The position numbers were made by a program, and so were the translations under genes. From Mycolicibacterium tusciae JS617 (GTDB lineage Bacteria; Actinomycetota; Actinomycetes; Mycobacteriales; Mycobacteriaceae), in the NCBI RefSeq assembly GCF_000243415.2, contig NZ_KI912270.1, forward strand, positions 4,154,001-4,218,000: a DNA stretch of 64,000 nucleotides, in the 5' to 3' direction. The notes under the pieces were generated by a model. It saw only the letters and a list, made by a program, of their open reading frames with translations. It was not told where the DNA came from and did not search any database. This document shows positions 1 to 64,000 of the stretch, piece after piece. Each line of letters starts with the position of its first letter. Position 1 is the first letter of the stretch.

Positions 1-201
1 CTGGCCGAGGCCGGCCAGCGGATGACCGAGCTGGGCCTGGAATTGGCGGGCTCGGCGGCCATCGTCGGGCAGACACCGACGCTGACGTTGGCCTACCTGG
101 GCAACCGCGCCATGACCATCGCGGGCGGCACGTCGGAGATCACGCGGAACACGATCGCCGAACGGATTTTGGGCCTGCCCCGCGATCCACTGCTGAAGTA
201 A
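1..201 (+). CDS. Acyl-CoA dehydrogenase, C-terminal end only (cut by window edge)
   Basis: The reading frame is open from base 1 to the TAA ending at 201 and gives the last 66 residues of an acyl-CoA dehydrogenase. The end contains AGGTSEITRNTIAERILGLP, the usual C-terminal signature of the family (GGTxEIxRNxIAERxLGLPR), which lies next to the flavin and closes the last helix bundle. The rest of the gene is upstream of the window. These enzymes oxidise acyl-CoA to enoyl-CoA with FAD. Substrate cannot be judged from this tail. It lies 49 bases before a LipW-like esterase on the same strand, and further acyl-CoA genes follow. Confidence 0.9.
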   Translation: MAEAGQRMTELGLELAGSAAIVGQTPTLTLAYLGNRAMTIAGGTSEITRNTIAERILGLPRDPLLK

Positions 202-237
202 ACGGTGGACCGGATCGGACTCGGGATCACGCTGACG

Positions 238-243
238 TAATAC
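238..243 (+). promoter_or_regulatory. Candidate -10 box of a leaderless esterase mRNA
   Basis: TAATAC lies 7 bases before a GTG at 251, the spacing expected if transcription starts on the start codon. No Shine-Dalgarno sequence is visible before 248 or 251, which agrees with a leaderless mRNA. No clear -35 box is seen. Confidence 0.4.
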
Positions 244-250
244 TGGTTTG

Positions 251-1162
251 GTGGCCGGCGCCTTCAAGTCTTCGGACTTCCATCCAGATCTACGTCGCAT
301 CGCTCGGCTCACACCCAAACAAGTGGTGACGCCGGTGACGCTGCCGGTCATTCGGCTGGTAACCCGCCGGATGTGGCGGCGCGTCCCCAAAGGCGTCGAA
401 GCGCTGACCCTGCCGTCGGGTGTCGGGGTCCGGTTGTACCGGCCGACCGGTGTCACCGGCGCCGGACCCGCGCTGTTGTGGATACACGGCGGCGGCTACG
501 TCATCGGCCATCCGGGCCAGGACGACGAGCTATGCCGCCGCTACGCCAGGAGCCTGGGCGCCACAGTGGTGTCGGTCGATTACCGGCTGGCACCCGAGCA
601 CGCCTACCCGGATGCGCTGGAGGACTGCTATGCGGCCTTGACCTGGTTGGCGCGACTGCCGTCGGTGGATGCAAGCCGCATCGCGATCGGAGGCGCCAGC
701 GCGGGCGGCGGCCTGGCGGCCGCACTGGCGCTGCACACGCGCGATCAGGACGAAATCGCACTGGCCGCCCAGTTGCTGGTCTATCCGATGCTCGATGACC
801 GCACCGTGGGCCGCGATGAGCCCAACCCCGGACTTCGGCTGTGGAACCGGACGAGCAACGACTTCGCGTGGTCGGCCTACCTAGGCGAGGCCGACCCCGA
901 GGTGGCAGTGCCTGCGCGGCGGACGGACCTGCGCGGACTGCCGCCGGCCTGGATGGGCGTCGGAACACTGGACCTGTTCCACGACGAGGACCTCACGTAC
1001 GCGGAACGGCTGGAGGCCGCAGGCGTGCCATGTGAAGTCGAAGTCGTCGAGGGCGCCTTCCACGGCTTCGACGGGATCGCTCCGAAAGCCGAAGTGTCGC
1101 AGGCATTTTTCGACAGCCAGTGTGCCTTGCTGCGGCGACTCCTGACCCCGGCTGCCGCCTAG
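251..1162 (+). CDS. Alpha/beta-hydrolase, HSL-type esterase/lipase (LipW-like)
   Basis: About 303 residues with the full hormone-sensitive-lipase pattern: oxyanion-hole motif HGGGYV near residue 79, nucleophile elbow GGASAGG near residue 147, and the acid and base at the end (LDLFHDEDL, then GAFHGFDG). These enzymes hydrolyse short-chain acyl esters. Start: TTG 248 and GTG 251 are adjacent and neither has a ribosome-binding site; GTG 251 is preferred because of the -10 box at 238-243. It ends 2 bases before a GTG-started peptidase, so the two are probably co-transcribed. In M. tuberculosis lipW (Rv0217c) lies next to Rv0216/fadE3, as here, which supports orthology, but this was not searched. 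Confidence 0.88.
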   Translation: MAGAFKSSDFHPDLRRIARLTPKQVVTPVTLPVIRLVTRRMWRRVPKGVEALTLPSGVGVRLYRPTGVTGAGPALLWIHGGGYVIGHPGQDDELCRRYARSLGATVVSVDYRLAPEHAYPDALEDCYAALTWLARLPSVDASRIAIGGASAGGGLAAALALHTRDQDEIALAAQLLVYPMLDDRTVGRDEPNPGLRLWNRTSNDFAWSAYLGEADPEVAVPARRTDLRGLPPAWMGVGTLDLFHDEDLTYAERLEAAGVPCEVEVVEGAFHGFDGIAPKAEVSQAFFDSQCALLRRLLTPAAA

Positions 1163-1164
1163 CC

Positions 1165-2130
1165 GTGGGTGGCGGACTTCCCGAAACCGATCCATACGAT
1201 TACGGACTGCTCGATGTCGGTGACGGAAACACGATCTATTGGGAGGTAAGGGGTAGACCGGCCGGGCTTCCGGTGCTGATCGTCCACGGTGGACCAGGCA
1301 GCGGCCGATCACGAAGCGCGCACAAGTCGTTCGACCACGACGTGTTTCGGATCATTCTCTTCGACCAGCGCGGTTGTGGCGGCAGTGTGCCCAGCGCCGC
1401 TGATCCAACCACTGACATGGCGCACAACACCACCGAACACCTTCTGGCGGACATCGAAGCGCTGCGCGCGCACCTGGGTGTGGATCGGTGGTTGCTCTAC
1501 GGCGGGTCTTGGGCATCGACGCTCATCCTGGCCTACGCCGAACGCCATCCGGACCGAGTGGGTGGGATCATCCTGGTCGGGGTGACGATGACACGGCCGC
1601 GTGAGATCGACTGGCTCTATCACGGTTTGCGCCTGCTGTTGCCGATCGAGTGGGAGCGCTTTCGCGCTGCGGTACCGATCCAGGAGCAAGACGGCAACCT
1701 TGTCGAGGCCTATCGGCGATTGATGGAACACCCAGACCTCAGGGTGCGAGAGCAGGCTGCGCGAGACTGGTGCACATGGGAGGACGCTGCGATCGCCCAC
1801 GAAGCTCTTGGCAGTCCCGGCCAATACAGTGCCCAGAACGACTCGGCGAAGCTGGCCTTTGTTCGCATCTGCACGCATTACTTTGCGCACAATGCCTGGC
1901 TGGACGATGATCAGATACTGCGAAATGCACAAGCGCTCAGGGGAATTCCCGGTGTTCTCATCCACGGTCGCCTCGACTTGTCAGCTCCGCTGCTGACTGC
2001 CACCGAACTCGCCCAAGCCTGGCCTGATGCGGTGTTGACGGTCATCGAGGACTCCGGCCACACCGGCAGCCCCGCAATGGGTACCGCGATCAGAGACGCA
2101 ATCGCGCGCTTCGCCGAAAGCCCGGCTTAA
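1165..2130 (+). CDS. pip: Proline iminopeptidase (alpha/beta-hydrolase, S33)
   Basis: About 321 residues. It has the Pip signature: HGGPGSG after the first strand, the catalytic Ser in GGSWAS, the Asp in HGRLDLSAP and the His in EDSGHTG near the end. The enzyme releases N-terminal proline from peptides in the cytoplasm. The frame is open from 1120, but that would overlap the esterase by 43 bases; GTG 1165, just after the esterase stop, gives the usual N-terminus (YDYGLLDVGDGNTIYWEVRG). The protein looks complete. Its stop codon sits in the left arm of a hairpin shared with the convergent amidohydrolase gene. Confidence 0.88.
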   Translation: MGGGLPETDPYDYGLLDVGDGNTIYWEVRGRPAGLPVLIVHGGPGSGRSRSAHKSFDHDVFRIILFDQRGCGGSVPSAADPTTDMAHNTTEHLLADIEALRAHLGVDRWLLYGGSWASTLILAYAERHPDRVGGIILVGVTMTRPREIDWLYHGLRLLLPIEWERFRAAVPIQEQDGNLVEAYRRLMEHPDLRVREQAARDWCTWEDAAIAHEALGSPGQYSAQNDSAKLAFVRICTHYFAHNAWLDDDQILRNAQALRGIPGVLIHGRLDLSAPLLTATELAQAWPDAVLTVIEDSGHTGSPAMGTAIRDAIARFAESPA

Positions 2131-2172
2131 CGGGTTGATCGCAGGCACCTGATGCGCGGGATCAACCCGTTA
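2128..2172. terminator. Bidirectional terminator hairpin built from both stop codons
   Basis: TAACGGGTTGATC (2128-2140) and GATCAACCCGTTA (2160-2172) are perfect 13-base inverted arms with a 19-base loop. The left arm begins with the TAA of the iminopeptidase gene and the right arm contains the TGA of the convergent amidohydrolase gene, so one hairpin serves both strands. There is no long U-tract, as is common in mycobacteria. Confidence 0.7.
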
Positions 2173-3475
2173 GCGCACCGCCGTGGACCACATTTCCTGC
2201 CACGATCGTGGCCACCACCATGCCGGAGTCGAGTTCGGCCAGCACCTCGGCCGGTCCAGCTCCGAGTATGCACAGATCCCCGGGTTGGCCGGGCGCGATA
2301 CGGCGCTGCACGGCCGGCGCATCGGCCGCACCGAAAAACATTCCGAGAGCGTCGCGCGCCGTCACGCATTCGTCCGCCCCGAGCACGGTTCCCCCGCCTG
2401 TGGTGCGAGATACTGCGGCGCGCATAGCCTTCCACGGGTCGCCATGGCCGAAAGGCATGTCGGTGGACAACGCAACAGGAACCTTGGCGGCCAACAGGGA
2501 ACCAACCCGCCACAGTTCGTGATGCTCGGCGGTGGGCACGTCGTTCAGATATTGATCACCCCGTTCGGCGACGAAGTTGGGCTGCGTCACGACCGTCGCT
2601 CCGACTTCGACGATGTCCGCAACACTGTCGTCGGGCACGACCGCGGCATGCTCGATGCGGTCCTGCGGGTGGCGTCCCGCCGATCGCAGCGCAGCCAGGG
2701 TGATCACCAATTGCGCTGCTGTGACGCAGTGCACCGCGACCGGGACATCCTCGGCGTGGCGCTCGGCGATCCACGCGGTGAGACCGGCGAGATCGAGATC
2801 GGTGTCATGCAGGATCCGCTTGCCGGGAGCAAGACAGTGCACTCGTTGACGGAGTTCACCTCGGCGGTGGGCGGCCATGAGTTTGACGACATCTCCGATT
2901 TCCAGGTCCGGTGTGGCGTCGGTGACGCCGGTAACTCCGTACGCACTCAGTCGCCTGCTGACCTCAGCAAGCCCGCTTTCGTTGCGCTGCAACGTATCCG
3001 ACCAGTAATGATCAGAGCTGCGTAGTCGGCCATCGGGGTGATCGGCGAGTCCGACCTGCGCGAGCCCGGCTGAGTTCAGAGTCCAGAGGACCCCGCTGCG
3101 GTGCTGGACCCTGACCGGCACCGGTGGCGATAGGTTGTCCAATACCGTGCGGTCCAGCGGCCCGGCGACAGCTTCGTGATATCCGACCGCTCGGACCCAA
3201 CCGTCACTGCCGACATCGGCGGCGGCGAGAACACGAGTCAGATCGGCGCGGCTGTGCACTTCGGCCGGACCCACCCGAACCGACGTCAACGCCGCTGCCG
3301 CCGAACGGAGATGGACGTGGTGATCATGCAGGCCAGGGACTACCGTTGCGCTGTTGGCGTCGTAGACCTGCTCACCGGGTAACGGTGTCAGCGCAGGCGA
3401 GATCGCGACGATCTGGTCTTCCACGCGAATGTCGGCGGCGCTCCCGTTGAGCAATACTGCGCGCTGAATCAACAT
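2162..3475 (-). CDS. Amidohydrolase-superfamily protein (YtcJ/imidazolonepropionase-like)
   Basis: 437 residues. It begins with the small beta-sandwich typical of composite-domain amidohydrolases, then PGLHDHHVHLRS, whose H-x-H is the first metal-binding pair. Further motifs are AVHCVT and DRIEHAAVV in the middle and LSTDMPFG near the C-terminus (catalytic Asp). The C-terminal segment returns to the sandwich domain (PGQPGDLCIL). The family hydrolyses C-N bonds in cyclic amides, ureas and N-acyl compounds; the substrate is unknown. ATG 3475 overlaps the TGA of the upstream CoA-transferase gene by 7 bases, so translation is probably coupled. Confidence 0.8.
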   Translation of the reverse strand: MLIQRAVLLNGSAADIRVEDQIVAISPALTPLPGEQVYDANSATVVPGLHDHHVHLRSAAAALTSVRVGPAEVHSRADLTRVLAAADVGSDGWVRAVGYHEAVAGPLDRTVLDNLSPPVPVRVQHRSGVLWTLNSAGLAQVGLADHPDGRLRSSDHYWSDTLQRNESGLAEVSRRLSAYGVTGVTDATPDLEIGDVVKLMAAHRRGELRQRVHCLAPGKRILHDTDLDLAGLTAWIAERHAEDVPVAVHCVTAAQLVITLAALRSAGRHPQDRIEHAAVVPDDSVADIVEVGATVVTQPNFVAERGDQYLNDVPTAEHHELWRVGSLLAAKVPVALSTDMPFGHGDPWKAMRAAVSRTTGGGTVLGADECVTARDALGMFFGAADAPAVQRRIAPGQPGDLCILGAGPAEVLAELDSGMVVATIVAGNVVHGGALTG

Positions 3476-4581
3476 GAAAGGGAAAGCTTCTCGCTGATCA
3501 GCTGATCAACGACATCGTTGTCGGCACCCAGCTCCGACGCCTTGGCCGGCAGCCACGGAGTCGGATTGCAATGCGTTTCACCGGCGTTCGGCAATTCAGC
3601 GTAGGTGGCGGCGACGGCAGACATCGACAACTCGATCAGTTCGCCGCCGCCACTGCGTAGCGACTGCGCGACCGTCACCGCGGCCTCCAAGCCGGTCAGC
3701 GGGTCGGCGATCGCGTCACCGCAGAAGACCGGGGCGTCATCACCTCCGCACACCAACCCCCCGGAAACCGCGGCGTCGTCACCGAACGCTACCCAGTTGG
3801 CGCGTTCACCGCCGGTGCCGTGACCGGTGATCCGCAACCAGACCCTGCCGTCGCGCGGACCTATGTCTGTCGGCCCGAGACCGCGGTTGATCAAGGCCGC
3901 CGGGCGTGACGACTCGATCACGACATCGGCGGCGGCCAGCAGCCTGTGCAGCCCGCTCGGTTGATCGAAATCGACGACGTAGGAAAGCTTTTTACCATTC
4001 ATCCAGTCGAAGAAGACCGGTGGGCCCGCGCGTGTGCCGTCGGGACGCGAAGCGCTTTCCACCTTCACGACGGTCGCGCTGGCCTGTGCCAACAACTGTC
4101 CGCAGAGCGGGCCGGCCCACATCGAGGACAAATCGGCGACCAGCAGGCCGGACGGGCTGCGCGTCGTCGTGGCCGCGCCGAACGGGTAGATGCGCGGCGG
4201 TTCGGCGGGCGTCTCGCCGAGCGCGGCGACCGGAAGCCCGAGCAGACGAGCCCGTTCGGTGACATCGGCGCAGTCGCTTTCGGCGACCCAGCGCTGTACC
4301 GCAGGCCAGGGATCGTCCCCGATGGAGTCCTCTCCTACCAGTGCGGGCACCGCGTCGACGTCGTCGGCGCGCGACAGCGTGAGCGCACACCACGAGTCAC
4401 GGCATTGCATGAGGTGCGTAGCCCCACCCGCCGAGACGCGGCCGCGAGGTGAGTGACCGAGCAATCCGGCCCGGCCCGCGATGATGACGTCGGCGTCAAC
4501 TTCGACACCGGTGAGTTCACGAAATCCATTGGCGACGCGGCGAGCCCGCGACACCACGCCAACGGGGACCGTCAACGACAT
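3469..4581 (-). CDS. CaiB/BaiF (class III) CoA-transferase family protein, short form
   Basis: 370 residues from ATG 4581; upstream in-frame sequence to 4815 overlaps the next gene and looks non-coding (Cys-, Thr- and Arg-rich). The recognisable block is GLLVADLSSMWAGPLCGQLL, matching the family's LDLSxxxAGPxxxxxLADLGA region, followed by VVKVES and a nucleotide-like GADVVI/AADVVIES segment. Family members move CoA between acyl groups through an aspartyl-CoA intermediate. At 370 residues and with a non-standard N-terminal 150 residues, this may be a divergent or degenerate member. It lies between a double-hotdog protein and an amidohydrolase, all on the minus strand, consistent with one operon. 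Confidence 0.72.
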   Translation of the reverse strand: MSLTVPVGVVSRARRVANGFRELTGVEVDADVIIAGRAGLLGHSPRGRVSAGGATHLMQCRDSWCALTLSRADDVDAVPALVGEDSIGDDPWPAVQRWVAESDCADVTERARLLGLPVAALGETPAEPPRIYPFGAATTTRSPSGLLVADLSSMWAGPLCGQLLAQASATVVKVESASRPDGTRAGPPVFFDWMNGKKLSYVVDFDQPSGLHRLLAAADVVIESSRPAALINRGLGPTDIGPRDGRVWLRITGHGTGGERANWVAFGDDAAVSGGLVCGGDDAPVFCGDAIADPLTGLEAAVTVAQSLRSGGGELIELSMSAVAATYAELPNAGETHCNPTPWLPAKASELGADNDVVDQLISEKLSLSC

Positions 4582-4597
4582 CACAGCTCCATTGTGC

Positions 4598-5620
4598 TCA
4601 GAACTGGAGCACAGTAAACCGCCAGTCCAGAACCTGCTGGTCAGGCTCGCCTGGGTTCGTCCCCCCAGTCGCTTCGCTCCTACCCCCTGGGACTGCGTGG
4701 ACGACAGAACGCAGGTTGAGCACTCCGCCACGGCCTGCAGGCAGCGGTACGGCGCTCTCGATGTGCAATTCGCTGTAGAGCGTGTCGCCCTCGTGCACAG
4801 GTCCGGTGTGGTCACACGACTGCCAGCCCAGGACGGTCACCATGTTGGGCAACAACCGGTTTGCCTGTGCCAGCGCCAGACCGATGGTATGCCCTCCGTA
4901 CACCAGTCGCTGCCCGCTGCTACGCCAATCATGGTGCGTGGCAGCTATATTCAAGGTCAGTCGAGCGAGTTCAGGGGCGCTGCTGACGATGTCGGCGGAA
5001 CTGTGCAGCACCGCGCCGGCCAAGTCTGCATCGAAATGCGCTCCCGGGACCTTGGCACGGTAGGCGTCGTCGTTCCAGTCCGCGGTCGGGTCGGGGATCG
5101 GTGCCTGCTCGGTCCCGATCGTTGACAGATCGTCGGCCTGGCCGGTGTCGGGCGCACTTTCGCTCAACGGCAGCATCGCGCAACGGTGGAAGTCGAGGAC
5201 CAATCGGCCGACGTCGTCGACGGTCGTCATCCGCAAGGCCGCAAGGCCCGTACGCGCACGACCCGGCTTGGTTGAATTCTGCTTCAGCCCAACCACTTCC
5301 GTGCGGGTGAACAACGTATCGCCGATCACCGGAAAGCGGTGAAACGCCAGCCCGCGGTAGAACAGATTGGCCTTTACCCGCTGGGTCGCCAGCGTGGTCT
5401 GGCCTATCGCGACATCGCAGACCAACCCCGGATGCGCCAACGGCGTGGCGGCACCCGTCACAGCTGCCGCCAGCTCGGCGTCGAGGGCGAGGCGCAAACG
5501 GTCGCCGACGATCGACTGATGAACCGCGGCGGCGCCGGGTGTCAGAGTCATCGACGGTGCGGCGTCGAACACCTGGCCGACCTCTAGGTCGTCGAAGTAT
5601 GGGCCGCTCACGGCAGACAT
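4598..5620 (-). CDS. Double-hotdog MaoC-like protein (Rv0216 orthologue)
   Basis: 340 residues from ATG 5620 (GTG 5638 would add six residues). It contains two hotdog repeats. The first half starts GPYFDDLEVGQVFDAAP and the second has LNIAATHHDWR and YGGHTIGLALAQ, the helix region that carries hydratase residues in MaoC enzymes. From memory it is closely similar along its length to M. tuberculosis Rv0216, whose gene is also divergent from fadE3. Related proteins hydrate enoyl-CoA or mesaconyl-type thioesters; the substrate of Rv0216 is not established to my knowledge. It is divergent from the acyl-CoA dehydrogenase gene with only 29 bases between start codons. Confidence 0.85.
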   Translation of the reverse strand: MSAVSGPYFDDLEVGQVFDAAPSMTLTPGAAAVHQSIVGDRLRLALDAELAAAVTGAATPLAHPGLVCDVAIGQTTLATQRVKANLFYRGLAFHRFPVIGDTLFTRTEVVGLKQNSTKPGRARTGLAALRMTTVDDVGRLVLDFHRCAMLPLSESAPDTGQADDLSTIGTEQAPIPDPTADWNDDAYRAKVPGAHFDADLAGAVLHSSADIVSSAPELARLTLNIAATHHDWRSSGQRLVYGGHTIGLALAQANRLLPNMVTVLGWQSCDHTGPVHEGDTLYSELHIESAVPLPAGRGGVLNLRSVVHAVPGGRSEATGGTNPGEPDQQVLDWRFTVLQF

Positions 5621-5649
5621 GTTGGCATTAGGCCGCACAAAGTGTCAAT

Positions 5650-6807
5650 ATGGCCGTACATATGTTGAACGATGAAGAAACCATGCTGGTGTCGACCGTG
5701 CGGGCCTTTGTGGACCGCGAGGTGAAGCCGACGGTGCGGGAGGTCGAGCACGCCAACGAATATCCGAAGGCGTGGATCGAGCAGATGAAGCGCATCGGCA
5801 TCTACGGACTGGCGATCCCCGAGTCCTACGGGGGATCCCCGGTGTCGATGCCGTGCTACGTGGAGGTCACGCAGGAACTGTCCCGCGGATGGATGAGCCT
5901 GGCCGGCGCAATGGGCGGGCATACGGTGGTGGCCAAACTGCTCGCGCTGTTCGGCACCGAGGAGCAGAAGCAGTCCTACCTGCCGGCGATGGCGTCCGGT
6001 GAGGTGCGGGCGACGATGGCGCTCACCGAGCCGGGCGGCGGTTCGGATCTACAGAACATCACCACCGTCGCGGCGACCGATGGCTCGGATCTGGTGATCA
6101 ACGGTTCCAAGACGTGGATCAGCAACGCCCGCAGGTCAGGTCTGATCGCACTGCTGTGCAAGACCGACCCGTCGGCCACGCCCAAACACAGGGGCATTTC
6201 GGTGGTACTCGTGGAGCACGGCCCGGGGCTGACCGTGTCACGGGATCTGCCCAAGCTGGGCTACAAGGGGGTTGAGTCCTGCGAGCTGACCTTCGACGAC
6301 TACCGCCTGCACGCAACGGCAATTCTCGGGGGCGAGCCCGGCAAAGGGTTCGCGCAGATGATGAAAGGCCTTGAGACAGGACGTATTCAGGTCGCCGCAC
6401 GCGCGCTCGGAGTGGCTACCGCAGCGCTCGAGGATGCACTGAAGTATGCACAGGGGCGGGAGAGCTTCGGGAAGCCGATCTGGAAGCACCAGTCCATCGG
6501 CAACTATCTGGCCGACATGGCGACCAAATTGACCGCTGCGCGTCAACTCACCCGATATGCCGCCGAGCGTTACGACAGTGGCGACCGGTGCGACATGGAA
6601 GCCGGGATGGCGAAGTTGTTCGCATCCGAGGTAGCCATGGAGATCGCGTTGAATGCGGTCCGGATCCACGGCGGTTACGGCTATTCCACCGAGTACGACG
6701 TCGAACGCTATTTTCGCGATGCGCCGCTGATGATCGTCGGTGAGGGCACCAACGAGATCCAGCGCAACGTGATCGCGGCGCAGCTCGTGGCCCGCGGCGG
6801 AATCTAG
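5650..6807 (+). CDS. fadE3: Acyl-CoA dehydrogenase (FadE3-like)
   Basis: 385 residues with the family's usual order: N-terminal helical domain, central beta domain with MALTEPGGGSDL and the FAD-binding KTWISNA, and a C-terminal helical domain ending RIHGGYGYSTEYDVERYFRD and IVGEGTNEIQRNVIA. The Glu in GEGTNEI region corresponds to the catalytic-base region of short- and branched-chain enzymes. It catalyses FAD-linked dehydrogenation of acyl-CoA. ATG 5650 and ATG 5662 are both possible starts. The gene is followed 1 base later by a GntR regulator, and is divergent from an Rv0216-type protein as in M. tuberculosis. Confidence 0.9.
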   Translation: MAVHMLNDEETMLVSTVRAFVDREVKPTVREVEHANEYPKAWIEQMKRIGIYGLAIPESYGGSPVSMPCYVEVTQELSRGWMSLAGAMGGHTVVAKLLALFGTEEQKQSYLPAMASGEVRATMALTEPGGGSDLQNITTVAATDGSDLVINGSKTWISNARRSGLIALLCKTDPSATPKHRGISVVLVEHGPGLTVSRDLPKLGYKGVESCELTFDDYRLHATAILGGEPGKGFAQMMKGLETGRIQVAARALGVATAALEDALKYAQGRESFGKPIWKHQSIGNYLADMATKLTAARQLTRYAAERYDSGDRCDMEAGMAKLFASEVAMEIALNAVRIHGGYGYSTEYDVERYFRDAPLMIVGEGTNEIQRNVIAAQLVARGGI

Positions 6808-6808
6808 C

Positions 6809-7537
6809 GTGAAGGCGCCCCCCGCGTACCAGGCACTGCGCGAACAACTTCGCGACGAGATCGACGCGGGGCGCTACCGCGACGGAGCGCGTCTGCCCAC
6901 CGAGTCAGAACTGGTTGCCCGCCACAACCTTTCCCGGCAGACGGTCCGACGGGCGTTTCAGGACTTGGTCGCCGAGGGCGTGGTGTACCGCGTTCCTGGC
7001 CGCGGCACCTATGCCCATGGAGAGGGTCGGCGCTATCTGCGTCAGCTCGGTTCGATCGAAGACCTGATGAGCCTCTCCGACGACACGACGATGCAAGTGC
7101 TGACCGGTCTGCGCAGACGCGTGGATCTCGATGCCGCCAGTCGCCTACGACTCGACGACGACATCGTCTACTCGGTCGTCTTCCGGCGGCTCCACGACGG
7201 GGTGCCGTTCGTGATGACGACCGTGCACCTCGCGCCCGCTGTCGCGCACGCGGTGGTGTCGTCGCCCGAACTACAAGACGGTGCGGTCGGCACACAAACG
7301 GTGATCGGCGTCCTCGAGCCCCAGCTGACAGACCCGATTGCCGAAGCGGCACAGTCCATTACAGTGGCGCCGGCGGACAGTGCGGTCGCTGATGCGGTGT
7401 CGTGTGAGCCCGGCCATTGCATGCTTCGAGTCGACCGGCTCTACAGCGATACCTCGGGACGCCCCGTCGAGTTGTCCGTCAGCCATTTCCTACCCGAGCA
7501 GTACACCTACCGGGTGACGTTGCGCCGCTCCGGCTAG
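6809..7537 (+). CDS. GntR-family regulator, HutC/UTRA type
   Basis: 242 residues from GTG 6809. The first 70 residues form a GntR winged helix (YQALREQLRDEIDAG, then LPTESELVARHNLSRQTVRR and VYRVPGRGTYAH). Residues about 85-240 are a UTRA ligand-binding domain with the usual RLYSDTSGRPVELSVSHF region near the end. UTRA regulators usually repress a neighbouring catabolic operon until a small metabolite binds. The 1-base gap to the acyl-CoA dehydrogenase gene suggests co-transcription and control of that enzyme or of the divergent operon. Mobile-element debris starts about 40 bases downstream. Confidence 0.9.
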   Translation: MKAPPAYQALREQLRDEIDAGRYRDGARLPTESELVARHNLSRQTVRRAFQDLVAEGVVYRVPGRGTYAHGEGRRYLRQLGSIEDLMSLSDDTTMQVLTGLRRRVDLDAASRLRLDDDIVYSVVFRRLHDGVPFVMTTVHLAPAVAHAVVSSPELQDGAVGTQTVIGVLEPQLTDPIAEAAQSITVAPADSAVADAVSCEPGHCMLRVDRLYSDTSGRPVELSVSHFLPEQYTYRVTLRRSG

Positions 7538-7579
7538 ACGGTATGAGGGGCTGGGGCCCCGCTCACATGTGAACGTGGG

Positions 7580-8461
7580 TTGCCGACAGGAATGTGGTCC
7601 TGGCCGGTAGAGCCACAGATGTGGGAGGCCCCAGTGAAGGTCGCATGCGGTCTTGATGGTCAGACCGGGGAGCTCTTCGAGCGGCGGTTGACTCCGGATC
7701 ACGGGGAGATCCTGGCGTGGTTGGGTGATCTGCCTGGGCCGGTTGCTGCGACGTATGAGGCGGGCCCGACGGGTTTCGTGTTGGCGCGCAGCATCAACGC
7801 CGCCGGGATCAGGTGTTCAGTCGCCGCGCCATCGAAGTTGCAGCGCCCGGTCGGCGATCGGGTCAAGACCGATAAACGCGATGCTCGTCATCTGGCCCGG
7901 TTGTTGCATCTGGGTGAGATCGTCGAAGTCGAGATCCCCGGCGTGGAGCAGGAATCTGCGCGTGATCTGTTCCGGGCGCGGGAGGCCTGCCGCAAGGACC
8001 TGATGGCCGCCCGCCATCGACTCTCCAAGCTGCTGCTGCGCCGAGGGATCGTCTACTACGGCGGAACGGCCTGGTCACGAAATCACGAACGGTGGCTGCA
8101 GAGCCAGCGGTTCGACGACCCCGCGCTGGCGATCGCCTACGACACCGCCTTCGACACGGTGTTGACCACCACCGCTCGCCGCGATCGTCTCGATGCGGCG
8201 ATCACCGCGATGGCCGCCGATTCCTCGTTCACCCCGGTGGTGACGCGGCTGGGGTGTCTGCGCGGGGTCTCGACGTTGACGGCGTTTGGGTTGGCCACCG
8301 AGATCGGCGACTGGCACCGGCTGAGCGGGCGTTCGATCGGCGCCTATTTGGGGCTGGTGCCATGCGAGTACTCCTCGGGAGACAACAGGGTCCAGGGCGG
8401 GTTGACCCGCACCGGCAACGGCCACGCCCGCCGGTTGTTGATCGAGGCGGCTTGGCATCAG
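7580..8461 (+). pseudogene. IS110-family transposase, truncated at both ends
   Basis: The frame encodes the central IS110 transposase: LTPDHGEILAWLGDLPGPV, TYEAGPTGFVLAR, VAAPSKLQRPVGDRVKTDKR (DEDD nuclease region) and the later GNGHARRLLIEAAWH of the transposase_20 domain. The GxDxHK-like start with the first catalytic Asp is not seen; the frame begins MWEAPVKVACGLDGQTGE. After AAWH, at about 8461, the expected C-terminus is replaced by an unrelated 12-residue tail ending at 8500, just into the end of an IS256-type element. A C-terminal IS110 piece appears at 13845-14078. Non-functional. Confidence 0.85.
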
Positions 8462-8496
8462 GTCAAGTCCAGGGACGTGGTGTACGACGTCGTCGT

Positions 8497-8509
8497 GTGA
8501 TTCTTCGAG
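8497..8509. repeat. IS256-type terminal inverted repeat, left
   Basis: GTGATTCTTCGAG; exact reverse complement of 13764-13776. Confidence 0.8.
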
Positions 8510-8518
8510 GTAGTTGGG

Positions 8519-8741
8519 TCAGGCGGTCAGTGCCGCTGGGGTGGCCTCCTGTTCTGTCGGTGTGTCGTTGACGGTGCGTGATTTGCTGAGGACGTCGAGG
8601 CCGAGGTAGCGCCGCGATTCTGCCCATTCGTCGTGTTGTTCGGCCAGGACGGCGCCGACGAGGCGGATCAGAGCGTTTCGGTCGGGGAAGATGCCGACGA
8701 CGTCGGTGCGTCGGCGGATCTCCTTGTTGAGGCGTTCGATC
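8519..8741 (-). pseudogene. IS256-family transposase, C-terminal fragment
   Basis: Read on the minus strand from 8739 this encodes IERLNKEIRRRTDVVGIFPD, then RNALIRLVGAVLAEQHDEWA and RRYLGLDVLSKSR, ending with TGA at 8519-8521. This is the conserved C-terminus of mycobacterial IS256-type transposases, including the conserved helix after the last catalytic region. Its missing N-terminal part ends at SNNPQ near 12709. A Tn554-type element has separated the two, so neither half can make an active transposase. Confidence 0.88.
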
Positions 8742-8753
8742 GTTATCTGTAGT
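8742..8753. repeat. Tn554-type terminal inverted repeat, left
   Basis: GTTATCTGTAGT; matches the right end in inverted orientation (12 of 12, with 17 of 19 over a longer stretch). Confidence 0.85.
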
Positions 8754-8838
8754 CCGGCGGTCGGGCAGGGTTGTGACCTGCTGGTTTGCGGTGTGGACGG
8801 TGTCCGCGACGTGCTCTTGGCGCTCGGTTGTCGCCCAG

Positions 8839-9267
8839 TCAGCAGGGGTCGATTGTTATCGAATCGCGATCTCGGGCGGGTCGCTTGTGGGTGTCGTCGC
8901 GGGCTTGTCCGAGAGCATGGGCGAGTTGGTGGCGCAGTCGCTGATTCTGTTCGGCGAGTTCACGGTTGCGGCGAAGTGCGACGTCGAGGCGCTGGCGCAG
9001 GGAGTCTTCCCTGGCGCGTTGCCGGGCTGGCGGAGCCTGGTCGTGTTGCGGGCGGCGTAGCGCACGGATGCGGTTGATCTCGTCTTTGAGGTCGGGCTGG
9101 GTGTAGAGCCAGGACCGGGAGACACCGGCGTGTTCGGCGACGGCTTCGAAGCTGATCTTGGTTCCGGCGCGGTCGAGTTCGTGCAAGGCGGCGATAGCTT
9201 TTGCGCGGGTGAGCTCGTGACGCTGCTTGGCTGCGGTGACGATGTGAATGCTGTTGTCAGCTCGCAT
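8839..9267 (-). CDS. tnpC: Tn554 TnpC-like transposition accessory protein
   Basis: 142 residues from ATG 9267. It starts MRADNSIHIVTAAKQRHELT, has a helix-turn-helix-like segment (SFEAVAEHAGVSRSWLYTQP) around residues 35-60, and ends in a predicted coiled coil (RQRLDVALRRNRELAEQNQR). This matches TnpC of Tn554-type elements, which influences orientation and efficiency of transposition rather than doing catalysis. The ATG overlaps the natural tnpB stop (TGA 9257-9259) by 11 bases. Because of a one-base shift in tnpB near 9326-9334, the long tnpB frame also reads straight through into this gene. Confidence 0.82.
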   Translation of the reverse strand: MRADNSIHIVTAAKQRHELTRAKAIAALHELDRAGTKISFEAVAEHAGVSRSWLYTQPDLKDEINRIRALRRPQHDQAPPARQRAREDSLRQRLDVALRRNRELAEQNQRLRHQLAHALGQARDDTHKRPARDRDSITIDPC

Positions 9268-11481
9268 GTTCGGCTGCCGTCGGATCGGTGGGAGTGTCGA
9301 GCGAGGTGATGATGGCGTCGAGGTTGCCAAAACCTGGCGGTTCATCTCGGCCAGCCGTTTGTGTCCGCGAGCTTCTGCTGCTGTGATCAGTTGCAGTGTC
9401 TGCTTGCGTTGGGTCCGATGTTGCGGCAGGAATTCCTGGGTGGTGAGGAACATGGGGCAAGTCAGGCAGGCGTTGGCGTGTGGGCAGCTCTGTTGGACGG
9501 GCAGACCGCAGTAGCCGTTGGGTAGGGCTTGGGTGGCGCGACCGAGGCGTTGTTTGGCCCAAGCGGCGTCGGCCATCGGTCCGTCTGGGTCGAGGTTGAC
9601 CTCACGCCCGTGGCTGTCGACTTTGCGGGCGGCTTCCCAGGCTCGGCGGACGGTGGTGTCGTGCAGGCGAGCGTAGTGGGCGGTCATCTGCGGTGAGTCG
9701 TGGTCGAGGATGTGGCGCACGACCTCTTGCGGAACGTCGCGGTTGATCAGGCGGGTGCCGAGCGTGTGGCGCCACTGGTGCGGCGTCAAATGCACCCGCC
9801 GGTTGTGCTCGTCGCGGATGTCGCAGGCTGCGAGCCATCGGTGCATCGCCTCGCGGTAGGTCGGGATCCCCAGGGGGACTTGGCCGTCGATGTTCTTGGT
9901 GGGGCGCGGGAACAGCAGTCCAGTGCCGCCGGGCCAGCGTTCGGAGACGAGTCGGCGTTGGTGGCCGATCATGTCGACGAGGTCTGGGGCGATCGGAACA
10001 AGGGCGTCCCGCTTCATCTTGTGGTTGAAGTAGCGCAGATAGGGTGCCCCGTCGGCGTCTGTGGTGACGCAGTCGCCGCGCAATCGCAGGGCGTCGGTGA
10101 TCCGGAGCCCGCAACGCATCAGGATGACGGTGATCAGTCGATAGGCAGGGTTGTTGAACTGGTCGAGGTTGTCGTGGTGTTCGAGCTGGGTCATGACGTG
10201 TTCGGCCAACGCTCTGGGCAGGTGTTCGCCGCGCTTGGGGTGGTCCTCGGCGAAGAACATCGCAGTGTCGGGAAGTCCTGTGGCCCAGCAATGTTGGCGG
10301 ATCGCGGCAAAGAATCCATTGAGCAGGCCGATGTGGGCGCCTCGGCGCTGTGGGCTGTATTCCTGGTTCAGGTGCGCGAGGTAGCGTTCGAGCAGTTCCC
10401 GGTCGATCCGGCTGATGTCGTCGATGTCGACGTCAGCGAGAAATCGTCCGAATCGGGCGATGGCCAGCAGCGGGCGTCCACCGCCTGCTTCGAGGTTGAG
10501 TCCGCGTGAGAGGCGCAGCCGGATCCATCGTTTGGCCGGCTCTCTGAGCCAGGGTTGCGGGATGCGGTCGAACCGCAGTGTGTAGTGGCCTTCGTAGCCG
10601 AGCCGGTGCATCCGCCAGACGTCGCGTGGGTATTCGGCTTCCCAACCTCCGGCCTCGGCCAAGTCCAGCATGGTGAGGTGGGCATAGAGCAGCAAGCCGC
10701 GAGATCTCGTGTCGTTGAGTAGCACGGCTGAGCGTTGCCGCCATTGGTCGGCGTCGAAGTCGAGCAGCGAGGTGGTGGCGGTGTCTATCAGTAGTCGGAC
10801 CACCCTGGCGACAACGGCCGGCGTCAGCTTGCCGCGTCGGTCGTCGTGGCGTTGCTGCAGTACGTACTGCATCTCCAGTTTGAGCTGCGGCGTGAGCATC
10901 CCGAGCTGAATCGTCTCGTTTGCCGGTGTGTCGTTGGATTCGAATCTTGCGACGAACTCGTCGATATCGTTGCGGTCGTTCGCTTTCCAAGTGTTGGTGT
11001 GGGAATGGCATAGCGGCGACTTGGCCTGCGGCCATAACGAGCAGTGCCCGATCTGGCAGGTCGCGCCGGGCCGGGGCTGTTTCACCGGCAGCGGATCACG
11101 TAACCACGAGGTCAGGGGCGGCCGCCCGGCGCGTTCCCACCGTTGCGCGTGCAGCTGACACAATCCGCGGCGAGCCGACCCGTAACCGCAGCCGTCGACC
11201 CGACATGCCTGGTTGGGGCGATGTTTGCGCCAACGCGGGTCGGTCGAGGCAGTGAACTCTTCGAGGTCGGGGCGGCCCGCGTTGGCCCATCGCTGGTGGT
11301 GACCTTGACAGAGGCCATGGCCACGGGCGCTGCGTCCGCAGTCGGTGACGCGGCAGGACCCTCCACCGAATACGGCGTCGTCCGAGGCGAACTCCAATGC
11401 GTCGCTGCGGAATTCGGCGCGAACACCGGCTATGAGCAGGCCCAGCAGGCCCGGCGTTGAGTTGGGCTCCAGGGCGGTCAT
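9257..11481 (-). CDS. tnpB: Tn554 TnpB-like tyrosine recombinase with zinc-finger-like N-terminus; frameshift near 9330
   Basis: Starts at ATG 11481, overlapping the tnpA stop (ATGA). Residues about 40-200 hold three related Cys/His motifs of the form CxxxxC...LCxxH (starting CRVTDCG, CRVDGCG and CQIGHCS). The catalytic domain has Arg in MRCGLRITDALRLRG, HxxR in HQWRHTLGTR, and the final His and Tyr in VVRHILDHDSPQMTAHYARL. After MNRQVL the current frame reads an uncharacteristic Pro/Ser/Arg stretch into tnpC; the other frame gives GNLDAIITSLDTPTDPTAAE and stops at 9257. A one-base deletion therefore best explains the end, giving about 741 residues if restored. Confidence 0.82.
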
Positions 11482-12587
11482 AGGTTCACCTGGGCCTTTC
11501 CGATGAACCAGCCCGCGTGCTCCATCGCCTTGCGGGCGTCCTCCACGTTCAGATGCCCGTATGTCGCGGCGGTGACGGTGACATTGGCGTGGCCGAGCAG
11601 CTTGGCCACGACCTCCAATCCGATCCCGTCGCGCAGCATCCTGGTCGCTGCGGTGTGGCGCAGCCAATGCGGGTCGAAGTCGATGTCCGTGCGCCGGCGC
11701 AAACGGCGGACCAGGTCGTAGACCGCGCTATAGGTCAACGGATGGCCGTGTGGCCGCCCCCAGAGGTTGACGAAAACGTAGTCGCTGTCGAGGTCGCCGT
11801 ATTCAGCGTGAAGGTAATCGGCATACAACCGAATCAGTTCCGCGCTCACCGGAACGGTCCGGACCGTCAACGATTTGGCGCGGGCTCGGTTGTCGTTGTC
11901 ACGCCGACAAACTGTGATCTGCCGATCAGCGGCGGCGATGTCGCTGTGACGCAGCCCCAGCGCCTCACCGATGCGCATCCCGGTGTCATAGAGCAGCGCC
12001 AACAGGAACCGATCCCGCAACCGGTCACACGCGTCCAGCAGTGTTTGGATCTCGCCGGGGATCAGCACTCGCGGCAGCTTCTTCGGCGCCTTCAACGACA
12101 CTGTTCGCCGGGGTAGCGGCATGTGCTTGCTGATGTGGTGCAGAAACGGCTTCCAACCGCCTCTCGACCCTCCGATCTGCCAGGTCGTCAGCAGCTCGCC
12201 GACCTCGATCCCGTCGCGAACGGCGTGCAGATAGAACGCCGCCAACGCCGACAGCTTCCGGTTCACCGTTGACTCGCCGCAGTGATGCTCCACCGAGGGC
12301 AGCACGGCGATCGCGCCCTGCCGCAGCGCCGTGGGCAGCCGCAGCCAGGCGACGAACGCGCCGATATCCTCCAGACTCACCGACCGCCAGTCCAGGCCGC
12401 ACCCGCCCAGGAACGTGAACCAGTCCTTCAGATCATGGGCATAGGCCTTGATCGTGTTCGGCGACCGCTCTATGTCGGTCAAATACTTCAGATACCGCTC
12501 CACCGGTGCCACCGGCACACCGTCCTCGCCGAGGACGGTGAACGATTCACGCGACGAGAGCGGTGAAACCACCTTCACAACAAGCAC
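11478..12587 (-). CDS. tnpA: Tn554 TnpA-like tyrosine recombinase
   Basis: 369 residues from GTG 12587, with GGAGG 6 bases upstream. The N-terminal SAM-like DNA-binding domain (TDIERSPNTIKAYAHDLKDW) is followed by a phage-integrase catalytic domain. Catalytic residues are visible: Arg in DTGMRIGEALGLRHSDI, HxxR in HWLRHTAATR, His in LLGHANVTVTAATYGHL and the nucleophilic Tyr in the same segment. TnpA acts with TnpB in Tn554-type site-specific transposition. Its 3' end overlaps tnpB by 4 bases. Confidence 0.9.
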   Translation of the reverse strand: MLVVKVVSPLSSRESFTVLGEDGVPVAPVERYLKYLTDIERSPNTIKAYAHDLKDWFTFLGGCGLDWRSVSLEDIGAFVAWLRLPTALRQGAIAVLPSVEHHCGESTVNRKLSALAAFYLHAVRDGIEVGELLTTWQIGGSRGGWKPFLHHISKHMPLPRRTVSLKAPKKLPRVLIPGEIQTLLDACDRLRDRFLLALLYDTGMRIGEALGLRHSDIAAADRQITVCRRDNDNRARAKSLTVRTVPVSAELIRLYADYLHAEYGDLDSDYVFVNLWGRPHGHPLTYSAVYDLVRRLRRRTDIDFDPHWLRHTAATRMLRDGIGLEVVAKLLGHANVTVTAATYGHLNVEDARKAMEHAGWFIGKAQVNL

Positions 12588-12696
12588 ATCGATCCTCCAG
12601 GCTCTGCTTCATGGACGGCTGGAGATAACCACATCCAGAACGCAGAACCGACCACTTCGAGACTTCGTGGTCCACATGAAAGACGCTCACCGCAGC

Positions 12697-12708
12697 ACTA
12701 CAGATAAC
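12697..12708. repeat. Tn554-type terminal inverted repeat, right
   Basis: ACTACAGATAAC; reverse complement of 8742-8753. It directly adjoins the last in-frame codons of the IS256 transposase N-terminal half. Confidence 0.85.
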
Positions 12709-13725
12709 CTGGGGGTTGTTGCTCCAGATCTGGCGCCAGATCTGCTTGGGAAACGCAGTGAACGCCAGCAGGTCCGCCCGGGCTTCTTCCAGGTGGTCGG
12801 CGACCTTGGGGAGCTTGTCCGCGAGGGCCTCGATGATCCGATCATATTGCGCAGCAACCGATTCAGCGTCTGGTTGATCGAACACCGAATGCAACAATGT
12901 CCGGACCCACGGCCACGACGACTTGGGAGTGACGGCCATCAGGTTGGTCGTGTAATGCGTTCTGCACCGCTGCCAGGCCGCCCCGGGCAGCGTCGCCCCA
13001 ATGGCCGCTACCAGCCCGGCATGGGCGTCGCTGGTGACCAATTTGACCCCGGACAGGCCGCGGGCGGTCAGCGACCGCCAGAACGTCAACCAGCCGGCTC
13101 CGTCCTCGGCGGTACTGACGTCAATACCCAGGATTTCGCGATGGCCCTCGGCGTTGACCCCGACCGCGATCAGGGCGTGCACGTTGACCACCCGCCCGCC
13201 CTCGCGGACCTTGAGCACCAGGGCGTCGGCGGCCACGAACGTGTACGGGCCGGCGTCCAAGGGCCGGGTGCGGAAGGCTTCGACGGCGGCGTCGAGTTCC
13301 TTAGCCATCACGCTGACCTGGGACTTCGACAGCGACGTGATCCCCAGGGTCTCCACCAGCTTGTCCATCCGCCGCGTCGAGACCCCCAGCAGGTAGCAGG
13401 TCGCGACTACCGTGGTCAGAGCCCGTTCGGCGCGTTTGCGGCGTTCCAGCAGCCAGTCCGGGAAGTAGGAGCCGTGGCGCAGCTTCGGGATCGCGAGATC
13501 CAATGAGCCTGCGCGGGTGTCGAATTGGCGGTGCCGGTAGCCGTTGCGGGAGTTGGTGCGCTCGGTGCTGCGTTCGCCGTATCCGGCGCCGCACAGGGCG
13601 TCGGCCTCAGCGCCCATCAGGGTGTGGATGAATGTGGCGAGCAGCTCGCGCAGCACGTCGGGATGGGCGGTGGTGAGTCGTTCGGCCAGCACGGTGGGCA
13701 GGTCGATATTGTGGGCAGTGGTCAT
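12709..13725 (-). pseudogene. IS256-family transposase, N-terminal part
   Basis: From ATG 13725 (MTTAHNIDLPTVLAERL) the frame holds the mutator-type transposase core: NSRNGYRHRQFDTRAGSLDL, CYLLGVSTRRMDKLVETLGI, VAADALVLKVREGGRVVNVH (first Asp region), VTSDAHAGLVAAIGATLPGA and QRCRTHYTTNLM. It ends at AFPKQIWRQIWSNNPQ, next to the Tn554-type element. Beyond 12709 the frame continues only into transposon sequence. The C-terminal third is at 8519-8741. Confidence 0.88.
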
Positions 13726-13763
13726 CGCGTCGGTTCCTTTGCTCGAGAAACTTTGGTCGGTCT

Positions 13764-13776
13764 CTCGAAGAATCAC
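13764..13776. repeat. IS256-type terminal inverted repeat, right
   Basis: CTCGAAGAATCAC; exact reverse complement of 8497-8509. Confidence 0.8.
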
Positions 13777-13844
13777 GCGATGACCTTCAATCATTCGGCT
13801 ACGACACGCCGGTACCGCTGATCAGGTCCGACTCGTACACCACC

Positions 13845-14078
13845 TTGGTGGACGCAACCTGGCATCACCGGCCGTCGTATCGGCCCGGTGAGGTGATGCG
13901 GCGTCGCTGGGATGCCGCCCCACCGGCAGCGCGAGCTCGCGGGCAGGCCGCCAACCGACGACTGCACGCCCGCTGGCTGCGGTTCAACGAACGCCGCAAG
14001 CGTCCAGTGGTGGCCAATGCCGCCATCGCCCGCGAGTTGGCCGGCTGGTGCTGGTCGTTGGCCGTCATGGACGACTGA
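13845..14078 (+). pseudogene. IS110-family transposase, C-terminal fragment
   Basis: The frame encodes VDATWHHRPSYRPGEVMRRR, RLHARWLRFNERRKRPVVAN and AIARELAGWCWSLAVMDD, the conserved C-terminus of IS110/IS116/IS902 transposases that is missing from the copy at 7580-8461. The join is not clean: TGGCATCA occurs at both break points (8454-8461 and 13860-13867) and about 80 bases of unassigned sequence separate the IS256 end from this fragment. It may be the other half of the same gene or a second IS110 copy. Confidence 0.78.
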
Positions 14079-14434
14079 GAACAACTGAATCGTCCAGGTG
14101 TCCGTATCGAGGTGATCGGCAAGCGTCTTGGAGTGACCCGCGGAAATCGCTATGAGCAATCATGTTGCCCTGCAACAGATGACGCTCGATTGCTAGACCT
14201 GCGATCCACTCCGACTCGAAGACCCGTCCTGCGGTAACCAACCCGCGCATATCAGACTGACACGCGTCGACACGACACGCTCGACACCCACGAACGCTCA
14301 CCTGGTCAACGAAGCGGCGGCCGCAGCGACGGTTGCGGCCGCCGCTTCACCCTGCCCCCTTGACAAACCACTCCCCATATCAGTGATTTCGGTGCCCAAA
14401 CAGTCGCGTACGAGCGGTTGTCTGCGCACCGAAA
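14079..14434. other. 356-base intergenic stretch with two inverted repeats
   Basis: Between the IS110 remnant and echA. I see no coding sequence here. It contains a 15-bp perfect stem at 14311-14348 and most of a 13-bp inverted repeat at 14383-14438, described separately. The first 230 bases hold nothing recognisable. Confidence 0.6.
14311..14348. terminator. GC-rich 15-bp perfect hairpin
   Basis: GAAGCGGCGGCCGCA (14311-14325) and TGCGGCCGCCGCTTC (14334-14348) form a perfect stem with an 8-base loop. It lies 87 bases beyond the echA stop on the minus strand and downstream of the IS110 remnant on the plus strand, so it could terminate either. There is no U-tract. Confidence 0.55.
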
Positions 14435-14438
14435 TCAC
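14383..14438. repeat. 13-bp inverted repeat overlapping the echA stop (REP-like or terminator)
   Basis: GTGATTTCGGTGC (14383-14395) and GCACCGAAATCAC (14426-14438) are perfect inverted arms 30 bases apart. The right arm includes the TGA of echA. The long loop and sharp arms look like a dispersed palindromic element or a long-loop terminator. Confidence 0.6.
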
Positions 14439-15328
14439 ACGAGTTCGTCGATCAGGCCCCACCGCAGTGCCGTCGACGGATCGATGGTCTGCCCGCTCAG
14501 TACCAGGTAGGCGGTTCGCCATCGCCCGATCCTGCGGGTGATGCTCACGGTGCCGCCTGCGCCGGGAAGCAGTCCCAGGCTCAACTCCGGAAGGCCGAAG
14601 ACCGCATCCGGCCGCGACTGCACCCACCCGCAGAAGGCGGCCATCTCCAGCCCGCTGCCGAGCACCTGACCGTGCACCTCTGCGCGGCAACGCCTGCCAA
14701 GGCGGGCGGTCACTTCGTCGAGCACCAACGCGGGGCTGTGCCGGGTGCGGGCGAGGTGCGCGCTGGCCGGATCGGCGAAAGTGCCGAACTCGGCCAGGTC
14801 TCCACCGCTGCAGAACGACGGGCCGTTGCCCGACAGCACGACATCGGTCACCGACGGGTCGATACGGGCCACCTCGAGCGCGTCTAGCAGAGCTGCCCGC
14901 GCGTCGGTCGAGAAGGCGTTGTGCCGCTGCGCCCGGTTGAACCGCACGTAGAGGGTGCCCTCGACACGTTCGGCCTGCACGGGGTTCGGGATGTGCACCG
15001 GGGCTGCCGGTCCCCGCTCCGCCAGCCAACGCACGAACTCCGGTCCGGACTGCAGCGTCGAGTACGCGAGCGACTCGGTGATGACGCCGGTGAACGCGGG
15101 CGCATCGTCGTCGTGCGCACGGAGTACGTCGCTGCAGACCGCCGCGGCCGTCGGCCAGCGCAGGCAACGCTGACGCAGTTGGTCGAGCGTGTCGGGAACC
15201 GATGCCACCGTCACGGCGCGACGGTCGTCGCAATCGTCCTCGGTGAGCGTGAAAGTTGCGTCGTCCGATGGCGATCCAATCGCAACGACGACGCCCGAGG
15301 CGACTTCTACCGCATCTTGGGTGCTCAC
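14435..15328 (-). CDS. Enoyl-CoA hydratase/isomerase family protein (crotonase fold)
   Basis: 297 residues from GTG 15328, which overlaps the fadD stop (GTGA). The crotonase core occupies the C-terminal two thirds: VRFNRAQRHNAFSTDARAAL, VLSGNGPSFCSGGDL (first oxyanion-hole Gly), and LGSGLEMAAFCGW with FGLPELSLGLLPGAGGT. The usual Glu pair is partly changed, so hydratase versus isomerase or hydrolase activity is open. The first 100 residues are not standard crotonase sequence. Tight coupling to the acyl-CoA synthetase suggests that it works on the CoA ester that enzyme makes. Confidence 0.85.
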   Translation of the reverse strand: MSTQDAVEVASGVVVAIGSPSDDATFTLTEDDCDDRRAVTVASVPDTLDQLRQRCLRWPTAAAVCSDVLRAHDDDAPAFTGVITESLAYSTLQSGPEFVRWLAERGPAAPVHIPNPVQAERVEGTLYVRFNRAQRHNAFSTDARAALLDALEVARIDPSVTDVVLSGNGPSFCSGGDLAEFGTFADPASAHLARTRHSPALVLDEVTARLGRRCRAEVHGQVLGSGLEMAAFCGWVQSRPDAVFGLPELSLGLLPGAGGTVSITRRIGRWRTAYLVLSGQTIDPSTALRWGLIDELV

Positions 15329-16875
15329 CCGTACTTCTTTATCAGCTCCTGCTTGAACATCTTGCCGGTTTCGGTACGCGGCATCTGCGCCTCGAAGGAG
15401 ATCGATCGCGGACACTTGTAATGCGCCAACCGCTCCCGCAGCCAGGCAAGTAGTTCATCGCCGAACGCCTCACCGGCATCCGCCGGGTCGACCGTTTGGA
15501 CGACGCCCTTGACGCTTTGGCCCATCTCGTCGTCGGGAATGCCGAACACCGCGGCGTCGAGCACCTTGGGATGGGTGATCAACATGTTCTCGGCTTCCTG
15601 CGGATAGATGTTCACGCCGCCGGAGATGATCATGTGATGCTTGCGGTCGGTGAGGAACAGGTAGCCGTCGTCGTCGAGGTAACCCACGTCCCCGACGGTC
15701 ACCCAGCCGTGCTTGTCGCGTGACTCGGCCGTCTTCTCGGGATCCTTGTGATAGACGAATTGCACGACACCCAAGTCGAAGTAGACCTGACCCGCCTGAC
15801 CGGGCGGCTGGTCGTTGCCGTCCTCATCGAGGACATGCGCCACACCGAGCAGCGGCTTGCCAACGGAGCCCGGACGTTTCAGCCATTCCTCGGCAGAGAT
15901 GAAGGTGATACCCGCACCTTCTGACGACGAGTAGTACTCGTCGACTACCGGGCCCCACCAGTCGATCATCTGCTTCTTGATGTCGACCGGGCATGGGGCT
16001 GCGGCATGCACAACGCGGTGCAGACTCGACACGTCATACGAATTACGCACGTCCTCCGGAAGTTTCAGCATCCGGACGAACATCGCCGGCACGAACTGGC
16101 CGCTGGTCACCCGATACTTCTGGATGGCCTCCAACGCCGATTCCGGTTCGAACTTCGACATGATCACCGTCGTCACGCCCATCGCCTGGGCGCTCATCGA
16201 CCAGAGGCACGGCGCGGTGTGGTACAGCGGCGCCGGGCTCAGATAGACCGAGTCCTGGTCCATCTGAATGGCCATCAGCAATGCCGAGACCAAATTCGGG
16301 GATTCGGAGGGCTTGGCGTGGGTGAGCTCGCGGCGAATTCCCTTGGGGCGTCCGGTGGTTCCCGAGGAGTACTGAAGCAGATCGCCCTCGATCTCGTCGT
16401 CGATGGGGTTGCTCGGCCGGTCCGCGACACATTCGGGGTAGCGCTGCCAGCCGTCCAATTCGCTGGAGGCGCTTGTCGCCGACGTTTCGGCTCCGTCGGC
16501 GATCAACAGCAGATCAGGCAACGCGTCCAGTTCCGCGAGCCCTTCGCAGACCTTGCGGGTGGCCTGCGAGCCGATGACGGCCTTCGCGCCACTGTTGTCG
16601 ATGATGTATGCCACCTCGGGCGGCGTGAGGTGGGTGCTGACCACCGTGTAGTAGAGACCGCTGCGCCGCGCCGCCCACATCACCGTCGGCAGATGCTCGT
16701 TGTTCTCCATGATCACCGCGACGGTGTCGCCTTCGACCAGACCGGTGTCGCGGAAGTGGTGAGCCAGTCGGTTGGCCCGCTCCTCCAGCTCCTTGAACGT
16801 GACGACGGTTCCGGCCGGATGGATGATGACGGCCGGCTTGTCGGGGTTTGCCTCGGCATGCTCGCGAATCTGCAT
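15325..16875 (-). CDS. fadD4: Acyl-CoA synthetase (FadD4-like)
   Basis: 516 residues. AMP-binding motif YSSGTTGRPKGIRRE near residue 168, A5-type SSEGAGITFI, A7/A8 region GWVTVGDVGYLDDDGYLFLT and DRKHHMIISGGVNIYPQEAE, and the A10 Lys in PRTETGKMFKQEL. It activates a carboxylic acid as acyl-AMP and then acyl-CoA. Placement near fadE3 and Rv0216-like genes agrees with FadD4 (Rv0214), though the direct neighbour here is a crotonase. ATG 16875 lies 6 bases after a TAGAGT -10 box on the minus strand, so the mRNA may be leaderless. Confidence 0.87.
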   Translation of the reverse strand: MQIREHAEANPDKPAVIIHPAGTVVTFKELEERANRLAHHFRDTGLVEGDTVAVIMENNEHLPTVMWAARRSGLYYTVVSTHLTPPEVAYIIDNSGAKAVIGSQATRKVCEGLAELDALPDLLLIADGAETSATSASSELDGWQRYPECVADRPSNPIDDEIEGDLLQYSSGTTGRPKGIRRELTHAKPSESPNLVSALLMAIQMDQDSVYLSPAPLYHTAPCLWSMSAQAMGVTTVIMSKFEPESALEAIQKYRVTSGQFVPAMFVRMLKLPEDVRNSYDVSSLHRVVHAAAPCPVDIKKQMIDWWGPVVDEYYSSSEGAGITFISAEEWLKRPGSVGKPLLGVAHVLDEDGNDQPPGQAGQVYFDLGVVQFVYHKDPEKTAESRDKHGWVTVGDVGYLDDDGYLFLTDRKHHMIISGGVNIYPQEAENMLITHPKVLDAAVFGIPDDEMGQSVKGVVQTVDPADAGEAFGDELLAWLRERLAHYKCPRSISFEAQMPRTETGKMFKQELIKKYG

Positions 16876-16899
16876 GCGCCGACTCTACGACGCTGATTC

Positions 16900-16913
16900 T
16901 TGACAGGTGTCAA
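16900..16913. promoter_or_regulatory. Palindrome upstream of fadD4-echA, candidate operator
   Basis: TTGACA-GG-TGTCAA is a perfect 6+2+6 inverted repeat 25-38 bases upstream of the fadD ATG. It covers the expected -35 position, about 20 bases upstream of TAGAGT. A dimeric TetR- or GntR-type repressor could bind here. Confidence 0.45.
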
Positions 16914-16983
16914 GTGGGTGGAAAACGCAGGTCGGACTCGATGTCGGACCTACCATGGCATCGCCGGGGATCGGGGGTCTGAG

Positions 16984-17165
16984 GTGCACTCCACGAAGAT
17001 CACCCCGCCCTCGGGTGTCGTTAGTTTCCTCTTCGCAGACATCGAGGGATCTACGCGAGTTGGGACACCGACGCCGAGGCTATGCGATCTGCGCTGGAGT
17101 CGCACGACGCGGCGCTTCGCGATGACGCTGAGAAGCTCGTTTTAGCAAGCTGTTCGGTCTTCGCA
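16984..17165 (+). pseudogene. Remnant of an adenylate-cyclase/LuxR-type regulator
   Basis: VVSFLFADIEGSTR is the start of a class III nucleotide-cyclase domain as found in mycobacterial cyclase-ATPase-LuxR regulators. A one-base shift follows, after which WDTDAEAMRSALESHDAALR continues the cyclase domain in another frame. The sequence then jumps to LASCSVFAGGF, a motif from the later ATPase region of the same type of regulator, so a large internal deletion is likely. No functional product is possible. Confidence 0.6.
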
Positions 17166-17184
17166 GGCGGATTCGGCCAGGCGC

Positions 17185-17242
17185 TTAGTTGTCGACGGCG
17201 AATACTCGCCACTCGTCGGGCACACCCTTCAACACGTGAAAT
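17185..17242 (-). pseudogene. C-terminal scrap of a class III cyclase-type protein
   Basis: Read on the minus strand this short stretch gives HVLKGVPDEWRVFAVDN and a stop at 17185. It resembles the C-terminal LKGVPxxWRLF/VFAV end of mycobacterial class III adenylate-cyclase proteins. A stop lies a few codons upstream in frame, so only a scrap remains. Orientation is opposite to the remnant at 16984. Confidence 0.4.
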
Positions 17243-17337
17243 CGGCGGTTGCAGAAGGTGATTCACGAGCCGTCCACCAGGAAAGCAAGCTTGTTGAGGC
17301 CGTCGTTTCGTCGATCACGATCCCCGCGTCGCGCCCG

Positions 17338-17691
17338 TTACGACGGCCACAATTCGAGATGGAGCCTCAACGCCTCGTCGAGCTTCACAAGTTCAGCCGA
17401 GGAGATACGGCCAATTCGGTGCAGCAGCCGCTCGGTTGCAACGGATCTGACTTGTTCGGCCTGCGCCTTCGAGTCGACCGCGAGTCCGCTGGCGGCCGAC
17501 AGCAACACCTGAAACGCGTAGATCCGGGCAGTATTGCTGGTCACCGGCACGACGGTGACGACGCCACGGCCGAGGCGCGTAGCGGTGGCATTGGCCCGGT
17601 CGTTGCTGACGACCACCGCGGGCCGCTGTTTGTTGGCTTCGCCGCCCCAGGCGGGATCGAGGTCGACCTGCCAAATCTCACCGCGCAGCAT
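17338..17691 (-). CDS. MazF-family toxin (MazF9-like endoribonuclease)
   Basis: 117 residues from ATG 17691. It starts [20 protein letters not shown] followed by [20 protein letters not shown] and [20 protein letters not shown], the standard MazF barrel. From memory it is very like M. tuberculosis MazF9 (Rv2801c). MazF proteins cut mRNA or other RNA at short single-stranded sites. The start overlaps the antitoxin gene by 14 bases, the usual coupling that keeps antitoxin first. It is not at the rv2801 locus, so the pair may have moved. Confidence 0.88.
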
Positions 17692-17908
17692 TGCCGAGGC
17701 CGTCGCCCGCCGTGTGATCCCACATTTCGGCCTCGCCTGTCGTGGCCCACTCCGACCACGCGTCGTCATAGTCGTCTTCGAGCGTGGGATAGCGGAGCAT
17801 GCGAATCGCACTCTGAAGGCCCGCGGAACGCGACGACAAGCCGGCCTTCTGTACGTATGCGTCCAGCACGGCTACATCATCGTCGGAGAGACTGACACTC
17901 AGCTTCAC
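17678..17908 (-). CDS. MazE9-like ribbon-helix-helix antitoxin
   Basis: 76 residues from GTG 17908. The N-terminal [20 protein letters not shown] begins a ribbon-helix-helix DNA-binding domain; the middle [20 protein letters not shown] and acidic, Trp-containing tail form the part that wraps the toxin. It closely resembles M. tuberculosis MazE9 (Rv2801A) as I recall it. There is no Shine-Dalgarno sequence; TAGTAT (17916-17921 on the minus strand) lies 7 bases before GTG, consistent with a leaderless mRNA. It should repress its own promoter through the repeats at 17915-17945. Confidence 0.85.
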
Positions 17909-17914
17909 GAATGC

Positions 17915-17945
17915 GATACTACCAAGGTATTACCCGAGTACTACC
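17915..17945 (-). promoter_or_regulatory. mazEF operator: three repeats with 11-bp period over the -10 box
   Basis: On the plus strand GATACTACC (17915-17923), GGTATTACC (17926-17934) and AGTACTACC (17937-17945) recur every 11 bases, one helical turn. They cover the presumed -10 box. This layout suits side-by-side binding of ribbon-helix-helix dimers and so autoregulation by the antitoxin. Confidence 0.6.
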
Positions 17946-18035
17946 CGTCGGCGCGTGCAGGCAAAACAGATTGGCGCCGAAAAAGGGGGCAAGGCGTCCC
18001 CAGGCAAACTGACGAACAGACGCAAGAAAAGTGAG

Positions 18036-19862
18036 TTAGTCGGCTTCGGCGAGGCGATGCTTGAGGGCGTCGAACTCGTCCTTGATGCCGGTCGGCAGCT
18101 TCTCCCCGACGAACTCGAACCACTCCTCGATCAGCGGCACCTCGTCGCGCCACTCATCGGCGTTCACGGCCAGCGCCAAGTCGACATCGGCGGCATCGAC
18201 ATCAAGTCCCTCGAGGTCCATGTCCGCGGCGGTCGGAACGATGCCGATCGGCGTGCTCTTGCCGTCGGCCTGGTGCTCGATGCGCTCGATGGCCCACTTC
18301 AGCACACGGCTGTTCTCGCCGAAGCCCGGCCACAGGAAGCGGCCGTCGTCGCCACGGCGGAACCAGTTGACGAAGAACACCTTCGGCATCTTGGACTCGT
18401 CGGCGTTCTTGCCGATGTTGATCCAGTGCTGGAAGTAGTCACCGACGTTGTAGCCGAGGAACGGCAGCATCGCCATCGGGTCGCGGCGAACGGTGCCGAC
18501 CTTGCCCTCGGCGGCTGCGGTCTGCTCCGAGCCGAGAGTGGCGCCGATGAACACGCCGTGCTGCCAGTCGCGGGCCTCGGTGATCAGCGGCACCGTCGTC
18601 TTGCGGCGACCGCCGAAAAGGATCGCCGAGATCGGCACACCCTGCGGGTCGTCCCACTCGGGAGCCAGCGTCGGGCACTGCGAGATCGGGGTGCAGTAGC
18701 GCGAGTTCGGGTGGGCAGCCTTGACGTCGGAGTCCGGCGTCCACTCGTTGCCCTTCCAGTCGACAAGGTGCTGCGGGTCGCCCTCGAGGCCCTCCCACCA
18801 CACATCGTCGTCGTCGGTCAGCGCGACGTTGGTGAAGACGGTGTTACCGGCCTCGATGGTCTTCATCGCGTTCGGGTTGCTGTCCCAGTTGGTGCCGGGC
18901 GCGACGCCGAAGAAGCCGAACTCGGGGTTGACGGCGTACAGCCGGCCGTCCTTGCCGAAGCGCATCCAGGCGATGTCGTCACCGACGGTCTCGGCGCGCC
19001 AGCCCGGGATGGTGGGCTGCAGCATCGCGAGGTTGGTCTTGCCGCACGCCGACGGGAACGCCGCGGCGATGAAGTACGCCTTGTTCTCTGGCGAGATCAG
19101 CTTGAGGATCAGCATGTGCTCGGCCAGCCAGCCCTCGTCGTGGGCCATCGCCGAGGCGATGCGCAGCGAATAGCACTTCTTGCCGAGCAGCGCGTTGCCG
19201 CCATAGCCCGACCCGTAGCTCCAGATCTCACGGGTCTCGGGGAAGTGGGTGATGTACTTCGTGTCGTTGCACGGCCACGGCACGTCCTTCTCGCCGTCCG
19301 CCAGCGGCGCACCGACCGAGTGCAGGCACTTGACGAAGAACCCGTCGTCGCCCATCTTGTCCAGCGCCGCCTTGCCCATCCGGGTCATCGTGCGCATCGA
19401 CAGCACCACGTACTCCGAGTCGGTGAGCTCCACGCCGAGTTTGGGGTCGTCCGCACCGAGCGGGCCCATGCAGAAGGGCACCACGAACATGGTGCGGCCC
19501 CGCATACAGCCCCGGTAGAGGTCCGTCATGATGCCGCGCATCTCGGACGGGTCCATCCAGTTGTTGGTCGGGCCGGCGTCGACCTCGCGCTCGCTGCAGA
19601 TGTAGGTGCGCGATTCGACACGCGCCACGTCGGAGGGGTCGGACAGCGCCAGGTAGGAGTTCGGCTTCTTCTTCTCGTCGAGCTTCTTGAAGGTGCCCGC
19701 CTCGACCAGCTGCTGGGTTAGCCGGGCGGCCTCCTCTTCGGAGCCGTCGGCCCACACAACGCGGTCCGGCTGTGTCAGTTCGGCGACCTCCTGGACCCAG
19801 GCAAGTAGCCCTTTGTGCTTCGTCGGTGCGGTGTCCAGACCTGGAATGGTCGCTGCGGTCAT
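18036..19862 (-). CDS. pckA: Phosphoenolpyruvate carboxykinase (GTP)
   Basis: 608 residues from ATG 19862, with AGGAG 6 bases upstream; TTG 19865 is unlikely. Diagnostic GTP-PEPCK sequences include [20 protein letters not shown], the kinase-1 loop [13 protein letters not shown] with the reactive-loop Cys, and [11 protein letters not shown]. It converts oxaloacetate and GTP to PEP and CO2, the key gluconeogenic step when growing on lipids. Length matches the family (about 606-610). The neighbouring Rv0210-like gene upstream has the same orientation, as in M. tuberculosis. The 184 bases between them hold the promoter region, in which I recognise no named site. Confidence 0.96.
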
Positions 19863-20049
19863 CAAAATCTCCTGTGTACGTTTCTGCCAGGACCCGGGAT
19901 CTGAGGAGCGTGCACTGAAGAAAGGCAGCGCATCTCAGTCGTCCCTGTAATACAGAGGTTAACGCGGGTGACATACCCGCGGTGAATCGGGAGTATGTCC
20001 GATCACTCACAGGAACGATTCAGAAAGCCCATCTCAGAGGTGTATCGAT

Positions 20050-21489
20050 TCAGCTGATGGGTTCTCGGCCGTACAAGTGCGTCCGGACGGCGTCGATCGC
20101 TTGCAGCAGGGGTGGCAGGCGACGGTCGGCAACCTTCGCTGCGCTGGCCGTCTGGACCGCATGTTCGCGCAGTTCGGCGTCGATCTCGGCGACCCGCTCG
20201 GCGGCTGTGGCGCTCTCGACCTCGTCGCGGTGGGCGAGCTCCGAGGTGAGCACTGTCTCGGCGACAAGCACCCGGGTGGCCACCCGTTCCTCCACCGCGG
20301 ACCGCACCACGTTGATCACGTCGCTCACCCAGCGGTCGAGCACCCCGCGGTCGTGGAGGAGCCCGCGAATGCCCACCACCCAGACCGTCATCACCAGTCC
20401 AACCAGGCCGCCCACCACCAGCCCCGCGACGGTCATGCCGGGGGCGAGCCCGGCGAACAGCCGGGTCACCACGAGTGCGACCCCGAGCCCGAACCCGGCG
20501 CCGAGGATCATCATCAGCTGTGTTTCCTGCCGACGTGATTTCAGCGGCGGCGCGGAGATCTCCGGGGCCTGCGGCGGCGCGGTCGCCGGCGGCACAGGAA
20601 GCTTCAGCTCGGTCGCCACGTCCGCGAGCTGAGCGGTGATGCCCTCCTCCACCTCCTCGACGACCTCACGCACCCGGGTCCGCACATGCGGCTCGAACGC
20701 GCCGATCCTGCGGCGCGTCAACTGCGCGGCGTCCTCGGCCAGTTCGCCGCGCACGGACGTCGCGCGGTTGCGCGCGAAGTGTCCGAGCTGCACGCGCGCC
20801 TGCTGTAGCTGACTGCGCAGCGCTATGGTGCGCTCGCTCTTCGACAGCCGCCGCTGGCGAAGGATGTCGTCGCGCGTGGAGTGCAGTGCGCTTACCCGGG
20901 CCCGGCGATCGAACCCGTCACCATTGGCCTGATACTGCGCGATGACGCCTAGTAGCCGACTTTCCCACGCGCGCAGCCGATTTCGGAGGGGCACATCGGG
21001 ATCCGCCAGCCGTCGCCGCAACAGGCCGACAAGCTCGTCCACGCGAGGCTCGCCCAAGTCGGGATCAGCCGCGACGCCCACCCACTGCACCTGGGCGTAG
21101 TGCGGCGCGCGCTGGGTCAACAGCGTCCGGTCCGCGGCCAGCACCTCGCGCCAGTTGCGATGCGCGTCGATCTTCGACACCACCCCGACCACCAGATCGG
21201 TGTTCATGCTCGCGAAATCGATTAGGGCACAGTCAGATTCCGTCATCGGAGCGATTGCGGACACAGTGAAGACCACCGCGGCCGGCGCCAGGGCCGGATT
21301 CAGTGCGTCGGACTCGACGAACGTGCGCTCGGGCATCCGGTCGCGCAACGCGCCGATCAAACTGGTGGTGCCCGCCAGCCATGGGCCCACCACCAGCACG
21401 ACATCGCCACTCTGAACCCCCGGGGAACTCAGGCCGGGCTCGATCGCCGCCACGACCGCGTCGGCCGCGGCGATCGGATCGGCGGTCAC
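20050..21489 (-). CDS. P-loop/dynamin-like membrane protein (Rv0210-like)
   Basis: 479 residues from GTG 21489, which overlaps the upstream stop (GTGA). Residues 25-45 hold VVLVVGPWLAGTTSLIGAL, a Walker-A-like loop with Thr where Lys is expected. SKIDAHRNW resembles the NKxD guanine motif. Long charged helices follow, then two hydrophobic segments (ILGAGFGLGVALVVTRLFAG and TVAGLVVGGLVGLVMTVWVV) and a helical tail. This is the layout of bacterial dynamin-like proteins such as IniA/IniC, but function is not established. Position next to pckA and size match Rv0210 (492 residues). Confidence 0.7.
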   Translation of the reverse strand: MTADPIAAADAVVAAIEPGLSSPGVQSGDVVLVVGPWLAGTTSLIGALRDRMPERTFVESDALNPALAPAAVVFTVSAIAPMTESDCALIDFASMNTDLVVGVVSKIDAHRNWREVLAADRTLLTQRAPHYAQVQWVGVAADPDLGEPRVDELVGLLRRRLADPDVPLRNRLRAWESRLLGVIAQYQANGDGFDRRARVSALHSTRDDILRQRRLSKSERTIALRSQLQQARVQLGHFARNRATSVRGELAEDAAQLTRRRIGAFEPHVRTRVREVVEEVEEGITAQLADVATELKLPVPPATAPPQAPEISAPPLKSRRQETQLMMILGAGFGLGVALVVTRLFAGLAPGMTVAGLVVGGLVGLVMTVWVVGIRGLLHDRGVLDRWVSDVINVVRSAVEERVATRVLVAETVLTSELAHRDEVESATAAERVAEIDAELREHAVQTASAAKVADRRLPPLLQAIDAVRTHLYGREPIS

Positions 21490-22448
21490 CGCGACCGTCC
21501 GTACAGGCGCAGCGAGCCTCGGCAGATGTCCGCCGAACAGCTCCGGTGCAGGGCGTTGACCGGCCCGCTGCCGTAGCGCCGCCAGTATGCCGCCCGCCTG
21601 CGGTGTGCTGCCGGACCGTCGCCCCGGTCGACGTGCATGCCTTCGGCTTCCACTACCTCGACGGCCGCACCCATCACGGCAAGTACCGTATCGTCGGCCC
21701 TGAGCAATTCGGCGAGCTCCGCATCTCCGGATTGCACTGCGAGCGCATTCAATTCACCGATCGCAGCGCGCACCCGCCGGTACCTCACCGGTGCGCCGAG
21801 GGCGTCAACCTGAGCCACCACGTCCTCGACGCGGCTCAGTCGGTGCAGCATCGCCGACACGTCCGTGGCGTCGGCACCGTTCTCGACAGCCAGCACCGCA
21901 TGGGCAATACCGAAGCGATCCAGCGCGGCGAGCAGGCGACGCCTCACCTCGCCGGACAGCGCATGTTCAGACTGCACGAAAGCGTCGGTCGACGTGAGGT
22001 CGGCCGGGGCGTCGACCAGCACCCGCAGCGCGGCCATCAGTTCGTCGTCCAGCTCTGCAACGGCGAGCAGTCCAGCCATCGGCACAGTGGGCGTGCCCAG
22101 AGAAGATATAGACGACAGCGCCTCAGCCTGGCGCTGCGCGGCGGCCAACGGACCGCCGATACCGAACCCCGCCAGATCAGCCTTGTTCAAGATGACGACC
22201 GTGGGCTGCTGCGATCTGCTCACCGTGAGCCGGTCCTCGGGTTTGAGTGTCTCGGCGATCACGAGCACGGTGATGTCCGCGGCTGCGCCATCGGCCGTTA
22301 CCGCGACGCCGGCATCGGCCAACGCCGCGGCCACCGTCGTTCGCCCGACACCGTTTCGACCGCGCACCGCAACCCGCACGGGCGCACCGGCGCGCCGGAT
22401 AATCGGTCTCAACCGCGGATTGCGGCTCTGCTCGGCGAATCGCGTCAA
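21486..22448 (-). CDS. P-loop GTPase-like protein (Rv0209-like)
   Basis: The convincing frame runs to the stop at 21486 and includes VRVAVRGRNGVGRTTVAAAL (Walker A with Arg for Lys), VVILNKADL (NKxD guanine-specificity motif) and alternating helices. Start is uncertain: TTG 22448 gives 320 residues; ATG 22601 would give 371, nearer the 361 of Rv0209, but codons between 22450 and 22600 are rare and poorly biased. It is followed by the Rv0210-like gene with a 4-base overlap, so the two probably form a complex. Both lack the canonical Walker Lys. Confidence 0.65.
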   Translation of the reverse strand: MTRFAEQSRNPRLRPIIRRAGAPVRVAVRGRNGVGRTTVAAALADAGVAVTADGAAADITVLVIAETLKPEDRLTVSRSQQPTVVILNKADLAGFGIGGPLAAAQRQAEALSSISSLGTPTVPMAGLLAVAELDDELMAALRVLVDAPADLTSTDAFVQSEHALSGEVRRRLLAALDRFGIAHAVLAVENGADATDVSAMLHRLSRVEDVVAQVDALGAPVRYRRVRAAIGELNALAVQSGDAELAELLRADDTVLAVMGAAVEVVEAEGMHVDRGDGPAAHRRRAAYWRRYGSGPVNALHRSCSADICRGSLRLYGRSR

Positions 22449-22661
22449 GACGTCGACGAAAATCTGGCAGCCTCCATGTCCCCGCGCGGCGCACTCGGTC
22501 AGTTGCGGGCCAGTGGCCCCGTGCCCACATACGATGTTGGCACCTCTACGGGTGTGTCGCGAGCGGTTGTTGTGGCCCTTGGGAGTAAACCGGCGACCCA
22601 TAGCAGTCGAAGGCAACTGTTGGGTATCAATCTGTACCACGATGCGGGTACTCCCCCCTTT

Positions 22662-23462
22662 GTGAGCGACCATGGACGGATGCTTTCGGGTAACGCGGGT
22701 GTGGGATTGCCGGCTCAGCCGGCGGCACCCGAATTGCCGGCTCAGCCGGCGCCAGCCGGGGCCCCACCCGCGTCGCATCTGCATCCCCGGGTGACCAGCT
22801 TCAGGACCCGCCGGACCACGCTGAGCGATGCCCAACAGGCGACCTGGGCGCGGCTCTGGCCCGAGGTGGGCATGAACGCCCGCGACGGCGGCGGCCCCGC
22901 CCCGCGGCTGGACACCGAGATGTGGTTCGGACGCAGGGCTCCCGTCGTGCTCGAGATCGGGTGCGGAGCGGGCACCTCGACGCTGGCGATGGCCCAGGCC
23001 GAGCCTGAGATCGACGTGGTTGCGGTCGAGGTCTACCGCCGCGGGCTGGCTCAGCTGCTGTCCGGCATCGACCGTGAAGGTGTGCCCAACGTCCGCCTGG
23101 TCCGCGGTGACGGCGTCGACGTTCTCGAGTACATGTTCGGACCGGACTCGCTGACCGGAGTGCGGGTGTTCTTTCCCGATCCATGGCCCAAGGCGCGCCA
23201 TCACAAGCGGCGATTACTACAGCCCCCGACCGTCGCGATGATCGCCGATCGGCTGCGGCCCGGCGGCGTGCTGCACGCGGCGACGGACCACGCGGGATAC
23301 GCCGAGCACATCGCTGCTGTCGGAGACGCCGAACCGCGTTTGCGCCGCGTGGGCACCGATGACGTCCTGCCCATGTCGACCGACCGGCCGGTGACGAAGT
23401 ACGAGCGCAAGGCTCTTGCAGGCCCCGTCGTGACCGAACTGCTCTGGGAGAAGGCCGAATGA
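22662..23462 (+). CDS. trmB: tRNA (guanine-N7-)-methyltransferase
   Basis: 266 residues from GTG 22662; a short N-terminal VSDHGRM matches the start of the M. tuberculosis protein Rv0208c. The SAM site is VVLEIGCGAGTSTLAMAQ, and the TrmB signature VRVFFPDPWPKARHHKRRL follows, with HAATDHAGYAEH later. It methylates G46 of tRNA. The linker before the catalytic domain contains two copies of LPAQPA encoded by near-identical GCCGGCTCAGCCGGC repeats. The stop overlaps the start of the NYN-domain gene. Confidence 0.93.
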   Translation: MSDHGRMLSGNAGVGLPAQPAAPELPAQPAPAGAPPASHLHPRVTSFRTRRTTLSDAQQATWARLWPEVGMNARDGGGPAPRLDTEMWFGRRAPVVLEIGCGAGTSTLAMAQAEPEIDVVAVEVYRRGLAQLLSGIDREGVPNVRLVRGDGVDVLEYMFGPDSLTGVRVFFPDPWPKARHHKRRLLQPPTVAMIADRLRPGGVLHAATDHAGYAEHIAAVGDAEPRLRRVGTDDVLPMSTDRPVTKYERKALAGPVVTELLWEKAE

Positions 23463-24154
23463 GCCTCACCGAAGACATCGCGCGGATATCAGAGATGCCC
23501 GAAACGCCGGCCGCGAACGACCGGGTGCTGCTGGTTTGGGACGCCCCCAACCTGGACATGGGCCTCGGCTCGATCCTGGGCGGCCGCCCCACCGCGGCGC
23601 ACCGACCCCGGTTCGATGCACTCGGCCGCTGGCTGCTGGCCCGCACGGCCGAACTGTCGGCGTCACGTCCCGAGGTCGAACTTCAGGCCCCCCTGATTCC
23701 GGAGGCAACGGTGTTCACGAACATCGCCCCTGGTAGCGCCGATGTGGTTCGCCCTTGGGTGGAGGCATTGCGTAACGTCGGTTTCGCGGTGTTCGCCAAG
23801 CCGAAGATCGATGAAGACAGCGACGTCGACATCGACATGCTCAACCACATCGCGCTCCGAAGGAGTGAGGGACTGGCCGGCGTGCTGGTGGCTTCAGCCG
23901 ACGGTCAGGCGTTCAAGCAGCCGTTGGAGGAAATCGCCCGCGAAGGCATTCCCGTCGAGGTGCTCGGATTTCGCGAACATGCGAGCTGGGCGCTAGCGTC
24001 GGATACCTTGGTGTTCGTCGACCTGGAAGACATCCCTGGTGTTTTCCGGGAGCCACTACCGCGAATCGGCCTTGATTCGCTGCCCGAGCAAGGGGCTTGG
24101 CTGCAGCCGTTCCGGCCGCTGTCATCGCTATTGACCTCGCGCGTCAACAATTGA
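23459..24154 (+). CDS. NYN-domain protein (Rv0207c-like)
   Basis: 231 residues from ATG 23459, overlapping the trmB stop by 4 bases. It has a PIN/NYN nuclease-like fold: VLLVWDAPNLDMGLG near residue 25 (first Asp), VDIDMLNHIA in the middle and GVLVASADGQAFKQPLEEIA (SxDxDF-type motif) followed by VEVLGF. NYN proteins are often RNases. Its fixed position between trmB and mmpL3 is shared with M. tuberculosis. No membrane segment or signal peptide. The next gene, mmpL3, starts 44 bases later and may be in the same transcript. Confidence 0.82.
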   Translation: MSLTEDIARISEMPETPAANDRVLLVWDAPNLDMGLGSILGGRPTAAHRPRFDALGRWLLARTAELSASRPEVELQAPLIPEATVFTNIAPGSADVVRPWVEALRNVGFAVFAKPKIDEDSDVDIDMLNHIALRRSEGLAGVLVASADGQAFKQPLEEIAREGIPVEVLGFREHASWALASDTLVFVDLEDIPGVFREPLPRIGLDSLPEQGAWLQPFRPLSSLLTSRVNN

Positions 24155-24198
24155 ACTGCGCGGGTCGCCTTGAACCCGTGTGAGTGTTAGGAGCTTAG

Positions 24199-27100
24199 GT
24201 GTTCGCCTGGTGGGGTCGAATGGTGTACCGGTATCGGTACTCCGTGATCGGCATCATGGTTGCACTGTGCGTCGGTGGCGGCATTTTCGGCATCGGCCTC
24301 GGCGACCGTGTCACCCAGAGCGGCTTCTATGACGAGGGCAGCCAGTCGGTCCATGCCTCGGTGACCGCCGACGAGGCCTACGGTCGCGACCGTACGAGCC
24401 ACGTCGTGGCGATCCTCACGCCCCCAGACGGCAAGAAGGTCGACGATCCCGCGTGGATGAAGAAGACCACCGACGAGCTCAACCAACTCGTGGCCGACCA
24501 CGAGGACAGGATGGTCGGCTGGGTGGGCTGGCTCCGCGCCCCGAACAGCGAGGACCCGACGGTCCAGCAGATGAAGACGTCGGACATGTCGACGACGTTC
24601 ATCAGCGTCCCACTCAAAGGTGACGACGACGACACGATCCTGAAGAACTACCAGGCAATCGAGCCCGATCTACGGAAGGTCAACGGCGGCAATATCCAGC
24701 TCGCCGGCCTGCAGCCGCTTGCCAGTGAACTCACCGGCACCATCGGTGAGGACCAGAAGCGCGCCGAGGTGGCCGCCATTCCATTGGTCTGCGTCGTGTT
24801 GTTCTTCGTATTCGGCGGGGTGATCGCGGCAGCCCTTCCCGGCGTCATCGGCGGCCTGACCATCGCCGGTGCGCTTGGCATCATGCGACTTCTCGCCGAA
24901 GTCATGCCGGTGCATTTCTTTGCGCAACCCGTGGTCACGCTCATGGGTCTCGGCATCGCGGTCGACTACGGCTTGTTCATGGTGAGCCGATTCCGCGAGG
25001 AGATCGCCGAGGGCTACGACACCGAAGCCGCCGTGCGCCGCTCCGTGATGACGTCGGGTCGCACCATCATGTTCTCCGCGGTCATCCTCGTGGCGTCATC
25101 GGTGCCGCTGCTGCTCTTCCCGCAGGGCTTCTTGAAGTCGATCACCTACGCGATCATCGCGTCGGTGATGCTCGCGGCGATCCTGTCGATCACCGTGCTA
25201 CCCGCCGCGCTCGCCATCCTCGGCTCCAGGGTCGACGCGCTCGGTGTGCGCTGGCTGGTGAAGTTCGCCGAGCCCGACCCCATCAGGTCCGATCCCGCCA
25301 ACCCACGCACCAACGCGTTTGCGCTCGCGTCGATCCCGACGGGCCTATTGCTTCCGCCGGTGGGTATCGCGTTGGGGCATCTCGCGCGCAAACGCATCAG
25401 GGCGACCGGCGAACAGGGCGCGCAGTTCGCGCTCATCGGCCTGGTACTCGGTTACATCACGCTGCTGGGCGGACTCGCGTACGGCACCATGGCGCTGAAG
25501 GATGCCGACGTCATCGGCACCGCCCTGTACTGGGTAATGCTCGGCGTGGTGATCTTCGTCGTCGTGGTCGTCGTCGGTGTGGTGCTCGCGCGATACGTCC
25601 CACTCGCCCGCACGCCGATCGTGTGGTGGCTGAACTGGCTCGCCGAAAAGACGCAGAAGACCAAGACACGCGCCGAGGTGGAGAAAGGCTTCTGGGGCAA
25701 GCTCGTCAACGTCGTGATGAAGCGGCCCGTCGCCTTCGCCGCACCCATTGCGATCGCCATGATCGTGCTGATCATCCCGTTGGGGCAGTTGGCGCTCGGC
25801 GGCATCAGCGAGAAGTACCTCCCGCCTGACAACTCGGTCCGAACCGCGCAGGAGGACTTCGACAAGACCTTCCCCGGATTCCGCACCGAACCCCTGACGC
25901 TGGTGATCCAGAACACCGACGGACAGCCGGTGACCGATCAGCAGGTCGCGGAGGTCCGCAACAAAGCCATGACCGTTCCCGGTTTCATCGAGCCGGACGG
26001 TGATCCTTCGAAGATGTGGCAGGCACGCGGGGGCGAATCGACCGACCCTTCGGTACGCGTCATCCAGAACGGGCTGATCAACCGCAACGATGCCGCGAAG
26101 AAGGTTGACGAGCTGCGCTCGATCTCACCGCCGCGCGGACTCATGATCTCCGTCGGCGGCATCCCGGCACTGGAGCAGGACAGCATCCATGCCTTGTTCG
26201 ACAAGCTGCCGTTGATGGGGCTCATCCTGATCACCACGACGACCATCCTGATGTTCCTGGCGTTCGGTTCGGTGGTGTTGCCGATCAAGGCGGCGGTGAT
26301 GAGCGCACTCACGCTCGGCTCCACCATGGGCGTGCTGACGTGGATGTTCGTCGACGGCCACGGTTCCGGCCTGATGAACTACACGCCGCAGCCGCTGATG
26401 GCTCCGATGATCGGACTGATCATCGCGGTGATCTGGGGTCTGTCCACCGACTACGAAGTCTTCCTGGTGTCCCGCATGGTGGAGGCCCGCGAGCGCGGTA
26501 TGTCCACCGCCGAGGCGATCCGTATCGGTACGGCCACCACCGGACGGTTGATCACCGGTGCCGCACTGGTTCTCGCGGTCGTCGCAGGCGCGTTCGTGTT
26601 CTCCGACCTCGTGATGATGAAGTACCTCGCCTTCGGCTTGCTGATTGCGCTGCTGCTGGACGCCACCATCGTCCGTATGTTCTTGGTGCCCGCGATCATG
26701 AAGCTGCTCGGCGACGACTGCTGGTGGGCGCCGCGCTGGATGAAGCGGATCCAGGAACGGCTCGGTCTCGGTGAGACCGAATTGCCCGACGAACGCAAGC
26801 GGCCCGCCGTTCGCGAGCACGCCGAGAACCCCGAAGCATTGGTCGGTGCGGGTGCACCGATCCCTGCTTCCCCTTCCGGTCGTCCCCGGCCACCGCACGA
26901 CCCGACACATCCTGCGGCCGAAGGTGCTTCGCGTCCCGGCGCCGCCACCCGGGCCGCTGCCCCACCGAGGACGAACGCGCCCTCGAGTACCGGAACCACT
27001 CGGATGCCGAGTCGGCGCGCGCCGGCCGATGAACCTGCGACGACGCGGCTGTCGACCGCCAAGAACGCGGTGCGTAACGCCGTCACCAATGCCGCGGCCG

Positions 27101-27504
27101 CCACGCGTGCGGCCGCAGGCCCGCCGGCTGCGCCCGCGCGCGAGGAGCGCGAGATCGAGTCGTGGCTCGGCGAATTGCGCGGCACCGCGGCACCTGCGGG
27201 TCAACCCACGCCGCCGCCGACCAGAAGGCCGTCGACCGAATCCACCAGGGCGATGCCCGAGGGACGGCTGGGGACCCCCCCGCAAGGCAGGGGACGTGCG
27301 CCGGACCCAGGTCCCGGCAACGAACCGACGACGGCGATGCCCGCGCAAAACGATGATGCCGACCCCACGACCGCAATCCCGGCCCAACGACCACAAGATA
27401 CGGACGCTGCGACCGAGAAGCTCAACGCTCAAGACGACAAGCCGAAGCGTCGCGGTGGCGGAATGAGCGCGCAGGATCTGTTGCGCCGCGAGGGACGGCT
27501 CTAG
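24199..27504 (+). CDS. mmpL3: MmpL3 trehalose-monomycolate transporter with a DUF4190-like insertion
   Basis: 1,101 residues from GTG 24199, preceded by AGGAGC. It is an RND-family transporter that moves trehalose monomycolate across the inner membrane and is essential in mycobacteria. Proton-relay Asp-Tyr pairs are D256 (GIAVDYGLFM) and about D751 (LSTDYEVFLVSRMVEAR). Typical MmpL3 has the second Asp near 645; the difference is an insertion at about residues 356-470 holding NAFALASIPTGLLLPPVGIA, RIRATGEQGAQFALIGLVLG (DUF4190 pattern) and a third very hydrophobic stretch. The C-terminal 250 residues are a disordered Pro/Ala-rich tail with TTAMPAQ/TTAIPAQ repeats, ending SAQDLLRREGRL as usual. 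Confidence 0.95.
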   Translation: MFAWWGRMVYRYRYSVIGIMVALCVGGGIFGIGLGDRVTQSGFYDEGSQSVHASVTADEAYGRDRTSHVVAILTPPDGKKVDDPAWMKKTTDELNQLVADHEDRMVGWVGWLRAPNSEDPTVQQMKTSDMSTTFISVPLKGDDDDTILKNYQAIEPDLRKVNGGNIQLAGLQPLASELTGTIGEDQKRAEVAAIPLVCVVLFFVFGGVIAAALPGVIGGLTIAGALGIMRLLAEVMPVHFFAQPVVTLMGLGIAVDYGLFMVSRFREEIAEGYDTEAAVRRSVMTSGRTIMFSAVILVASSVPLLLFPQGFLKSITYAIIASVMLAAILSITVLPAALAILGSRVDALGVRWLVKFAEPDPIRSDPANPRTNAFALASIPTGLLLPPVGIALGHLARKRIRATGEQGAQFALIGLVLGYITLLGGLAYGTMALKDADVIGTALYWVMLGVVIFVVVVVVGVVLARYVPLARTPIVWWLNWLAEKTQKTKTRAEVEKGFWGKLVNVVMKRPVAFAAPIAIAMIVLIIPLGQLALGGISEKYLPPDNSVRTAQEDFDKTFPGFRTEPLTLVIQNTDGQPVTDQQVAEVRNKAMTVPGFIEPDGDPSKMWQARGGESTDPSVRVIQNGLINRNDAAKKVDELRSISPPRGLMISVGGIPALEQDSIHALFDKLPLMGLILITTTTILMFLAFGSVVLPIKAAVMSALTLGSTMGVLTWMFVDGHGSGLMNYTPQPLMAPMIGLIIAVIWGLSTDYEVFLVSRMVEARERGMSTAEAIRIGTATTGRLITGAALVLAVVAGAFVFSDLVMMKYLAFGLLIALLLDATIVRMFLVPAIMKLLGDDCWWAPRWMKRIQERLGLGETELPDERKRPAVREHAENPEALVGAGAPIPASPSGRPRPPHDPTHPAAEGASRPGAATRAAAPPRTNAPSSTGTTRMPSRRAPADEPATTRLSTAKNAVRNAVTNAAAATRAAAGPPAAPAREEREIESWLGELRGTAAPAGQPTPPPTRRPSTESTRAMPEGRLGTPPQGRGRAPDPGPGNEPTTAMPAQNDDADPTTAIPAQRPQDTDAATEKLNAQDDKPKRRGGGMSAQDLLRREGRL

Positions 27505-27860
27505 CCGGTCAGGTAGACCTTGCGCAGCGTCTCGGTGACCGTCCACACCGTCTCGGTGCCTGCCGCCAAGCGAACGATGTCACCCGGGCCGACCTGCAAG
27601 CCCGGGGTCTCGTCGGCGAACTCGATCGTCGCCGATCCCGACAGCACGATGAAGATCTCGTCGACCTCCACGTCGGTGGCGACGCCCGGCGTCATCTCCC
27701 AGACACCGACCTCGACACCCTGAAAGACCGTCAGCTCTGCGGCGCCGGTGCGCGGATCGCCTGTCACCGACTGTTCCGCGGCGACGGGTTCGTGGGACAA
27801 CTCCAGGCCGATGGCGGCGACGACACTGTTCGGCTGCAACTCGGTCAACGTCCGGGCCAC
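27501..27860 (-). CDS. Small cupin-domain protein
   Basis: About 119 residues from GTG 27860 (start uncertain; AGGAG directly abuts this GTG). The single cupin barrel shows GVEVGVWEMTPGVATDVEVD, EIFIVLSGSATIEF and VGPGDIVRLAAGTETVWTVT, the DUF861/EutQ-like pattern in which Glu replaces some metal-binding His. It may bind or isomerise a small metabolite or act as a sensor. It overlaps the flavoprotein gene by 16 bases and is last in the long minus-strand operon. Its stop overlaps the convergent mmpL3 stop in a shared CTAG. Confidence 0.78.
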   Translation of the reverse strand: MARTLTELQPNSVVAAIGLELSHEPVAAEQSVTGDPRTGAAELTVFQGVEVGVWEMTPGVATDVEVDEIFIVLSGSATIEFADETPGLQVGPGDIVRLAAGTETVWTVTETLRKVYLTG

Positions 27861-29455
27861 CTCCTGCGGCTTCGCGCGTCGCGGAGCACTTCCCTGGCCG
27901 CGTTGCGGCCGTTGGCCCCTGTGACACCGCCACCGGGATGGGTCCCGGCGCCGCACAGATAGAGCCCCTTGATCGGTGTCCGATACTTCGCCCAGCCCCG
28001 CACCGGGCGCATGAACAGCAACTGGTCCGGCGACATGTCGCCGTGCAGGGCGTGCCCACCGGTCAGGCCCATCACCCGCTCCATGTCCAGTGGACTGAGC
28101 ACCTGACGATGCACGATCAGACCACTCAGGCCGGGGAAATGCGCTTCCAGTTGCGCGATGGCCTCATCAGCGCGGGTCTCCTTGATGTCGTCCCAGTTCT
28201 CGTCGCGCAGATGGAACGGCTGGGAATTCACATCGATGGTCGCAATATGCTTGCCTGCGGGCGCCAGGCTCGGGTCATGCACTGTCGGAAAGACGATCTC
28301 GATGTGGGAGTCACGAACCGCCAGACCGTACTGCGCCTGCGCCTGATGCAGGTCCATCTCCGCGATGAACGGATTCACCTCCATGATGCCGCGATGATAG
28401 GGCTGCACCCCTTCACGCGGATGTCCTGCGACATAAGGCAATTCGGACAGCGCCAGATTGATCTTCATGCTGGTGCCCATACACCGGTACGCCTCCACCT
28501 GCCGGACGAAGTCATCGGGCAGATCGGTGCGGTCGCACAGCGTCAGGAACGTGTGCTTCGGGTCAGCGTTCGACAGCACCCGGGTTGCGGTGATCTCCTC
28601 GCCGGTGACCAGCCGCACCCCGGTTGCCTGTCCGCCGCGAGTCACGATGCCTTCCACCGCCGCGTCACAACGGATTTCGGCGCCGGCTTCGCGCGCCGCG
28701 GCGGCCATCGTCTCCGTCAGCACACCCATCCCGCCGCGCACGAATCCCCACTGCCGGACCCCGCCGTCGCTCTCCTCACTGGCGTGGTCATGCAACAGCA
28801 CGAACGCCGTGCCCGGCGTCGACGGTCCCGCCACACTGTCGTTGATCGCGTGCCAGCCCAGCGCCGCCTTGACGTGGTCGCTCTCGAACCGCTCGGCCAG
28901 GATCTGGTGCGCGCTCGAGGTGAACAACCGGGCCAACTGGTCGAGATGATTGCGCGTGCGCAGGCCGACGCGGCCCAGCTTCGCCAGCCCGCGCAGGTCG
29001 TCCACGCTCTTCACCCGGGGGTCGGGAGCGGTCCAGTCGAAGACCGGCAGCACCTGCTGGACCATCTCGCTGAGGTCCTCTTCGAACTTGGGCAGCGCTC
29101 GGGCGTCGTGTTCGGAGAAGCGCTTGGTGTTGGCCACGTTCTCGGCCATGTCGTCGCCGAGGTAGTAGCTCGCACCGTCGGGGTAGACGTTCAACGTCGG
29201 TCCGGCCGGGTCGACGTGGATGCCGCGCCGCTCCAGAGCCATGTCCTGCCAGATCGCCTCGCGCAGCATCGAGAGCACGTATGCCCCGGTCGACGCGCGA
29301 TAGCCGGGTGCGAAATCCTCGGTGTTGCAGGCGCCGCCGACGAACGGGCGCCGCTCGAGGACCAAGGGTTTGAGCCCGGCCCGTGCCAGGTAGAAGGCGG
29401 CGACCAGCCCGTTGTGGCCGCCGCCGACGATGACCGCGTCGTAGCAAGCGCTCAT
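27845..29455 (-). CDS. FAD-dependent oxidoreductase, PYROXD2/phytoene-desaturase-like
   Basis: 536 residues from ATG 29455. N-terminal Rossmann motif DAVIVGGGHNGLVAAFYLAR, then LERRPFVGGACNTEDFAPGY; C-terminal FAD-closing motif IKGLYLCGAGTHPGGGVTGA. This is the NAD(P)/FAD oxidoreductase group that includes PYROXD2 and carotenoid desaturases. No carotenoid genes are nearby, so a role as amine- or lipid-type dehydrogenase in the island is more likely. It lies 28 bases after the IlvD/Edd-like gene in the same direction. Confidence 0.82.
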   Translation of the reverse strand: MSACYDAVIVGGGHNGLVAAFYLARAGLKPLVLERRPFVGGACNTEDFAPGYRASTGAYVLSMLREAIWQDMALERRGIHVDPAGPTLNVYPDGASYYLGDDMAENVANTKRFSEHDARALPKFEEDLSEMVQQVLPVFDWTAPDPRVKSVDDLRGLAKLGRVGLRTRNHLDQLARLFTSSAHQILAERFESDHVKAALGWHAINDSVAGPSTPGTAFVLLHDHASEESDGGVRQWGFVRGGMGVLTETMAAAAREAGAEIRCDAAVEGIVTRGGQATGVRLVTGEEITATRVLSNADPKHTFLTLCDRTDLPDDFVRQVEAYRCMGTSMKINLALSELPYVAGHPREGVQPYHRGIMEVNPFIAEMDLHQAQAQYGLAVRDSHIEIVFPTVHDPSLAPAGKHIATIDVNSQPFHLRDENWDDIKETRADEAIAQLEAHFPGLSGLIVHRQVLSPLDMERVMGLTGGHALHGDMSPDQLLFMRPVRGWAKYRTPIKGLYLCGAGTHPGGGVTGANGRNAAREVLRDARSRRRWPGR

Positions 29456-29483
29456 CGCTGCCCTCGGCTCTTCGCGCAGGCGC

Positions 29484-31139
29484 TCATCGCGGCATCACGG
29501 CACCCTGGCAGGCCGGCGCGACGTTCTGTGCATAGAACGCCAAGTATCCCGATTTCACATTGGGTTCGCGCCGTACCCACACCGAGCGGCGCTGTTCCAG
29601 CACCTCGTCAGGCACATCCAGGTCGAGGCGCCGGTCGTCGAGGTCGATCAGGATCCGGTCGCCGTCCTCGACGAGCCCGATGGGCCCGCCGTCGGCGGCC
29701 TCGGGCCCCACGTACCCGATGGCCGGTCCGTGGGTCGCTCCTGAGAACCTGCCGTCGGTGATCAGCGTGACACTCTCGGACAAGCCCATGCCCACCACGG
29801 CTGACGTCGCTCCGAGCATCTCCCGCATCCCGGGTCCGCCCCGAGGGCCCTCGTTTCGGATGATGATCGCCATGCCAGGGGTGACCTCGCCGCCGAGTAT
29901 CCCCTCGATCGCGGACTCCTCGTCCTCGAAGACCTTGGCCGTGCCCTCGAACTTCCACATGGCTGGTGCGACGCCAGAAGCCTTCACCACCGCACCGTCG
30001 GGCGCCAGGCTCCCCCGCAGGATGAAGATCGCCCCTTCCGGCGCGATCGGGTTCTCTCGAGACGCCAGCAGCTCGGGGTTCAGATTCTCGGCCGCAGAGG
30101 CGATCTCGCCGGTGGTCTGCCCCGAGACGGTGATCGTCGACTTGTTGACGAGGTCGCCGAGTTCGGCCAGCACCGCGGGCACACCACCCGCCGCGTGCAG
30201 GTCTGTGACACCCCACGGCCCCGACGGCGCCAGTTTTGCCAGCGTCGGCGTCTGCCTGCCGATGCGATCGATCGTGTCGAAATCGAGCTCGATGCCCGCC
30301 TCCTTCGCCATCGCGATGAAGTGCAGCACCAGGTTGGTCGAACCCGACACCGCAAGCGCGACCCGCAGTGCGTTCTCGAACGCCTCGGCGGTCAGGATGT
30401 CGCGGGGGCGCACATCGTCGCGCAGCAGCTCGACGATGCGCATTCCGGTGTACTTGGCCGCCCTGATCTGATTGTTACACCCGGCGGACAGTGTTCCGGT
30501 GTGCGGCAACGACATTCCCAGTGCCTCGCAGTAGATGCCCGCAGTGTTGCCCGATGTCAGGGTGTCACCTGCGCCAGGCCCGGGGAAGAGTTCGTCTTCC
30601 CAGTGCTTGAGGGTGACCTCGTCCAGTTCGCCGCGCACCACCTGGCCGACTCCGTCGTAGACCGTCTCGAGGAACAGCTTCTTCCCGCGGTATACGCCGT
30701 ACGGCGTCGGGCCTGCATACAACAGGATCGACGGCAGGTTGAGCCGGGCGGCCGCCATCACCATGCCGGGTGTCGGCTTGTCGCCACCGGTCAGCAGAAC
30801 CAGTGCGTCGACACCGTGGCCCTCGGCCATCAGTTCGATCGAGTCGGCGACGACGTCCCGGCTGGGCAGCACGTAACGCATGCTGCGGGCTGCGAACGCC
30901 TCGCTGTCGGTGACGTGGAAGGTGTTGAACTCGATGGGGGTGCCGCCCGCCATCCGCACACCGGACTTGACCGCGTCGACGAGGGTGCGCAGGTGCGCGT
31001 TCTCAGGGGAGAAGTCCTGATACGTGTTGGCGATCATCACCAGCGGCTGGCTGAGTTCCTCGTCTGTGAAGCCGGCGCCCTTGATCCAGGCCCGCTGCAG
31101 CGAGCGGTCGGTGCCTTCGAACTGATCTCTGCTACGCAT
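29484..31139 (-). CDS. IlvD/Edd-family dehydratase homologue lacking Fe-S cysteines
   Basis: 551 residues, aligned by eye along the IlvD/Edd family: N-terminal [78 protein letters not shown] and active-site [20 protein letters not shown]. Normal members bind an Fe-S cluster with Cys in TPCN, (N/G)CDK and a Cys before the TANTM-like motif. Here these read SPEN, GGDK and GDTLTSGNT, so all three ligands are gone, while the catalytic Ser region is kept. Authentic dihydroxyacid or sugar-acid dehydration is therefore doubtful. It lies 3 bases after the kinase/PLP-enzyme gene. Confidence 0.85.
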
Positions 31140-31142
31140 CTG

Positions 31143-33407
31143 TCATCCTCGTTCCTCTGAAAGGCGTTCTTCTGCAACTGTTTCGATGGCGTCAAGCACC
31201 ACCGAGGCCACCTTCTGAACCTGTTCGGGCGTGATCACCAGTGGTGGTCGGATCTTGAGTACGTCAGATCGGGGTCCGGTCGCGCCGATGAGCACGCCGT
31301 TGCGGCGCACCGCTTCGAGTACCGCGCCGGCCAGCTGGGTCCCGCCGTCGAGCTGCACCCCGATCAACAATCCGCGGCCGCGCACCTCCCGGTGCTCGCC
31401 GGCCAGCCGGTCCCTCAGCAGTACCCCCATGGCAGCCGCATGCTCGACGAGGTTCTCGTCGGCGATGACGTCGAGCACCGCCGACGCGGCGGCCGCGCCG
31501 ACGGGGCCGCCGGCGTAGGTGCTGAAGAACTCGGTGTGCGCGGCCAGCGCTTCGACGTCGGCGCGGCGCGCGATGACCGCCGCGATCGGGTAGCCGTTGC
31601 CCATGGGTTTGCCCAGGGTGACGATATCCGGCGCCAGTCCGGCGCCGTCGAAGGACCAGAGGTGATCGCCTGCGCGCCCGAAGCCTGCCTGCACCTCGTC
31701 GGCCACCACGATGGCGCCGGCCTGCCTGGCGGCTTCGGTGAGTGAGCGGTGATACCCCCTGCCGGGCACCAGGATTCCGTCGCTGGTGTACGTGGGATCG
31801 ATGAGGAGCGCGGCCGGCCGATGCCCACGCAGCGCGAGCCGCTCGATGGCGGCGTCGACACCGGGCTTCGGATCCGGGCCGTGCGGTGCCGGGAACCGTT
31901 CGACGTGATCGGGTATCCAGCCGCCACGCCACTGTTCGGGTGAGAAGGCGGTCGTCGCCGTGGTGACCCCGTGATACGCGAAGTCCGTGACGAGCGCGCC
32001 GGTCCGGCCGGTGACGGCGGTCGCGATCCGCCAGGCGACGTCGGTCGCCTCACTGCCCGAGTTCACGAACAGCACCGTGTCCAGACCCGAACCGGCCGGC
32101 ATGCTCGCGACCAGCCGCTCGGCGAGATCGATGGCGTGCGGATGCAGGTAGCGCAGGTTGGTGCTCAGCAGCCGGGCCTGGTCGGCGATCGCCGTGGCCA
32201 CCCGCGGATGGGCGTGGCCGACCACGGGCACGTTGTTGTAGGCGTCGATGTAGCGCAGCCCGTCGGCATCGAAAAGCTCTGCACCGCTGCCCTTCACCGG
32301 CTCGAGCGGATCCCGGTAGGTCAGTGGCGCCAGCGCCGACCCGAAGACGGCCTGGCGGCGCGTCAGGAGAACCGCACGAGCCGACCGCGGCCGTGGCGCT
32401 CCGAACGCGGCCGCAACGTCGCCGGGATCAGCGGCGCCGAGTTCGCGCAACATGTTCCATGCGCCCGCGTCCCAACTCTGCAGATACTCGGCGTTGCGCG
32501 GGTGCAGATCGCGCCGGGCGGCCGACAGGCTCAGCGCGATCGCGTTCCGCAGCATGAGCGTGTCGGCGAGCACGGCCCGCTCCACCGGCTCCAGCAGGCT
32601 GATCGCGGTGTAGCCGTCGAGGAACAGCGCGATCGTGGACAGAAGGTCCCGACCGGTGCGCGTCGAGCCCGCCGAGGCCAGCGCCGCCGCGACGTCGGCC
32701 ACCAACGCGGTATGGGTGAGATCGCCGAAATCGATGATGCCGCAGATACGGTCGTCATCGCCGAGCAGCAGGTTGTCCAGTGTCAGGTCCGAGTGGACCG
32801 GCTGTGCCCGCAACGTCGCCCACAGCGGCGCCACGTTGTCCTCGAACCGGTCGAGCGCGGCGCGCACCAAAGCCCGGTCGTCGGCGTCGGCGATGGCGTC
32901 GGTCATCGTGCGGACCTCGTGGCGGGCCTCGACGTGCCAGAGCAGCCGGCGCTGCGCCGCGGGGTGGAAGAAGCCCCGCAGTGCGAGTCCGAGCCGCGCG
33001 GCCACGCCGCCGAATTCCTTGACCCGGGCCGGTTTCAGTGCAGCACCAGGCCGTGAGGCCGCACCGGGCAGCCGGTCGTACAGCCGGACCAGCCGATGCT
33101 GCGACAGTCCATACAACTCGCCGGTGACGGTCGGCAGCGGTACGGCCATCGGCAGCGTGGGATCCACCCGTTGCACCCATATCGCGGCCTGTCCTTCGAG
33201 ATCGACCTCGGCGGCACGCACGGAAAGATGCGAGATCTTCACGATCCGCTGCACTCCAGAGTCGTTGGCCAGCAAGGCGGTCTGGTCGCGCTCGCTGTCG
33301 AAATGCGCACGCACGGTGCCGTGGAACCCGAACTGCTCGCCCACGGCGGCGGCAATCGCGTCATCGTCAAATGCCGTCGCGGGATCGGCGAGCAGGTCGC
33401 CGCTCAT
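31143..33407 (-). CDS. APH-type kinase fused to class-III PLP enzyme (candidate amino-alcohol kinase/phospho-lyase)
   Basis: 754 residues from ATG 33407. Residues about 1-330 are an aminoglycoside-phosphotransferase-type kinase with the catalytic loop HSDLTLDNLLLGDDDRICGI and IIDFGDL. Residues about 340-754 are a class III aminotransferase-fold enzyme: NSGSEATDVAWRIATAVTGR, VVADEVQAGFGRAGDHLWSF and the PLP Lys in DIVTLGKPMGNGYPIAAVI. Hydroxylysine kinase (HYKK) and the phospho-lyases for phosphoethanolamine and 5-phosphohydroxylysine belong to exactly these two families. The fusion thus suggests phosphorylation of an amino alcohol followed by elimination of phosphate and ammonia to an aldehyde. 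The start overlaps the permease stop (TGATG). Confidence 0.87.
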   Translation of the reverse strand: MSGDLLADPATAFDDDAIAAAVGEQFGFHGTVRAHFDSERDQTALLANDSGVQRIVKISHLSVRAAEVDLEGQAAIWVQRVDPTLPMAVPLPTVTGELYGLSQHRLVRLYDRLPGAASRPGAALKPARVKEFGGVAARLGLALRGFFHPAAQRRLLWHVEARHEVRTMTDAIADADDRALVRAALDRFEDNVAPLWATLRAQPVHSDLTLDNLLLGDDDRICGIIDFGDLTHTALVADVAAALASAGSTRTGRDLLSTIALFLDGYTAISLLEPVERAVLADTLMLRNAIALSLSAARRDLHPRNAEYLQSWDAGAWNMLRELGAADPGDVAAAFGAPRPRSARAVLLTRRQAVFGSALAPLTYRDPLEPVKGSGAELFDADGLRYIDAYNNVPVVGHAHPRVATAIADQARLLSTNLRYLHPHAIDLAERLVASMPAGSGLDTVLFVNSGSEATDVAWRIATAVTGRTGALVTDFAYHGVTTATTAFSPEQWRGGWIPDHVERFPAPHGPDPKPGVDAAIERLALRGHRPAALLIDPTYTSDGILVPGRGYHRSLTEAARQAGAIVVADEVQAGFGRAGDHLWSFDGAGLAPDIVTLGKPMGNGYPIAAVIARRADVEALAAHTEFFSTYAGGPVGAAAASAVLDVIADENLVEHAAAMGVLLRDRLAGEHREVRGRGLLIGVQLDGGTQLAGAVLEAVRRNGVLIGATGPRSDVLKIRPPLVITPEQVQKVASVVLDAIETVAEERLSEERG

Positions 33408-34249
33408 CACGTCGCCATCCGGTTGAGCTGCGCCATCCGGTAGGCGAGGAGCGCGAACACCCCGGACAGCCCCAGCATGACGAGGTTCATCGCCGAACCG
33501 GTACCCCAGTCGCCTTCCTCCAGGATCACATCGCGGATGCGCTGGCCGAGCATGTATGACGACGGGCCACCCAGAATGTCGGCAGCGACGAAGTCGGCAT
33601 ACATCGGGATGTACACCAGGATCGCCGCGACCAGGATGCCCGGCGCGGCCAACGGCACCAGGATGCGTCGGAACTGATGAAACCATCCCGCGCCCAGATC
33701 GGTTGCGGCTTCCAGTGTTACCGGCTCGATGGCCTTCATCGCGGCGTAGATCGGAATGGTCGTATAGGTGATGTAGGACGTGACGAGGGCGATCACCACC
33801 GCAAACGGGCTATACAGCAACCAGTCGATGGGTGGGCCAGGCAGGATTGCGTTGACCAGGCCGTTGCGGCCGAGGATGACCTGCCAGGCGTAGACCCGCA
33901 CGACAGGCGCGAGTTCGTCGGCGACCACGATCGCCAGCAGCAGGAACAGTTCGCGCTTGCCTGCCTTGAAGACCATGTAATAGGCCAGCGGAAGTGCGAT
34001 CAGCAGCATCACGGTCATCGCGATGGTGACGATGACGAAGGTGGTCAACGCGATCTTGAGATTCAGTGGGTCGGTGACAACATCCCAGTAGTGGTCGAGG
34101 GTGGCCCCGCTTGCCGCGTTAGGGGGGAACTTCAGGACGCTCATCTGGACCAGCACCGCGAACGGCACGAGGAAGAGCACCACAAGGGCGGTGGTCGGCG
34201 CCGCGAGAACCGCCAGTGCACCACGGGTTTCGGCACCGCGGCGCGTCAT
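33407..34249 (-). CDS. ABC transporter permease, PotB-like
   Basis: 280 residues from ATG 34249, overlapping the neighbouring permease stop. Six hydrophobic segments; the cytoplasmic EAA loop reads MKAIEPVTLEAATDLGAGWF followed by HQFRRILVPLAAPGI. The protein is of the spermidine/putrescine PotB type (first permease). With the PotC-like gene and the lipoprotein upstream it forms an importer. No ATPase gene is in this operon; the one at 45613-46764 may serve both transporters. Paralogous to the permease at 42056-42952. Confidence 0.88.
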   Translation of the reverse strand: MTRRGAETRGALAVLAAPTTALVVLFLVPFAVLVQMSVLKFPPNAASGATLDHYWDVVTDPLNLKIALTTFVIVTIAMTVMLLIALPLAYYMVFKAGKRELFLLLAIVVADELAPVVRVYAWQVILGRNGLVNAILPGPPIDWLLYSPFAVVIALVTSYITYTTIPIYAAMKAIEPVTLEAATDLGAGWFHQFRRILVPLAAPGILVAAILVYIPMYADFVAADILGGPSSYMLGQRIRDVILEEGDWGTGSAMNLVMLGLSGVFALLAYRMAQLNRMAT

Positions 34250-35073
34250 GCCTTGCCCCCCGCCTGGGACGCCCCGGTGATCATCGCGGTCGCGGCTTCG
34301 TTGGAGGTGCGCCGTTTGATCAATTTCAAGCCGCCCCAGATCAGCAGGACCTGGACGGCCGAGATCAACGCCGAGACGGCGTTGACGACGGCGGTGTGGT
34401 CGGGATCGCGCACCGAGGAATACACCCACACCGGGAAGGTCTGCTGGAAACCGAGGGTGAAGGCGCTGATCTCGTAGTTGTTGAACGACCAGGTGAACGC
34501 GAAGATGCCCGCCGCGGCCAGGGCCGGTGCGATATGCGGGAACACCACGTAGCGAAGCACCTGAATCCGGTTGCAACCCAAGTCGATTGCGGCCTCCTCC
34601 TGTACCCGCTCGAAGCGGAACAACTGGGCGCCGACGATCGCCGTGACGAGCGGGAACGTACACACCGCCTGCGTCGCGATGACCGTGGGCAGACCCAACG
34701 TGATGTCAGCCTTGGCGTAGGCCATCAGGGCCGCGATGCCGATCACCAGCCAGGGCAGGATGAGCGGTGCGGCGACCAGCCCGGCCACGGCGCCCCGTCC
34801 CCTGAAGCGGAACCGGGTGATGCCGAATGCCGCCAGCGTGCCGAGCACCAGACACAGCGGAGCGACGATGAGCGCGACGATGGTCGAGTTCAGCAGCGCG
34901 GCGTGCAACGACGGGTCGGTGAGGGCGAGGCGGTACCAACGAAGGGTCAAGCCCTCGAACGGCAAAGCCAGCACGCTGGAGTCGTTGAAGGAGAAGAACA
35001 CCAGGATCAGCAACGGCCCGAACAGAACCGCACCGACCATGACCAGGAACGCACGCCACGGCGACACGCTCAC
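34246..35073 (-). CDS. ABC transporter permease, PotC-like
   Basis: 275 residues from GTG 35073. Membrane segments alternate with the PotC-type loop FERVQEEAAIDLGCNRIQVL. The early segment VFFSFNDSSVLALPFEGLTL is typical of PotC-like permeases. No other in-frame start lies upstream. It overlaps the PotB-like gene by 4 bases and lies 19 bases after the binding-protein gene. Paralogue of 42949-43806. Confidence 0.88.
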   Translation of the reverse strand: MSVSPWRAFLVMVGAVLFGPLLILVFFSFNDSSVLALPFEGLTLRWYRLALTDPSLHAALLNSTIVALIVAPLCLVLGTLAAFGITRFRFRGRGAVAGLVAAPLILPWLVIGIAALMAYAKADITLGLPTVIATQAVCTFPLVTAIVGAQLFRFERVQEEAAIDLGCNRIQVLRYVVFPHIAPALAAAGIFAFTWSFNNYEISAFTLGFQQTFPVWVYSSVRDPDHTAVVNAVSALISAVQVLLIWGGLKLIKRRTSNEAATAMITGASQAGGKA

Positions 35074-35092
35074 GGGTGTGGAGCGCGGCGAC

Positions 35093-36205
35093 TCATGAGG
35101 CCTTGACCTCGGCCCACGCCTCCACCCAGGCGGCGCGGTCCTTCGGCGGGGCGGCAGGGATGGCGTTGTCGAGGTCGAAGAGCGTGTCCAGCGCCGCGTC
35201 CTTACGGACCTCTGGGGTCACCGCGTCGACGATGCCTTCGTTGGACGTCATGTAATTCCAGTTGGTCGCCTCGTAGATCTGCGCGGGCAGACTGGTGTAC
35301 CAGTTCAACAACGCGTATGCGGCATCGACGTTTTCGTCGGCGATGTCGGGACTGATGCCGTACCCGCACGTCCACAGCATCTGGCCCTCTTTGGCCACGG
35401 CGAACTCCACCGGGACCCCGTCGCTCTGCAGGTCCTTGACGATGTTGGTGTAGCCGCTGGCGATGTCGATCTCGCCCGACTTGAACTGCGCCGCGATCTC
35501 GCCCTGGTCCTCCCAGAGCGTGCGGAACTGCGACCGGTGTTCGGAGAGGAACTGCTTCACGCTCTCCAGTTGGGCGGCATCGATGTTCAGCGGGTCAGTG
35601 ATGCCGGTCGCGAGCGCGCCGATGTCGATGGCGGTCACGGCGTTGTCCTGCAGCGAGGCGCGGCCCTTGAACTGCGGATCGAACAGGGCATTCCACGAGT
35701 CCGGTGGCGTGGTGATCTTCTCGGCGTTGTAGATCAGTCCTGCGGTGCCCGCGTCGACCGGCACGACGTAGAACTTGCCGTCGACAGTGACGCCGGGCAT
35801 TTCCTTCATCGCGGGCCAAATCTGGTCCCAGTGCTCCAGACGCGCGGTATCCAAGGGTGCGTAGACGCCCTTCTCGACGGCCTCCTGCGAAGCTTCGTCG
35901 ACGCAGGTGTTGATGACGTCGGCCTGGAAGCCCGCCTGGATCTTCGCGATTGCCTCTTCGTTGCTGCCGAACGAGGCGGTCTCGAGTTTGATGTTCGGGT
36001 ACATCTCGTGGAACGACTTCATGTACTCGGCGTCGTAGCCATCCTCGTAGGAGTACAGCCGGATGGTGCCGCTGATCGAGGTGGGATCGCTCGGATTGGT
36101 GCTGCCCGCGCCCGGAGGGGTCGAGCCGCCGCCACAACCGGCGAGCGTGATGAGCACCAGCGCTGACATGGCTACGAGGACCAGCGCCCTCTTGATGCGT
36201 GTCAC
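35093..36205 (-). CDS. ABC substrate-binding lipoprotein, PotD-like
   Basis: 370 residues from GTG 36205, chosen for GAGGAG about 8 bases upstream and because the protein then starts with a clean lipoprotein signal (VLITLAGCGGG, lipobox LAGC). The mature part is a type-II periplasmic-binding fold: GTIRLYSYEDGYDAEYMKSF, VINTCVDEASQEAV and GLIYNAEKITTPPDSWNALF, followed by SGEIDIASGYTNIVKDL. PotD-like proteins bind polyamines, but related ones bind other amines, amino acids or aminophosphonates. It is the first gene of the operon controlled from 36242-36277. Confidence 0.86.
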   Translation of the reverse strand: MTRIKRALVLVAMSALVLITLAGCGGGSTPPGAGSTNPSDPTSISGTIRLYSYEDGYDAEYMKSFHEMYPNIKLETASFGSNEEAIAKIQAGFQADVINTCVDEASQEAVEKGVYAPLDTARLEHWDQIWPAMKEMPGVTVDGKFYVVPVDAGTAGLIYNAEKITTPPDSWNALFDPQFKGRASLQDNAVTAIDIGALATGITDPLNIDAAQLESVKQFLSEHRSQFRTLWEDQGEIAAQFKSGEIDIASGYTNIVKDLQSDGVPVEFAVAKEGQMLWTCGYGISPDIADENVDAAYALLNWYTSLPAQIYEATNWNYMTSNEGIVDAVTPEVRKDAALDTLFDLDNAIPAAPPKDRAAWVEAWAEVKAS

Positions 36206-36241
36206 GCGTGACTCCTCGCTTTGTCCCCTGCCATCCAGGAA

Positions 36242-36270
36242 CATTATTTCGCAGACCATAGATTGTCAAC
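36242..36270 (-). promoter_or_regulatory. Promoter of the SBP-permease-kinase/lyase operon
   Basis: On the minus strand TTGACA (plus-strand 36265-36270), a 17-base spacer and TAATGT (plus-strand 36242-36247) form a near-consensus sigma-A promoter, about 37 bases before the GTG at 36205 with its ribosome-binding site. The -35 box lies inside the operator palindrome. Confidence 0.65.
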
Positions 36271-36277
36271 AATCTAC
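36260..36277. promoter_or_regulatory. Operator 1, perfect 8+2+8 palindrome
   Basis: TAGATTGT-CA-ACAATCTA. The arms are exact reverse complements. The same right arm recurs at 37014-37021 and 48143-48150. It covers the -35 box of the operon on the minus strand. The adjacent FadR/FCD regulator gene (36309-36986) is the obvious binder. Confidence 0.72.
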
Positions 36278-36308
36278 GATTCGGCTGGATCGCAGTGAAC
36301 GGCGTGGA

Positions 36309-36986
36309 TTACCCGGACTCGTCAAGGAGCGCGACCAGCAGCCTGCCGGCTTCCAGGGAATGCTCCCTTGCCAGTCGGGCTGCCAGCTCCTCGTCGCGCG
36401 ATTCGATCGCGTCGACGATAGGCGCGTGCTGGCACGCGACCTCACCCAAAGACGGCATGATCCGCTCGTCGAGGCGCAACAGGCCGCGGATGGTCGGCAC
36501 GTAGCGCATGAAGACCTCGTGGACGCGCGAGTTGCCCGACAACACACACAGTCCGTTGTGAAATGCCAGGTCGGCCCGTGCCACTGCGCTCGCGTCGCCG
36601 GTCGCGGCGGCATCGCTGATCCCTGCCACCAGCGTCCGCAGCGTGGCCAGCGCCTGGGGATCGCCCGCTTGGCACACCAACCGGACGGCAAGTTCTTCGA
36701 TGGATGCGCGGACCTGGTAGATATCGCGGACATCGTTGGCCGTCAGGCTCACGACGAACGTCCCGCGATGCGGTTCCTCAGCGAGCAATCCCTCGGCGCG
36801 CAGAATCTTGAAGGCCTCGCGCACCGGCCCCCGGCTCACATTGAGCTGCTCGGCGATCCGGGCTTCCTTGAGGTGCTCGCCTTGACTGAACCCGCCGAGG
36901 ACGATCTGTTCGCGGATCCGGTCGGCGGCGTCCTCGCTCAGCGATCGAGGCATGTCGATGGGCCGCAGCACTGCGCGATCACTCAT
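36309..36986 (-). CDS. GntR-family regulator, FadR/FCD type
   Basis: 225 residues from ATG 36986, which lies 6 bases after TATACT on the minus strand and has no ribosome-binding site (probable leaderless mRNA). Residues about 12-75 are a GntR winged helix (AADRIREQIVLGGFSQGEHL, ARIAEQLNVSRGPVREAFKI and EEPHRGTFVVSL). The C-terminal FCD domain contains ARADLAFHNGLCVLSGNSRV and a His-rich metal/ligand pocket (VACQHAPIVDAIESRD). FCD regulators sense carboxylic-acid metabolites. It lies between two divergent units that both carry the palindrome, so it probably controls them and itself. Confidence 0.9.
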   Translation of the reverse strand: MSDRAVLRPIDMPRSLSEDAADRIREQIVLGGFSQGEHLKEARIAEQLNVSRGPVREAFKILRAEGLLAEEPHRGTFVVSLTANDVRDIYQVRASIEELAVRLVCQAGDPQALATLRTLVAGISDAAATGDASAVARADLAFHNGLCVLSGNSRVHEVFMRYVPTIRGLLRLDERIMPSLGEVACQHAPIVDAIESRDEELAARLAREHSLEAGRLLVALLDESG

Positions 36987-37003
36987 GCGGTGAGTATACG
37001 GAG

Positions 37004-37021
37004 GCGAATGTTGACAATCTA
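37004..37021. promoter_or_regulatory. Operator 2 between the regulator and the enolase-superfamily gene
   Basis: GCGAATGT-TG-ACAATCTA. The right arm matches operator 1 exactly; the left arm matches 5 of 8. It overlaps the plus-strand -35 box and lies in the spacer of both divergent promoters. Confidence 0.6.
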
Positions 37022-37039
37022 CTATCTGCAATATGTACT
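37011..37039 (+). promoter_or_regulatory. Promoter for a leaderless enolase-superfamily mRNA
   Basis: TTGACA (37011-37016), 17-base spacer and TGTACT (37034-37039), with GTG 37046 six bases downstream and no ribosome-binding site. This predicts a leaderless transcript. Confidence 0.55.
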
Positions 37040-37045
37040 GCAGGC

Positions 37046-38179
37046 GTGTCAGCCATCGGCCGGATTGAAGCCTGGGCGTTGGGTCCCGAGGTCGAGCGGT
37101 TCCGGTACACATCGCATTCCGACGAGGTGTACACGACGACCACCCTGGTGCGCGTCACCGACACCGATGGCCTGACAGGTATCGGCGCATACGACTCGGA
37201 CACCTTCGGAATGTGGGACCGGGGCCCCATCGAGACGTTGCGACCGCTGCTGCCCCTGTTGTTGGGCATGGAGGCCGAGGACCGGGAGGGCGTCTACGCC
37301 CTGGTGTCCGAGGACAACACCTCCGCGTTCCCGCCCGCGGTGCGCTCAACGATAGATACCGCGCTGTGGGACTTGGCGTCCCGTCGCCGGGGGATCCCCC
37401 TGCGCGAGATGCTGGCCGGCGGGCCGACCCCGACGTCGCTGCCCGGATATGCCTCGGTGCCATTACTCGACGACGAGGCTGCCTACCGGGAGGCACTGAC
37501 CGGGTTCGTCGAATCCGGTTACACCGCAGTCAAACTGCATGCGTGGGGAATTCCCGACCGCGACGCGGCACTGCTTCGCGCACTGCGCCCGGCGTTCCCC
37601 GCCCTTGTCATGATGTTCGACGCCGAGGGCCGCTACAGCGTCGACGGTGCGCGGTTGGTCGCGGCCGCCTGCGACGACGTCGGCGCGCGGTGGTTCGAAG
37701 CACCGATTCCGGACTTCGACGTGCCCGGCTACCGTGTGTTGCGTGACGAATTCCCCTCTGTGCCAATACTTCCAGCCGGTGACGCGATATGGCAGCCCGA
37801 TCTGTTGCGCACGGTCCTGCTACTCGAGCCCTTCAGTGCGGTCCGCTTCGACGTGTCCTTCGTCGGTGGTCCCACTCCGGCGGTCCGGATGATCCGCGCT
37901 GCCGAGAAGGCAGGGCTTGACGTCGAGCTCATCAGTTACGGCCACACCGTCATCCAGGCCGCTGACCTCCAGGTGGCTCTCGCGTTCGGCAGAACGACCT
38001 ATTTCGAGCAAGCGGTGCCCGTCGAGCCGTTCGAACACGGCGTCACCACCGTGCTGCGCACCGGAACCGACGGCCTCGTGCACGCCCCCGACGGTCCAGG
38101 CCTCGGAATCGGCATCGACGAATCGGTGCTGGAGCAGATCGCCTTCGATAGGTTGGTCCTAGACGAGACGAGGAGCTGA
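37046..38179 (+). CDS. Enolase-superfamily protein (mandelate racemase/muconate cycloisomerase-like)
   Basis: 377 residues from GTG 37046. The N-terminal capping domain is followed by a barrel with base motif AVKLHAWG (K-x-H), metal ligands in MMFDAEGRY (Asp), ARWFEAPIPD (Glu) and LPAGDAIW (Asp), and a late SYGHT His. The superfamily removes a proton alpha to a carboxylate; members include sugar-acid dehydratases, racemases and cycloisomerases. The specific reaction is unknown. It is followed 6 bases later by a semialdehyde dehydrogenase gene and is controlled from operator 2. Confidence 0.83.
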   Translation: MSAIGRIEAWALGPEVERFRYTSHSDEVYTTTTLVRVTDTDGLTGIGAYDSDTFGMWDRGPIETLRPLLPLLLGMEAEDREGVYALVSEDNTSAFPPAVRSTIDTALWDLASRRRGIPLREMLAGGPTPTSLPGYASVPLLDDEAAYREALTGFVESGYTAVKLHAWGIPDRDAALLRALRPAFPALVMMFDAEGRYSVDGARLVAAACDDVGARWFEAPIPDFDVPGYRVLRDEFPSVPILPAGDAIWQPDLLRTVLLLEPFSAVRFDVSFVGGPTPAVRMIRAAEKAGLDVELISYGHTVIQAADLQVALAFGRTTYFEQAVPVEPFEHGVTTVLRTGTDGLVHAPDGPGLGIGIDESVLEQIAFDRLVLDETRS

Positions 38180-38185
38180 GGACAC

Positions 38186-39535
38186 TTGAGCAATCCCATG
38201 TACGCGGTGGTGGATCCGGCAACCGGTGATGTGGTGAAGGAGTATCCGACCGCGACCGACGAGCAGATCGATGCGGCGCTGTCGGCAGCCGCTGAGGCAC
38301 ACCGGACGTGGTCGAAGTCGACGACGGTGGCCCAGCGTGCCGAGCTGATCCGCAAGGTCGCCGCCCTGCACAACGAACGCAAGAACGAACTGGCCAAGAT
38401 CATCCAGCGCGAGATGGGCAAGCCGCTGGATCAGTCCGAGGGCGAAGTCGAGTTCAGCGCCGCGATCTACGAGTTCTATGCCGACAACGCCGAGAAGTTC
38501 CTCGCCGACGAGCCGATCGACCTGCTGGAAGGCGACGGCAGCGCACTGATCCGGCGCAGCTCGATCGGCGTGCTGCTGGGCATCATGCCGTGGAACTACC
38601 CGTACTACCAGGTGGCACGGTTCGCCGGACCGAACCTGGTGCTGGGAAACACCATCGTGCTCAAGCACGCGCCGCAGTGCCCGGAATCGGCAGCGGCGCT
38701 GCAGCAGATCTTCGACGACGCCGGCTACCCCCAGGGCGCATACGTCAACGTCTACGCCACCAACGAACAGATCGCCGACGCGATCGCCGACCCCCGGGTA
38801 CAGGGGGTGTCGTTGACCGGTTCCGAGCGGGCCGGTGCGGCGGTCGCCGAGATCGCCGGACGCAACCTGAAGAAGGTGGTGCTGGAACTGGGCGGGTCGG
38901 ATCCGTTCATCCTCCTCTCGTCCGATGATCTGGACGCCACGGTGAGCGCCGCCATCGACGGCCGCTTCGAGAACACCGGGCAGGCCTGCAATGCCGCCAA
39001 GCGCTTCATCGTCGCCGACAGTGTCTACGACGAATTCCTGGAGAAGTTCACCGCGAAGGTCAAGGAGAAGGGCGAGGGCCTGGCGCCGTTGTCGTCGCTG
39101 GCCGCCGCCGAACGGCTGGCCGAGCAGGTCGACCGGGCCGTCGCCGAGGGTGCGACGCTGGTGTCCGAGGGCGAGCGCCGGGGCGCGTTCTTCCCCCCCG
39201 GCGTGCTGACCAACGTCTCACCGGATTCGGACTCCTATAAGGAGGAGCTGTTCGGCCCGGTAGCCACCGTCTACAAGGTGAGCTCCGAAGACGAGGCCGT
39301 CGAACTCGCCAATGACACCCCGTTCGGTCTGGGCTCCTACGTGTTCACCACCGATGCCGAGCAGGCCAAGCGGGTCGCCGACAAGATCGACGCGGGCATG
39401 GTGTTCGTCAACGCGGTGGGCGCCGAGGGCGCCGAGCTTCCGTTCGGCGGCGTGAAACGCTCCGGCTTCGGGCGTGAACTCGGCCGCTTTGGCATCGACG
39501 AGTTCGTCAACAAGAAGCTGATCCGCATCGTCTGA
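38186..39535 (+). CDS. NAD(P)-dependent semialdehyde dehydrogenase (GabD1-like)
   Basis: 449 residues from TTG 38186 (AGGAG 10 bases upstream); ATG 38198 is an alternative. Motifs: IMPWNYPYYQVARFAGPNLV, KHAPQCPES, SLTGSERAGAAVAEIAGRNL, general base in VVLELGGSDPF and catalytic Cys in ENTGQACNAAKRFI. The short N-terminus matches GabD1-type succinate-semialdehyde dehydrogenases. It oxidises an omega-carboxylic or amino semialdehyde to the acid. In this island it could take the aldehyde produced by the kinase/phospho-lyase fusion or by an aminotransferase. Converges with the Kbl-like gene with one base between stops. Confidence 0.9.
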   Translation: MSNPMYAVVDPATGDVVKEYPTATDEQIDAALSAAAEAHRTWSKSTTVAQRAELIRKVAALHNERKNELAKIIQREMGKPLDQSEGEVEFSAAIYEFYADNAEKFLADEPIDLLEGDGSALIRRSSIGVLLGIMPWNYPYYQVARFAGPNLVLGNTIVLKHAPQCPESAAALQQIFDDAGYPQGAYVNVYATNEQIADAIADPRVQGVSLTGSERAGAAVAEIAGRNLKKVVLELGGSDPFILLSSDDLDATVSAAIDGRFENTGQACNAAKRFIVADSVYDEFLEKFTAKVKEKGEGLAPLSSLAAAERLAEQVDRAVAEGATLVSEGERRGAFFPPGVLTNVSPDSDSYKEELFGPVATVYKVSSEDEAVELANDTPFGLGSYVFTTDAEQAKRVADKIDAGMVFVNAVGAEGAELPFGGVKRSGFGRELGRFGIDEFVNKKLIRIV

Positions 39536-39536
39536 G

Positions 39537-40712
39537 TCAGCCGGCGACCGCGACGATCGCGTCGATGACCGCGGACACGTCGTCGTCGGTCATCGCCGCG
39601 TTGGCCTGCAGCCGGAACCGGGCGCTGCCCTCGGGAACCACCGGATAGCCGAATCCGGTGACGAGCACTCCGTGGCGCTCACGCAGTTCGCGGCTCATCC
39701 GCCCCGCGCGCGCGGTGTCCCCCACGATGATCGGCACGATCGCGGTGGCCCCGGGCAGCGGGTCCAGCCCCGCCGCGCGCAGGCCGTCGCGCAGCCCGGA
39801 CGCCAGGTGGTGCAGCCGGGCGACCCGCTCCGGTTCCTCCCGCAGGATCCGGACGGCTTCGCGGGCGCCGCACGCCGTCGGGACCGGAAGCGCGTTGGAG
39901 AACAGCGACGGCCGGGCCACCTGCGACAGCAGCTCCACGACCTCCGTCGGCGCCGCGATGTAGCCGCCCGCGGCACCGCCGAGCGCCTTGCCCAATGTGC
40001 CCGTGAGAACGTCGATTTCGCCCAGCACACCCTGATCCGACGGCGTTCCGCGCCCGTCGGCGCCCATCACCCCCACGCCGTGGGAGTCGTCGACCATGAG
40101 CACCGCGTCATGGCGCCGGCACAGCTCGATCAGCGCGGGCAGTGGCGCGACATCACCTTCCATGCTGAAAACCCCGTCGGTGACCACGATTCGGCGGTCC
40201 CACTCCCTCAGCCCGGCCAGCGCTTCGTCGAGCGCGGCGAGGTCCCCGTGGGGGTACACCACCTTGCGTCCCGCACGTGAAACCCGCACCGCGTCGATGA
40301 TCGAGGCATGGTTGAGCGCGTCGGACAGCACCGCGGTGCGCTGGTCGGCCAGCGTCGCGATCGCCGCGGCGTTGGCGTCCCAGCACGAGACGAATGTCAG
40401 TGCGGCCGCTGTGCCAACAAGATTCGCGAGGTCGCGTTCCAGCTCGAGGTGAGGGGTGAACGTCCCGCAGATGAACCGCACCGACGCCGTACCCGCCCCG
40501 TAGCGCTGTACCCCGTCGACGGTCGCTGCGACCACACGCGGGTCGGCTGCCAGCCCGAGGTAGTCATTGGAGCACGCCACCAGGACGTCCTTGCCGCCGA
40601 CGCGGCTGCGTGGCCCCTGCGGCGCCTCCAACACCGGCGGCACCTTCAGGGTTCCGTTGTCGGCCATGGCCTTCAGCGCGGCCGCACTGGCGGTACGCAG
40701 CCCTGCGTTCAC
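39537..40712 (-). CDS. Alpha-oxoamine synthase, 2-amino-3-ketobutyrate-CoA-ligase-like
   Basis: 391 residues from GTG 40712, overlapping the aminotransferase stop (GTGA). PLP-fold motifs: ACSNDYLGLAADPRV, GTASVRFICGTFTPHLELER, TDGVFSMEGDVAPLPALIEL, VDDSHGVGVMG and the PLP Lys in DVLTGTLGKALGGAAGG. The DGVFSMEGD and FICGT segments are those of Kbl rather than BioF. Kbl cleaves 2-amino-3-oxobutyrate with CoA to glycine and acetyl-CoA. Its usual partner threonine dehydrogenase is absent, so another beta-keto amino acid may be the substrate. Confidence 0.85.
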   Translation of the reverse strand: MNAGLRTASAAALKAMADNGTLKVPPVLEAPQGPRSRVGGKDVLVACSNDYLGLAADPRVVAATVDGVQRYGAGTASVRFICGTFTPHLELERDLANLVGTAAALTFVSCWDANAAAIATLADQRTAVLSDALNHASIIDAVRVSRAGRKVVYPHGDLAALDEALAGLREWDRRIVVTDGVFSMEGDVAPLPALIELCRRHDAVLMVDDSHGVGVMGADGRGTPSDQGVLGEIDVLTGTLGKALGGAAGGYIAAPTEVVELLSQVARPSLFSNALPVPTACGAREAVRILREEPERVARLHHLASGLRDGLRAAGLDPLPGATAIVPIIVGDTARAGRMSRELRERHGVLVTGFGYPVVPEGSARFRLQANAAMTDDDVSAVIDAIVAVAG

Positions 40713-42052
40713 CGGGCCGCGACAGCTTCCTCGACGGCCTCCAGCACCCGACCGAGCGCCTCGGCGTACGCCTGCGGCGGCATCACCAACGACGGCTGGA
40801 TGTTGAGGCTGGTCGTACTGGCCACTACCAAAACCCCGCGCTTGATACATCCTTCGGCTACGGCGTCCTGCAGTTCGAGATCACGTTCCTTGGTGGCTTT
40901 GTCCTTGACGAACTCGATGCCGACGAATCCGCCCTGTACCCGGACATCGCCCACCTGCTGGATCTGGTCCACGAGCGGAACCAGCATGTCGACCGCAATA
41001 TGGTGCAGCGCACGCACATTGGACAGCACGTCCTCGCGTTCCATCAGGTCCAGATAGGCCAGCGACGCGGCGCACGCTGCGGGCAGCCACGACCAGGTGC
41101 TCCCGGTGGACAGGTTGCTGAATCCACCAAGTGCACGTTCGGTGCCCAGCAGTGCCCCGATGGGCATGACACCGCCGCCCATCGCCTTGCCCAGACACAT
41201 CAGATCCGGCTGCAGGCCCCACAGATCGGCTGCAAACACCTCTCCCGTCCGGCCGAACCCGGTTTTCACCTCGTCGAGGCAGAGCAGCCAGCCGTACTCC
41301 CGGCACAACTCAGTGAGCGCAGTCCAGAAGGTATCCGGCGGCGAGATCACTCCGCCGGACCCGAGGATCGGTTCGATGATCACGCCCGCCACCTCTGATG
41401 GGTCGACCAGGTGGAAGAGCACATGGTCACGTAGGTAGTCCACCCACGGATCACCGGAGCCTCCGACGCGGGGTTCGCCGAAGGGATTGCGGTACGCGTT
41501 CGGGTAGGGAACATGGACGAATCCACTTGCCAATCCACGCAGTTCGCGGCCGATCTCGTACTGCTCGGCACCCAGCGACGCCGTGGTGGTGGTCTCACCG
41601 TGGTAGGCGCCGAAGAAGCCGATGATCACCGGTCGCCCGGTGGCTCTTCGCATGACCCGCACCGCGGTCTCCACCGACTCGGTGCCGTTGAGTGAGATGT
41701 CCACCCGGGTGAGGCCCTCCGGAGCCAGACTGAGAATCCGTTGCGCCAGCGGCAGCATCCACTCGTGGAAAACCGCGTGGCTGTCCTCGTTACCGAAGCT
41801 CTGCAGCGCCGCCGCGGCGGGCTCGACGATCTCGGTGCGTCCGGCACCCATCGGGACCGAGGCCGAGGAACTCACCAGGTCGACGAACACCTGCCCGTCG
41901 ACGTCGGTGACGGTCCAGCCCGATCGTGATTGCGCCACAAAGGGATAGCCGTCACCGACCAGTCCCGGATAGAAGATCTTGTCGTAGGCCGCCAACAGTT
42001 CGGTGCTTCGCGGGCCGGGCACGGCGGCGGGCACCGGTGGGAGCAGCGTCAT
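40709..42052 (-). CDS. Class-III PLP aminotransferase
   Basis: 447 residues from ATG 42052. Motifs: SLNGTESVETAVRVMRRATG, GFFGAYHGETTTTASLGAEQ, GVIIEPILGSGGVISPPDTF, LCLDEVKTGFGRTGEVFAAD and the PLP Lys in LMCLGKAMGGGVMPIGALLG. Such enzymes transfer the omega- or alpha-amino group of diamines, amino acids or amino alcohols, or act as phospho-lyases. It is only distantly similar to the C-terminal half of the fusion at 31143-33407. Three bases separate it from the permease gene, and it is coupled to the Kbl-like gene. Confidence 0.88.
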   Translation of the reverse strand: MTLLPPVPAAVPGPRSTELLAAYDKIFYPGLVGDGYPFVAQSRSGWTVTDVDGQVFVDLVSSSASVPMGAGRTEIVEPAAAALQSFGNEDSHAVFHEWMLPLAQRILSLAPEGLTRVDISLNGTESVETAVRVMRRATGRPVIIGFFGAYHGETTTTASLGAEQYEIGRELRGLASGFVHVPYPNAYRNPFGEPRVGGSGDPWVDYLRDHVLFHLVDPSEVAGVIIEPILGSGGVISPPDTFWTALTELCREYGWLLCLDEVKTGFGRTGEVFAADLWGLQPDLMCLGKAMGGGVMPIGALLGTERALGGFSNLSTGSTWSWLPAACAASLAYLDLMEREDVLSNVRALHHIAVDMLVPLVDQIQQVGDVRVQGGFVGIEFVKDKATKERDLELQDAVAEGCIKRGVLVVASTTSLNIQPSLVMPPQAYAEALGRVLEAVEEAVAAR

Positions 42053-42055
42053 GGT

Positions 42056-42952
42056 TCAGGTCTCCAGTCTGTTGATCTTGGCGAGTCGGAAGGCGATGGC
42101 GGCCACCACACCCGCGGCGAGCAGCAGCAGATTGCTCAGTGCCGCACCGCGAGCGAGGTCGCCTTGTTCGAGAATCAGGTCATTGACGGCCTGGCCCAGC
42201 ATGTAGCCGCTGGTGCCGCCGACCAGGGTGGGGGTGGCGAAGTCGGTGAACAGTGGAATGTAGACCAGTAGCACGGCCATGAAGATCCCCGGCGCCGCCA
42301 GGGGCAGCAGGATCCGCCGGGTCATCACCCACCACCCGGCGCCCAAGTCGGCTGCGGCCTGAAACAGGGTGGTGTCGATGGCTTTCATCGCCGCATACAG
42401 CGGAATCACCGTGTATGTGATCCAACTGGTGGACAGCACGATGATGACCGTCACCTGGTTGAACAGCAGCCAGTCGATGGGCTGGTCGATCACACCGATA
42501 GCCTGCAGGAAGCCGTTGATGATCCCGTTGCGGCCCAGCAGCATTCGCCAGGCGTACACCCGGACCACCGGGTTGAGCTGGTCGAGTAACACGATGCCCA
42601 GCAGCAGCGGGATCTCGAAGCGTCCAGACTTGAACGCCATCACATACGCCAGCGGCACACCGATGACCAGCTGGACCACCATCGCGCAGGTGGCGATGAA
42701 GACGGTGGTCAGCGCCACCTTGTGGTACAGCGGATCGGTGAGGATGGCGACGTACGCGTCCAGCGACCACACACTCTGCCCGCGCCCCACTTTCATGCCG
42801 AGGCTGATCAGGAACAGGATGATCGTCGGCACGAAAACCAGGAGCACCAGCACGGCCATCGGGGCAGACAGGTAGCCGAATGGTAGCCAGGTCCTGCGTC
42901 GGCGTGCCGGCGCCGCCTCGGCCGCAGCCGAGATCTCCTGCACCGCTGTCAT
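42056..42952 (-). CDS. ABC transporter permease, PotB-like (second system)
   Basis: 298 residues from ATG 42952, overlapping the PotC-like gene (ATGA). Six hydrophobic segments and the EAA-type loop MKAIDTTLFQAAADLGAGWW. Clear paralogue of 33407-34249, sharing LNPVVRVYAWRMLLGRNGI and a late YMLGQAVNDLILEQGD. Part of the complete second importer. Confidence 0.9.
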   Translation of the reverse strand: MTAVQEISAAAEAAPARRRRTWLPFGYLSAPMAVLVLLVFVPTIILFLISLGMKVGRGQSVWSLDAYVAILTDPLYHKVALTTVFIATCAMVVQLVIGVPLAYVMAFKSGRFEIPLLLGIVLLDQLNPVVRVYAWRMLLGRNGIINGFLQAIGVIDQPIDWLLFNQVTVIIVLSTSWITYTVIPLYAAMKAIDTTLFQAAADLGAGWWVMTRRILLPLAAPGIFMAVLLVYIPLFTDFATPTLVGGTSGYMLGQAVNDLILEQGDLARGAALSNLLLLAAGVVAAIAFRLAKINRLET

Positions 42953-43806
42953 CGCAGGCCTCCCGCCACCATGTCGGCGAGTGATTCCTCGGTCCCCCGG
43001 CGCCGGTTGACGGCCTGTAGCGCTGACCACATGCCGTACACGACGGCCACCTGCACCAGCGAGACCGCCGTGGAGACGGCATTCACGATTGGCAGGTTGT
43101 CCGAGCGTCGCAGCACCGAGTACACCCAGACCGGGAAGGTCTGTTCATAGCCGCCGGTGAAGAAGCTGATCTCGAAGTTGTTGAAGGACCACGCAAACGA
43201 GAAGATCAGCGCGGCGCCCAAGGTGGGTGCCAACTGCGGCAGGACCACCTTGGTCATCAGCTGCCACTGCGAGGCGCCGAGGTCGACGGCCGCCTCCTCC
43301 TGAGATCGTTGGAAGCGCACCAATTGCGCCGACACCAGCGCGGTGACCAAGGGGAACGTCACCGCGATGTGCATGGCACCGACAGTCAACAGTGACAACT
43401 CGATGCCCAACGAGGCGAACAACAACAGCCCGCTGACGCCCATGACCAGCCACGGGATCACCAGCGGTGCACCGGCGAGTCCCGACCACAGCCCACGGGT
43501 GGGAAATCGGAAGCGGGTGATGGCCCATGCCGTCGATGTCCCGAGCACCACGCAAAGCGGTGAGATGACCGCGGCGAGGACAGTCGAATTGCGTAGCGAG
43601 TCAGCCACATCGGGATCGGTGAAGGCCTCGACGTACCATCTCCACGTGAAGCCCTCGAACGGCAACGCGATGATGGACGAGTCGTTGAACGAGAAGACCG
43701 CGAGCAGGACGATGGGTCCGACGAGGATTACCAGTACCACCGCCACGAGCGCTATGGCCAGCACGGCGCCCGTGCGATTGGTGCCCCTGCTACCCGACAG
43801 GGTCAC
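42949..43806 (-). CDS. ABC transporter permease, PotC-like (second system)
   Basis: 285 residues from GTG 43806, overlapping the binding-protein stop (GTGA). Motifs VFSFNDSSIIALPFEGFTWR and the loop FQRSQEEAAVDLGASQWQLM. Paralogue of 34246-35073. Upstream in-frame sequence overlaps the binding protein and is not used. Confidence 0.9.
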   Translation of the reverse strand: MTLSGSRGTNRTGAVLAIALVAVVLVILVGPIVLLAVFSFNDSSIIALPFEGFTWRWYVEAFTDPDVADSLRNSTVLAAVISPLCVVLGTSTAWAITRFRFPTRGLWSGLAGAPLVIPWLVMGVSGLLLFASLGIELSLLTVGAMHIAVTFPLVTALVSAQLVRFQRSQEEAAVDLGASQWQLMTKVVLPQLAPTLGAALIFSFAWSFNNFEISFFTGGYEQTFPVWVYSVLRRSDNLPIVNAVSTAVSLVQVAVVYGMWSALQAVNRRRGTEESLADMVAGGLR

Positions 43807-44879
43807 CCCCCGGCCTCGATCTCCTGCCACGCGGACCGCCATACGTCGGCGTTGTCGGGTTCGAACTGCGGGATGGTGCCTTCCAGGTCGGACGGGTTCG
43901 CGGTCTTCCGGAATTCTTCGGAGACCTCGGGCAGCCCCTTGGGATTGGTGATGACGTAACCGAGATCCCCGATGGCACCCTGCGCCGTCGGCGAGATGTA
44001 GTAGTCGATGAACGAGTACGCGGCGTCGACGTTGGCGGCGTCGGCACTGATGCCGAGCCCGCACATCCACGACATCGTGCCCTCCTTGGGAGCCACCCAG
44101 GTGACGTTGCCGCCGTTGGCGTTGATCATCTCGGCAGTGCCGCGGCCACCGTTGGCCACGATGACCTCACCGGACTTGAACAGATTGGACATATCGGAGT
44201 CACCCTCGGCAAGGGTGCGGAACTGTCCGTCAGCCATCGCGGTCTGGATTTTGTCCTTCATCTGCCCGATCTGCTCATCGGTCATCTCCAGCGGGTCGGT
44301 GATCCCTGAGGCCAAGCCGGTGACCCCGAGTCCGGTCAGCCAACCGTTGTCCATGGCGACCTTGCCGCGGTACATCGGATCGAACAGTGCCGTGTAACTG
44401 TCGATACCGCCGGGGATGGCGTCGTTGTCATAGATCATTCCGTGTGGACCTGCCGAGGAGATCGCCATCGTGACATCACCGTCGATGACCACCCCATGGG
44501 CCTCGCGGAAGGTGGGATCAAGAGACTCCCAGTTGGTCAGCTTCGACGTGTCGATCGGGGCCAGCAGTTTGTCCTTGTGCAGTGGTTTGGCCTCGTCCAG
44601 GCACACCTCGACGACGTCGGTGCTAAAGCCTGCGTTGAGCTTGGCCGCCCCCTCGTCGACGCTCTCGAAGGTGGCTGTCCTCAGGTCGAGATCCGGATTC
44701 GCGCTCGTGAAGGGCCCGATGATCCCGGGATCGATGGTGTCCTCATAGGTGAAGGTGCGCAGTTCACCACCCGTGGCAGTGTTCTCGCCGCCGCCACCAC
44801 AGGCGGTCAATACGAGCAGCGCGCCCGACGCGCAGGCAGCCGCCTGCGTGTAGCGCCGGATAATGGGATGTGGTGTCAT
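43803..44879 (-). CDS. ABC substrate-binding lipoprotein, PotD-like (second system)
   Basis: 358 residues from ATG 44879. Lipoprotein signal SGALLVLTACGGGG with lipobox LTAC. The mature part resembles PotD: LRTFTYEDTIDPGIIGPFTS, VVEVCLDEAKPLHKDKL, GMIYDNDAIPGGIDSYTALF and SGEVIVANGGRGTAEMI. It shares layout with the protein at 35093-36205 but differs enough to bind another or modified ligand. Overlaps the PHP gene by 4 bases, an unusual partner for a binding protein. Confidence 0.88.
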   Translation of the reverse strand: MTPHPIIRRYTQAAACASGALLVLTACGGGGENTATGGELRTFTYEDTIDPGIIGPFTSANPDLDLRTATFESVDEGAAKLNAGFSTDVVEVCLDEAKPLHKDKLLAPIDTSKLTNWESLDPTFREAHGVVIDGDVTMAISSAGPHGMIYDNDAIPGGIDSYTALFDPMYRGKVAMDNGWLTGLGVTGLASGITDPLEMTDEQIGQMKDKIQTAMADGQFRTLAEGDSDMSNLFKSGEVIVANGGRGTAEMINANGGNVTWVAPKEGTMSWMCGLGISADAANVDAAYSFIDYYISPTAQGAIGDLGYVITNPKGLPEVSEEFRKTANPSDLEGTIPQFEPDNADVWRSAWQEIEAGG

Positions 44880-45616
44880 CTCTCCTCCAAAAGGGTTCCG
44901 TTGAGCAGGGTTTCGCAGCGGTCTCCGATGCGTTGGTGCAGATGGTCATAGACCGATCGCAGGTCGGCCTCCCCCCGTTCATGGGCGTCCGAAGCGACCA
45001 GATCGACCAGTCCCTCGTCCAGAAGCCGGTGCGCCTCGGCGGCGACCGTCGGCCCGTCGAATCCGAGTAGGGCGCCCGAATCGACCTGGAGGAGTGCGCC
45101 GTTGGCCTTCAGCGCATCGGCGAAGTCCCGGTCACCGGGGAACAGGAATGCGCGGCGCTCGGGGTGGGCGACGATGGGCCGCAGACCGGCGGCGGTGACG
45201 CGCGCGATGTAGTCGAATATGCCCGGGTCGTGCTCCATCGGGATGTCGTCGGGTCCGTCGACGAGAACCATGTCGGTGCCGGGAAGCCGCCAGCGCGCCG
45301 GGTCGGCGCGGAACTCCGCGGTCGCGGGCCGCGGCGCCAGCTCATAGGCCATCCGCAGTTGCGGACAACCAGCCACCTTGTCCGCGAGTTCGAGCAGCCG
45401 GTCGAATGCCCGGCTCAGGTCGTCGTCACGTTGTGGCGACCAGGGGAATCGTTCGTCGATATGCGAGGTGACGAACAGCAGCCCGGTACCGCCGGCCGCG
45501 GCATCCTCGAGCATCTGCAGGCTGTCGTCCTCGGTGGTCGGGCCGTCGTCGGCACCGGCGAGCAGGTGGGCGTGACAGTCCACCCAGCCCGCCGATTCCG
45601 AAGTCCGTGCAATCAC
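44876..45616 (-). CDS. PHP-domain phosphoesterase (CpsB/YwqE-like)
   Basis: 246 residues from GTG 45616, overlapping the ATPase stop (GTGA). The PHP metal sites are visible: WVDCHAHLLAGADDGPTTED (H-x-H and DDGP), LFVTSHIDERFPW, RPIVAHPERRAF and VASDAHERGE. CpsB-type PHP enzymes are Mn-dependent phosphotyrosine phosphatases, but there is no capsule-kinase gene here. In an operon with an alkaline phosphatase and an importer, hydrolysis of a small phosphoester is at least as likely. Confidence 0.8.
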   Translation of the reverse strand: MIARTSESAGWVDCHAHLLAGADDGPTTEDDSLQMLEDAAAGGTGLLFVTSHIDERFPWSPQRDDDLSRAFDRLLELADKVAGCPQLRMAYELAPRPATAEFRADPARWRLPGTDMVLVDGPDDIPMEHDPGIFDYIARVTAAGLRPIVAHPERRAFLFPGDRDFADALKANGALLQVDSGALLGFDGPTVAAEAHRLLDEGLVDLVASDAHERGEADLRSVYDHLHQRIGDRCETLLNGTLLEER

Positions 45617-46764
45617 TCGGCGGTCGCCGCCAAAGGTCCGATGACGTGGGTGCTGGCCGCGGGCCACGACAGCCGCACCCGTGAACCGCGGCCGATCGCG
45701 CGCAGATCGGTGTCGTCACTGAGCTCGTGGACGACGAGTTGCTCGGTGGTCGGCAATTCCACGGTGACGTGGGTGGTGGATCCGCAGTAGACGATCTCGG
45801 ACACCACCCCGCCGACCGTGCTGTGGTCGTCGGCCACGTCGACGTACTCCGTCGGGTGCAGATAGATGCGCTCGGGGCGGACGGTGACCTGTATGGGTCC
45901 ATCACCCGCCGACACCGCCGGGGCGACGAGGCGGTCGCCTTCGCCGAGGACGCTGACGTGGTGGACCCCGATACGCTGAGGGTCTTTGAGTACCAGGAGG
46001 TTCGACGTCCCGATGAAGCCCGCCACGAACGCGGTGGCCGGCCGCTCGTACAGGGTGCGCGGATCGGCGAGTTGTTCGATGCGGCCCTGATTCATCACCG
46101 CGATCCGGTCCGACAGCGTCAGCGCCTCCTCCTGGTCGTGGGTGACGTAGAGGAAGGTGGTGCCGGTGCTGCGGTGCAGCCTGCCCAGTTCGAGCTGCAT
46201 CTCCCGGCGCAGCTGAAGGTCGAGCGCGCCGAGTGGCTCGTCCAGCAGCAGTGCCTTGGGACGGTTGACCAACGCGCGCGCCAGCGCGACCCGCTGGCGT
46301 TGACCACCGGACAACTGGGTCGGGCGCCGGTCTGCCAGGGCACTGAGCCGCATCGACCCCAGCGCCTCGGCGACGCGCTCCGTACACTCGCGGCGGGCCA
46401 GGCCCTTGACCTTGAGGCCGAAGGCCACGTTGTCGCCGACGGTCATGTGGGGGAACAACGCGTAGTCCTGGAATACGAGGTTGACCGGCCGGCGCGCGGG
46501 CCGGGTCGAGGTGATGTCCTCATCGCCGAGCAGCACGCGGCCCGAGGTCGGATGCTCGAAGCCGGCGACCATCCGCAGCGTCGTCGTCTTCCCGCATCCG
46601 CTGGGACCCAGAAGTGAGAAGAACTCACCCGCCCCGACCTGGAAATCGACACGCTCCACCGCATGCGAGCCGCCGTCATAGGACTTGCTGACGTTCTCGA
46701 ACGTGATGGAGCTGCCGCCTCGGGCCAGCGCGGTCGTTTCGGGAAGGGTGGCGAGGTCACTCAC
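45613..46764 (-). CDS. ABC transporter ATPase, PotA-like
   Basis: 383 residues from GTG 46764. Walker A GPSGCGKTTTLRMVAGFEH, Q-loop FQDYALFPHM, signature LSGGQRQRVALARAL, Walker B LLLDEPLGALD and H-loop YVTHDQEEALTLSDRIAVMN. The C-terminal 130 residues form the TOBE regulatory domain typical of PotA/FbpC. It powers the second importer and may also serve the ATPase-less one at 33407-36205. Confidence 0.93.
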   Translation of the reverse strand: MSDLATLPETTALARGGSSITFENVSKSYDGGSHAVERVDFQVGAGEFFSLLGPSGCGKTTTLRMVAGFEHPTSGRVLLGDEDITSTRPARRPVNLVFQDYALFPHMTVGDNVAFGLKVKGLARRECTERVAEALGSMRLSALADRRPTQLSGGQRQRVALARALVNRPKALLLDEPLGALDLQLRREMQLELGRLHRSTGTTFLYVTHDQEEALTLSDRIAVMNQGRIEQLADPRTLYERPATAFVAGFIGTSNLLVLKDPQRIGVHHVSVLGEGDRLVAPAVSAGDGPIQVTVRPERIYLHPTEYVDVADDHSTVGGVVSEIVYCGSTTHVTVELPTTEQLVVHELSDDTDLRAIGRGSRVRLSWPAASTHVIGPLAATAE

Positions 46765-46780
46765 GCGGACTCCTGAATGC

Positions 46781-48094
46781 TCAGTTCTGGCCCCACAATT
46801 CGGTGATTACCTCGTAGACATACGTGTTGGGGTGCACGCCGGTGAAGCGTTCAGCCAACGGGCCGGCCGCGGTCACCGGCACCATCGTTCCGGTGTGTTC
46901 CGCCGTCGTCCAGTCCACCTTGAACTTGCGGTCGGTGCCCTTGATCGTGAACGGACCACTGCGCTGGGGCACCCCGCCATTCGGCAGCGGCATGTTCTCC
47001 GGGGCGGGCGCCCAGTACGGCACCGGGTCGTCGGCGACCTGATCGCTGTTGGGTTCGGGTTCGCCGTCCTCGAGCACGTTCTCGATCGTCATGCCGCCGG
47101 TCTCATGATCGGCCGTCACGATCAACAGCACCTCGGGATGTTCCTTCTGGTACTCGGTGATGACCTTCACCATGTTGTTCACCGACTCGCCGGCCAGCAT
47201 CATGTTCTGCGCGTCGTGCTCGTGGCCGTCAGAATCCAGATCGTCACTCTCGATGACCAAGAAGAACCCTTTGTCGTTGGCACCGAGGATGTCGAGCGCC
47301 TTGGACACCAACTTCTCCGGGGCGACGTAGTACGGATCGGTGTTGTAGTCGTAGCCCTCGATCTCCGTGGACCGCCGCTTGGCGCTATCCTGCACCAGCG
47401 CAAGCGCTTTCGGCCCGCTCAGCGCGTCGAAAGTGGTCTGATCGTAGGCGTAGGAGTAGCCGTCGGCCGCGGCACGTGCCACCAGGTTCTCCACACCCTC
47501 GCTGGCGTCGTCCTCGCCCTCGTCGGGAATCTTGCCCGGCTCACCCTCGGGATACCAGTACTTCTCCCCGCCGCCGAACAACACGTCGACCCCGCGATCC
47601 AGGTAGCCCTTGGCGATGTCGACTTTCAGGTCCCGGTCCGGCACCGGCGAACCGAACGATGCCAACGTGGCATTGGTGACGTCGTGATCGTTGACCAGCC
47701 CCGTGGCCATGCCGCGATCCTTCGCTATGTCCATGAGCGTAGGCACCTCCTGGCCGTCAGGACCCAACCCGGTTGTCCCGTTGGGCACCTTCTGCCCGAT
47801 CGCCCATGCGGTCGCGCCGGCGGCGGAATCGGTCACCGCGTACTCCGGGTCACCTGGAATCGTGTCCAGGAAGCCCGAGTACGGCAGCGCGTCCATCGGC
47901 TGACGCTCGTCGAGCCCGTACAGGTAGTACTGGATCGCCGTGCGCTGCTGCGGCCCCATCCCGTCGCCGCTGAGAATGATGACGCTGGGGTTCTCCGGTA
48001 ATCGTTCCTCGGCGGAGTTACCACACGCACTCACGGTTGCAGAACCGATTATCAACGCGGCCACTCCCGCGTACATACGCTGCATCGAAGGCAC
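46781..48094 (-). CDS. Alkaline phosphatase, secreted lipoprotein
   Basis: 437 residues if it starts at GTG 48094, six bases after the -10 box; ATG 48085 is the next start. Signal AALIIGSATVSACGNSAEE with lipobox VSAC. PhoA-type active site: ILSGDGMGPQQ (metal Asp), nucleophile in VTDSAAGATAWAIGQ, ESDDLDSDGHEHD, TADHETGG and DWTTAEHTG. It hydrolyses phosphomonoesters outside the membrane. It leads the importer operon, which suggests that a phosphorylated substrate is dephosphorylated before uptake. Regulation appears tied to operator 3 rather than to a recognisable Pho box. Confidence 0.92.
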   Translation of the reverse strand: MPSMQRMYAGVAALIIGSATVSACGNSAEERLPENPSVIILSGDGMGPQQRTAIQYYLYGLDERQPMDALPYSGFLDTIPGDPEYAVTDSAAGATAWAIGQKVPNGTTGLGPDGQEVPTLMDIAKDRGMATGLVNDHDVTNATLASFGSPVPDRDLKVDIAKGYLDRGVDVLFGGGEKYWYPEGEPGKIPDEGEDDASEGVENLVARAAADGYSYAYDQTTFDALSGPKALALVQDSAKRRSTEIEGYDYNTDPYYVAPEKLVSKALDILGANDKGFFLVIESDDLDSDGHEHDAQNMMLAGESVNNMVKVITEYQKEHPEVLLIVTADHETGGMTIENVLEDGEPEPNSDQVADDPVPYWAPAPENMPLPNGGVPQRSGPFTIKGTDRKFKVDWTTAEHTGTMVPVTAAGPLAERFTGVHPNTYVYEVITELWGQN

Positions 48095-48100
48095 GTCGGA

Positions 48101-48129
48101 ACGCTACCCAGCCAAAACAGTGGTGTCAA
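48101..48129 (-). promoter_or_regulatory. Promoter of the alkaline phosphatase operon
   Basis: On the minus strand TTGACA (plus-strand 48124-48129), 17-base spacer and TAGCGT (plus-strand 48101-48106), six bases before GTG 48094. A leaderless mRNA is predicted. Confidence 0.55.
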
Positions 48130-48132
48130 TGA

Positions 48133-48150
48133 TAAATTGTTGACAATCTA
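48133..48150. promoter_or_regulatory. Operator 3 upstream of the alkaline phosphatase operon
   Basis: TAAATTGT-TG-ACAATCTA; right arm identical to operators 1 and 2, left arm 7 of 8. It lies just upstream of the -35 box (about -39 to -56), unlike operators 1 and 2, which overlap their -35 boxes, so the same regulator could activate here. Confidence 0.65.
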
Positions 48151-48202
48151 CGTTCCGATTACCAGCGGCAAGTTGTACGGCTGCCCGCGTGAGCCCGTTG
48201 AC

Positions 48203-49345
48203 TCAACCAGGACTTTCGACATCGTCGGCTTCGGCCGCGACGACGGGTGCGTCATCCGCTGCCTGCGCGGCCTCCTCGGCCGCGGGATCTCTGGCGAGCA
48301 GCACCCTCGTCGCGCTGTTGAGGAACGCCACCGCAGGCACGGCGAGAAGTGCGCCGACGATGCCTGCCGTGATGCCACCCGCTGCGATCGCGAGCACGAC
48401 GGCAAGCGGATGGATCGAGACAGCGCGCCCCATCACAAGCGGCTGCAGTACGTGGCCCTCGAGTTGCTGGACAGCGATGATCAGGCCGAGCGTGATGAGT
48501 GCATAGATCAAGCCTTTGGCGATCAGCGCGACGATGACGGCCAGGAATCCGGCGACCACCGCACCGACCAGCGGGATGAACGCGCCCAAAAAGACCAGCG
48601 ACGCCAACGGTAGCGCCAGCGGGATGCCCATGATGGCCAGCCCGGTACCGATACCCACCGCGTCGACCAGCGCCACCAGGAACGTCGCGCGCACATAGCC
48701 GATCAGCGAACGGAACCCTGCCCGTCCGGCGTCGCGGACACGCGGCTGCACGTTCTCGGGAAAGACCTTCGTGACGAAGCCGAAGATGTTTCGCCCGCCG
48801 TGCAGCAGGAAGATCAGCGTGAAGAGCACGAGCAGGGCGCCGGTGACGATCTCGGTGAGGGCGCCCGCGGTCGACAGCGCGCCGCTCGTCACCTTCTCCT
48901 GGTTGTCGCGCAGCGCTTTGAGGGCGGTCTCGCGGGCCTGCTGGATCTGGTCGCCGCCGACGTGAAGTGGGCCGCTGGACAGCCAGTTTCCCAGGCCCTC
49001 GATGCTGTGGCCCACCTGCTCGGCAAGGGCGGGCACACCCTCGACGAACTGGCTGACCACGAACGTGAGGATGCCGCCGACGACCGCGAAACCGGACAGC
49101 AGCATCAACGCGACCGCGACGCCACGCGGAAGGCCGAGACGATCGAGGAAGTCCACCGCGGGCAGCAGCAGCGCCGCCACCATCGTCGCCAGGGCAACGG
49201 GGACCACGATCAGTTCGAGCCGCTTGATCGCCCAGAGCACCGCGAGGACGGCGGCGAAGATGACGAGCAACCGCCACGACCACGCGGCGGCCTTGCGGAC
49301 CAGAGGGCTGACCGCCTGGTCAGCATCGGAAAGACCGGCGGGCAT
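48203..49345 (-). CDS. AI-2E-family membrane protein (Rv0205-like)
   Basis: 380 residues from ATG 49345, which aligns with the Rv0205 start ([15 protein letters not shown]). About eight hydrophobic segments and the family signature [20 protein letters not shown], then [20 protein letters not shown]. Members are called AI-2 exporters or permeases, but most, including Rv0205, have no proven substrate. An acidic Ala-rich tail follows. It restores the M. tuberculosis gene order after the island. Divergent from the Rv0204c-like gene, with 77 bases between starts. Confidence 0.88.
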
Positions 49346-49422
49346 TCGGTCAGCGTAACGGCCCGCCCCGCCCAGACCGGGTATCTCGGGAAACAGTGGC
49401 CGCACGCTTTACCCTGTAGGGC

Positions 49423-50556
49423 GTGTCGCATGACGCGCCGGCGCGCGAGGCCCGCGGTCAGGACCCCCCAGCGCGCGGCAAGTACTGGTGGCTGCGGTGG
49501 GTGATCATCGCCGTCGCGATCGCGGTGCTGTCCGTCGAACTGACGTTGGTTCGCGACCAGCTCGCCAACGCATGGCGCAGCCTGTACTCCGCGAACTGGT
49601 GGTGGGTGCTCGCGGCGGTGGGTTCGGCCATGGCCTCGATGCATTTTTTCGGTGACATCCAGCGCAAGCTGCTGCGCTCGGCGGGCGTACCGGTGCATCA
49701 ATGGCGATCGCAGGCCGCGTTCTATGCGGGCAACTCGCTGAGCACCACGTTGCCCGGTGGGCCGGTGCTGTCGGCGACGTTCATCTACCGCCAGCAGCGC
49801 AGCTGGGGCGCCACTCCGGTGATCGCATCCTGGCAGCTGGTCATGTCAGGCGCGCTCCAGGTCATCAGCCTGACGCTGCTCGGGCTGGGCAGCGCGTTCT
49901 TCCTTGGGGCCAAACACAACCCGTTCTCGCTGATCTTCACCCTCGCCGGGTTCATCATGCTGATCCTGCTGGCGCAGGCGGTGGCGTCGCGTCCAGACCT
50001 GCTCGACGGCGTCGGTGTCCGCGTGCTGTCGTGGGTGAACTATCTGCGTGCCAAGCCGTCGGACAACGGCCTGGCCAAATGGCGCGAGACGCTGGCTCAA
50101 CTCGAATCGGTCAACCTGACTCGACGCCAGCTGGGCGTCGCATTCGTGTGGTCGATGATGACACTCGTCACCGGGGTGGCGACGCTGTTGTTCGCCTGCT
50201 TCGCCGCGGGCGGGAAACCGTCGCTGCTCGGCGTGGTGGTCGCCTACGTCGCCGCCCGTGCCGTCGCTTCGATCCCGCTGATGCCCGGCGGGCTGTTGGT
50301 GGTCGAGGCGGTGCTGGTGCCAGGTCTGGTGTCCAGCGGAATGACTTTGGCCTCAGCGATCTCCGCCATGCTCATCTACCGAATGGTCAGCTGGATATTC
50401 ATCGCCGCGATCGGCTGGGTGGTGTTCTTCTTCATGTTCCGCACCGCGGCCGACGTCGATCCCGACGTCGATTCCGGCGTCGCCCCCGAAACAATCGACA
50501 ACGAGCCGCGGCTACCCGCCACCGACTCTGACGCCCGGCGCGAAACCGACCCGTAG
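49423..50556 (+). CDS. UPF0104/LPG-synthase-like transmembrane protein (Rv0204c-like)
   Basis: 377 residues from GTG 49423; TACCCT (49410-49415) lies 7 bases upstream, suggesting a leaderless mRNA. About eight membrane segments with the YbhN/MprF-type pattern: GNSLSTTLPGGPVLSATFIY and ASIPLMPGGLLVVEAVLVPG. No synthase domain is attached, so it is the flippase-like half only. Function unproven. The C-terminal 45 residues are hydrophilic. The Rv0204c orthologue is near mmpL3/mmpL11 in M. tuberculosis. Confidence 0.83.
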   Translation: MSHDAPAREARGQDPPARGKYWWLRWVIIAVAIAVLSVELTLVRDQLANAWRSLYSANWWWVLAAVGSAMASMHFFGDIQRKLLRSAGVPVHQWRSQAAFYAGNSLSTTLPGGPVLSATFIYRQQRSWGATPVIASWQLVMSGALQVISLTLLGLGSAFFLGAKHNPFSLIFTLAGFIMLILLAQAVASRPDLLDGVGVRVLSWVNYLRAKPSDNGLAKWRETLAQLESVNLTRRQLGVAFVWSMMTLVTGVATLLFACFAAGGKPSLLGVVVAYVAARAVASIPLMPGGLLVVEAVLVPGLVSSGMTLASAISAMLIYRMVSWIFIAAIGWVVFFFMFRTAADVDPDVDSGVAPETIDNEPRLPATDSDARRETDP

Positions 50557-50574
50557 AGGCGAGCGATCCCACTG

Positions 50575-51807
50575 ATGCAAACCCGAACAGCCACCGCGGT
50601 TTTCGGCGTTCTGATGCTGCTGTTCACCGGCTGCTCAGCCCCGTCCCAGCCACTTGCTGCGTCGACCTCCTCACCTACCAACTCCGGCCCCATCCGCGGT
50701 CCCGAGCCGCCGGTGATCACACCGTTGGTCGGCAGCGTGCTGGCTGCACCGGTGCCGGTTCCTACGACCGACGGCAAAGTTCATCTCACATACGAGGTCG
50801 CGCTGACCAATGTGCTCGCCCAAGAGGTGAGACTCACGTCGATGGTGGTGCTCGACCGCGACGTGTCGCTGGTCAAGCTGACCGGCGAGCAGCTCTCCGG
50901 CCGGACCCGTGTACTCGGAACCACCACGCCCACAACGACAATCGGGCCCGCGCAGGCCGCCGTCGTCTGGATGGACGTGGCACTGGACAAGGAGGCGACG
51001 GTTCCGGATCGGCTGGTGCACGCAATCGGTGTGTCTCTGCCCGAACCGAATCCGCCGCTGTTCCCCGCGACCATGACCATCGATATCGCACCAACCGAGG
51101 TCCAGGCGCGCAAGCCGATTGCGATCTCGCCGCCGCTGTCGGGGCCGGACTGGCTGGACGGGGACGGCTGCTGCGGCATGAGTGCACACCGCCTGGCGCT
51201 CAACCCGATCGACGGCCAACTATGGGCGGCCGAGCGGTATGCGATCGACTATGTACAACTTCGGCCAGACGGACGCCTGTTCACCGGTGACCGGGCGAAG
51301 CCGGAAAGCTTCTCCTACTTCGGTGCTGACATCCACGCCGTCGCCGACGGATCTGTGGTTGCGGCCGTCGGCGGCCTGCCCGAGCAGGTGCCCGGTGCGA
51401 GTCCCGCTGGACTACGACTCGACCAGTACCCGGGAAACCACATCGTGCAGGATCTGGGCGACGGCAACTATGCGCTGTACGCCCACATCAAGACGGGCGC
51501 TGTCAAGGTCAAGATCGGTGACCGCCTCACCGTGGGCCAGGTGATCGGTTCGGTCGGCAACACCGGTAATACCGATGCGCCGCATCTCCACTTCCACGTC
51601 ATGAGCACACCGGATCCGCTGCGCTCCAACGGTTTGCCGTTTGTGTTCACCAAGTTTCGCCTCGACTCGAGAGTCGCCGAACCGGCGGACAATTTGAACA
51701 TCCTCTTCGACGGCGAACCCGCGCCCATGCAGCCGGGCTTCCCGGGCCGCGACGAAATGAACGTTATGCCAATGGAACTGGATGTGATGACGTATGCCGA
51801 TCAATAG
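50575..51807 (+). CDS. M23-family peptidase-like lipoprotein
   Basis: 410 residues from ATG 50575. Lipoprotein signal VLMLLFTGCSAPS (lipobox FTGC). Residues about 35-190 look like an Ig-like or beta-rich domain. The C-terminal LytM/M23 domain begins GCCGMSAHRL with YAIDYVQL, then DGNYALYAHIKTGAVKVKIG, GQVIGSVGNTGNTDAPHLHF and HV. M23 zinc ligands (H..D and HxH) are present, so cell-wall or other peptide cleavage is possible. The Cys pair beside the first His is unusual. Overlaps the DUF3054 gene by 14 bases. Confidence 0.8.
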   Translation: MQTRTATAVFGVLMLLFTGCSAPSQPLAASTSSPTNSGPIRGPEPPVITPLVGSVLAAPVPVPTTDGKVHLTYEVALTNVLAQEVRLTSMVVLDRDVSLVKLTGEQLSGRTRVLGTTTPTTTIGPAQAAVVWMDVALDKEATVPDRLVHAIGVSLPEPNPPLFPATMTIDIAPTEVQARKPIAISPPLSGPDWLDGDGCCGMSAHRLALNPIDGQLWAAERYAIDYVQLRPDGRLFTGDRAKPESFSYFGADIHAVADGSVVAAVGGLPEQVPGASPAGLRLDQYPGNHIVQDLGDGNYALYAHIKTGAVKVKIGDRLTVGQVIGSVGNTGNTDAPHLHFHVMSTPDPLRSNGLPFVFTKFRLDSRVAEPADNLNILFDGEPAPMQPGFPGRDEMNVMPMELDVMTYADQ

Positions 51808-52171
51808 CGACGAGCGGACCCGTCCGGCGTTGACCGCGTTCGCGACCGACGTCCTCTGCGTCGTCGTCTTCTGCACGATCGGCCGGCGCAGCCACGCCGA
51901 AGGATTGACCGCTTCCGGTATCGCCGAGACCGCGTGGCCGTTTCTGGTCGGTACGGTTGCCGGCTGGATACTGTCCCGAGCCTGGCAACGCCCGGCCGCA
52001 CTCGTCCCGACCGGGGCGGCGGTATGGCTGGCCACGATTGTCGTGGGGATGCTGCTGAGGAAGCTGACCTCTGCCGGGGTTGCACCGAGTTTCATTGTCG
52101 TGGCGTCGCTTTCGACCGCCGTGCTGCTACTCGGCTGGCGCGCAGGAGCCGCTCTGCTCACCCGAGGCTGA
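51794..52171 (+). CDS. DUF3054 membrane protein
   Basis: 125 residues from ATG 51794. Four hydrophobic segments and the DUF3054 features FCTIGRRSHAEGLTASGIAE, TAWPFLVGTVAGWIL and a conserved RKLTSAGVAPSFIVVASL near the end. Function unknown. The last 45 bases overlap, on the opposite strand, the 3' end of the histidine-kinase gene. Confidence 0.82.
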   Translation: MPINSDERTRPALTAFATDVLCVVVFCTIGRRSHAEGLTASGIAETAWPFLVGTVAGWILSRAWQRPAALVPTGAAVWLATIVVGMLLRKLTSAGVAPSFIVVASLSTAVLLLGWRAGAALLTRG

Positions 52172-53473
52172 CACCGTCAGGGTCGCGCGCAACCCGCCGA
52201 GCGGGCCGTTGGACAGTTCGAAGCTGCCGTGATGCAGCGCTGCCTGTTGGACCACGAGTGCGAGGCCCAGCCCGGAGCCGCCCGGCGTCGCAGTGCTGCC
52301 GCGTGAGAACCTGCCAAGGACCGTCTTGTGCTCCTCGACGGGCAGTCCGCGCCCGTTGTCGTCTGCGATGATGACGATCTCCTCGCCCACCCGGCGTGCC
52401 TCCAGCACGATGCGGGTCGCCTGCCCATGGGCGATCGCGTTGCGCACCAGGTTGTCTACGGCCAGGCGCAGGCCGCTCGGCCAGCCCCAGATGGCGCCGA
52501 GGTCATCGTCGGCTTCCACCACGATCTCGACCTCACCGTGTAGCCGCATGTTCTCCCTGGCCACCCGGTCGAGCATGTCGGTGATGTCAACGGGTTCACG
52601 GTCTTCGACCTGCGCCAGTTGCCCAGAAGCCAGTTGCCCGAGCGCCGTGATGATCGCCTCCACCCGTCGCTGCGCCCGGGACAGGTCCATCACAACCTCC
52701 TCCCGCTCCTCGGCGGGAAGATCGTGAATCCGCAGCGTGTCCAGATCGGCGCGCATGGCCGTGAGGGGCGTGCGCAACTCGTGGGCGGCGTTGGCGGCGA
52801 AGTCCTGGGCAGCCTGTAAGGAGTTGGTGGTGGCCCGCTGCGCGGCGGTCAGTCGGCTCAGCATGGCCGACATCGCCTCGGAGAGGTCTTCGGCCTCACG
52901 CACACCACGCACCTTGGGCATCTCCTCGCTGCCCTTGCCCAACTGCTTCGTGTGTTCCGTCAGTCTGCGCAGCGGACGGATGGCGGGGCCCGCGAGCATC
53001 CATCCCAGGAGGGCGGCGATCAACACGGTGAGCAGACCTGCCGCGGTGTACAGCGGAATTCTGGAGGCGCTCAGCAGAATGCTGTCGGCGCGAAGGCCGA
53101 TCGACATGATGACGCCGCCGTTCTCGTCGACGGCGAGGGTGCGCACCCGATAGTCGACGCCGTTGACTTCCACCGTTTCGGTGCCGGGCGGCAGCGCCGG
53201 CAACTGGAAGCCGCGCTGGAACACCACCTGACCGGTCGATTCCGACCGGCCCGTCGTCAACACTCCCCGGCGGGGATCCTGCAGCTGCTCGGGATACATG
53301 CTCGCGTCGATGATCGAATCGAGCCGGCGATCCAGTTGCGCTGCATCGTTATTCGCCAGCACGACCGACGTCGCGATCGTGAACACCGCGACAACGGCTG
53401 CGGCAGCGGCTGCGGACGCGACGGCGACCCGGGTGCGCAGCGACGCGGATCGCAGAAACCGCGGAAGTCTCAC
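52127..53473 (-). CDS. Sensor histidine kinase, PrrB-like
   Basis: 448 residues from GTG 53473. Membrane segment 1 about residues 14-38, an outside sensor domain of about 100 residues, segment 2 about 138-160, HAMP (AGPAIRPLRRLTEHTKQLGK), phospho-acceptor HELRTPLTAMRADLDTL, N-box DNLVRNAIAHG, and G-boxes IIADDNGRGLP and GGSGLGLALV. It is most like mycobacterial PrrB but the locus differs, so it is a paralogue. It lies 45 bases after its response-regulator gene. The last 15 codons are antisense to the DUF3054 gene. Confidence 0.9.
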   Translation of the reverse strand: MRLPRFLRSASLRTRVAVASAAAAAAVVAVFTIATSVVLANNDAAQLDRRLDSIIDASMYPEQLQDPRRGVLTTGRSESTGQVVFQRGFQLPALPPGTETVEVNGVDYRVRTLAVDENGGVIMSIGLRADSILLSASRIPLYTAAGLLTVLIAALLGWMLAGPAIRPLRRLTEHTKQLGKGSEEMPKVRGVREAEDLSEAMSAMLSRLTAAQRATTNSLQAAQDFAANAAHELRTPLTAMRADLDTLRIHDLPAEEREEVVMDLSRAQRRVEAIITALGQLASGQLAQVEDREPVDITDMLDRVARENMRLHGEVEIVVEADDDLGAIWGWPSGLRLAVDNLVRNAIAHGQATRIVLEARRVGEEIVIIADDNGRGLPVEEHKTVLGRFSRGSTATPGGSGLGLALVVQQAALHHGSFELSNGPLGGLRATLTVSASGEQSGSCAPAE

Positions 53474-53518
53474 ACGATAAGGCTAGTCAAAGCTCGATGT
53501 TCGGCTCACAAGTTCGCC

Positions 53519-54235
53519 TCACGGCTCGTCCCGCAGCACGTAGCCGATTCCGCGCACCGTGTGAATGACCCGAGGAATGCCCTCGCGTTCGAGCTTGCGC
53601 CGCAGATAGGAGATGAAGACGTCGGCCACGTTGGTGTCAACGTCGAAGTCGTAGCCCCAGACCAATTCCAGGAGCCGCTGGCGGCTCAGCACCACACCGG
53701 CGTTCTCCGCCAGCACGGCGAGGAGGTCGAATTCACGCTTGGTCAGATTGACCCGCTCACCGCCGGCGAACACCAGTCGCCGGGCGGCGTCGATGGTCAG
53801 GGGCCCGACGGTCATCGTGTCCGATTGCTGATCGGAATGGCCGGCGCGACGCAGCAATGCGTGCAGGCGTGCGACCAATTCGCCCAAATCGAACGGTTTG
53901 GTCAGATAATCGTCAGCGCCGGCTTCCAGCCCAGCGATGCGGTCGTTGACGGTATCCCGTGCGGAGAGCACGCAAATCGGGATTTCGTTTCCGAGTGCAC
54001 GCAACGCGGTGACGACGGCGACGCCGTCGAGTTCTGGCATCTGGACATCGAGAACCAGCGCGTCGTGCGACTCGTTCGATAACAGCCGCAATGCTTCTTT
54101 ACCGTTCGCGGCCACCCGAACGTCAAACCCCGAATGGCGCAAACCGCGCGCGACTGACGTCCTGACGTCCGGGTCGTCATCGACCATCAGGACGGTGCGG
54201 CTAGCGCCCTCCGCCCCGGAGGGCTCATGTTCCAC
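53519..54235 (-). CDS. OmpR-family response regulator, PrrA-like
   Basis: 238 residues from GTG 54235. Receiver domain: acidic DDDPDV, phospho-Asp in [12 protein letters not shown], and Lys in [10 protein letters not shown]. The winged-helix effector domain begins after residue 140 and has [40 protein letters not shown] and [16 protein letters not shown]. The gene follows the haemophore gene by 12 bases, so it is very likely co-transcribed, which suggests a role in haem or cell-envelope stress sensing. Confidence 0.93.
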
Positions 54236-54247
54236 CCGAACGCAGGC

Positions 54248-54637
54248 CTAACTGTCCGCGATGCCGTCGCCGGCGGGGTCGCCGCAACGGTTCCTTATGT
54301 CGACCAGCGGCTGCCGAATACCGTGCAGATCCGCCTTGGTCTGAGGATGCTGATTGAGGTAGTCCTCGACGTCCGCCTGAACCTCGTCACGCGGGACTCC
54401 CTCGAGACTGGTGAAGAACCAGTTCACGTCCGGATGCGTGAAGAGGTAGGCCGACGTCGCCGCCGAGACACCCGAAGCGACACCGGCCAGGTCAGCCGCG
54501 GTGCAGTTGGGTGGCGGTGGCGGTGCGGGTTGCGCCATTGCCGAAGGCATGGCACCAATGAACATCGCACCAGCGATCGCGCCGGTTCCCACCGCGCCAG
54601 CTACCGCACGTCGGGCAGTACGGGCCGAGAGCAACAT
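54248..54637 (-). CDS. Secreted haem-binding protein (Rv0203-like haemophore)
   Basis: 129 residues from ATG 54637; AAGGAG lies 7 bases upstream, which rules out TTG 54643. A cleaved signal peptide ends near MPSAMA/QP. The mature protein begins PPPPPNCTAADLAGVASGVS, followed by a helical YLFTHPDVNWFFTSLEG and YLNQHPQTKADLHGI segment and a late Cys in RNRCGDP. Rv0203 carries haem to MmpL3 and MmpL11 in M. tuberculosis, and mmpL11 lies just upstream here. Tandem with a second, related gene and followed by the two-component system. Confidence 0.86.
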   Translation of the reverse strand: MLLSARTARRAVAGAVGTGAIAGAMFIGAMPSAMAQPAPPPPPNCTAADLAGVASGVSAATSAYLFTHPDVNWFFTSLEGVPRDEVQADVEDYLNQHPQTKADLHGIRQPLVDIRNRCGDPAGDGIADS

Positions 54638-54807
54638 GGACAAGCTCCTTCGTCGGACTTGTAGAGGCCGTAACCATGGGTGGCTACCGACATCAAAAGC
54701 TAATCAGAATGTCTGCGGACTTTCTTGTGTTGGGGCCAACGAATCGCGAGAAAGTCGGAAAGCGCAGCTCAATACCCCTACCAGGGAAGGCTGCGCGTCG
54801 GCCCAGG

Positions 54808-55371
54808 CTAGGGCAGGCCTGCGATCGCAACGCCGGGAAGCGCCGCGGTTCCCTGGGCAACCGGCGCCGCCGGGGCCGGTTGCGTCGGTGACACGGCGCC
54901 CGGCGAGCCGGCAATCGGCGCGTTGTGCGGACCGCCCGGCAAACTCGCTGGCGCCTGCTGGGCGGCCTGCATCAGACCCATCATCTGCGGCATTGTCAGC
55001 GGCAGTTTGCACCGAGCGGAGAGAGTCGCGAGGGGCTGCTGTAGCTGCTGCATGTCCTTGGCTGCTTGCGGGTTCGCGTCGAAGTACGCCTTCACGGCGC
55101 CCAGCGACTGTGGGCCGCCCTGCTGCTTGGCGATGCTCGTCAACGCCTGGTTGGTCTGCGGATGTTCGTCCAGGTAGTCGGCCGTTGACGTGGCGACCGA
55201 GCCGATCGTCGCAGCGACTTCGCTGGCCGCGCACGGATCGGGTGCCGCAGTTGCTGAGGGCATGGTGGGCGATGGCCACACAGCCGAGACGACCACCGCG
55301 GCACCGCCGAGCGCGCACGCGACGAACGTGGCACAAAGACAACGGCGCAGCACTGCAGTGATGGATCTCAT
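54808..55371 (-). CDS. Second haemophore-like secreted protein
   Basis: 187 residues from ATG 55371 with AAGGAG 8 bases upstream. A signal peptide ends near ATAA/PD. The helical domain (CAASEVAATIGSVATSTADY, YLDEHPQTNQAL and ARCKLP) has the same Cys spacing and helix pattern as the Rv0203-like protein. A Pro/Ala-rich tail of about 60 residues follows. It is probably a duplicated haemophore or a haemophore-related protein. The 170 bases between the two genes show no coding sequence. Confidence 0.78.
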   Translation of the reverse strand: MRSITAVLRRCLCATFVACALGGAAVVVSAVWPSPTMPSATAAPDPCAASEVAATIGSVATSTADYLDEHPQTNQALTSIAKQQGGPQSLGAVKAYFDANPQAAKDMQQLQQPLATLSARCKLPLTMPQMMGLMQAAQQAPASLPGGPHNAPIAGSPGAVSPTQPAPAAPVAQGTAALPGVAIAGLP

Positions 55372-55764
55372 AGACGCACTCCTTACGATTTGCGAACGCT
55401 TCTGCGCTCCGAAAAGCGCTCGCGAATAGGCGGCAATCGATCCCCGACCGCAAAACAGGCCGAACGGCCAGGGCCCATATTGCCATCGACAGCGCGGGGC
55501 TTACGAATTCAGCGAGCCGAAACACACTTCGACGGCCACCACACCGACAGCCGCCTACCAGGCTGGGCAGGGTACCGAAAAAGAGGATTAGAGCTGCTTA
55601 AGGCGTTGCTGGCAGGATTCTTGCGAGTGCTCGCCATAGCACATGCTGTTGTACGCTCACGCTAGCGACGCCGGGCTGAATGTCGTCGGCGGCCCGACTC
55701 CGGCCGCATGTCGTCGGCAGCCCGACTCCGGGGAGAAAGCGGGGAGTTCACCATCCAGCAGTTC
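55372..55764. other. 393-base divergent control region between haemophore genes and mmpL11
   Basis: Upstream of both the minus-strand haemophore/two-component operon and mmpL11. I searched by eye for an IdeR iron box (TTAGGTTAGGCTAACCTAA-like) and did not see one. It contains the 24-base tandem repeat at 55680-55731. An ATG at 55708 is in frame with mmpL11, so part of this may be coding. Confidence 0.5.
55680..55731 (+). repeat. Tandem 24-base repeat (28-base period) upstream of mmpL11
   Basis: Two copies starting at 55680 and 55708 each begin ATGTCGTCGGC and end GCCCGACTCCGG, differing at one base. Each begins with ATG, but only the copy at 55708 is in frame with mmpL11. Confidence 0.75.
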
Positions 55765-58662
55765 ATGATGCGCTTGAGTGGCACCCTGCGCAGATACCGC
55801 TGGGCAGTGTTCGCTGTGTGGCTGCTTCTGCTTGTGCCGTCGATCTATCTGGCGTTGAACCAATCCAGCCACCTCACCGGTGGTGGTTTCGAGGTCGAAG
55901 GTTCGCAGTCGCTGCGGGTCCAGCGCGAGCTCGAACAGAACTTCCCGGATCAGGGTGCGTCACCGTTGGCGTTGGTGGCTGCGCCGCGCGCCGACGCGTC
56001 CTACGACGACATGAACATGGCGGTCGCCTCCCTGGAGCGCGCCGCGGCCGAGGTGCCCAGCGTCCGGCTCGTGCCCAATCCGCAGCAACCGGCGCCGCAG
56101 CCCGATCGCCCGTACGTCATCACGCTGCAGTTGGACTTCGACAACACCGGCGCGGTCGACGTCGCCAAGCAGCTCCGCCAGAAGGTCGGGATCAACGGCG
56201 AGGACCCCGGCGAGATCGAGAACGGCAGGGTCAAGCTCTACGTCATCGGGCAGGGCGCGCTCGGCGCCGCCGCCACACAAGCCACCAAGCACGACATCGC
56301 ACAGGCCGAGCAGTGGAACCTTCCGATCGTCCTGATTGTTTTGCTCGCGGTGTTCGGGTCGCTGGCCGCCGCGGCGATGCCGCTGGTACTGGGTATCTGC
56401 ACCGTCGTCGTGACGATGGGACTGGTCTATCTGCTGTCGATGTACACGACGATGTCGGTGTTCGTCACGTCGACGGTGTCGATGTTCGGCATCGCCCTGG
56501 CCATCGACTACTCACTGTTCATCCTCATGCGCTTCCGCGAGGAGCTGCGGGCGGGCCGCGATCCCGAACAGGCGGCCGACGCCGCGATGGCCACCTCCGG
56601 TCTGGCGGTCGTGCTTTCCGGCCTCACGGTGATCGCCTCGGTGACCGGCATCTATCTGATCCAGACACCGGTCCTGGCCTCGATGGCCACCGGCGCGATT
56701 CTGGCAGTCGCCGTCGCCGTGCTGACCTCGACGACCCTGACACCCGCCGTACTGGGTACGTTCGGCAAGGCGGCGGCCAAGCGATCGTCATACCTGCACT
56801 GGTCGCGGCGCCCGGAAACCACTCAGTCACGGTTCTGGACACGCTGGACGGGCGCGGTGATGCGACGGCCATGGATCGCGGCGCTCGGGGCGGCGGCGCT
56901 GCTGCTCACACTGGCGGCCCCCGCGTTCTCGATGGTGCTCGGCAACAGCATGCAGCGTCAGTTCGAACCGACCCACGAGATCCGCGGCGGGGTGAACGCC
57001 GCGGCCGAGGCGCTCGGGCCCGGTGCGCTCGGGCCGGTGCGGGTATTGGTGAGCTTCCCCGACGGCAATGCCGCGTCAGCTCCCTCCAAGGAACCGCTGC
57101 TGGACACGGTGCGTCAGCGAATGGCCCAGGGCCCCAACGTCGTTTCGGTGGCGCCTGCGGTATTCGGCGAGGATTACCGGCACGCCCTGCTATCTGCCGT
57201 CCTGTCGGTCGATCCCGAGGACATGGGTGCCCGCGAAACCGTCGACTGGATGCGCGCCCAACTCCCGTCCACGCCCGGGCTCGGCGATGTCCGCGTCGAC
57301 GTCGGTGGGCCCACCGCACTGATCAAGGACTTCGACGATCAGGTGTCGGCCAAACAGCCACTGGTGTTCGCATTCGTCGCGTTGATCGCGTTCGTGATGC
57401 TGCTGATCGCGATCCGTTCGGTGTTCCTAGCGCTCAAGGGCGTCTTGATGACTGTCCTGTCGGTCGCGGCCGCCTACGGCAGCTTGGTCGCCGTCTTCCA
57501 ATGGGGCTGGCTCGAGCCGCTGGGGTTCAAACCGATCTCTTCACTGGACAGCACCATCCCGCCGCTGGTGCTGGCGATGACGTTCGGCCTGTCGATGGAT
57601 TACGAGATCTTCCTGCTGACTCGCATACGGGAACGATTCCTGCAGACCGGTAACACCCGCGACGCCGTCGCGTATGGGGTGAGCACCAGCGCCCGCACGA
57701 TCACCAGCGCCGCGCTGATCATGATCGCGGTGTTCACCGGATTCGCGTTCGCCGGTATGCCGCTGGTCGCCCAGCTCGGCGTGGCGTGCGCGGTGGCTAT
57801 CGCGGTCGACGCCACGGTGGTGCGCCTGGTGCTGGTACCGGCGCTGATGGCGATGTTCGACGAATGGAACTGGTGGCTACCGCGCTGGCTGGACCGCATT
57901 CTGCCGTCGGTCGACTTCGAGAAGCCACTGCCCAAAATCGACCTTCCCGATCTCATCATCATCCCCGACGACCTGTCGTCTCTCGGGCCAACCGGTTCGG
58001 AACTGCGGATGGTCGTCAAGTCGGCGGCTAAACTGAAACACCTTGCGCCCCAAGCTGTTACCGTCGCCGATCCGCTGGCGTTCCGCGGCTGCATGCCTGC
58101 CAAGCTGCTGCGCAGCGCAGGCCGGCTCAATGGCACGCACCGCAACGGCGCAGGCGGCAAAGCGCTGCTCACCGCCGAACTGCCCCTACATCCGGTGACA
58201 ATGTGGCGGGGCCGACTGGCGGTGGCGTTGGAGGCGCTGGGGGCGGCGGCCGGTTTCGAGCAGGCGCCGATGGAGCGGCGCAGCCCGGTGGAGACCACCA
58301 ATGTGCAGCTGCCGACCGGCGACCGCTTGCAGATCCCGACCGGCGCCGAGACGCTGCGGCTGCAGAGTTACCTCATCATGTGCCGGAACAGCACCAGGGA
58401 CTACGCAGAGTTTGCCGATTTAGTCGAGGCGATGGAGACTCGAACCGCCGCAGAGGTACTGGCGGGAATGGACCGGTACTACTCTGGACAGGGTTCGAGG
58501 AAGCAATGGGTGGCCACCCAGTTGGTACGTCGACTGGCCGACCCTCAGCCATCAGACGAGCACGACACCCGCATGTCGGGCCCGGAGGCGGAGGCCGAAT
58601 GGGCCAAGGTGAGGGAACGTTGTCTGTCGGTGGCAGTGGCGATGCTCGAGGAGGCGAGGTGA
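55765..58662 (+). CDS. mmpL11: MmpL11 RND-type lipid/haem transporter
   Basis: 965 residues from ATG 55765, chosen because MMRLSGTLRRYRW matches the start of M. tuberculosis MmpL11; ATG 55708 would add 19 residues. Twelve membrane segments in the MmpL arrangement; Asp-Tyr relay pairs in FGIALAIDYSLFILMRFREE and FGLSMDYEIFLLTRIRERF. The C-terminal cytoplasmic domain (SVDFEKPLPKIDL to RRSPVETTNVQLPTGDRLQI) is typical. It exports wax-ester/mycolate lipids and is linked to haem uptake with Rv0203. The stop overlaps the next gene (GTGA). Confidence 0.94.
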   Translation: MMRLSGTLRRYRWAVFAVWLLLLVPSIYLALNQSSHLTGGGFEVEGSQSLRVQRELEQNFPDQGASPLALVAAPRADASYDDMNMAVASLERAAAEVPSVRLVPNPQQPAPQPDRPYVITLQLDFDNTGAVDVAKQLRQKVGINGEDPGEIENGRVKLYVIGQGALGAAATQATKHDIAQAEQWNLPIVLIVLLAVFGSLAAAAMPLVLGICTVVVTMGLVYLLSMYTTMSVFVTSTVSMFGIALAIDYSLFILMRFREELRAGRDPEQAADAAMATSGLAVVLSGLTVIASVTGIYLIQTPVLASMATGAILAVAVAVLTSTTLTPAVLGTFGKAAAKRSSYLHWSRRPETTQSRFWTRWTGAVMRRPWIAALGAAALLLTLAAPAFSMVLGNSMQRQFEPTHEIRGGVNAAAEALGPGALGPVRVLVSFPDGNAASAPSKEPLLDTVRQRMAQGPNVVSVAPAVFGEDYRHALLSAVLSVDPEDMGARETVDWMRAQLPSTPGLGDVRVDVGGPTALIKDFDDQVSAKQPLVFAFVALIAFVMLLIAIRSVFLALKGVLMTVLSVAAAYGSLVAVFQWGWLEPLGFKPISSLDSTIPPLVLAMTFGLSMDYEIFLLTRIRERFLQTGNTRDAVAYGVSTSARTITSAALIMIAVFTGFAFAGMPLVAQLGVACAVAIAVDATVVRLVLVPALMAMFDEWNWWLPRWLDRILPSVDFEKPLPKIDLPDLIIIPDDLSSLGPTGSELRMVVKSAAKLKHLAPQAVTVADPLAFRGCMPAKLLRSAGRLNGTHRNGAGGKALLTAELPLHPVTMWRGRLAVALEALGAAAGFEQAPMERRSPVETTNVQLPTGDRLQIPTGAETLRLQSYLIMCRNSTRDYAEFADLVEAMETRTAAEVLAGMDRYYSGQGSRKQWVATQLVRRLADPQPSDEHDTRMSGPEAEAEWAKVRERCLSVAVAMLEEAR

Positions 58663-59186
58663 CGGTGACTCCCGAAGTTCGGGACACCCCGCGCCGCGAG
58701 CCTGTCTCGGGGGGCCCGCCAGATCCCGTCCCTGCCCGCCATCCTGCGGCCGACGACCGGCCCGTCGAGTTCTGGCCCACCTCCGCGATCCGCGCCGCCC
58801 TGGAGACCGACGATCTGGCCGTCTGGCAACGCATCGTGGCGGCGATCAAGCGCGACCCGTTCGGCCGGACCGCACGCCAGGTCGAGGAAGTCCTGCAGAC
58901 CGCCCGCCCGTACGGCGTTTCGAAGGCGCTCGCCGAGGTGCTCGGACGGACCCGCGAACATCTGGAAGCCAACGAGCGCGCCGAGGTCGCCCGCCATGTC
59001 CACACGCTGCTCGACCGGTCCGGTCTGGGGCAGCAGGAATTCGCATCGCGTATCGGCGTACCGAACAACGACTTATCGGCCTATCTGAGCGGTGAAACCA
59101 GTCCGTCTGCTTCGCTGATGGTGCGCATGCGCAAGCTCTCCGACCGGTTCGCCAAGATGCGCTCGACGCGCCGCGACAATCCGTGA
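58659..59186 (+). CDS. Rv0201c-like protein with Cro/XRE helix-turn-helix
   Basis: 175 residues from GTG 58659 (GTG 58665 is close by). The Pro-rich first 35 residues precede a helical region (AIRAALETDDLAVWQRIVAA, FGRTARQVEEVLQTARPYGV). The C-terminal part resembles an XRE helix-turn-helix (SGLGQQEFASRIGVPNNDLS, AYLSGETSPSASLMVRMRKL). It may be a DNA-binding regulator. In M. tuberculosis the orthologous gene also follows mmpL11. Confidence 0.82.
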   Translation: MTVTPEVRDTPRREPVSGGPPDPVPARHPAADDRPVEFWPTSAIRAALETDDLAVWQRIVAAIKRDPFGRTARQVEEVLQTARPYGVSKALAEVLGRTREHLEANERAEVARHVHTLLDRSGLGQQEFASRIGVPNNDLSAYLSGETSPSASLMVRMRKLSDRFAKMRSTRRDNP

Positions 59187-59196
59187 CCTGACTGTT

Positions 59197-59899
59197 TTGC
59201 CGACCACCTTTGCGCTGATCCCCGGAGCGGGCGGCAGCGCATGGTTTTGGCACCGCGTCACGCCGCTGCTGGCGGCCACCGGCGCCAAGGCGATCCCGAT
59301 CGAATTGCCTGCCGGCGATGATGCCGCCGATCTGGGTCGCTACGCCGACGTCGCCGTGGAGTCGGTGACCGAGGTATCGGGGCCGCTCGTCCTGGTCGGC
59401 CAGTCATTGGGCGCGTTCACTGCGCCGATTGTGGCGACGCGCGTACCGACTGAGCTCATCGTGCTGGTGAACCCGATGGTGCCGATGGCGGGCGAGTCCG
59501 GCGGAGGATGGTGGGGCAACACCGGGGCAGCGGGCCGCGCGCATCGCGCACTTTGCGCGAATCGGCCTGTCTCGCGAGGACTTTGATCCGATCGAGGATT
59601 TTTTCCACGACGTACCTGCGGCAGTGCGCGACGAGGCGATGCGCCAGCCCGCGCCGCAACAGTCCGACACCCCGTTCGACAAGCCCTGGCCGCTGGATCA
59701 TTGGCCGGATGTGCCCACCCGGGTGATCGCAGGCAGCGACGACCGCTTGTTCCCATTGGAATTTCAGCGCAGAGTTGTGCGTGAACGGCTCGGCCTGGAG
59801 GTGGACGTAATGCCGGGCGGACACCTGATGGCGTTGAGCCGGCCACAGGAGCTGGCCGACCTACTGGTCGAATTCGCAAACTCTAGGAGGATCACATGA
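59197..59899 (+). pseudogene. Alpha/beta-hydrolase broken by a one-base insertion
   Basis: The first frame gives FALIPGAGGSAWFWHRVTPL and the nucleophile LVLVGQSLGAFTAP, then is lost after GGGWWGNTG at a run of four G (59524-59527). One G fewer would continue in the frame RAARIAHFARIGLSREDFDP to VIAGSDDRLFPLEF (catalytic Asp) and MPGGHLMALSRPQELADLL (catalytic His), ending with TGA 59897-59899. Restored, it is a complete 230-residue hydrolase. It overlaps the DsrE-like gene (ATGA). A real mutation and a homopolymer sequencing error cannot be told apart here. Confidence 0.8.
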
Positions 59900-60264
59900 G
59901 CAGCAACAACAAGGCCGCGATCAGTCTCACCACCGGACTCGAGGACGCCGAGAAGGTCACCGTGGCGTTCCTCGTCGCCGTGGGCGCCGCCGAATCCGGC
60001 CGCCCGACGATGATGTTTTTGACCAAGGAGGCGGTCCGGCTGGCGGTGCCCGGTGTCGCCGTGGGCACGGCGTGCGAAGGCTGCCCGCCGCTGGCCGACT
60101 TGATGGACCGTTACGCGAAGGCCGGCGGACGCTATCTCATCTGCCCGATCTGCATCAAGTCCAAGCAACTCGACGACACCAACTTCATCAGCGGGGCCGA
60201 GCCGGGAGGCACCGTCCAGCTCTGGGAATGGATCGGCGACGGCGCGACCACGTTCAGCTACTAG
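59896..60264 (+). CDS. DsrE/TusD-family small protein
   Basis: 122 residues from ATG 59896, with AGGAGG upstream. DsrE-fold sequence KVTVAFLVAVGAAESGRPTM and KEAVRLAVPGVAVG. Cysteines lie in TACEGCPPLADL and ICPICIKS, candidates for sulfur transfer or thiol chemistry. It is translationally coupled to the broken hydrolase and 6 bases before the CoA-binding gene. Confidence 0.83.
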   Translation: MSSNNKAAISLTTGLEDAEKVTVAFLVAVGAAESGRPTMMFLTKEAVRLAVPGVAVGTACEGCPPLADLMDRYAKAGGRYLICPICIKSKQLDDTNFISGAEPGGTVQLWEWIGDGATTFSY

Positions 60265-60270
60265 GCACCC

Positions 60271-60665
60271 ATGGATATCGAGCGGATCCTCCGCGAGACC
60301 AAAAGCGTGGCGATCGTGGGTGTTTCGGGTGACCCAATGCGTCCGAGCCATGGCGTCTGGCGGTACTTGAAGGCCGCGAGCGACTACGCGCTGACCTGGT
60401 CAACCCGACGATCAGCGAAATCGACGGCGACGTGGTCTACCCGTCACTCGCGGACCTGCCGGTGATACCCGACATGGTCGACGTGTTCCGTCGCCGCGAG
60501 CATCTACGCTCCGTGCTGAGCGAGACGATCGAGATCGGCGCGAAAACGCTGTGGCTGCAACAAGGTCTGGCCGACGACGACGTCGCCCGCGATGGTGCTG
60601 CGGCCGGCCTGCAAGTCGTGATGGACCGCTGCCTGAAGGTGGATCACGCCCGCCTGCTCGGCTAG
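60271..60665 (+). pseudogene. CoA-binding (YccU-type) protein broken by a one-base deletion
   Basis: The frame from ATG 60271 gives MDIERILRETKSVAIVGVSG and PSHGVWRYLKAASDYAL, typical of Rossmann CoA-binding domain proteins. It is lost at about 60393; adding one base restores LVNPTISEIDGDVVYPSLAD, LPVIPDMVDVFRRREHLRSV and TLWLQQGLADDDVARDGAAA to the stop at 60665. The expected motif is YALYLVNP, so a T is probably missing. The restored length of about 131 residues is normal for the family. Confidence 0.82.
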
Positions 60666-61351
60666 CGCGAGTGGATCGGCGATACGTCGTCGACCACCCA
60701 CCGACCGTCCTGCTTGGACAGTTGCACCCGCAACGCGAGCACGGCGGTGTCGGGTGGATTGCCCGGCGAGTTCTGCGTCCCGTGCAGGATCACGGCGACG
60801 CTGGCGGCGGCCGGGCCGATCGCCTCGACGCCTGCCGATATGGTGCTGGCCGAAGCGGTGATGTTCCGGCTCGCCAAATCTTTTGCTACAGAGGAGAATT
60901 CCTTCTTGAATTCCTCTCCGCTCTGCGGCGACATCAACGAGGTGGCCCGGTCGATGGACGCGGTGGGGCTCTGCGGAGTGAACGTCGCCGAGGCCTCTGA
61001 CACGCTGGTGGCAATGCCGACCACTTCGGCGGTGTCATTGTTCAGATTCCGGTCGGGCACCGACCAGTGCAGATAGCCGACGACCACTGCCGCGGCCAGC
61101 GTCGCGGTCGCGGTCGCGGCCACCGCCAGTCGTAGCCGTGGCCCGTCGTCGTCCGTGCCGACGGTCACGCCGTCCCGGCGCGCCAGGACGACGTTGACCA
61201 CGACAGCCTGGACGATGAGCAGGCACAGCACCGAGAACACCGATACCCACCACAGCGGCCAAGCTAGTGCGATGCCGATGTAGAGCAGCGCGGCAATCGC
61301 AGCCAGCGGCGGCGCCACGTCGAACCCGACGATGCGCAAGGCGTTCCTCAT
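60662..61351 (-). CDS. Mce-associated-type membrane protein (Rv0200-like)
   Basis: 229 residues from ATG 61351. Three N-terminal hydrophobic segments (ALLYIGIALAWPLWWVSVFS, CLLIVQAVVVNVVLA and TATATLAAAVVVGYLHW) precede a SnoaL/NTF2-like outside domain ending RVQLSKQDGRWVVDDVSPI. This layout is that of Mce-associated membrane proteins. It overlaps the Rv0199-like gene by 4 bases and converges with the CoA-binding gene with a 4-base overlap. Confidence 0.84.
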   Translation of the reverse strand: MRNALRIVGFDVAPPLAAIAALLYIGIALAWPLWWVSVFSVLCLLIVQAVVVNVVLARRDGVTVGTDDDGPRLRLAVAATATATLAAAVVVGYLHWSVPDRNLNNDTAEVVGIATSVSEASATFTPQSPTASIDRATSLMSPQSGEEFKKEFSSVAKDLASRNITASASTISAGVEAIGPAAASVAVILHGTQNSPGNPPDTAVLALRVQLSKQDGRWVVDDVSPIHSR

Positions 61352-61941
61352 CGGATCGGCTCCAGCCGGGAGATCATCGGCTTGCCGTCGACATCGGAAA
61401 CGTCGAGCCGCAGCGTCCAGCGCACCGTCTGCGGCTTGTCGCTGCCGGCGTTCTCGCTGACTGACGTGGCCACCACCAGCACGGTGTCGGTGCGGGAGGC
61501 GAACGGGGACAGATCGGAATTCGGCGGCGGCCTCTGCCCCTGCGGGCCTGACGGGTCGTGGTGGACGAATTCCACCGCCACCGAGTCGATCTGGCCGGTG
61601 GTACGCGACTGCAACTTCTGCACCAAATCGCGGTAGGGCCGCACCGAAGCGTCGAAGTCCGCGTTGAGCTGCCCGACGGTGCCCTCGTGAAGCTGGGCCA
61701 GACTGGCCTCGACGGTGTCGGAGTTCATGTTGATGAGCACGCTGGTCCAGTCGGCGGCGGCCTGCATGGCACCGGTGCGGTAGCGCAGTTCATCGGCTTG
61801 GTTGCGATGCTGCGTCCAGATCAGGGCGGCGAGCACGATCGCAGCGATCGCTATCACGCCGGCCACCGCCGAGCCGATGCCGTAGCCGGAAATAGCGGAA
61901 CCGTGGTCGCTGTCGTCCGGCGTCGGTTCGTCATCGGGCAT
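61348..61941 (-). CDS. Mce-associated-type membrane protein (Rv0199-like)
   Basis: 197 residues from ATG 61941. The hydrophilic N-terminus (MPDDEPTPDDSDHGS) is followed by one membrane segment (GVIAIAAIVLAALIWTQ) and an NTF2-like domain with QAAADWTSVLINMNSDTVEA and VRWTLRLDVSDVDGKPMISR. The gene pair Rv0199-Rv0200 has the same arrangement in M. tuberculosis. The gene is divergent from zmp1 with 65 bases between starts. Confidence 0.86.
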   Translation of the reverse strand: MPDDEPTPDDSDHGSAISGYGIGSAVAGVIAIAAIVLAALIWTQHRNQADELRYRTGAMQAAADWTSVLINMNSDTVEASLAQLHEGTVGQLNADFDASVRPYRDLVQKLQSRTTGQIDSVAVEFVHHDPSGPQGQRPPPNSDLSPFASRTDTVLVVATSVSENAGSDKPQTVRWTLRLDVSDVDGKPMISRLEPIR

Positions 61942-62006
61942 GCGCGTGAGGGTACCGGGCGGGCTCACCCACGCGGCTGTCGCGACCTGTCTGGCACCCT
62001 GGTGGG

Positions 62007-64000
62007 GTGACGGTACAAGCAACACGCGACGGAGCGGGAGCGACAATCGGATCCGGAGCGGGAGCGACAATCGGATCCGGAGTGGGAGCGACCATCAAAT
62101 CCGGTATCGACCTGAGCCACGTCGACTCCGATGCCCGCCCCCAAGACGACCTGTTCGGCCATGTCAACGGCCGCTGGTTGACCGAATACGAGATGCCCGG
62201 CGACCGCGCCACCGACGGTGCGTTCCGGTCGCTGTACGACCGCGCCGAGGAGCATGTCCGCGACCTGATCAACCAGGCCAGCGAGAGAGCTTCAGCGTCC
62301 GGTTCCGACTCTCCATCCGACGAGCAGCGCATCGGTGATCTGTACGCCAGCTATATGGACGAGAAGGCGATTGCCGCACGGGGTGTGCAACCGCTGCTGG
62401 ACGAGTTGGTCGCCATCGATGCCGCCGATACGCCCGACGCGCTGGCCGCGGTCCTGGGCGCGTTGCAGCGCACTGGCGTCGGCGGTGGGACAGGCATCTA
62501 TGTCGACACCGACTCCAAGGAGTCGACCCGCTACCTGCTGCACCTGACCCAGTCCGGGCTCGGCTTACCCGACGAGTCCTATTACCGCGACGAACAGCAC
62601 GCGGAGATCCTGGCCGCCTATCCGGACCACATCGCGGCGATGTTCGACCTCGTCTACGGCGAAGAGACCCAGCCCAACGAATGGCGGGCCACCGCCGAGC
62701 GCATCGTCGCACTGGAGGCCAAGCTGGCCGCCGCGCATTGGGACGTGGTCAAGCGGCGCGACGCCGAGGAGACCTACAACCTGCGGCGCTTCGCCGACCT
62801 GCCTGCAGAAGCGCCCGGCTTCGACTGGGCCGGGTGGGTGTCCGCGCTGGGCGTCACACCGGACAAGGTCGCAGAGATCGTCGTGCGGCAGCCTGACTAC
62901 CTGACGGCGTTCGCCGCGTCCTGGTCCGGCGAGTCCGCCTTCGATCTAGAGGACTGGAAGGCGTGGCTGCGCTGGCGGCTCATCAACGCACGCGCTGCTC
63001 TGCTCACCGACGCACTGATCGCCCAAGACTTCGAGTTCTACGGCCGCAGGCTCTCGGGCACCGAAGAGATCCGCGAACGCTGGAAACGCGCCGTGTCAGT
63101 GGTGGAGAGCCTGATGGGTGACGCCGTGGGGAGGCTCTACGTCGAGCGGCACTTTCCACCGGCGGCCAAGGCCCGGATGGACGAACTGGTCGCCAATCTC
63201 CGCGAGGCCTATCGGGTCAGCATCAACTCGCTCGCCTGGATGACGCCGCAGACCCGCGAGAAAGCGCTGGCCAAGCTCGACAAGTTCACGCCCAAGATCG
63301 GCTATCCGGCCAAGTGGCGCGACTATTCGGCGCTGGTGATCAAGCGTGACGATCTGTACGGCAATTACCTGCGCGGCTACGCGGTGGAATACGACCGGGA
63401 TCTCGCCAAGCTCGGCGGTCCCGTCGACCGCGACGAGTGGTTCATGACGCCTCAGACCGTCAACGCCTACTACAACCCCGGCATGAACGAGATCGTCTTT
63501 CCCGCAGCCATTCTGCAGCCGCCGTTCTTCGACGCCGATGCCGACGACGCCGCCAACTACGGCGGGATCGGCGCGGTGATCGGTCATGAGATCGGCCACG
63601 GTTTCGATGACCAGGGCGCCAAGTACGACGGCGACGGGAACCTGGTGGACTGGTGGACCGACGAGGATCGCGCCGAGTTCGGCACGCGAACAAAGGCTTT
63701 GATCGAGCAGTACGACGCGTATGTGCCGCGGGCGCTCAGCAACGGCCACCACGTGAACGGCGCGTTCACCGTCGGCGAGAACATCGGCGATCTGGGTGGG
63801 CTCTCGATAGCGCTATTGGCCTACCAGTTGTCCCTGGGTGATGAGCCGGCACCGGTGATCGACGGCCTGACCGGTGAGCAGCGGGTGTTTTTCGGCTGGG
63901 CGCAGGTGTGGCGCACGAAATCCCGCGACGCCGAGGCCATCCGGCGGCTTGCCGTCGACCCACACTCACCGCCGGAGTTCCGGTGCAATGGCGTGGTCCG
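62007..64000 (+). CDS. zmp1: M13 zinc metalloprotease Zmp1, 3' end cut by window edge
   Basis: About 664 residues are visible from GTG 62007; the C-terminus is outside. The core SGIDLSHVDSDARPQDDLFG matches M. tuberculosis Zmp1 (Rv0198c). The zinc site is VIGHEIGHGFDDQGAKYDGD (HExxH), with the third ligand in GENIGDLGGL and neprilysin-type NAYYNPGMNEIVFPAAILQP. Zmp1 is a neprilysin-like endopeptidase linked to phagosome interference in pathogens. There is no signal peptide. Between the start and SGIDL lie three copies of an 8-residue repeat (GAGATIGS type), absent from the remembered M. tuberculosis start. Confidence 0.94.
   Translation, partial: MTVQATRDGAGATIGSGAGATIGSGVGATIKSGIDLSHVDSDARPQDDLFGHVNGRWLTEYEMPGDRATDGAFRSLYDRAEEHVRDLINQASERASASGSDSPSDEQRIGDLYASYMDEKAIAARGVQPLLDELVAIDAADTPDALAAVLGALQRTGVGGGTGIYVDTDSKESTRYLLHLTQSGLGLPDESYYRDEQHAEILAAYPDHIAAMFDLVYGEETQPNEWRATAERIVALEAKLAAAHWDVVKRRDAEETYNLRRFADLPAEAPGFDWAGWVSALGVTPDKVAEIVVRQPDYLTAFAASWSGESAFDLEDWKAWLRWRLINARAALLTDALIAQDFEFYGRRLSGTEEIRERWKRAVSVVESLMGDAVGRLYVERHFPPAAKARMDELVANLREAYRVSINSLAWMTPQTREKALAKLDKFTPKIGYPAKWRDYSALVIKRDDLYGNYLRGYAVEYDRDLAKLGGPVDRDEWFMTPQTVNAYYNPGMNEIVFPAAILQPPFFDADADDAANYGGIGAVIGHEIGHGFDDQGAKYDGDGNLVDWWTDEDRAEFGTRTKALIEQYDAYVPRALSNGHHVNGAFTVGENIGDLGGLSIALLAYQLSLGDEPAPVIDGLTGEQRVFFGWAQVWRTKSRDAEAIRRLAVDPHSPPEFRCNGVV
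62031..62102 (+). repeat. In-frame 24-bp tandem repeat, three copies, in the zmp1 5' end
   Basis: Copies at 62031-62054 and 62055-62078 are identical (begin GGAGCGGGAGCG, end ATCGGATCC). The third, 62079-62102, has four changes. Encodes GAGATIGS, GAGATIGS and GVGATIKS. Confidence 0.9.

Follow-up and report, generated by a model that had tools for sequence, protein, structure and literature searches.

A candidate FCD-regulated cassette for catabolism of an amino-alcohol phosphate in Mycolicibacterium tusciae JS617

The stretch of Mycolicibacterium tusciae JS617 DNA analyzed here (the window, 64,000 nucleotides) contains an island of 18 neighbouring genes within positions 27501..48150. The first group, on the minus strand, encodes a cupin (Cupin_3, EutQ-like; 27501..27860), a CrtO/phytoene-dehydrogenase-like FAD oxidoreductase (27845..29455; models below cut-off), an IlvD/EDD-fold protein (29484..31139), a kinase/phospho-lyase fusion (31143..33404), PotB-type permease 1 (33407..34246), PotC-type permease 1 (34246..35073) and the solute-binding protein SBP1 (35093..36205), and is followed on the same strand by a GntR/FCD regulator (36309..36986). 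Two plus-strand genes encode an enolase-superfamily (MR/MLE) enzyme with K-x-H and Asp/His motifs (37046..38179) and an aldehyde dehydrogenase of the semialdehyde type (38186..39535). The remaining genes, again on the minus strand, encode a Kbl-like enzyme of the alpha-oxoamine synthase family (39537..40736), the class III aminotransferase/racemase-family PLP enzyme AT3 (40709..42052), PotB-type permease 2 (42056..42976), PotC-type permease 2 (42949..43800), the solute-binding protein SBP2 (43803..44879), a PHP-family (CpsB/CapC-type) phosphoesterase (44876..45630), the sole ATPase of the island, of the PotA type (45613..46764), and an alkaline phosphatase (46781..48094). The last has an Alk_phosphatase domain (Pfam, 180.5 bits) and the active-site serine motif (DSA) of PhoA-type enzymes, and is likely a lipoprotein, judging from a VSACG lipobox found by eye.

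The palindrome TAGATTGT-N2-ACAATCTA was found at three places in the 7,306,413-base genome at ≤3 mismatches, all inside the island. The initial annotation had reported these three sites, with the perfect one placed a single base off (36260-36277), and had counted a palindrome common genome-wide against its proposal, which in this genome it is not. Predicted operator O1 (36259..36276, 0 mismatches) contains the -35 box of a TTGACA-N17-TAATGT promoter on the minus strand, which heads the SBP1 unit. O2 (37004..37021, 3 mismatches; left arm 5/8 matched, right arm exact) lies where the FCD and enolase-superfamily genes diverge. O3 (48133..48150, 1 mismatch) lies 3 nt upstream of TTGACA-N17-TAGCGT, the minus-strand promoter of the alkaline-phosphatase unit. 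Promoter boxes were assigned by eye. TTGACA-N17 pairs, previously predicted at every site, were present with TANNNT -10 boxes at the SBP1 and alkaline-phosphatase sites but not at O2, where the plus-strand TTGACA has no good -10 and the better pair, overlapped by the operator, is TAGATT-N17-TATACT towards the FCD gene. Scanned strictly with the E. coli sigma-70 consensus, positions 36100-48300 gave 0 promoters, and shuffled sequence gave 1.4 on average. In 100 shuffles of the window, palindrome matches at ≤3 mismatches had a mean of 0 and a largest value of 0. The reversed pattern gave 4 places genome-wide at the same threshold, so the 3-mismatch site O2 is not significant alone; its position backs it, and so does a site in genome G179 that likewise has 3 mismatches and occupies the same intergenic region.

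The regulator has both domains of the FadR subfamily, an N-terminal wHTH (Pfam GntR, 57.6 bits) and a C-terminal FCD domain (90.9 bits). It carries a three-His effector-site motif (H143, H187, H209) whose 44/22 spacing resembles that of TM0439 (134, 174, 196) and LldR (148, 196, 218), according to the effector-site positions given in PMC4746285. By analogy with FCD relatives, the protein may sense a carboxylate through a metal site. Operators of the subfamily are described in PMC4494728 as TKGT/ACMA boxes with 2-3 nt spacing, and the island sites carry such boxes, namely TTGT-N2-ACAA at O1 and O3 and ATGT-N2-ACAA at O2. Compared with the FadR/FCD regulators of the TKGT-N2-ACMA type described there (HypR, MdcY, PrpR type spacing), the island is alike in GntR and FCD domains, TTGT-N2-ACAA palindrome, divergent placement beside the regulator's own gene and three-His effector site, and differs in regulon content and in arms lengthened to TAGATTGT/ACAATCTA.

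The 16-base operator core at ≤1 mismatch occurred at 1-3 sites in 11 of 36 island-free genomes of the genus, a finding that speaks in part against the initial proposal. Among these 11, core sites were read in G011, G021 and G027, as was a second site in G033, itself an island carrier. Because three of these four places adjoin paralogous FCD genes, the predicted core is an ordinary box of the FadR/FCD family, shared with paralogous FCD loci rather than private to the island regulator.

Orthologous islands were found in three other genomes (G179, G033 and G133) among 248 sampled in the genus, and the regulator and a close orthologue of the fusion co-occurred in the same 4/248 genomes. No island was met in which the regulator and the units stood apart, the arrangement that the initial annotation had set against its proposal. 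Twelve gene types are common to all four islands. Searches of the G033 region did not find the cupin, and those of the G133 region found neither the enolase-superfamily gene nor the PHP phosphoesterase; in G133 a different PHP-like protein (by eye) is placed after an operator. For the aldehyde dehydrogenase no counterpart was found in the three other islands; with this one reservation the gene set first listed is confirmed in the window. In the other islands the operator recurs at corresponding promoters: a scan of everything fetched of the three regions (110,701 bases, ≤4 mismatches) gave nine places, all upstream of island-type genes, and 12 of the 17 intergenic stretches examined in the four islands had a site at ≤3 mismatches, the window's own three included. 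At the alkaline-phosphatase promoter 4/4 islands keep a gap of 3 nt from the end of the operator to the -35 box (by eye); this position upstream of -35 would also suit activation. In G133, a clear -10 is lacking at the SBP1 promoter, and a second FCD gene had no operator in its examined stretch. The regulator gene, the predicted operator at several promoters and the core of 12 gene types are together in four genomes, and this comparison supports the earlier idea of one operator and one regulator heading three units.

The junction of mmpL3 and an AI-2E gene is the site of two of the four islands, those of G033 and G133 lying elsewhere, so the island looks like a mobile cassette. The previously noted insertion between mmpL3 and Rv0205 holds for this genome but is not part of the system. 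At the AI-2E gene, 27 of 29 other fetched loci showed mmpL3 sequence in the same locus. GC composition revealed no boundary. A 1-kb insert in G039 was considered as an island remnant and rejected, with one 19-base match. The island might instead hold two unrelated pathways that have an FCD-type operator in common through family specificity, as the use of the same core by paralogous FCD loci and the presence of two importers would allow. We regard this as quite unlikely, since the two halves are kept together in 4/4 islands, across three settings in the chromosome, and G133 has them in a rearranged and intermingled order.

The fusion joins an APH-fold kinase (HSDLTLDN, IDFGD) to a class III phospho-lyase-like domain with a PLP-lysine motif (LGKPMGNG). 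Among solved structures this domain matched 5g4i (270.8 bits) and 6tor (236.5 bits), the next entry scoring 159.7, and its sequence is closest to characterized phospho-lyases (EC 4.2.3.2 type). These motifs and matches sustain the initial call of a kinase/phospho-lyase fusion, which stands at the core. The island shares with the hydroxylysine kinase/ethanolamine-phosphate (phosphohydroxylysine) phospho-lyase system an APH-fold kinase and a class III PLP domain joined to it, and adds an exported phosphatase, two importers and the Kbl-like and IlvD-like enzymes. Kinase and phospho-lyase reportedly form the animal hydroxylysine route (work ascribed to Veiga-da-Cunha, 2012). Catabolism of 5-hydroxylysine or phosphohydroxylysine to aminoadipate semialdehyde by such a pair would suit the FCD sensor, the substrate being a carboxylate, and PotD-type uptake of a diamino acid is plausible; however, the dehydrogenase expected next is the one not found in the three other islands, and the Kbl-like and IlvD-like enzymes and the phosphatases are left unexplained, which makes this route improbable.

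The inclusion of ethanolamine-phosphate phospho-lyase 6tor and phospholyase 5g4i among the closest solved relatives could also point to ordinary use of phosphoethanolamine or ethanolamine (or 1-amino-2-propanol), in which phosphatase, kinase and phospho-lyase lead to acetaldehyde or propionaldehyde. However, another phospholyase-like gene is already present in the genome (C4:439428; 39% along the fusion's C-terminal domain), such genes are widespread in the genus (118/248 genomes match the fusion at E≤1e-60), and the IlvD-like, enolase-type and Kbl-like enzymes and a carboxylate-type FCD sensor would not be needed; we consider this explanation unlikely. Among the matches listed, only residues from about 286 onward were covered, save for one match each of G000, G179, G033, G133 and G041. 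A Pot-type permease or SBP match lay near the kinase/lyase in 17 of 79 other fusion loci, all 17 proteobacterial by title, and no permease or SBP match lay beside the fusion in any of the 32 loci L035-L066, most of them from actinobacterial and related MAGs and many lying on short contigs. Plasmid searches with the fusion, alkaline phosphatase, AT3, flavoprotein and enolase gave only <60% matches, and seven such neighbourhoods were read.

The importers are like the PotABCD/PotFGHI polyamine importers in their component families. They differ in that no listed Pot equivalog cut-off was reached, the ATPase alone reaching a subfamily model (potA), and in that both binding proteins have Cys where aligned PotD, PotF and Lmo0810 chains carry the Asp of a W-x-D motif: PotD/PotF-related SBP1 has WTCG in place of WMD/WFD, and SBP2 has WMCG. 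This Asp is presumably a substrate contact in PotD and PotF. Polyamines were considered as substrates and look unlikely because it is replaced in both proteins. In the G133 island both SBPs are accompanied by a single permease pair and a single ATPase.

The permeases and ATPase also match AEP transporter models, AT3 matches PbfA, the aldehyde dehydrogenase matches a phosphonoacetaldehyde dehydrogenase model, and the best NCBIfam model of the regulator is phnR_burk, all of which would suit a phosphonate pathway of the aminoethylphosphonate type. Yet the scores are far under the cut-offs (141 vs 271.5; 225 vs 525; 235 vs 636), Pfam revealed no C-P cleaving enzyme domain (PhnX, PhnA, PhnJ or oxidative) among the 18 proteins, and a kinase is not required, so that such a pathway seems hardly likely. 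Kbl-like and CrtO-like enzymes are known in biosynthesis too, and alpha-oxoamine synthase, aminotransferase, kinase and flavoprotein might together make a small molecule. Two importer sets, a surface phosphatase and operators at importer-unit promoters point to uptake instead, and no exporter domain was found among the 18 proteins (Pfam); a biosynthetic island is in our judgement very unlikely.

The IlvD homologue is the most unusual component of the island. The fold and Pfam domains of IlvD/EDD dehydratases are present, but E46, G119 and G191 stand where the host's own canonical IlvD, a dihydroxy-acid dehydratase, has cluster cysteines 1-3, which agrees with its initial description as lacking an Fe-S cluster. 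D120, K121 and E430, which we take to be the Mg site, and S466, presumably the catalytic Ser, are retained. Among its best 120 matches, the window's own included, 119 are without two cluster cysteines and keep the Mg-site and Ser residues, with Glu at the Cys1 and Gly at the Cys2 position in 119 (one gap); the Cys3 position is Gly in 51, as here, Cys in 68 and Ser in 1. One NCBIfam model names the protein dihydroxy-acid dehydratase. Sequences at 64-83% identity exist in other genera. Strict searches found matches in 2 of 397 genomes of the order (E≤1e-180), in the own genus only, and the same 2 own-genus genomes among 345 of the class (E≤1e-200). Searches at strict E without a positive control gave 0/297 genomes in the order of G951 (Sinorhizobium locus), 0/147 in the genus of G930 (Nocardioides locus) and 0/49 genomes of fusion loci. 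Because these three had no positive control and the 64-83% relatives exist elsewhere, the strict searches indicate rarity within the samples only.

Plasmid contexts were read in Rhodococcus JS3073, Ensifer CTYH.Ch1 and Arthrobacter NicSoilB8 (a partial IlvD-like match over 68%). The nearby regulator is FCD by BLAST in JS3073 and CTYH.Ch1 and annotated GntR in NicSoilB8; the first two also have a HAD-type protein (by eye) near the IlvD-like gene and no fusion by BLAST, NicSoilB8 being read from annotation only. The three contexts did not point to the pathway. A dehydratase of Variovorax SRS16 that lies near a kinase/lyase pair shows normal cysteine motifs by eye and was not accepted as a relative.

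From these sequence comparisons, the island probably lets its host strip, import and degrade a phosphate-carrying amino-alcohol compound. The substrate is most likely, on the same comparisons, an amino-alcohol compound also bearing a carboxylate (a hydroxylated amino acid or a conjugate), and neither a polyamine nor plain ethanolamine. Scavenging of a phosphorylated amino alcohol or amino acid, the initial reading, stays plausible in this narrower form, its polyamine and plain-ethanolamine versions being disfavoured. We lean slightly towards a catabolic cassette that moves horizontally, is governed by one FCD regulator and serves a carboxylate-bearing amino-alcohol phosphate. The FCD protein would sense a carboxylate-bearing metabolite via its metal site and repress all units and its own gene until the inducer appears. 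The surface alkaline phosphatase would strip phosphate from an organophosphate outside the cell, and two related SBPs would hand the product or products to PotABC-type permeases with one common ATPase. Inside, the kinase domain would phosphorylate the hydroxyl beta to the amine, and the fused phospho-lyase domain would release ammonia and phosphate to give an aldehyde or a keto group. AT3, the flavoprotein, the Kbl-like enzyme and the cluster-free IlvD-like enzyme may then cut the carbon skeleton, with Kbl ideally giving glycine and acyl-CoA; no single reaction order ties these four together. More tentatively, and in our view doubtful, the island may encode a new pathway for an unrecognised phosphorylated hydroxy-amino acid, with an enzyme from a cluster-free IlvD/EDD branch, found across Actinomycetota and Alphaproteobacteria, that eliminates using the Mg site alone; the leaving group would perhaps be phosphate or amine rather than water.

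The question raised is of regulon size, since a single inducer should turn on 18 genes. Some of the proteins that automatic annotation calls dihydroxy-acid dehydratase form a conserved branch unable to bind the usual cluster, a point that matters for genome annotation and for how IlvD-fold chemistry proceeds without iron-sulphur. With the island, mycobacterial scavenging of nitrogen and phosphorus also gains a module of exported phosphatase and kinase/phospho-lyase.

The island comprises 18 genes at 27501..48094, named from Pfam and NCBIfam searches. The minus-strand unit running down from 48094 encodes, in order, an alkaline phosphatase, a PotA-type ATPase, a PHP-type phosphoesterase, a solute-binding protein (SBP2), two permeases, a class III PLP enzyme (AT3), and a Kbl-like enzyme, and the minus-strand unit from 36205 encodes SBP1, two permeases, a kinase/phospho-lyase fusion, an IlvD-like protein, a flavoprotein, and a cupin. 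The FCD regulator lies between the two units on the minus strand; divergent from it, on the plus strand, is an enolase-superfamily gene followed by an aldehyde dehydrogenase gene. A single ATPase gene is present for the two importers. The initial annotation had described a shared operator, and a pattern scan of the window recovered all three copies: TAGATTGT-N2-ACAATCTA was exact at 36259-36276 (SBP1 unit) and was found with three mismatches at 37004-37021 (FCD/enolase) and with one at 48133-48150 (alkaline phosphatase). The palindrome had no matches in 100 shuffles of the window and no further copies with ≤3 mismatches in the whole host genome (7,306,413 bases), whereas a backward-read control pattern occurred at four places in the same genome scan; chance origin of the two strong sites is therefore very unlikely. 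Within the host genome, the operator marks the island alone. The weak middle site needs support from the comparison of islands.

Fusion orthologues were sought by protein search in 248 genomes drawn from the genus. Close orthologues were found in three further genomes, G179, G033, and G133, with identities of 72-74% (residues 192-746 for G133) or 59-72% by tblastn; the best match elsewhere, among the matches listed, was 44%. The regulator (E≤1e-50) was found in precisely the same four of 248 genomes, host included, in agreement with the proposed co-occurrence. Judged by tblastn matches in the fetched regions, not genome-wide, G179 carries 17 of the 18 gene types (lacking the aldehyde dehydrogenase), G033 carries 16 (lacking the dehydrogenase and cupin), and G133 carries 13 (lacking the dehydrogenase, enolase-type, CpsB/CapC-type PHP, and first permease pair genes). 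The G133 island has two FCD genes and, by inspection, a PHP-like protein of another family downstream of an operator (L118, G133:C1:3915446-3916288). Twelve gene types are common to all four islands: alkaline phosphatase, ATPase, SBP2, the second permease pair, AT3, Kbl-like enzyme, FCD, SBP1, fusion, IlvD-like protein, and flavoprotein. The semialdehyde dehydrogenase, included in the gene set by the initial annotation, had no match in the three other regions and therefore is not a core gene.

The three other island regions (36,001, 34,700, and 40,000 bases), scanned at ≤4 mismatches, contained nine operator places (three, two, and four). We inspected 17 intergenic stretches from the four islands, including the window's own three sites and one stretch, before the G133 PHP-like gene, picked because an earlier scan had shown a site there. 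Operators with ≤3 mismatches were present in 12, weaker variants in two (G033 FCD/enolase, six mismatches; first G133 FCD gene, five), and none in three (second G133 FCD gene, flavoprotein, and cupin). The site upstream of the G133 PHP-like gene (3915404) overlaps the 3' end of the preceding ORF. The TTGACA-N17 promoters predicted at the operators were partly borne out. By eye, the alkaline-phosphatase operator ends 3 nt upstream of a TTGAC(A/G)-N17-TANNNT promoter in all four islands, and the -35 TTGACA, followed by N17-TANNNT, lies inside the SBP1 operators of the host, G179, and G033 and the G133 fusion-gene operator; the G133 SBP1 gene has an operator without a clear -10. A strict scan of the window stretch with an E. 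coli-type consensus found no promoter.

The 16-base core was sought at ≤1 mismatch in 39 hand-picked genus genomes, three with the island and 36 without. G033, G133, and G179 contained two, four, and two sites, seven of these eight inside islands, and 11 of the 36 others contained one to three; the reversed core was absent from all 39. Four places were read: the site outside the island in G033 (G033:C6) and, among the 11 genomes, those of G011, G021, and G027. All but G027 adjoin FCD genes 31-36% identical to the island regulator, with similar recognition-helix segments (VSRGPVRE/VSRGPLRE), and two of these three have aminotransferase- and aldehyde-dehydrogenase-like neighbours. The operator also agrees with the TKGT/ACMA consensus of the FadR subfamily, and its 2-nt spacing is that of HypR, MdcY, PrpR, and others (PMC4494728). 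Because the core adjoins paralogous FCD genes and fits this consensus, the operator type is a property of a group of FCD regulators. Aminotransferase/SSADH-like genes adjoin the paralogous FCD loci of G011 (L173) and G033:C6 (L174), and, by eye, Asp/Glu-racemase-like genes adjoin those of G021 (L175) and G033:C6. The G027 sites have no FCD match and, by eye, amine-catabolism-like neighbours. There (L171-L172, G027:C18:24000-63999), three core copies span 28 kb among ureohydrolase-, aminotransferase-, aldehyde-dehydrogenase-, and glutamine-synthetase-like genes, identified mostly by eye; this is possibly another amine regulon using the same box.

The proposed insertion between flanks that we take to be mmpL3 and Rv0205 holds for the host and G179, which share the insertion point, and not for G033 and G133, whose islands lie elsewhere, that of G133 among other genes. 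The AI-2E domain of the flank gene was tested by domain search; AI-2E matches were found in 58 of 60 genus genomes, and 30 loci were fetched, including the window's own, in which the AI-2E gene adjoins the alkaline phosphatase. mmpL3 sequence lay within the same 3.0-4.2 kb in 27 of the 29 others and had no match in two. The G033 junction (L161) is among the 27, and its island is therefore located elsewhere. Also among these, L138 (G039) has mmpL3 ~1 kb from AI-2E and a different insert of ~1.0 kb at this junction (487-1497; DUF559-like ORF by eye), so the junction may repeatedly receive insertions. GC content gave no island boundary. Close to the island, 2.9 kb beyond the window end (G000:C4:4220860-4222524), the host also encodes its canonical IlvD, in which all three cysteines are present.

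The fusion contains both kinase motifs and a PLP-lysine motif. Its C-terminal half scored 270.8 bits against the phospholyase structure 5g4i (an Arthrobacter protein), 236.5 bits against the human ethanolamine-phosphate phospho-lyase 6tor, and 159.7 bits against the third-ranked entry. A kinase and a phospho-lyase reportedly form the animal hydroxylysine route (Veiga-da-Cunha 2012, a paper cited in PMC8154272). Pot-type permease or SBP matches occurred near kinase/lyase genes in 17 of 79 loci (G179 record excluded), all proteobacterial by title, and in none of the 32 loci L035-L066, which are mostly actinobacterial and related MAGs, many on short contigs. Two sets of six loci were read closely. 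L067, L080, and L093 combine separate kinase and phospho-lyase genes with PotD-type ABC genes, FCD genes (26-27% matches), and, by eye, 5-oxoprolinase-like genes (PxpB/PxpC), a recurrent combination. A second phospholyase-like gene in the host genome could serve plain ethanolamine.

In both SBPs, W-x-C-G replaces the W-x-D of the aligned PotD, PotF, and Lmo0810 chains. The Asp of that motif contacts the substrate in PotD-type proteins, and its replacement speaks against polyamines as the substrate. Three histidines of the regulator, H143, H187, and H209, recur in each of the five island FCD proteins and in the three paralogues; their spacing is 44/22, compared with 40/22 in TM0439 and 48/22 in LldR (PMC4746285). 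According to the same source, a metal at a comparable site, there formed by Asn-His-His, helps the FCD protein CitO to bind citrate. The inducer therefore probably carries a carboxylate. Carboxylates likewise serve as substrates of IlvD-fold and enolase-superfamily enzymes. The closest entry to the Kbl-like enzyme was 2-amino-3-ketobutyrate CoA ligase, and that to the enolase-type enzyme was 4jhm; AT3 came closest to alanine/serine racemase and entries related to it. Relatives of the enolase-type enzyme (37%; L130 and L131) form tandem pairs adjoining BCCT transporters, which suggests betaine-like substrates for that branch.

As judged from sequence, the island is a real, co-inherited FCD regulon, as initially proposed; its suggested role in amino-alcohol phosphate catabolism is plausible but unproven. 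Its most unusual component is the IlvD-like protein, which belongs to a conserved branch that lacks the cluster site.
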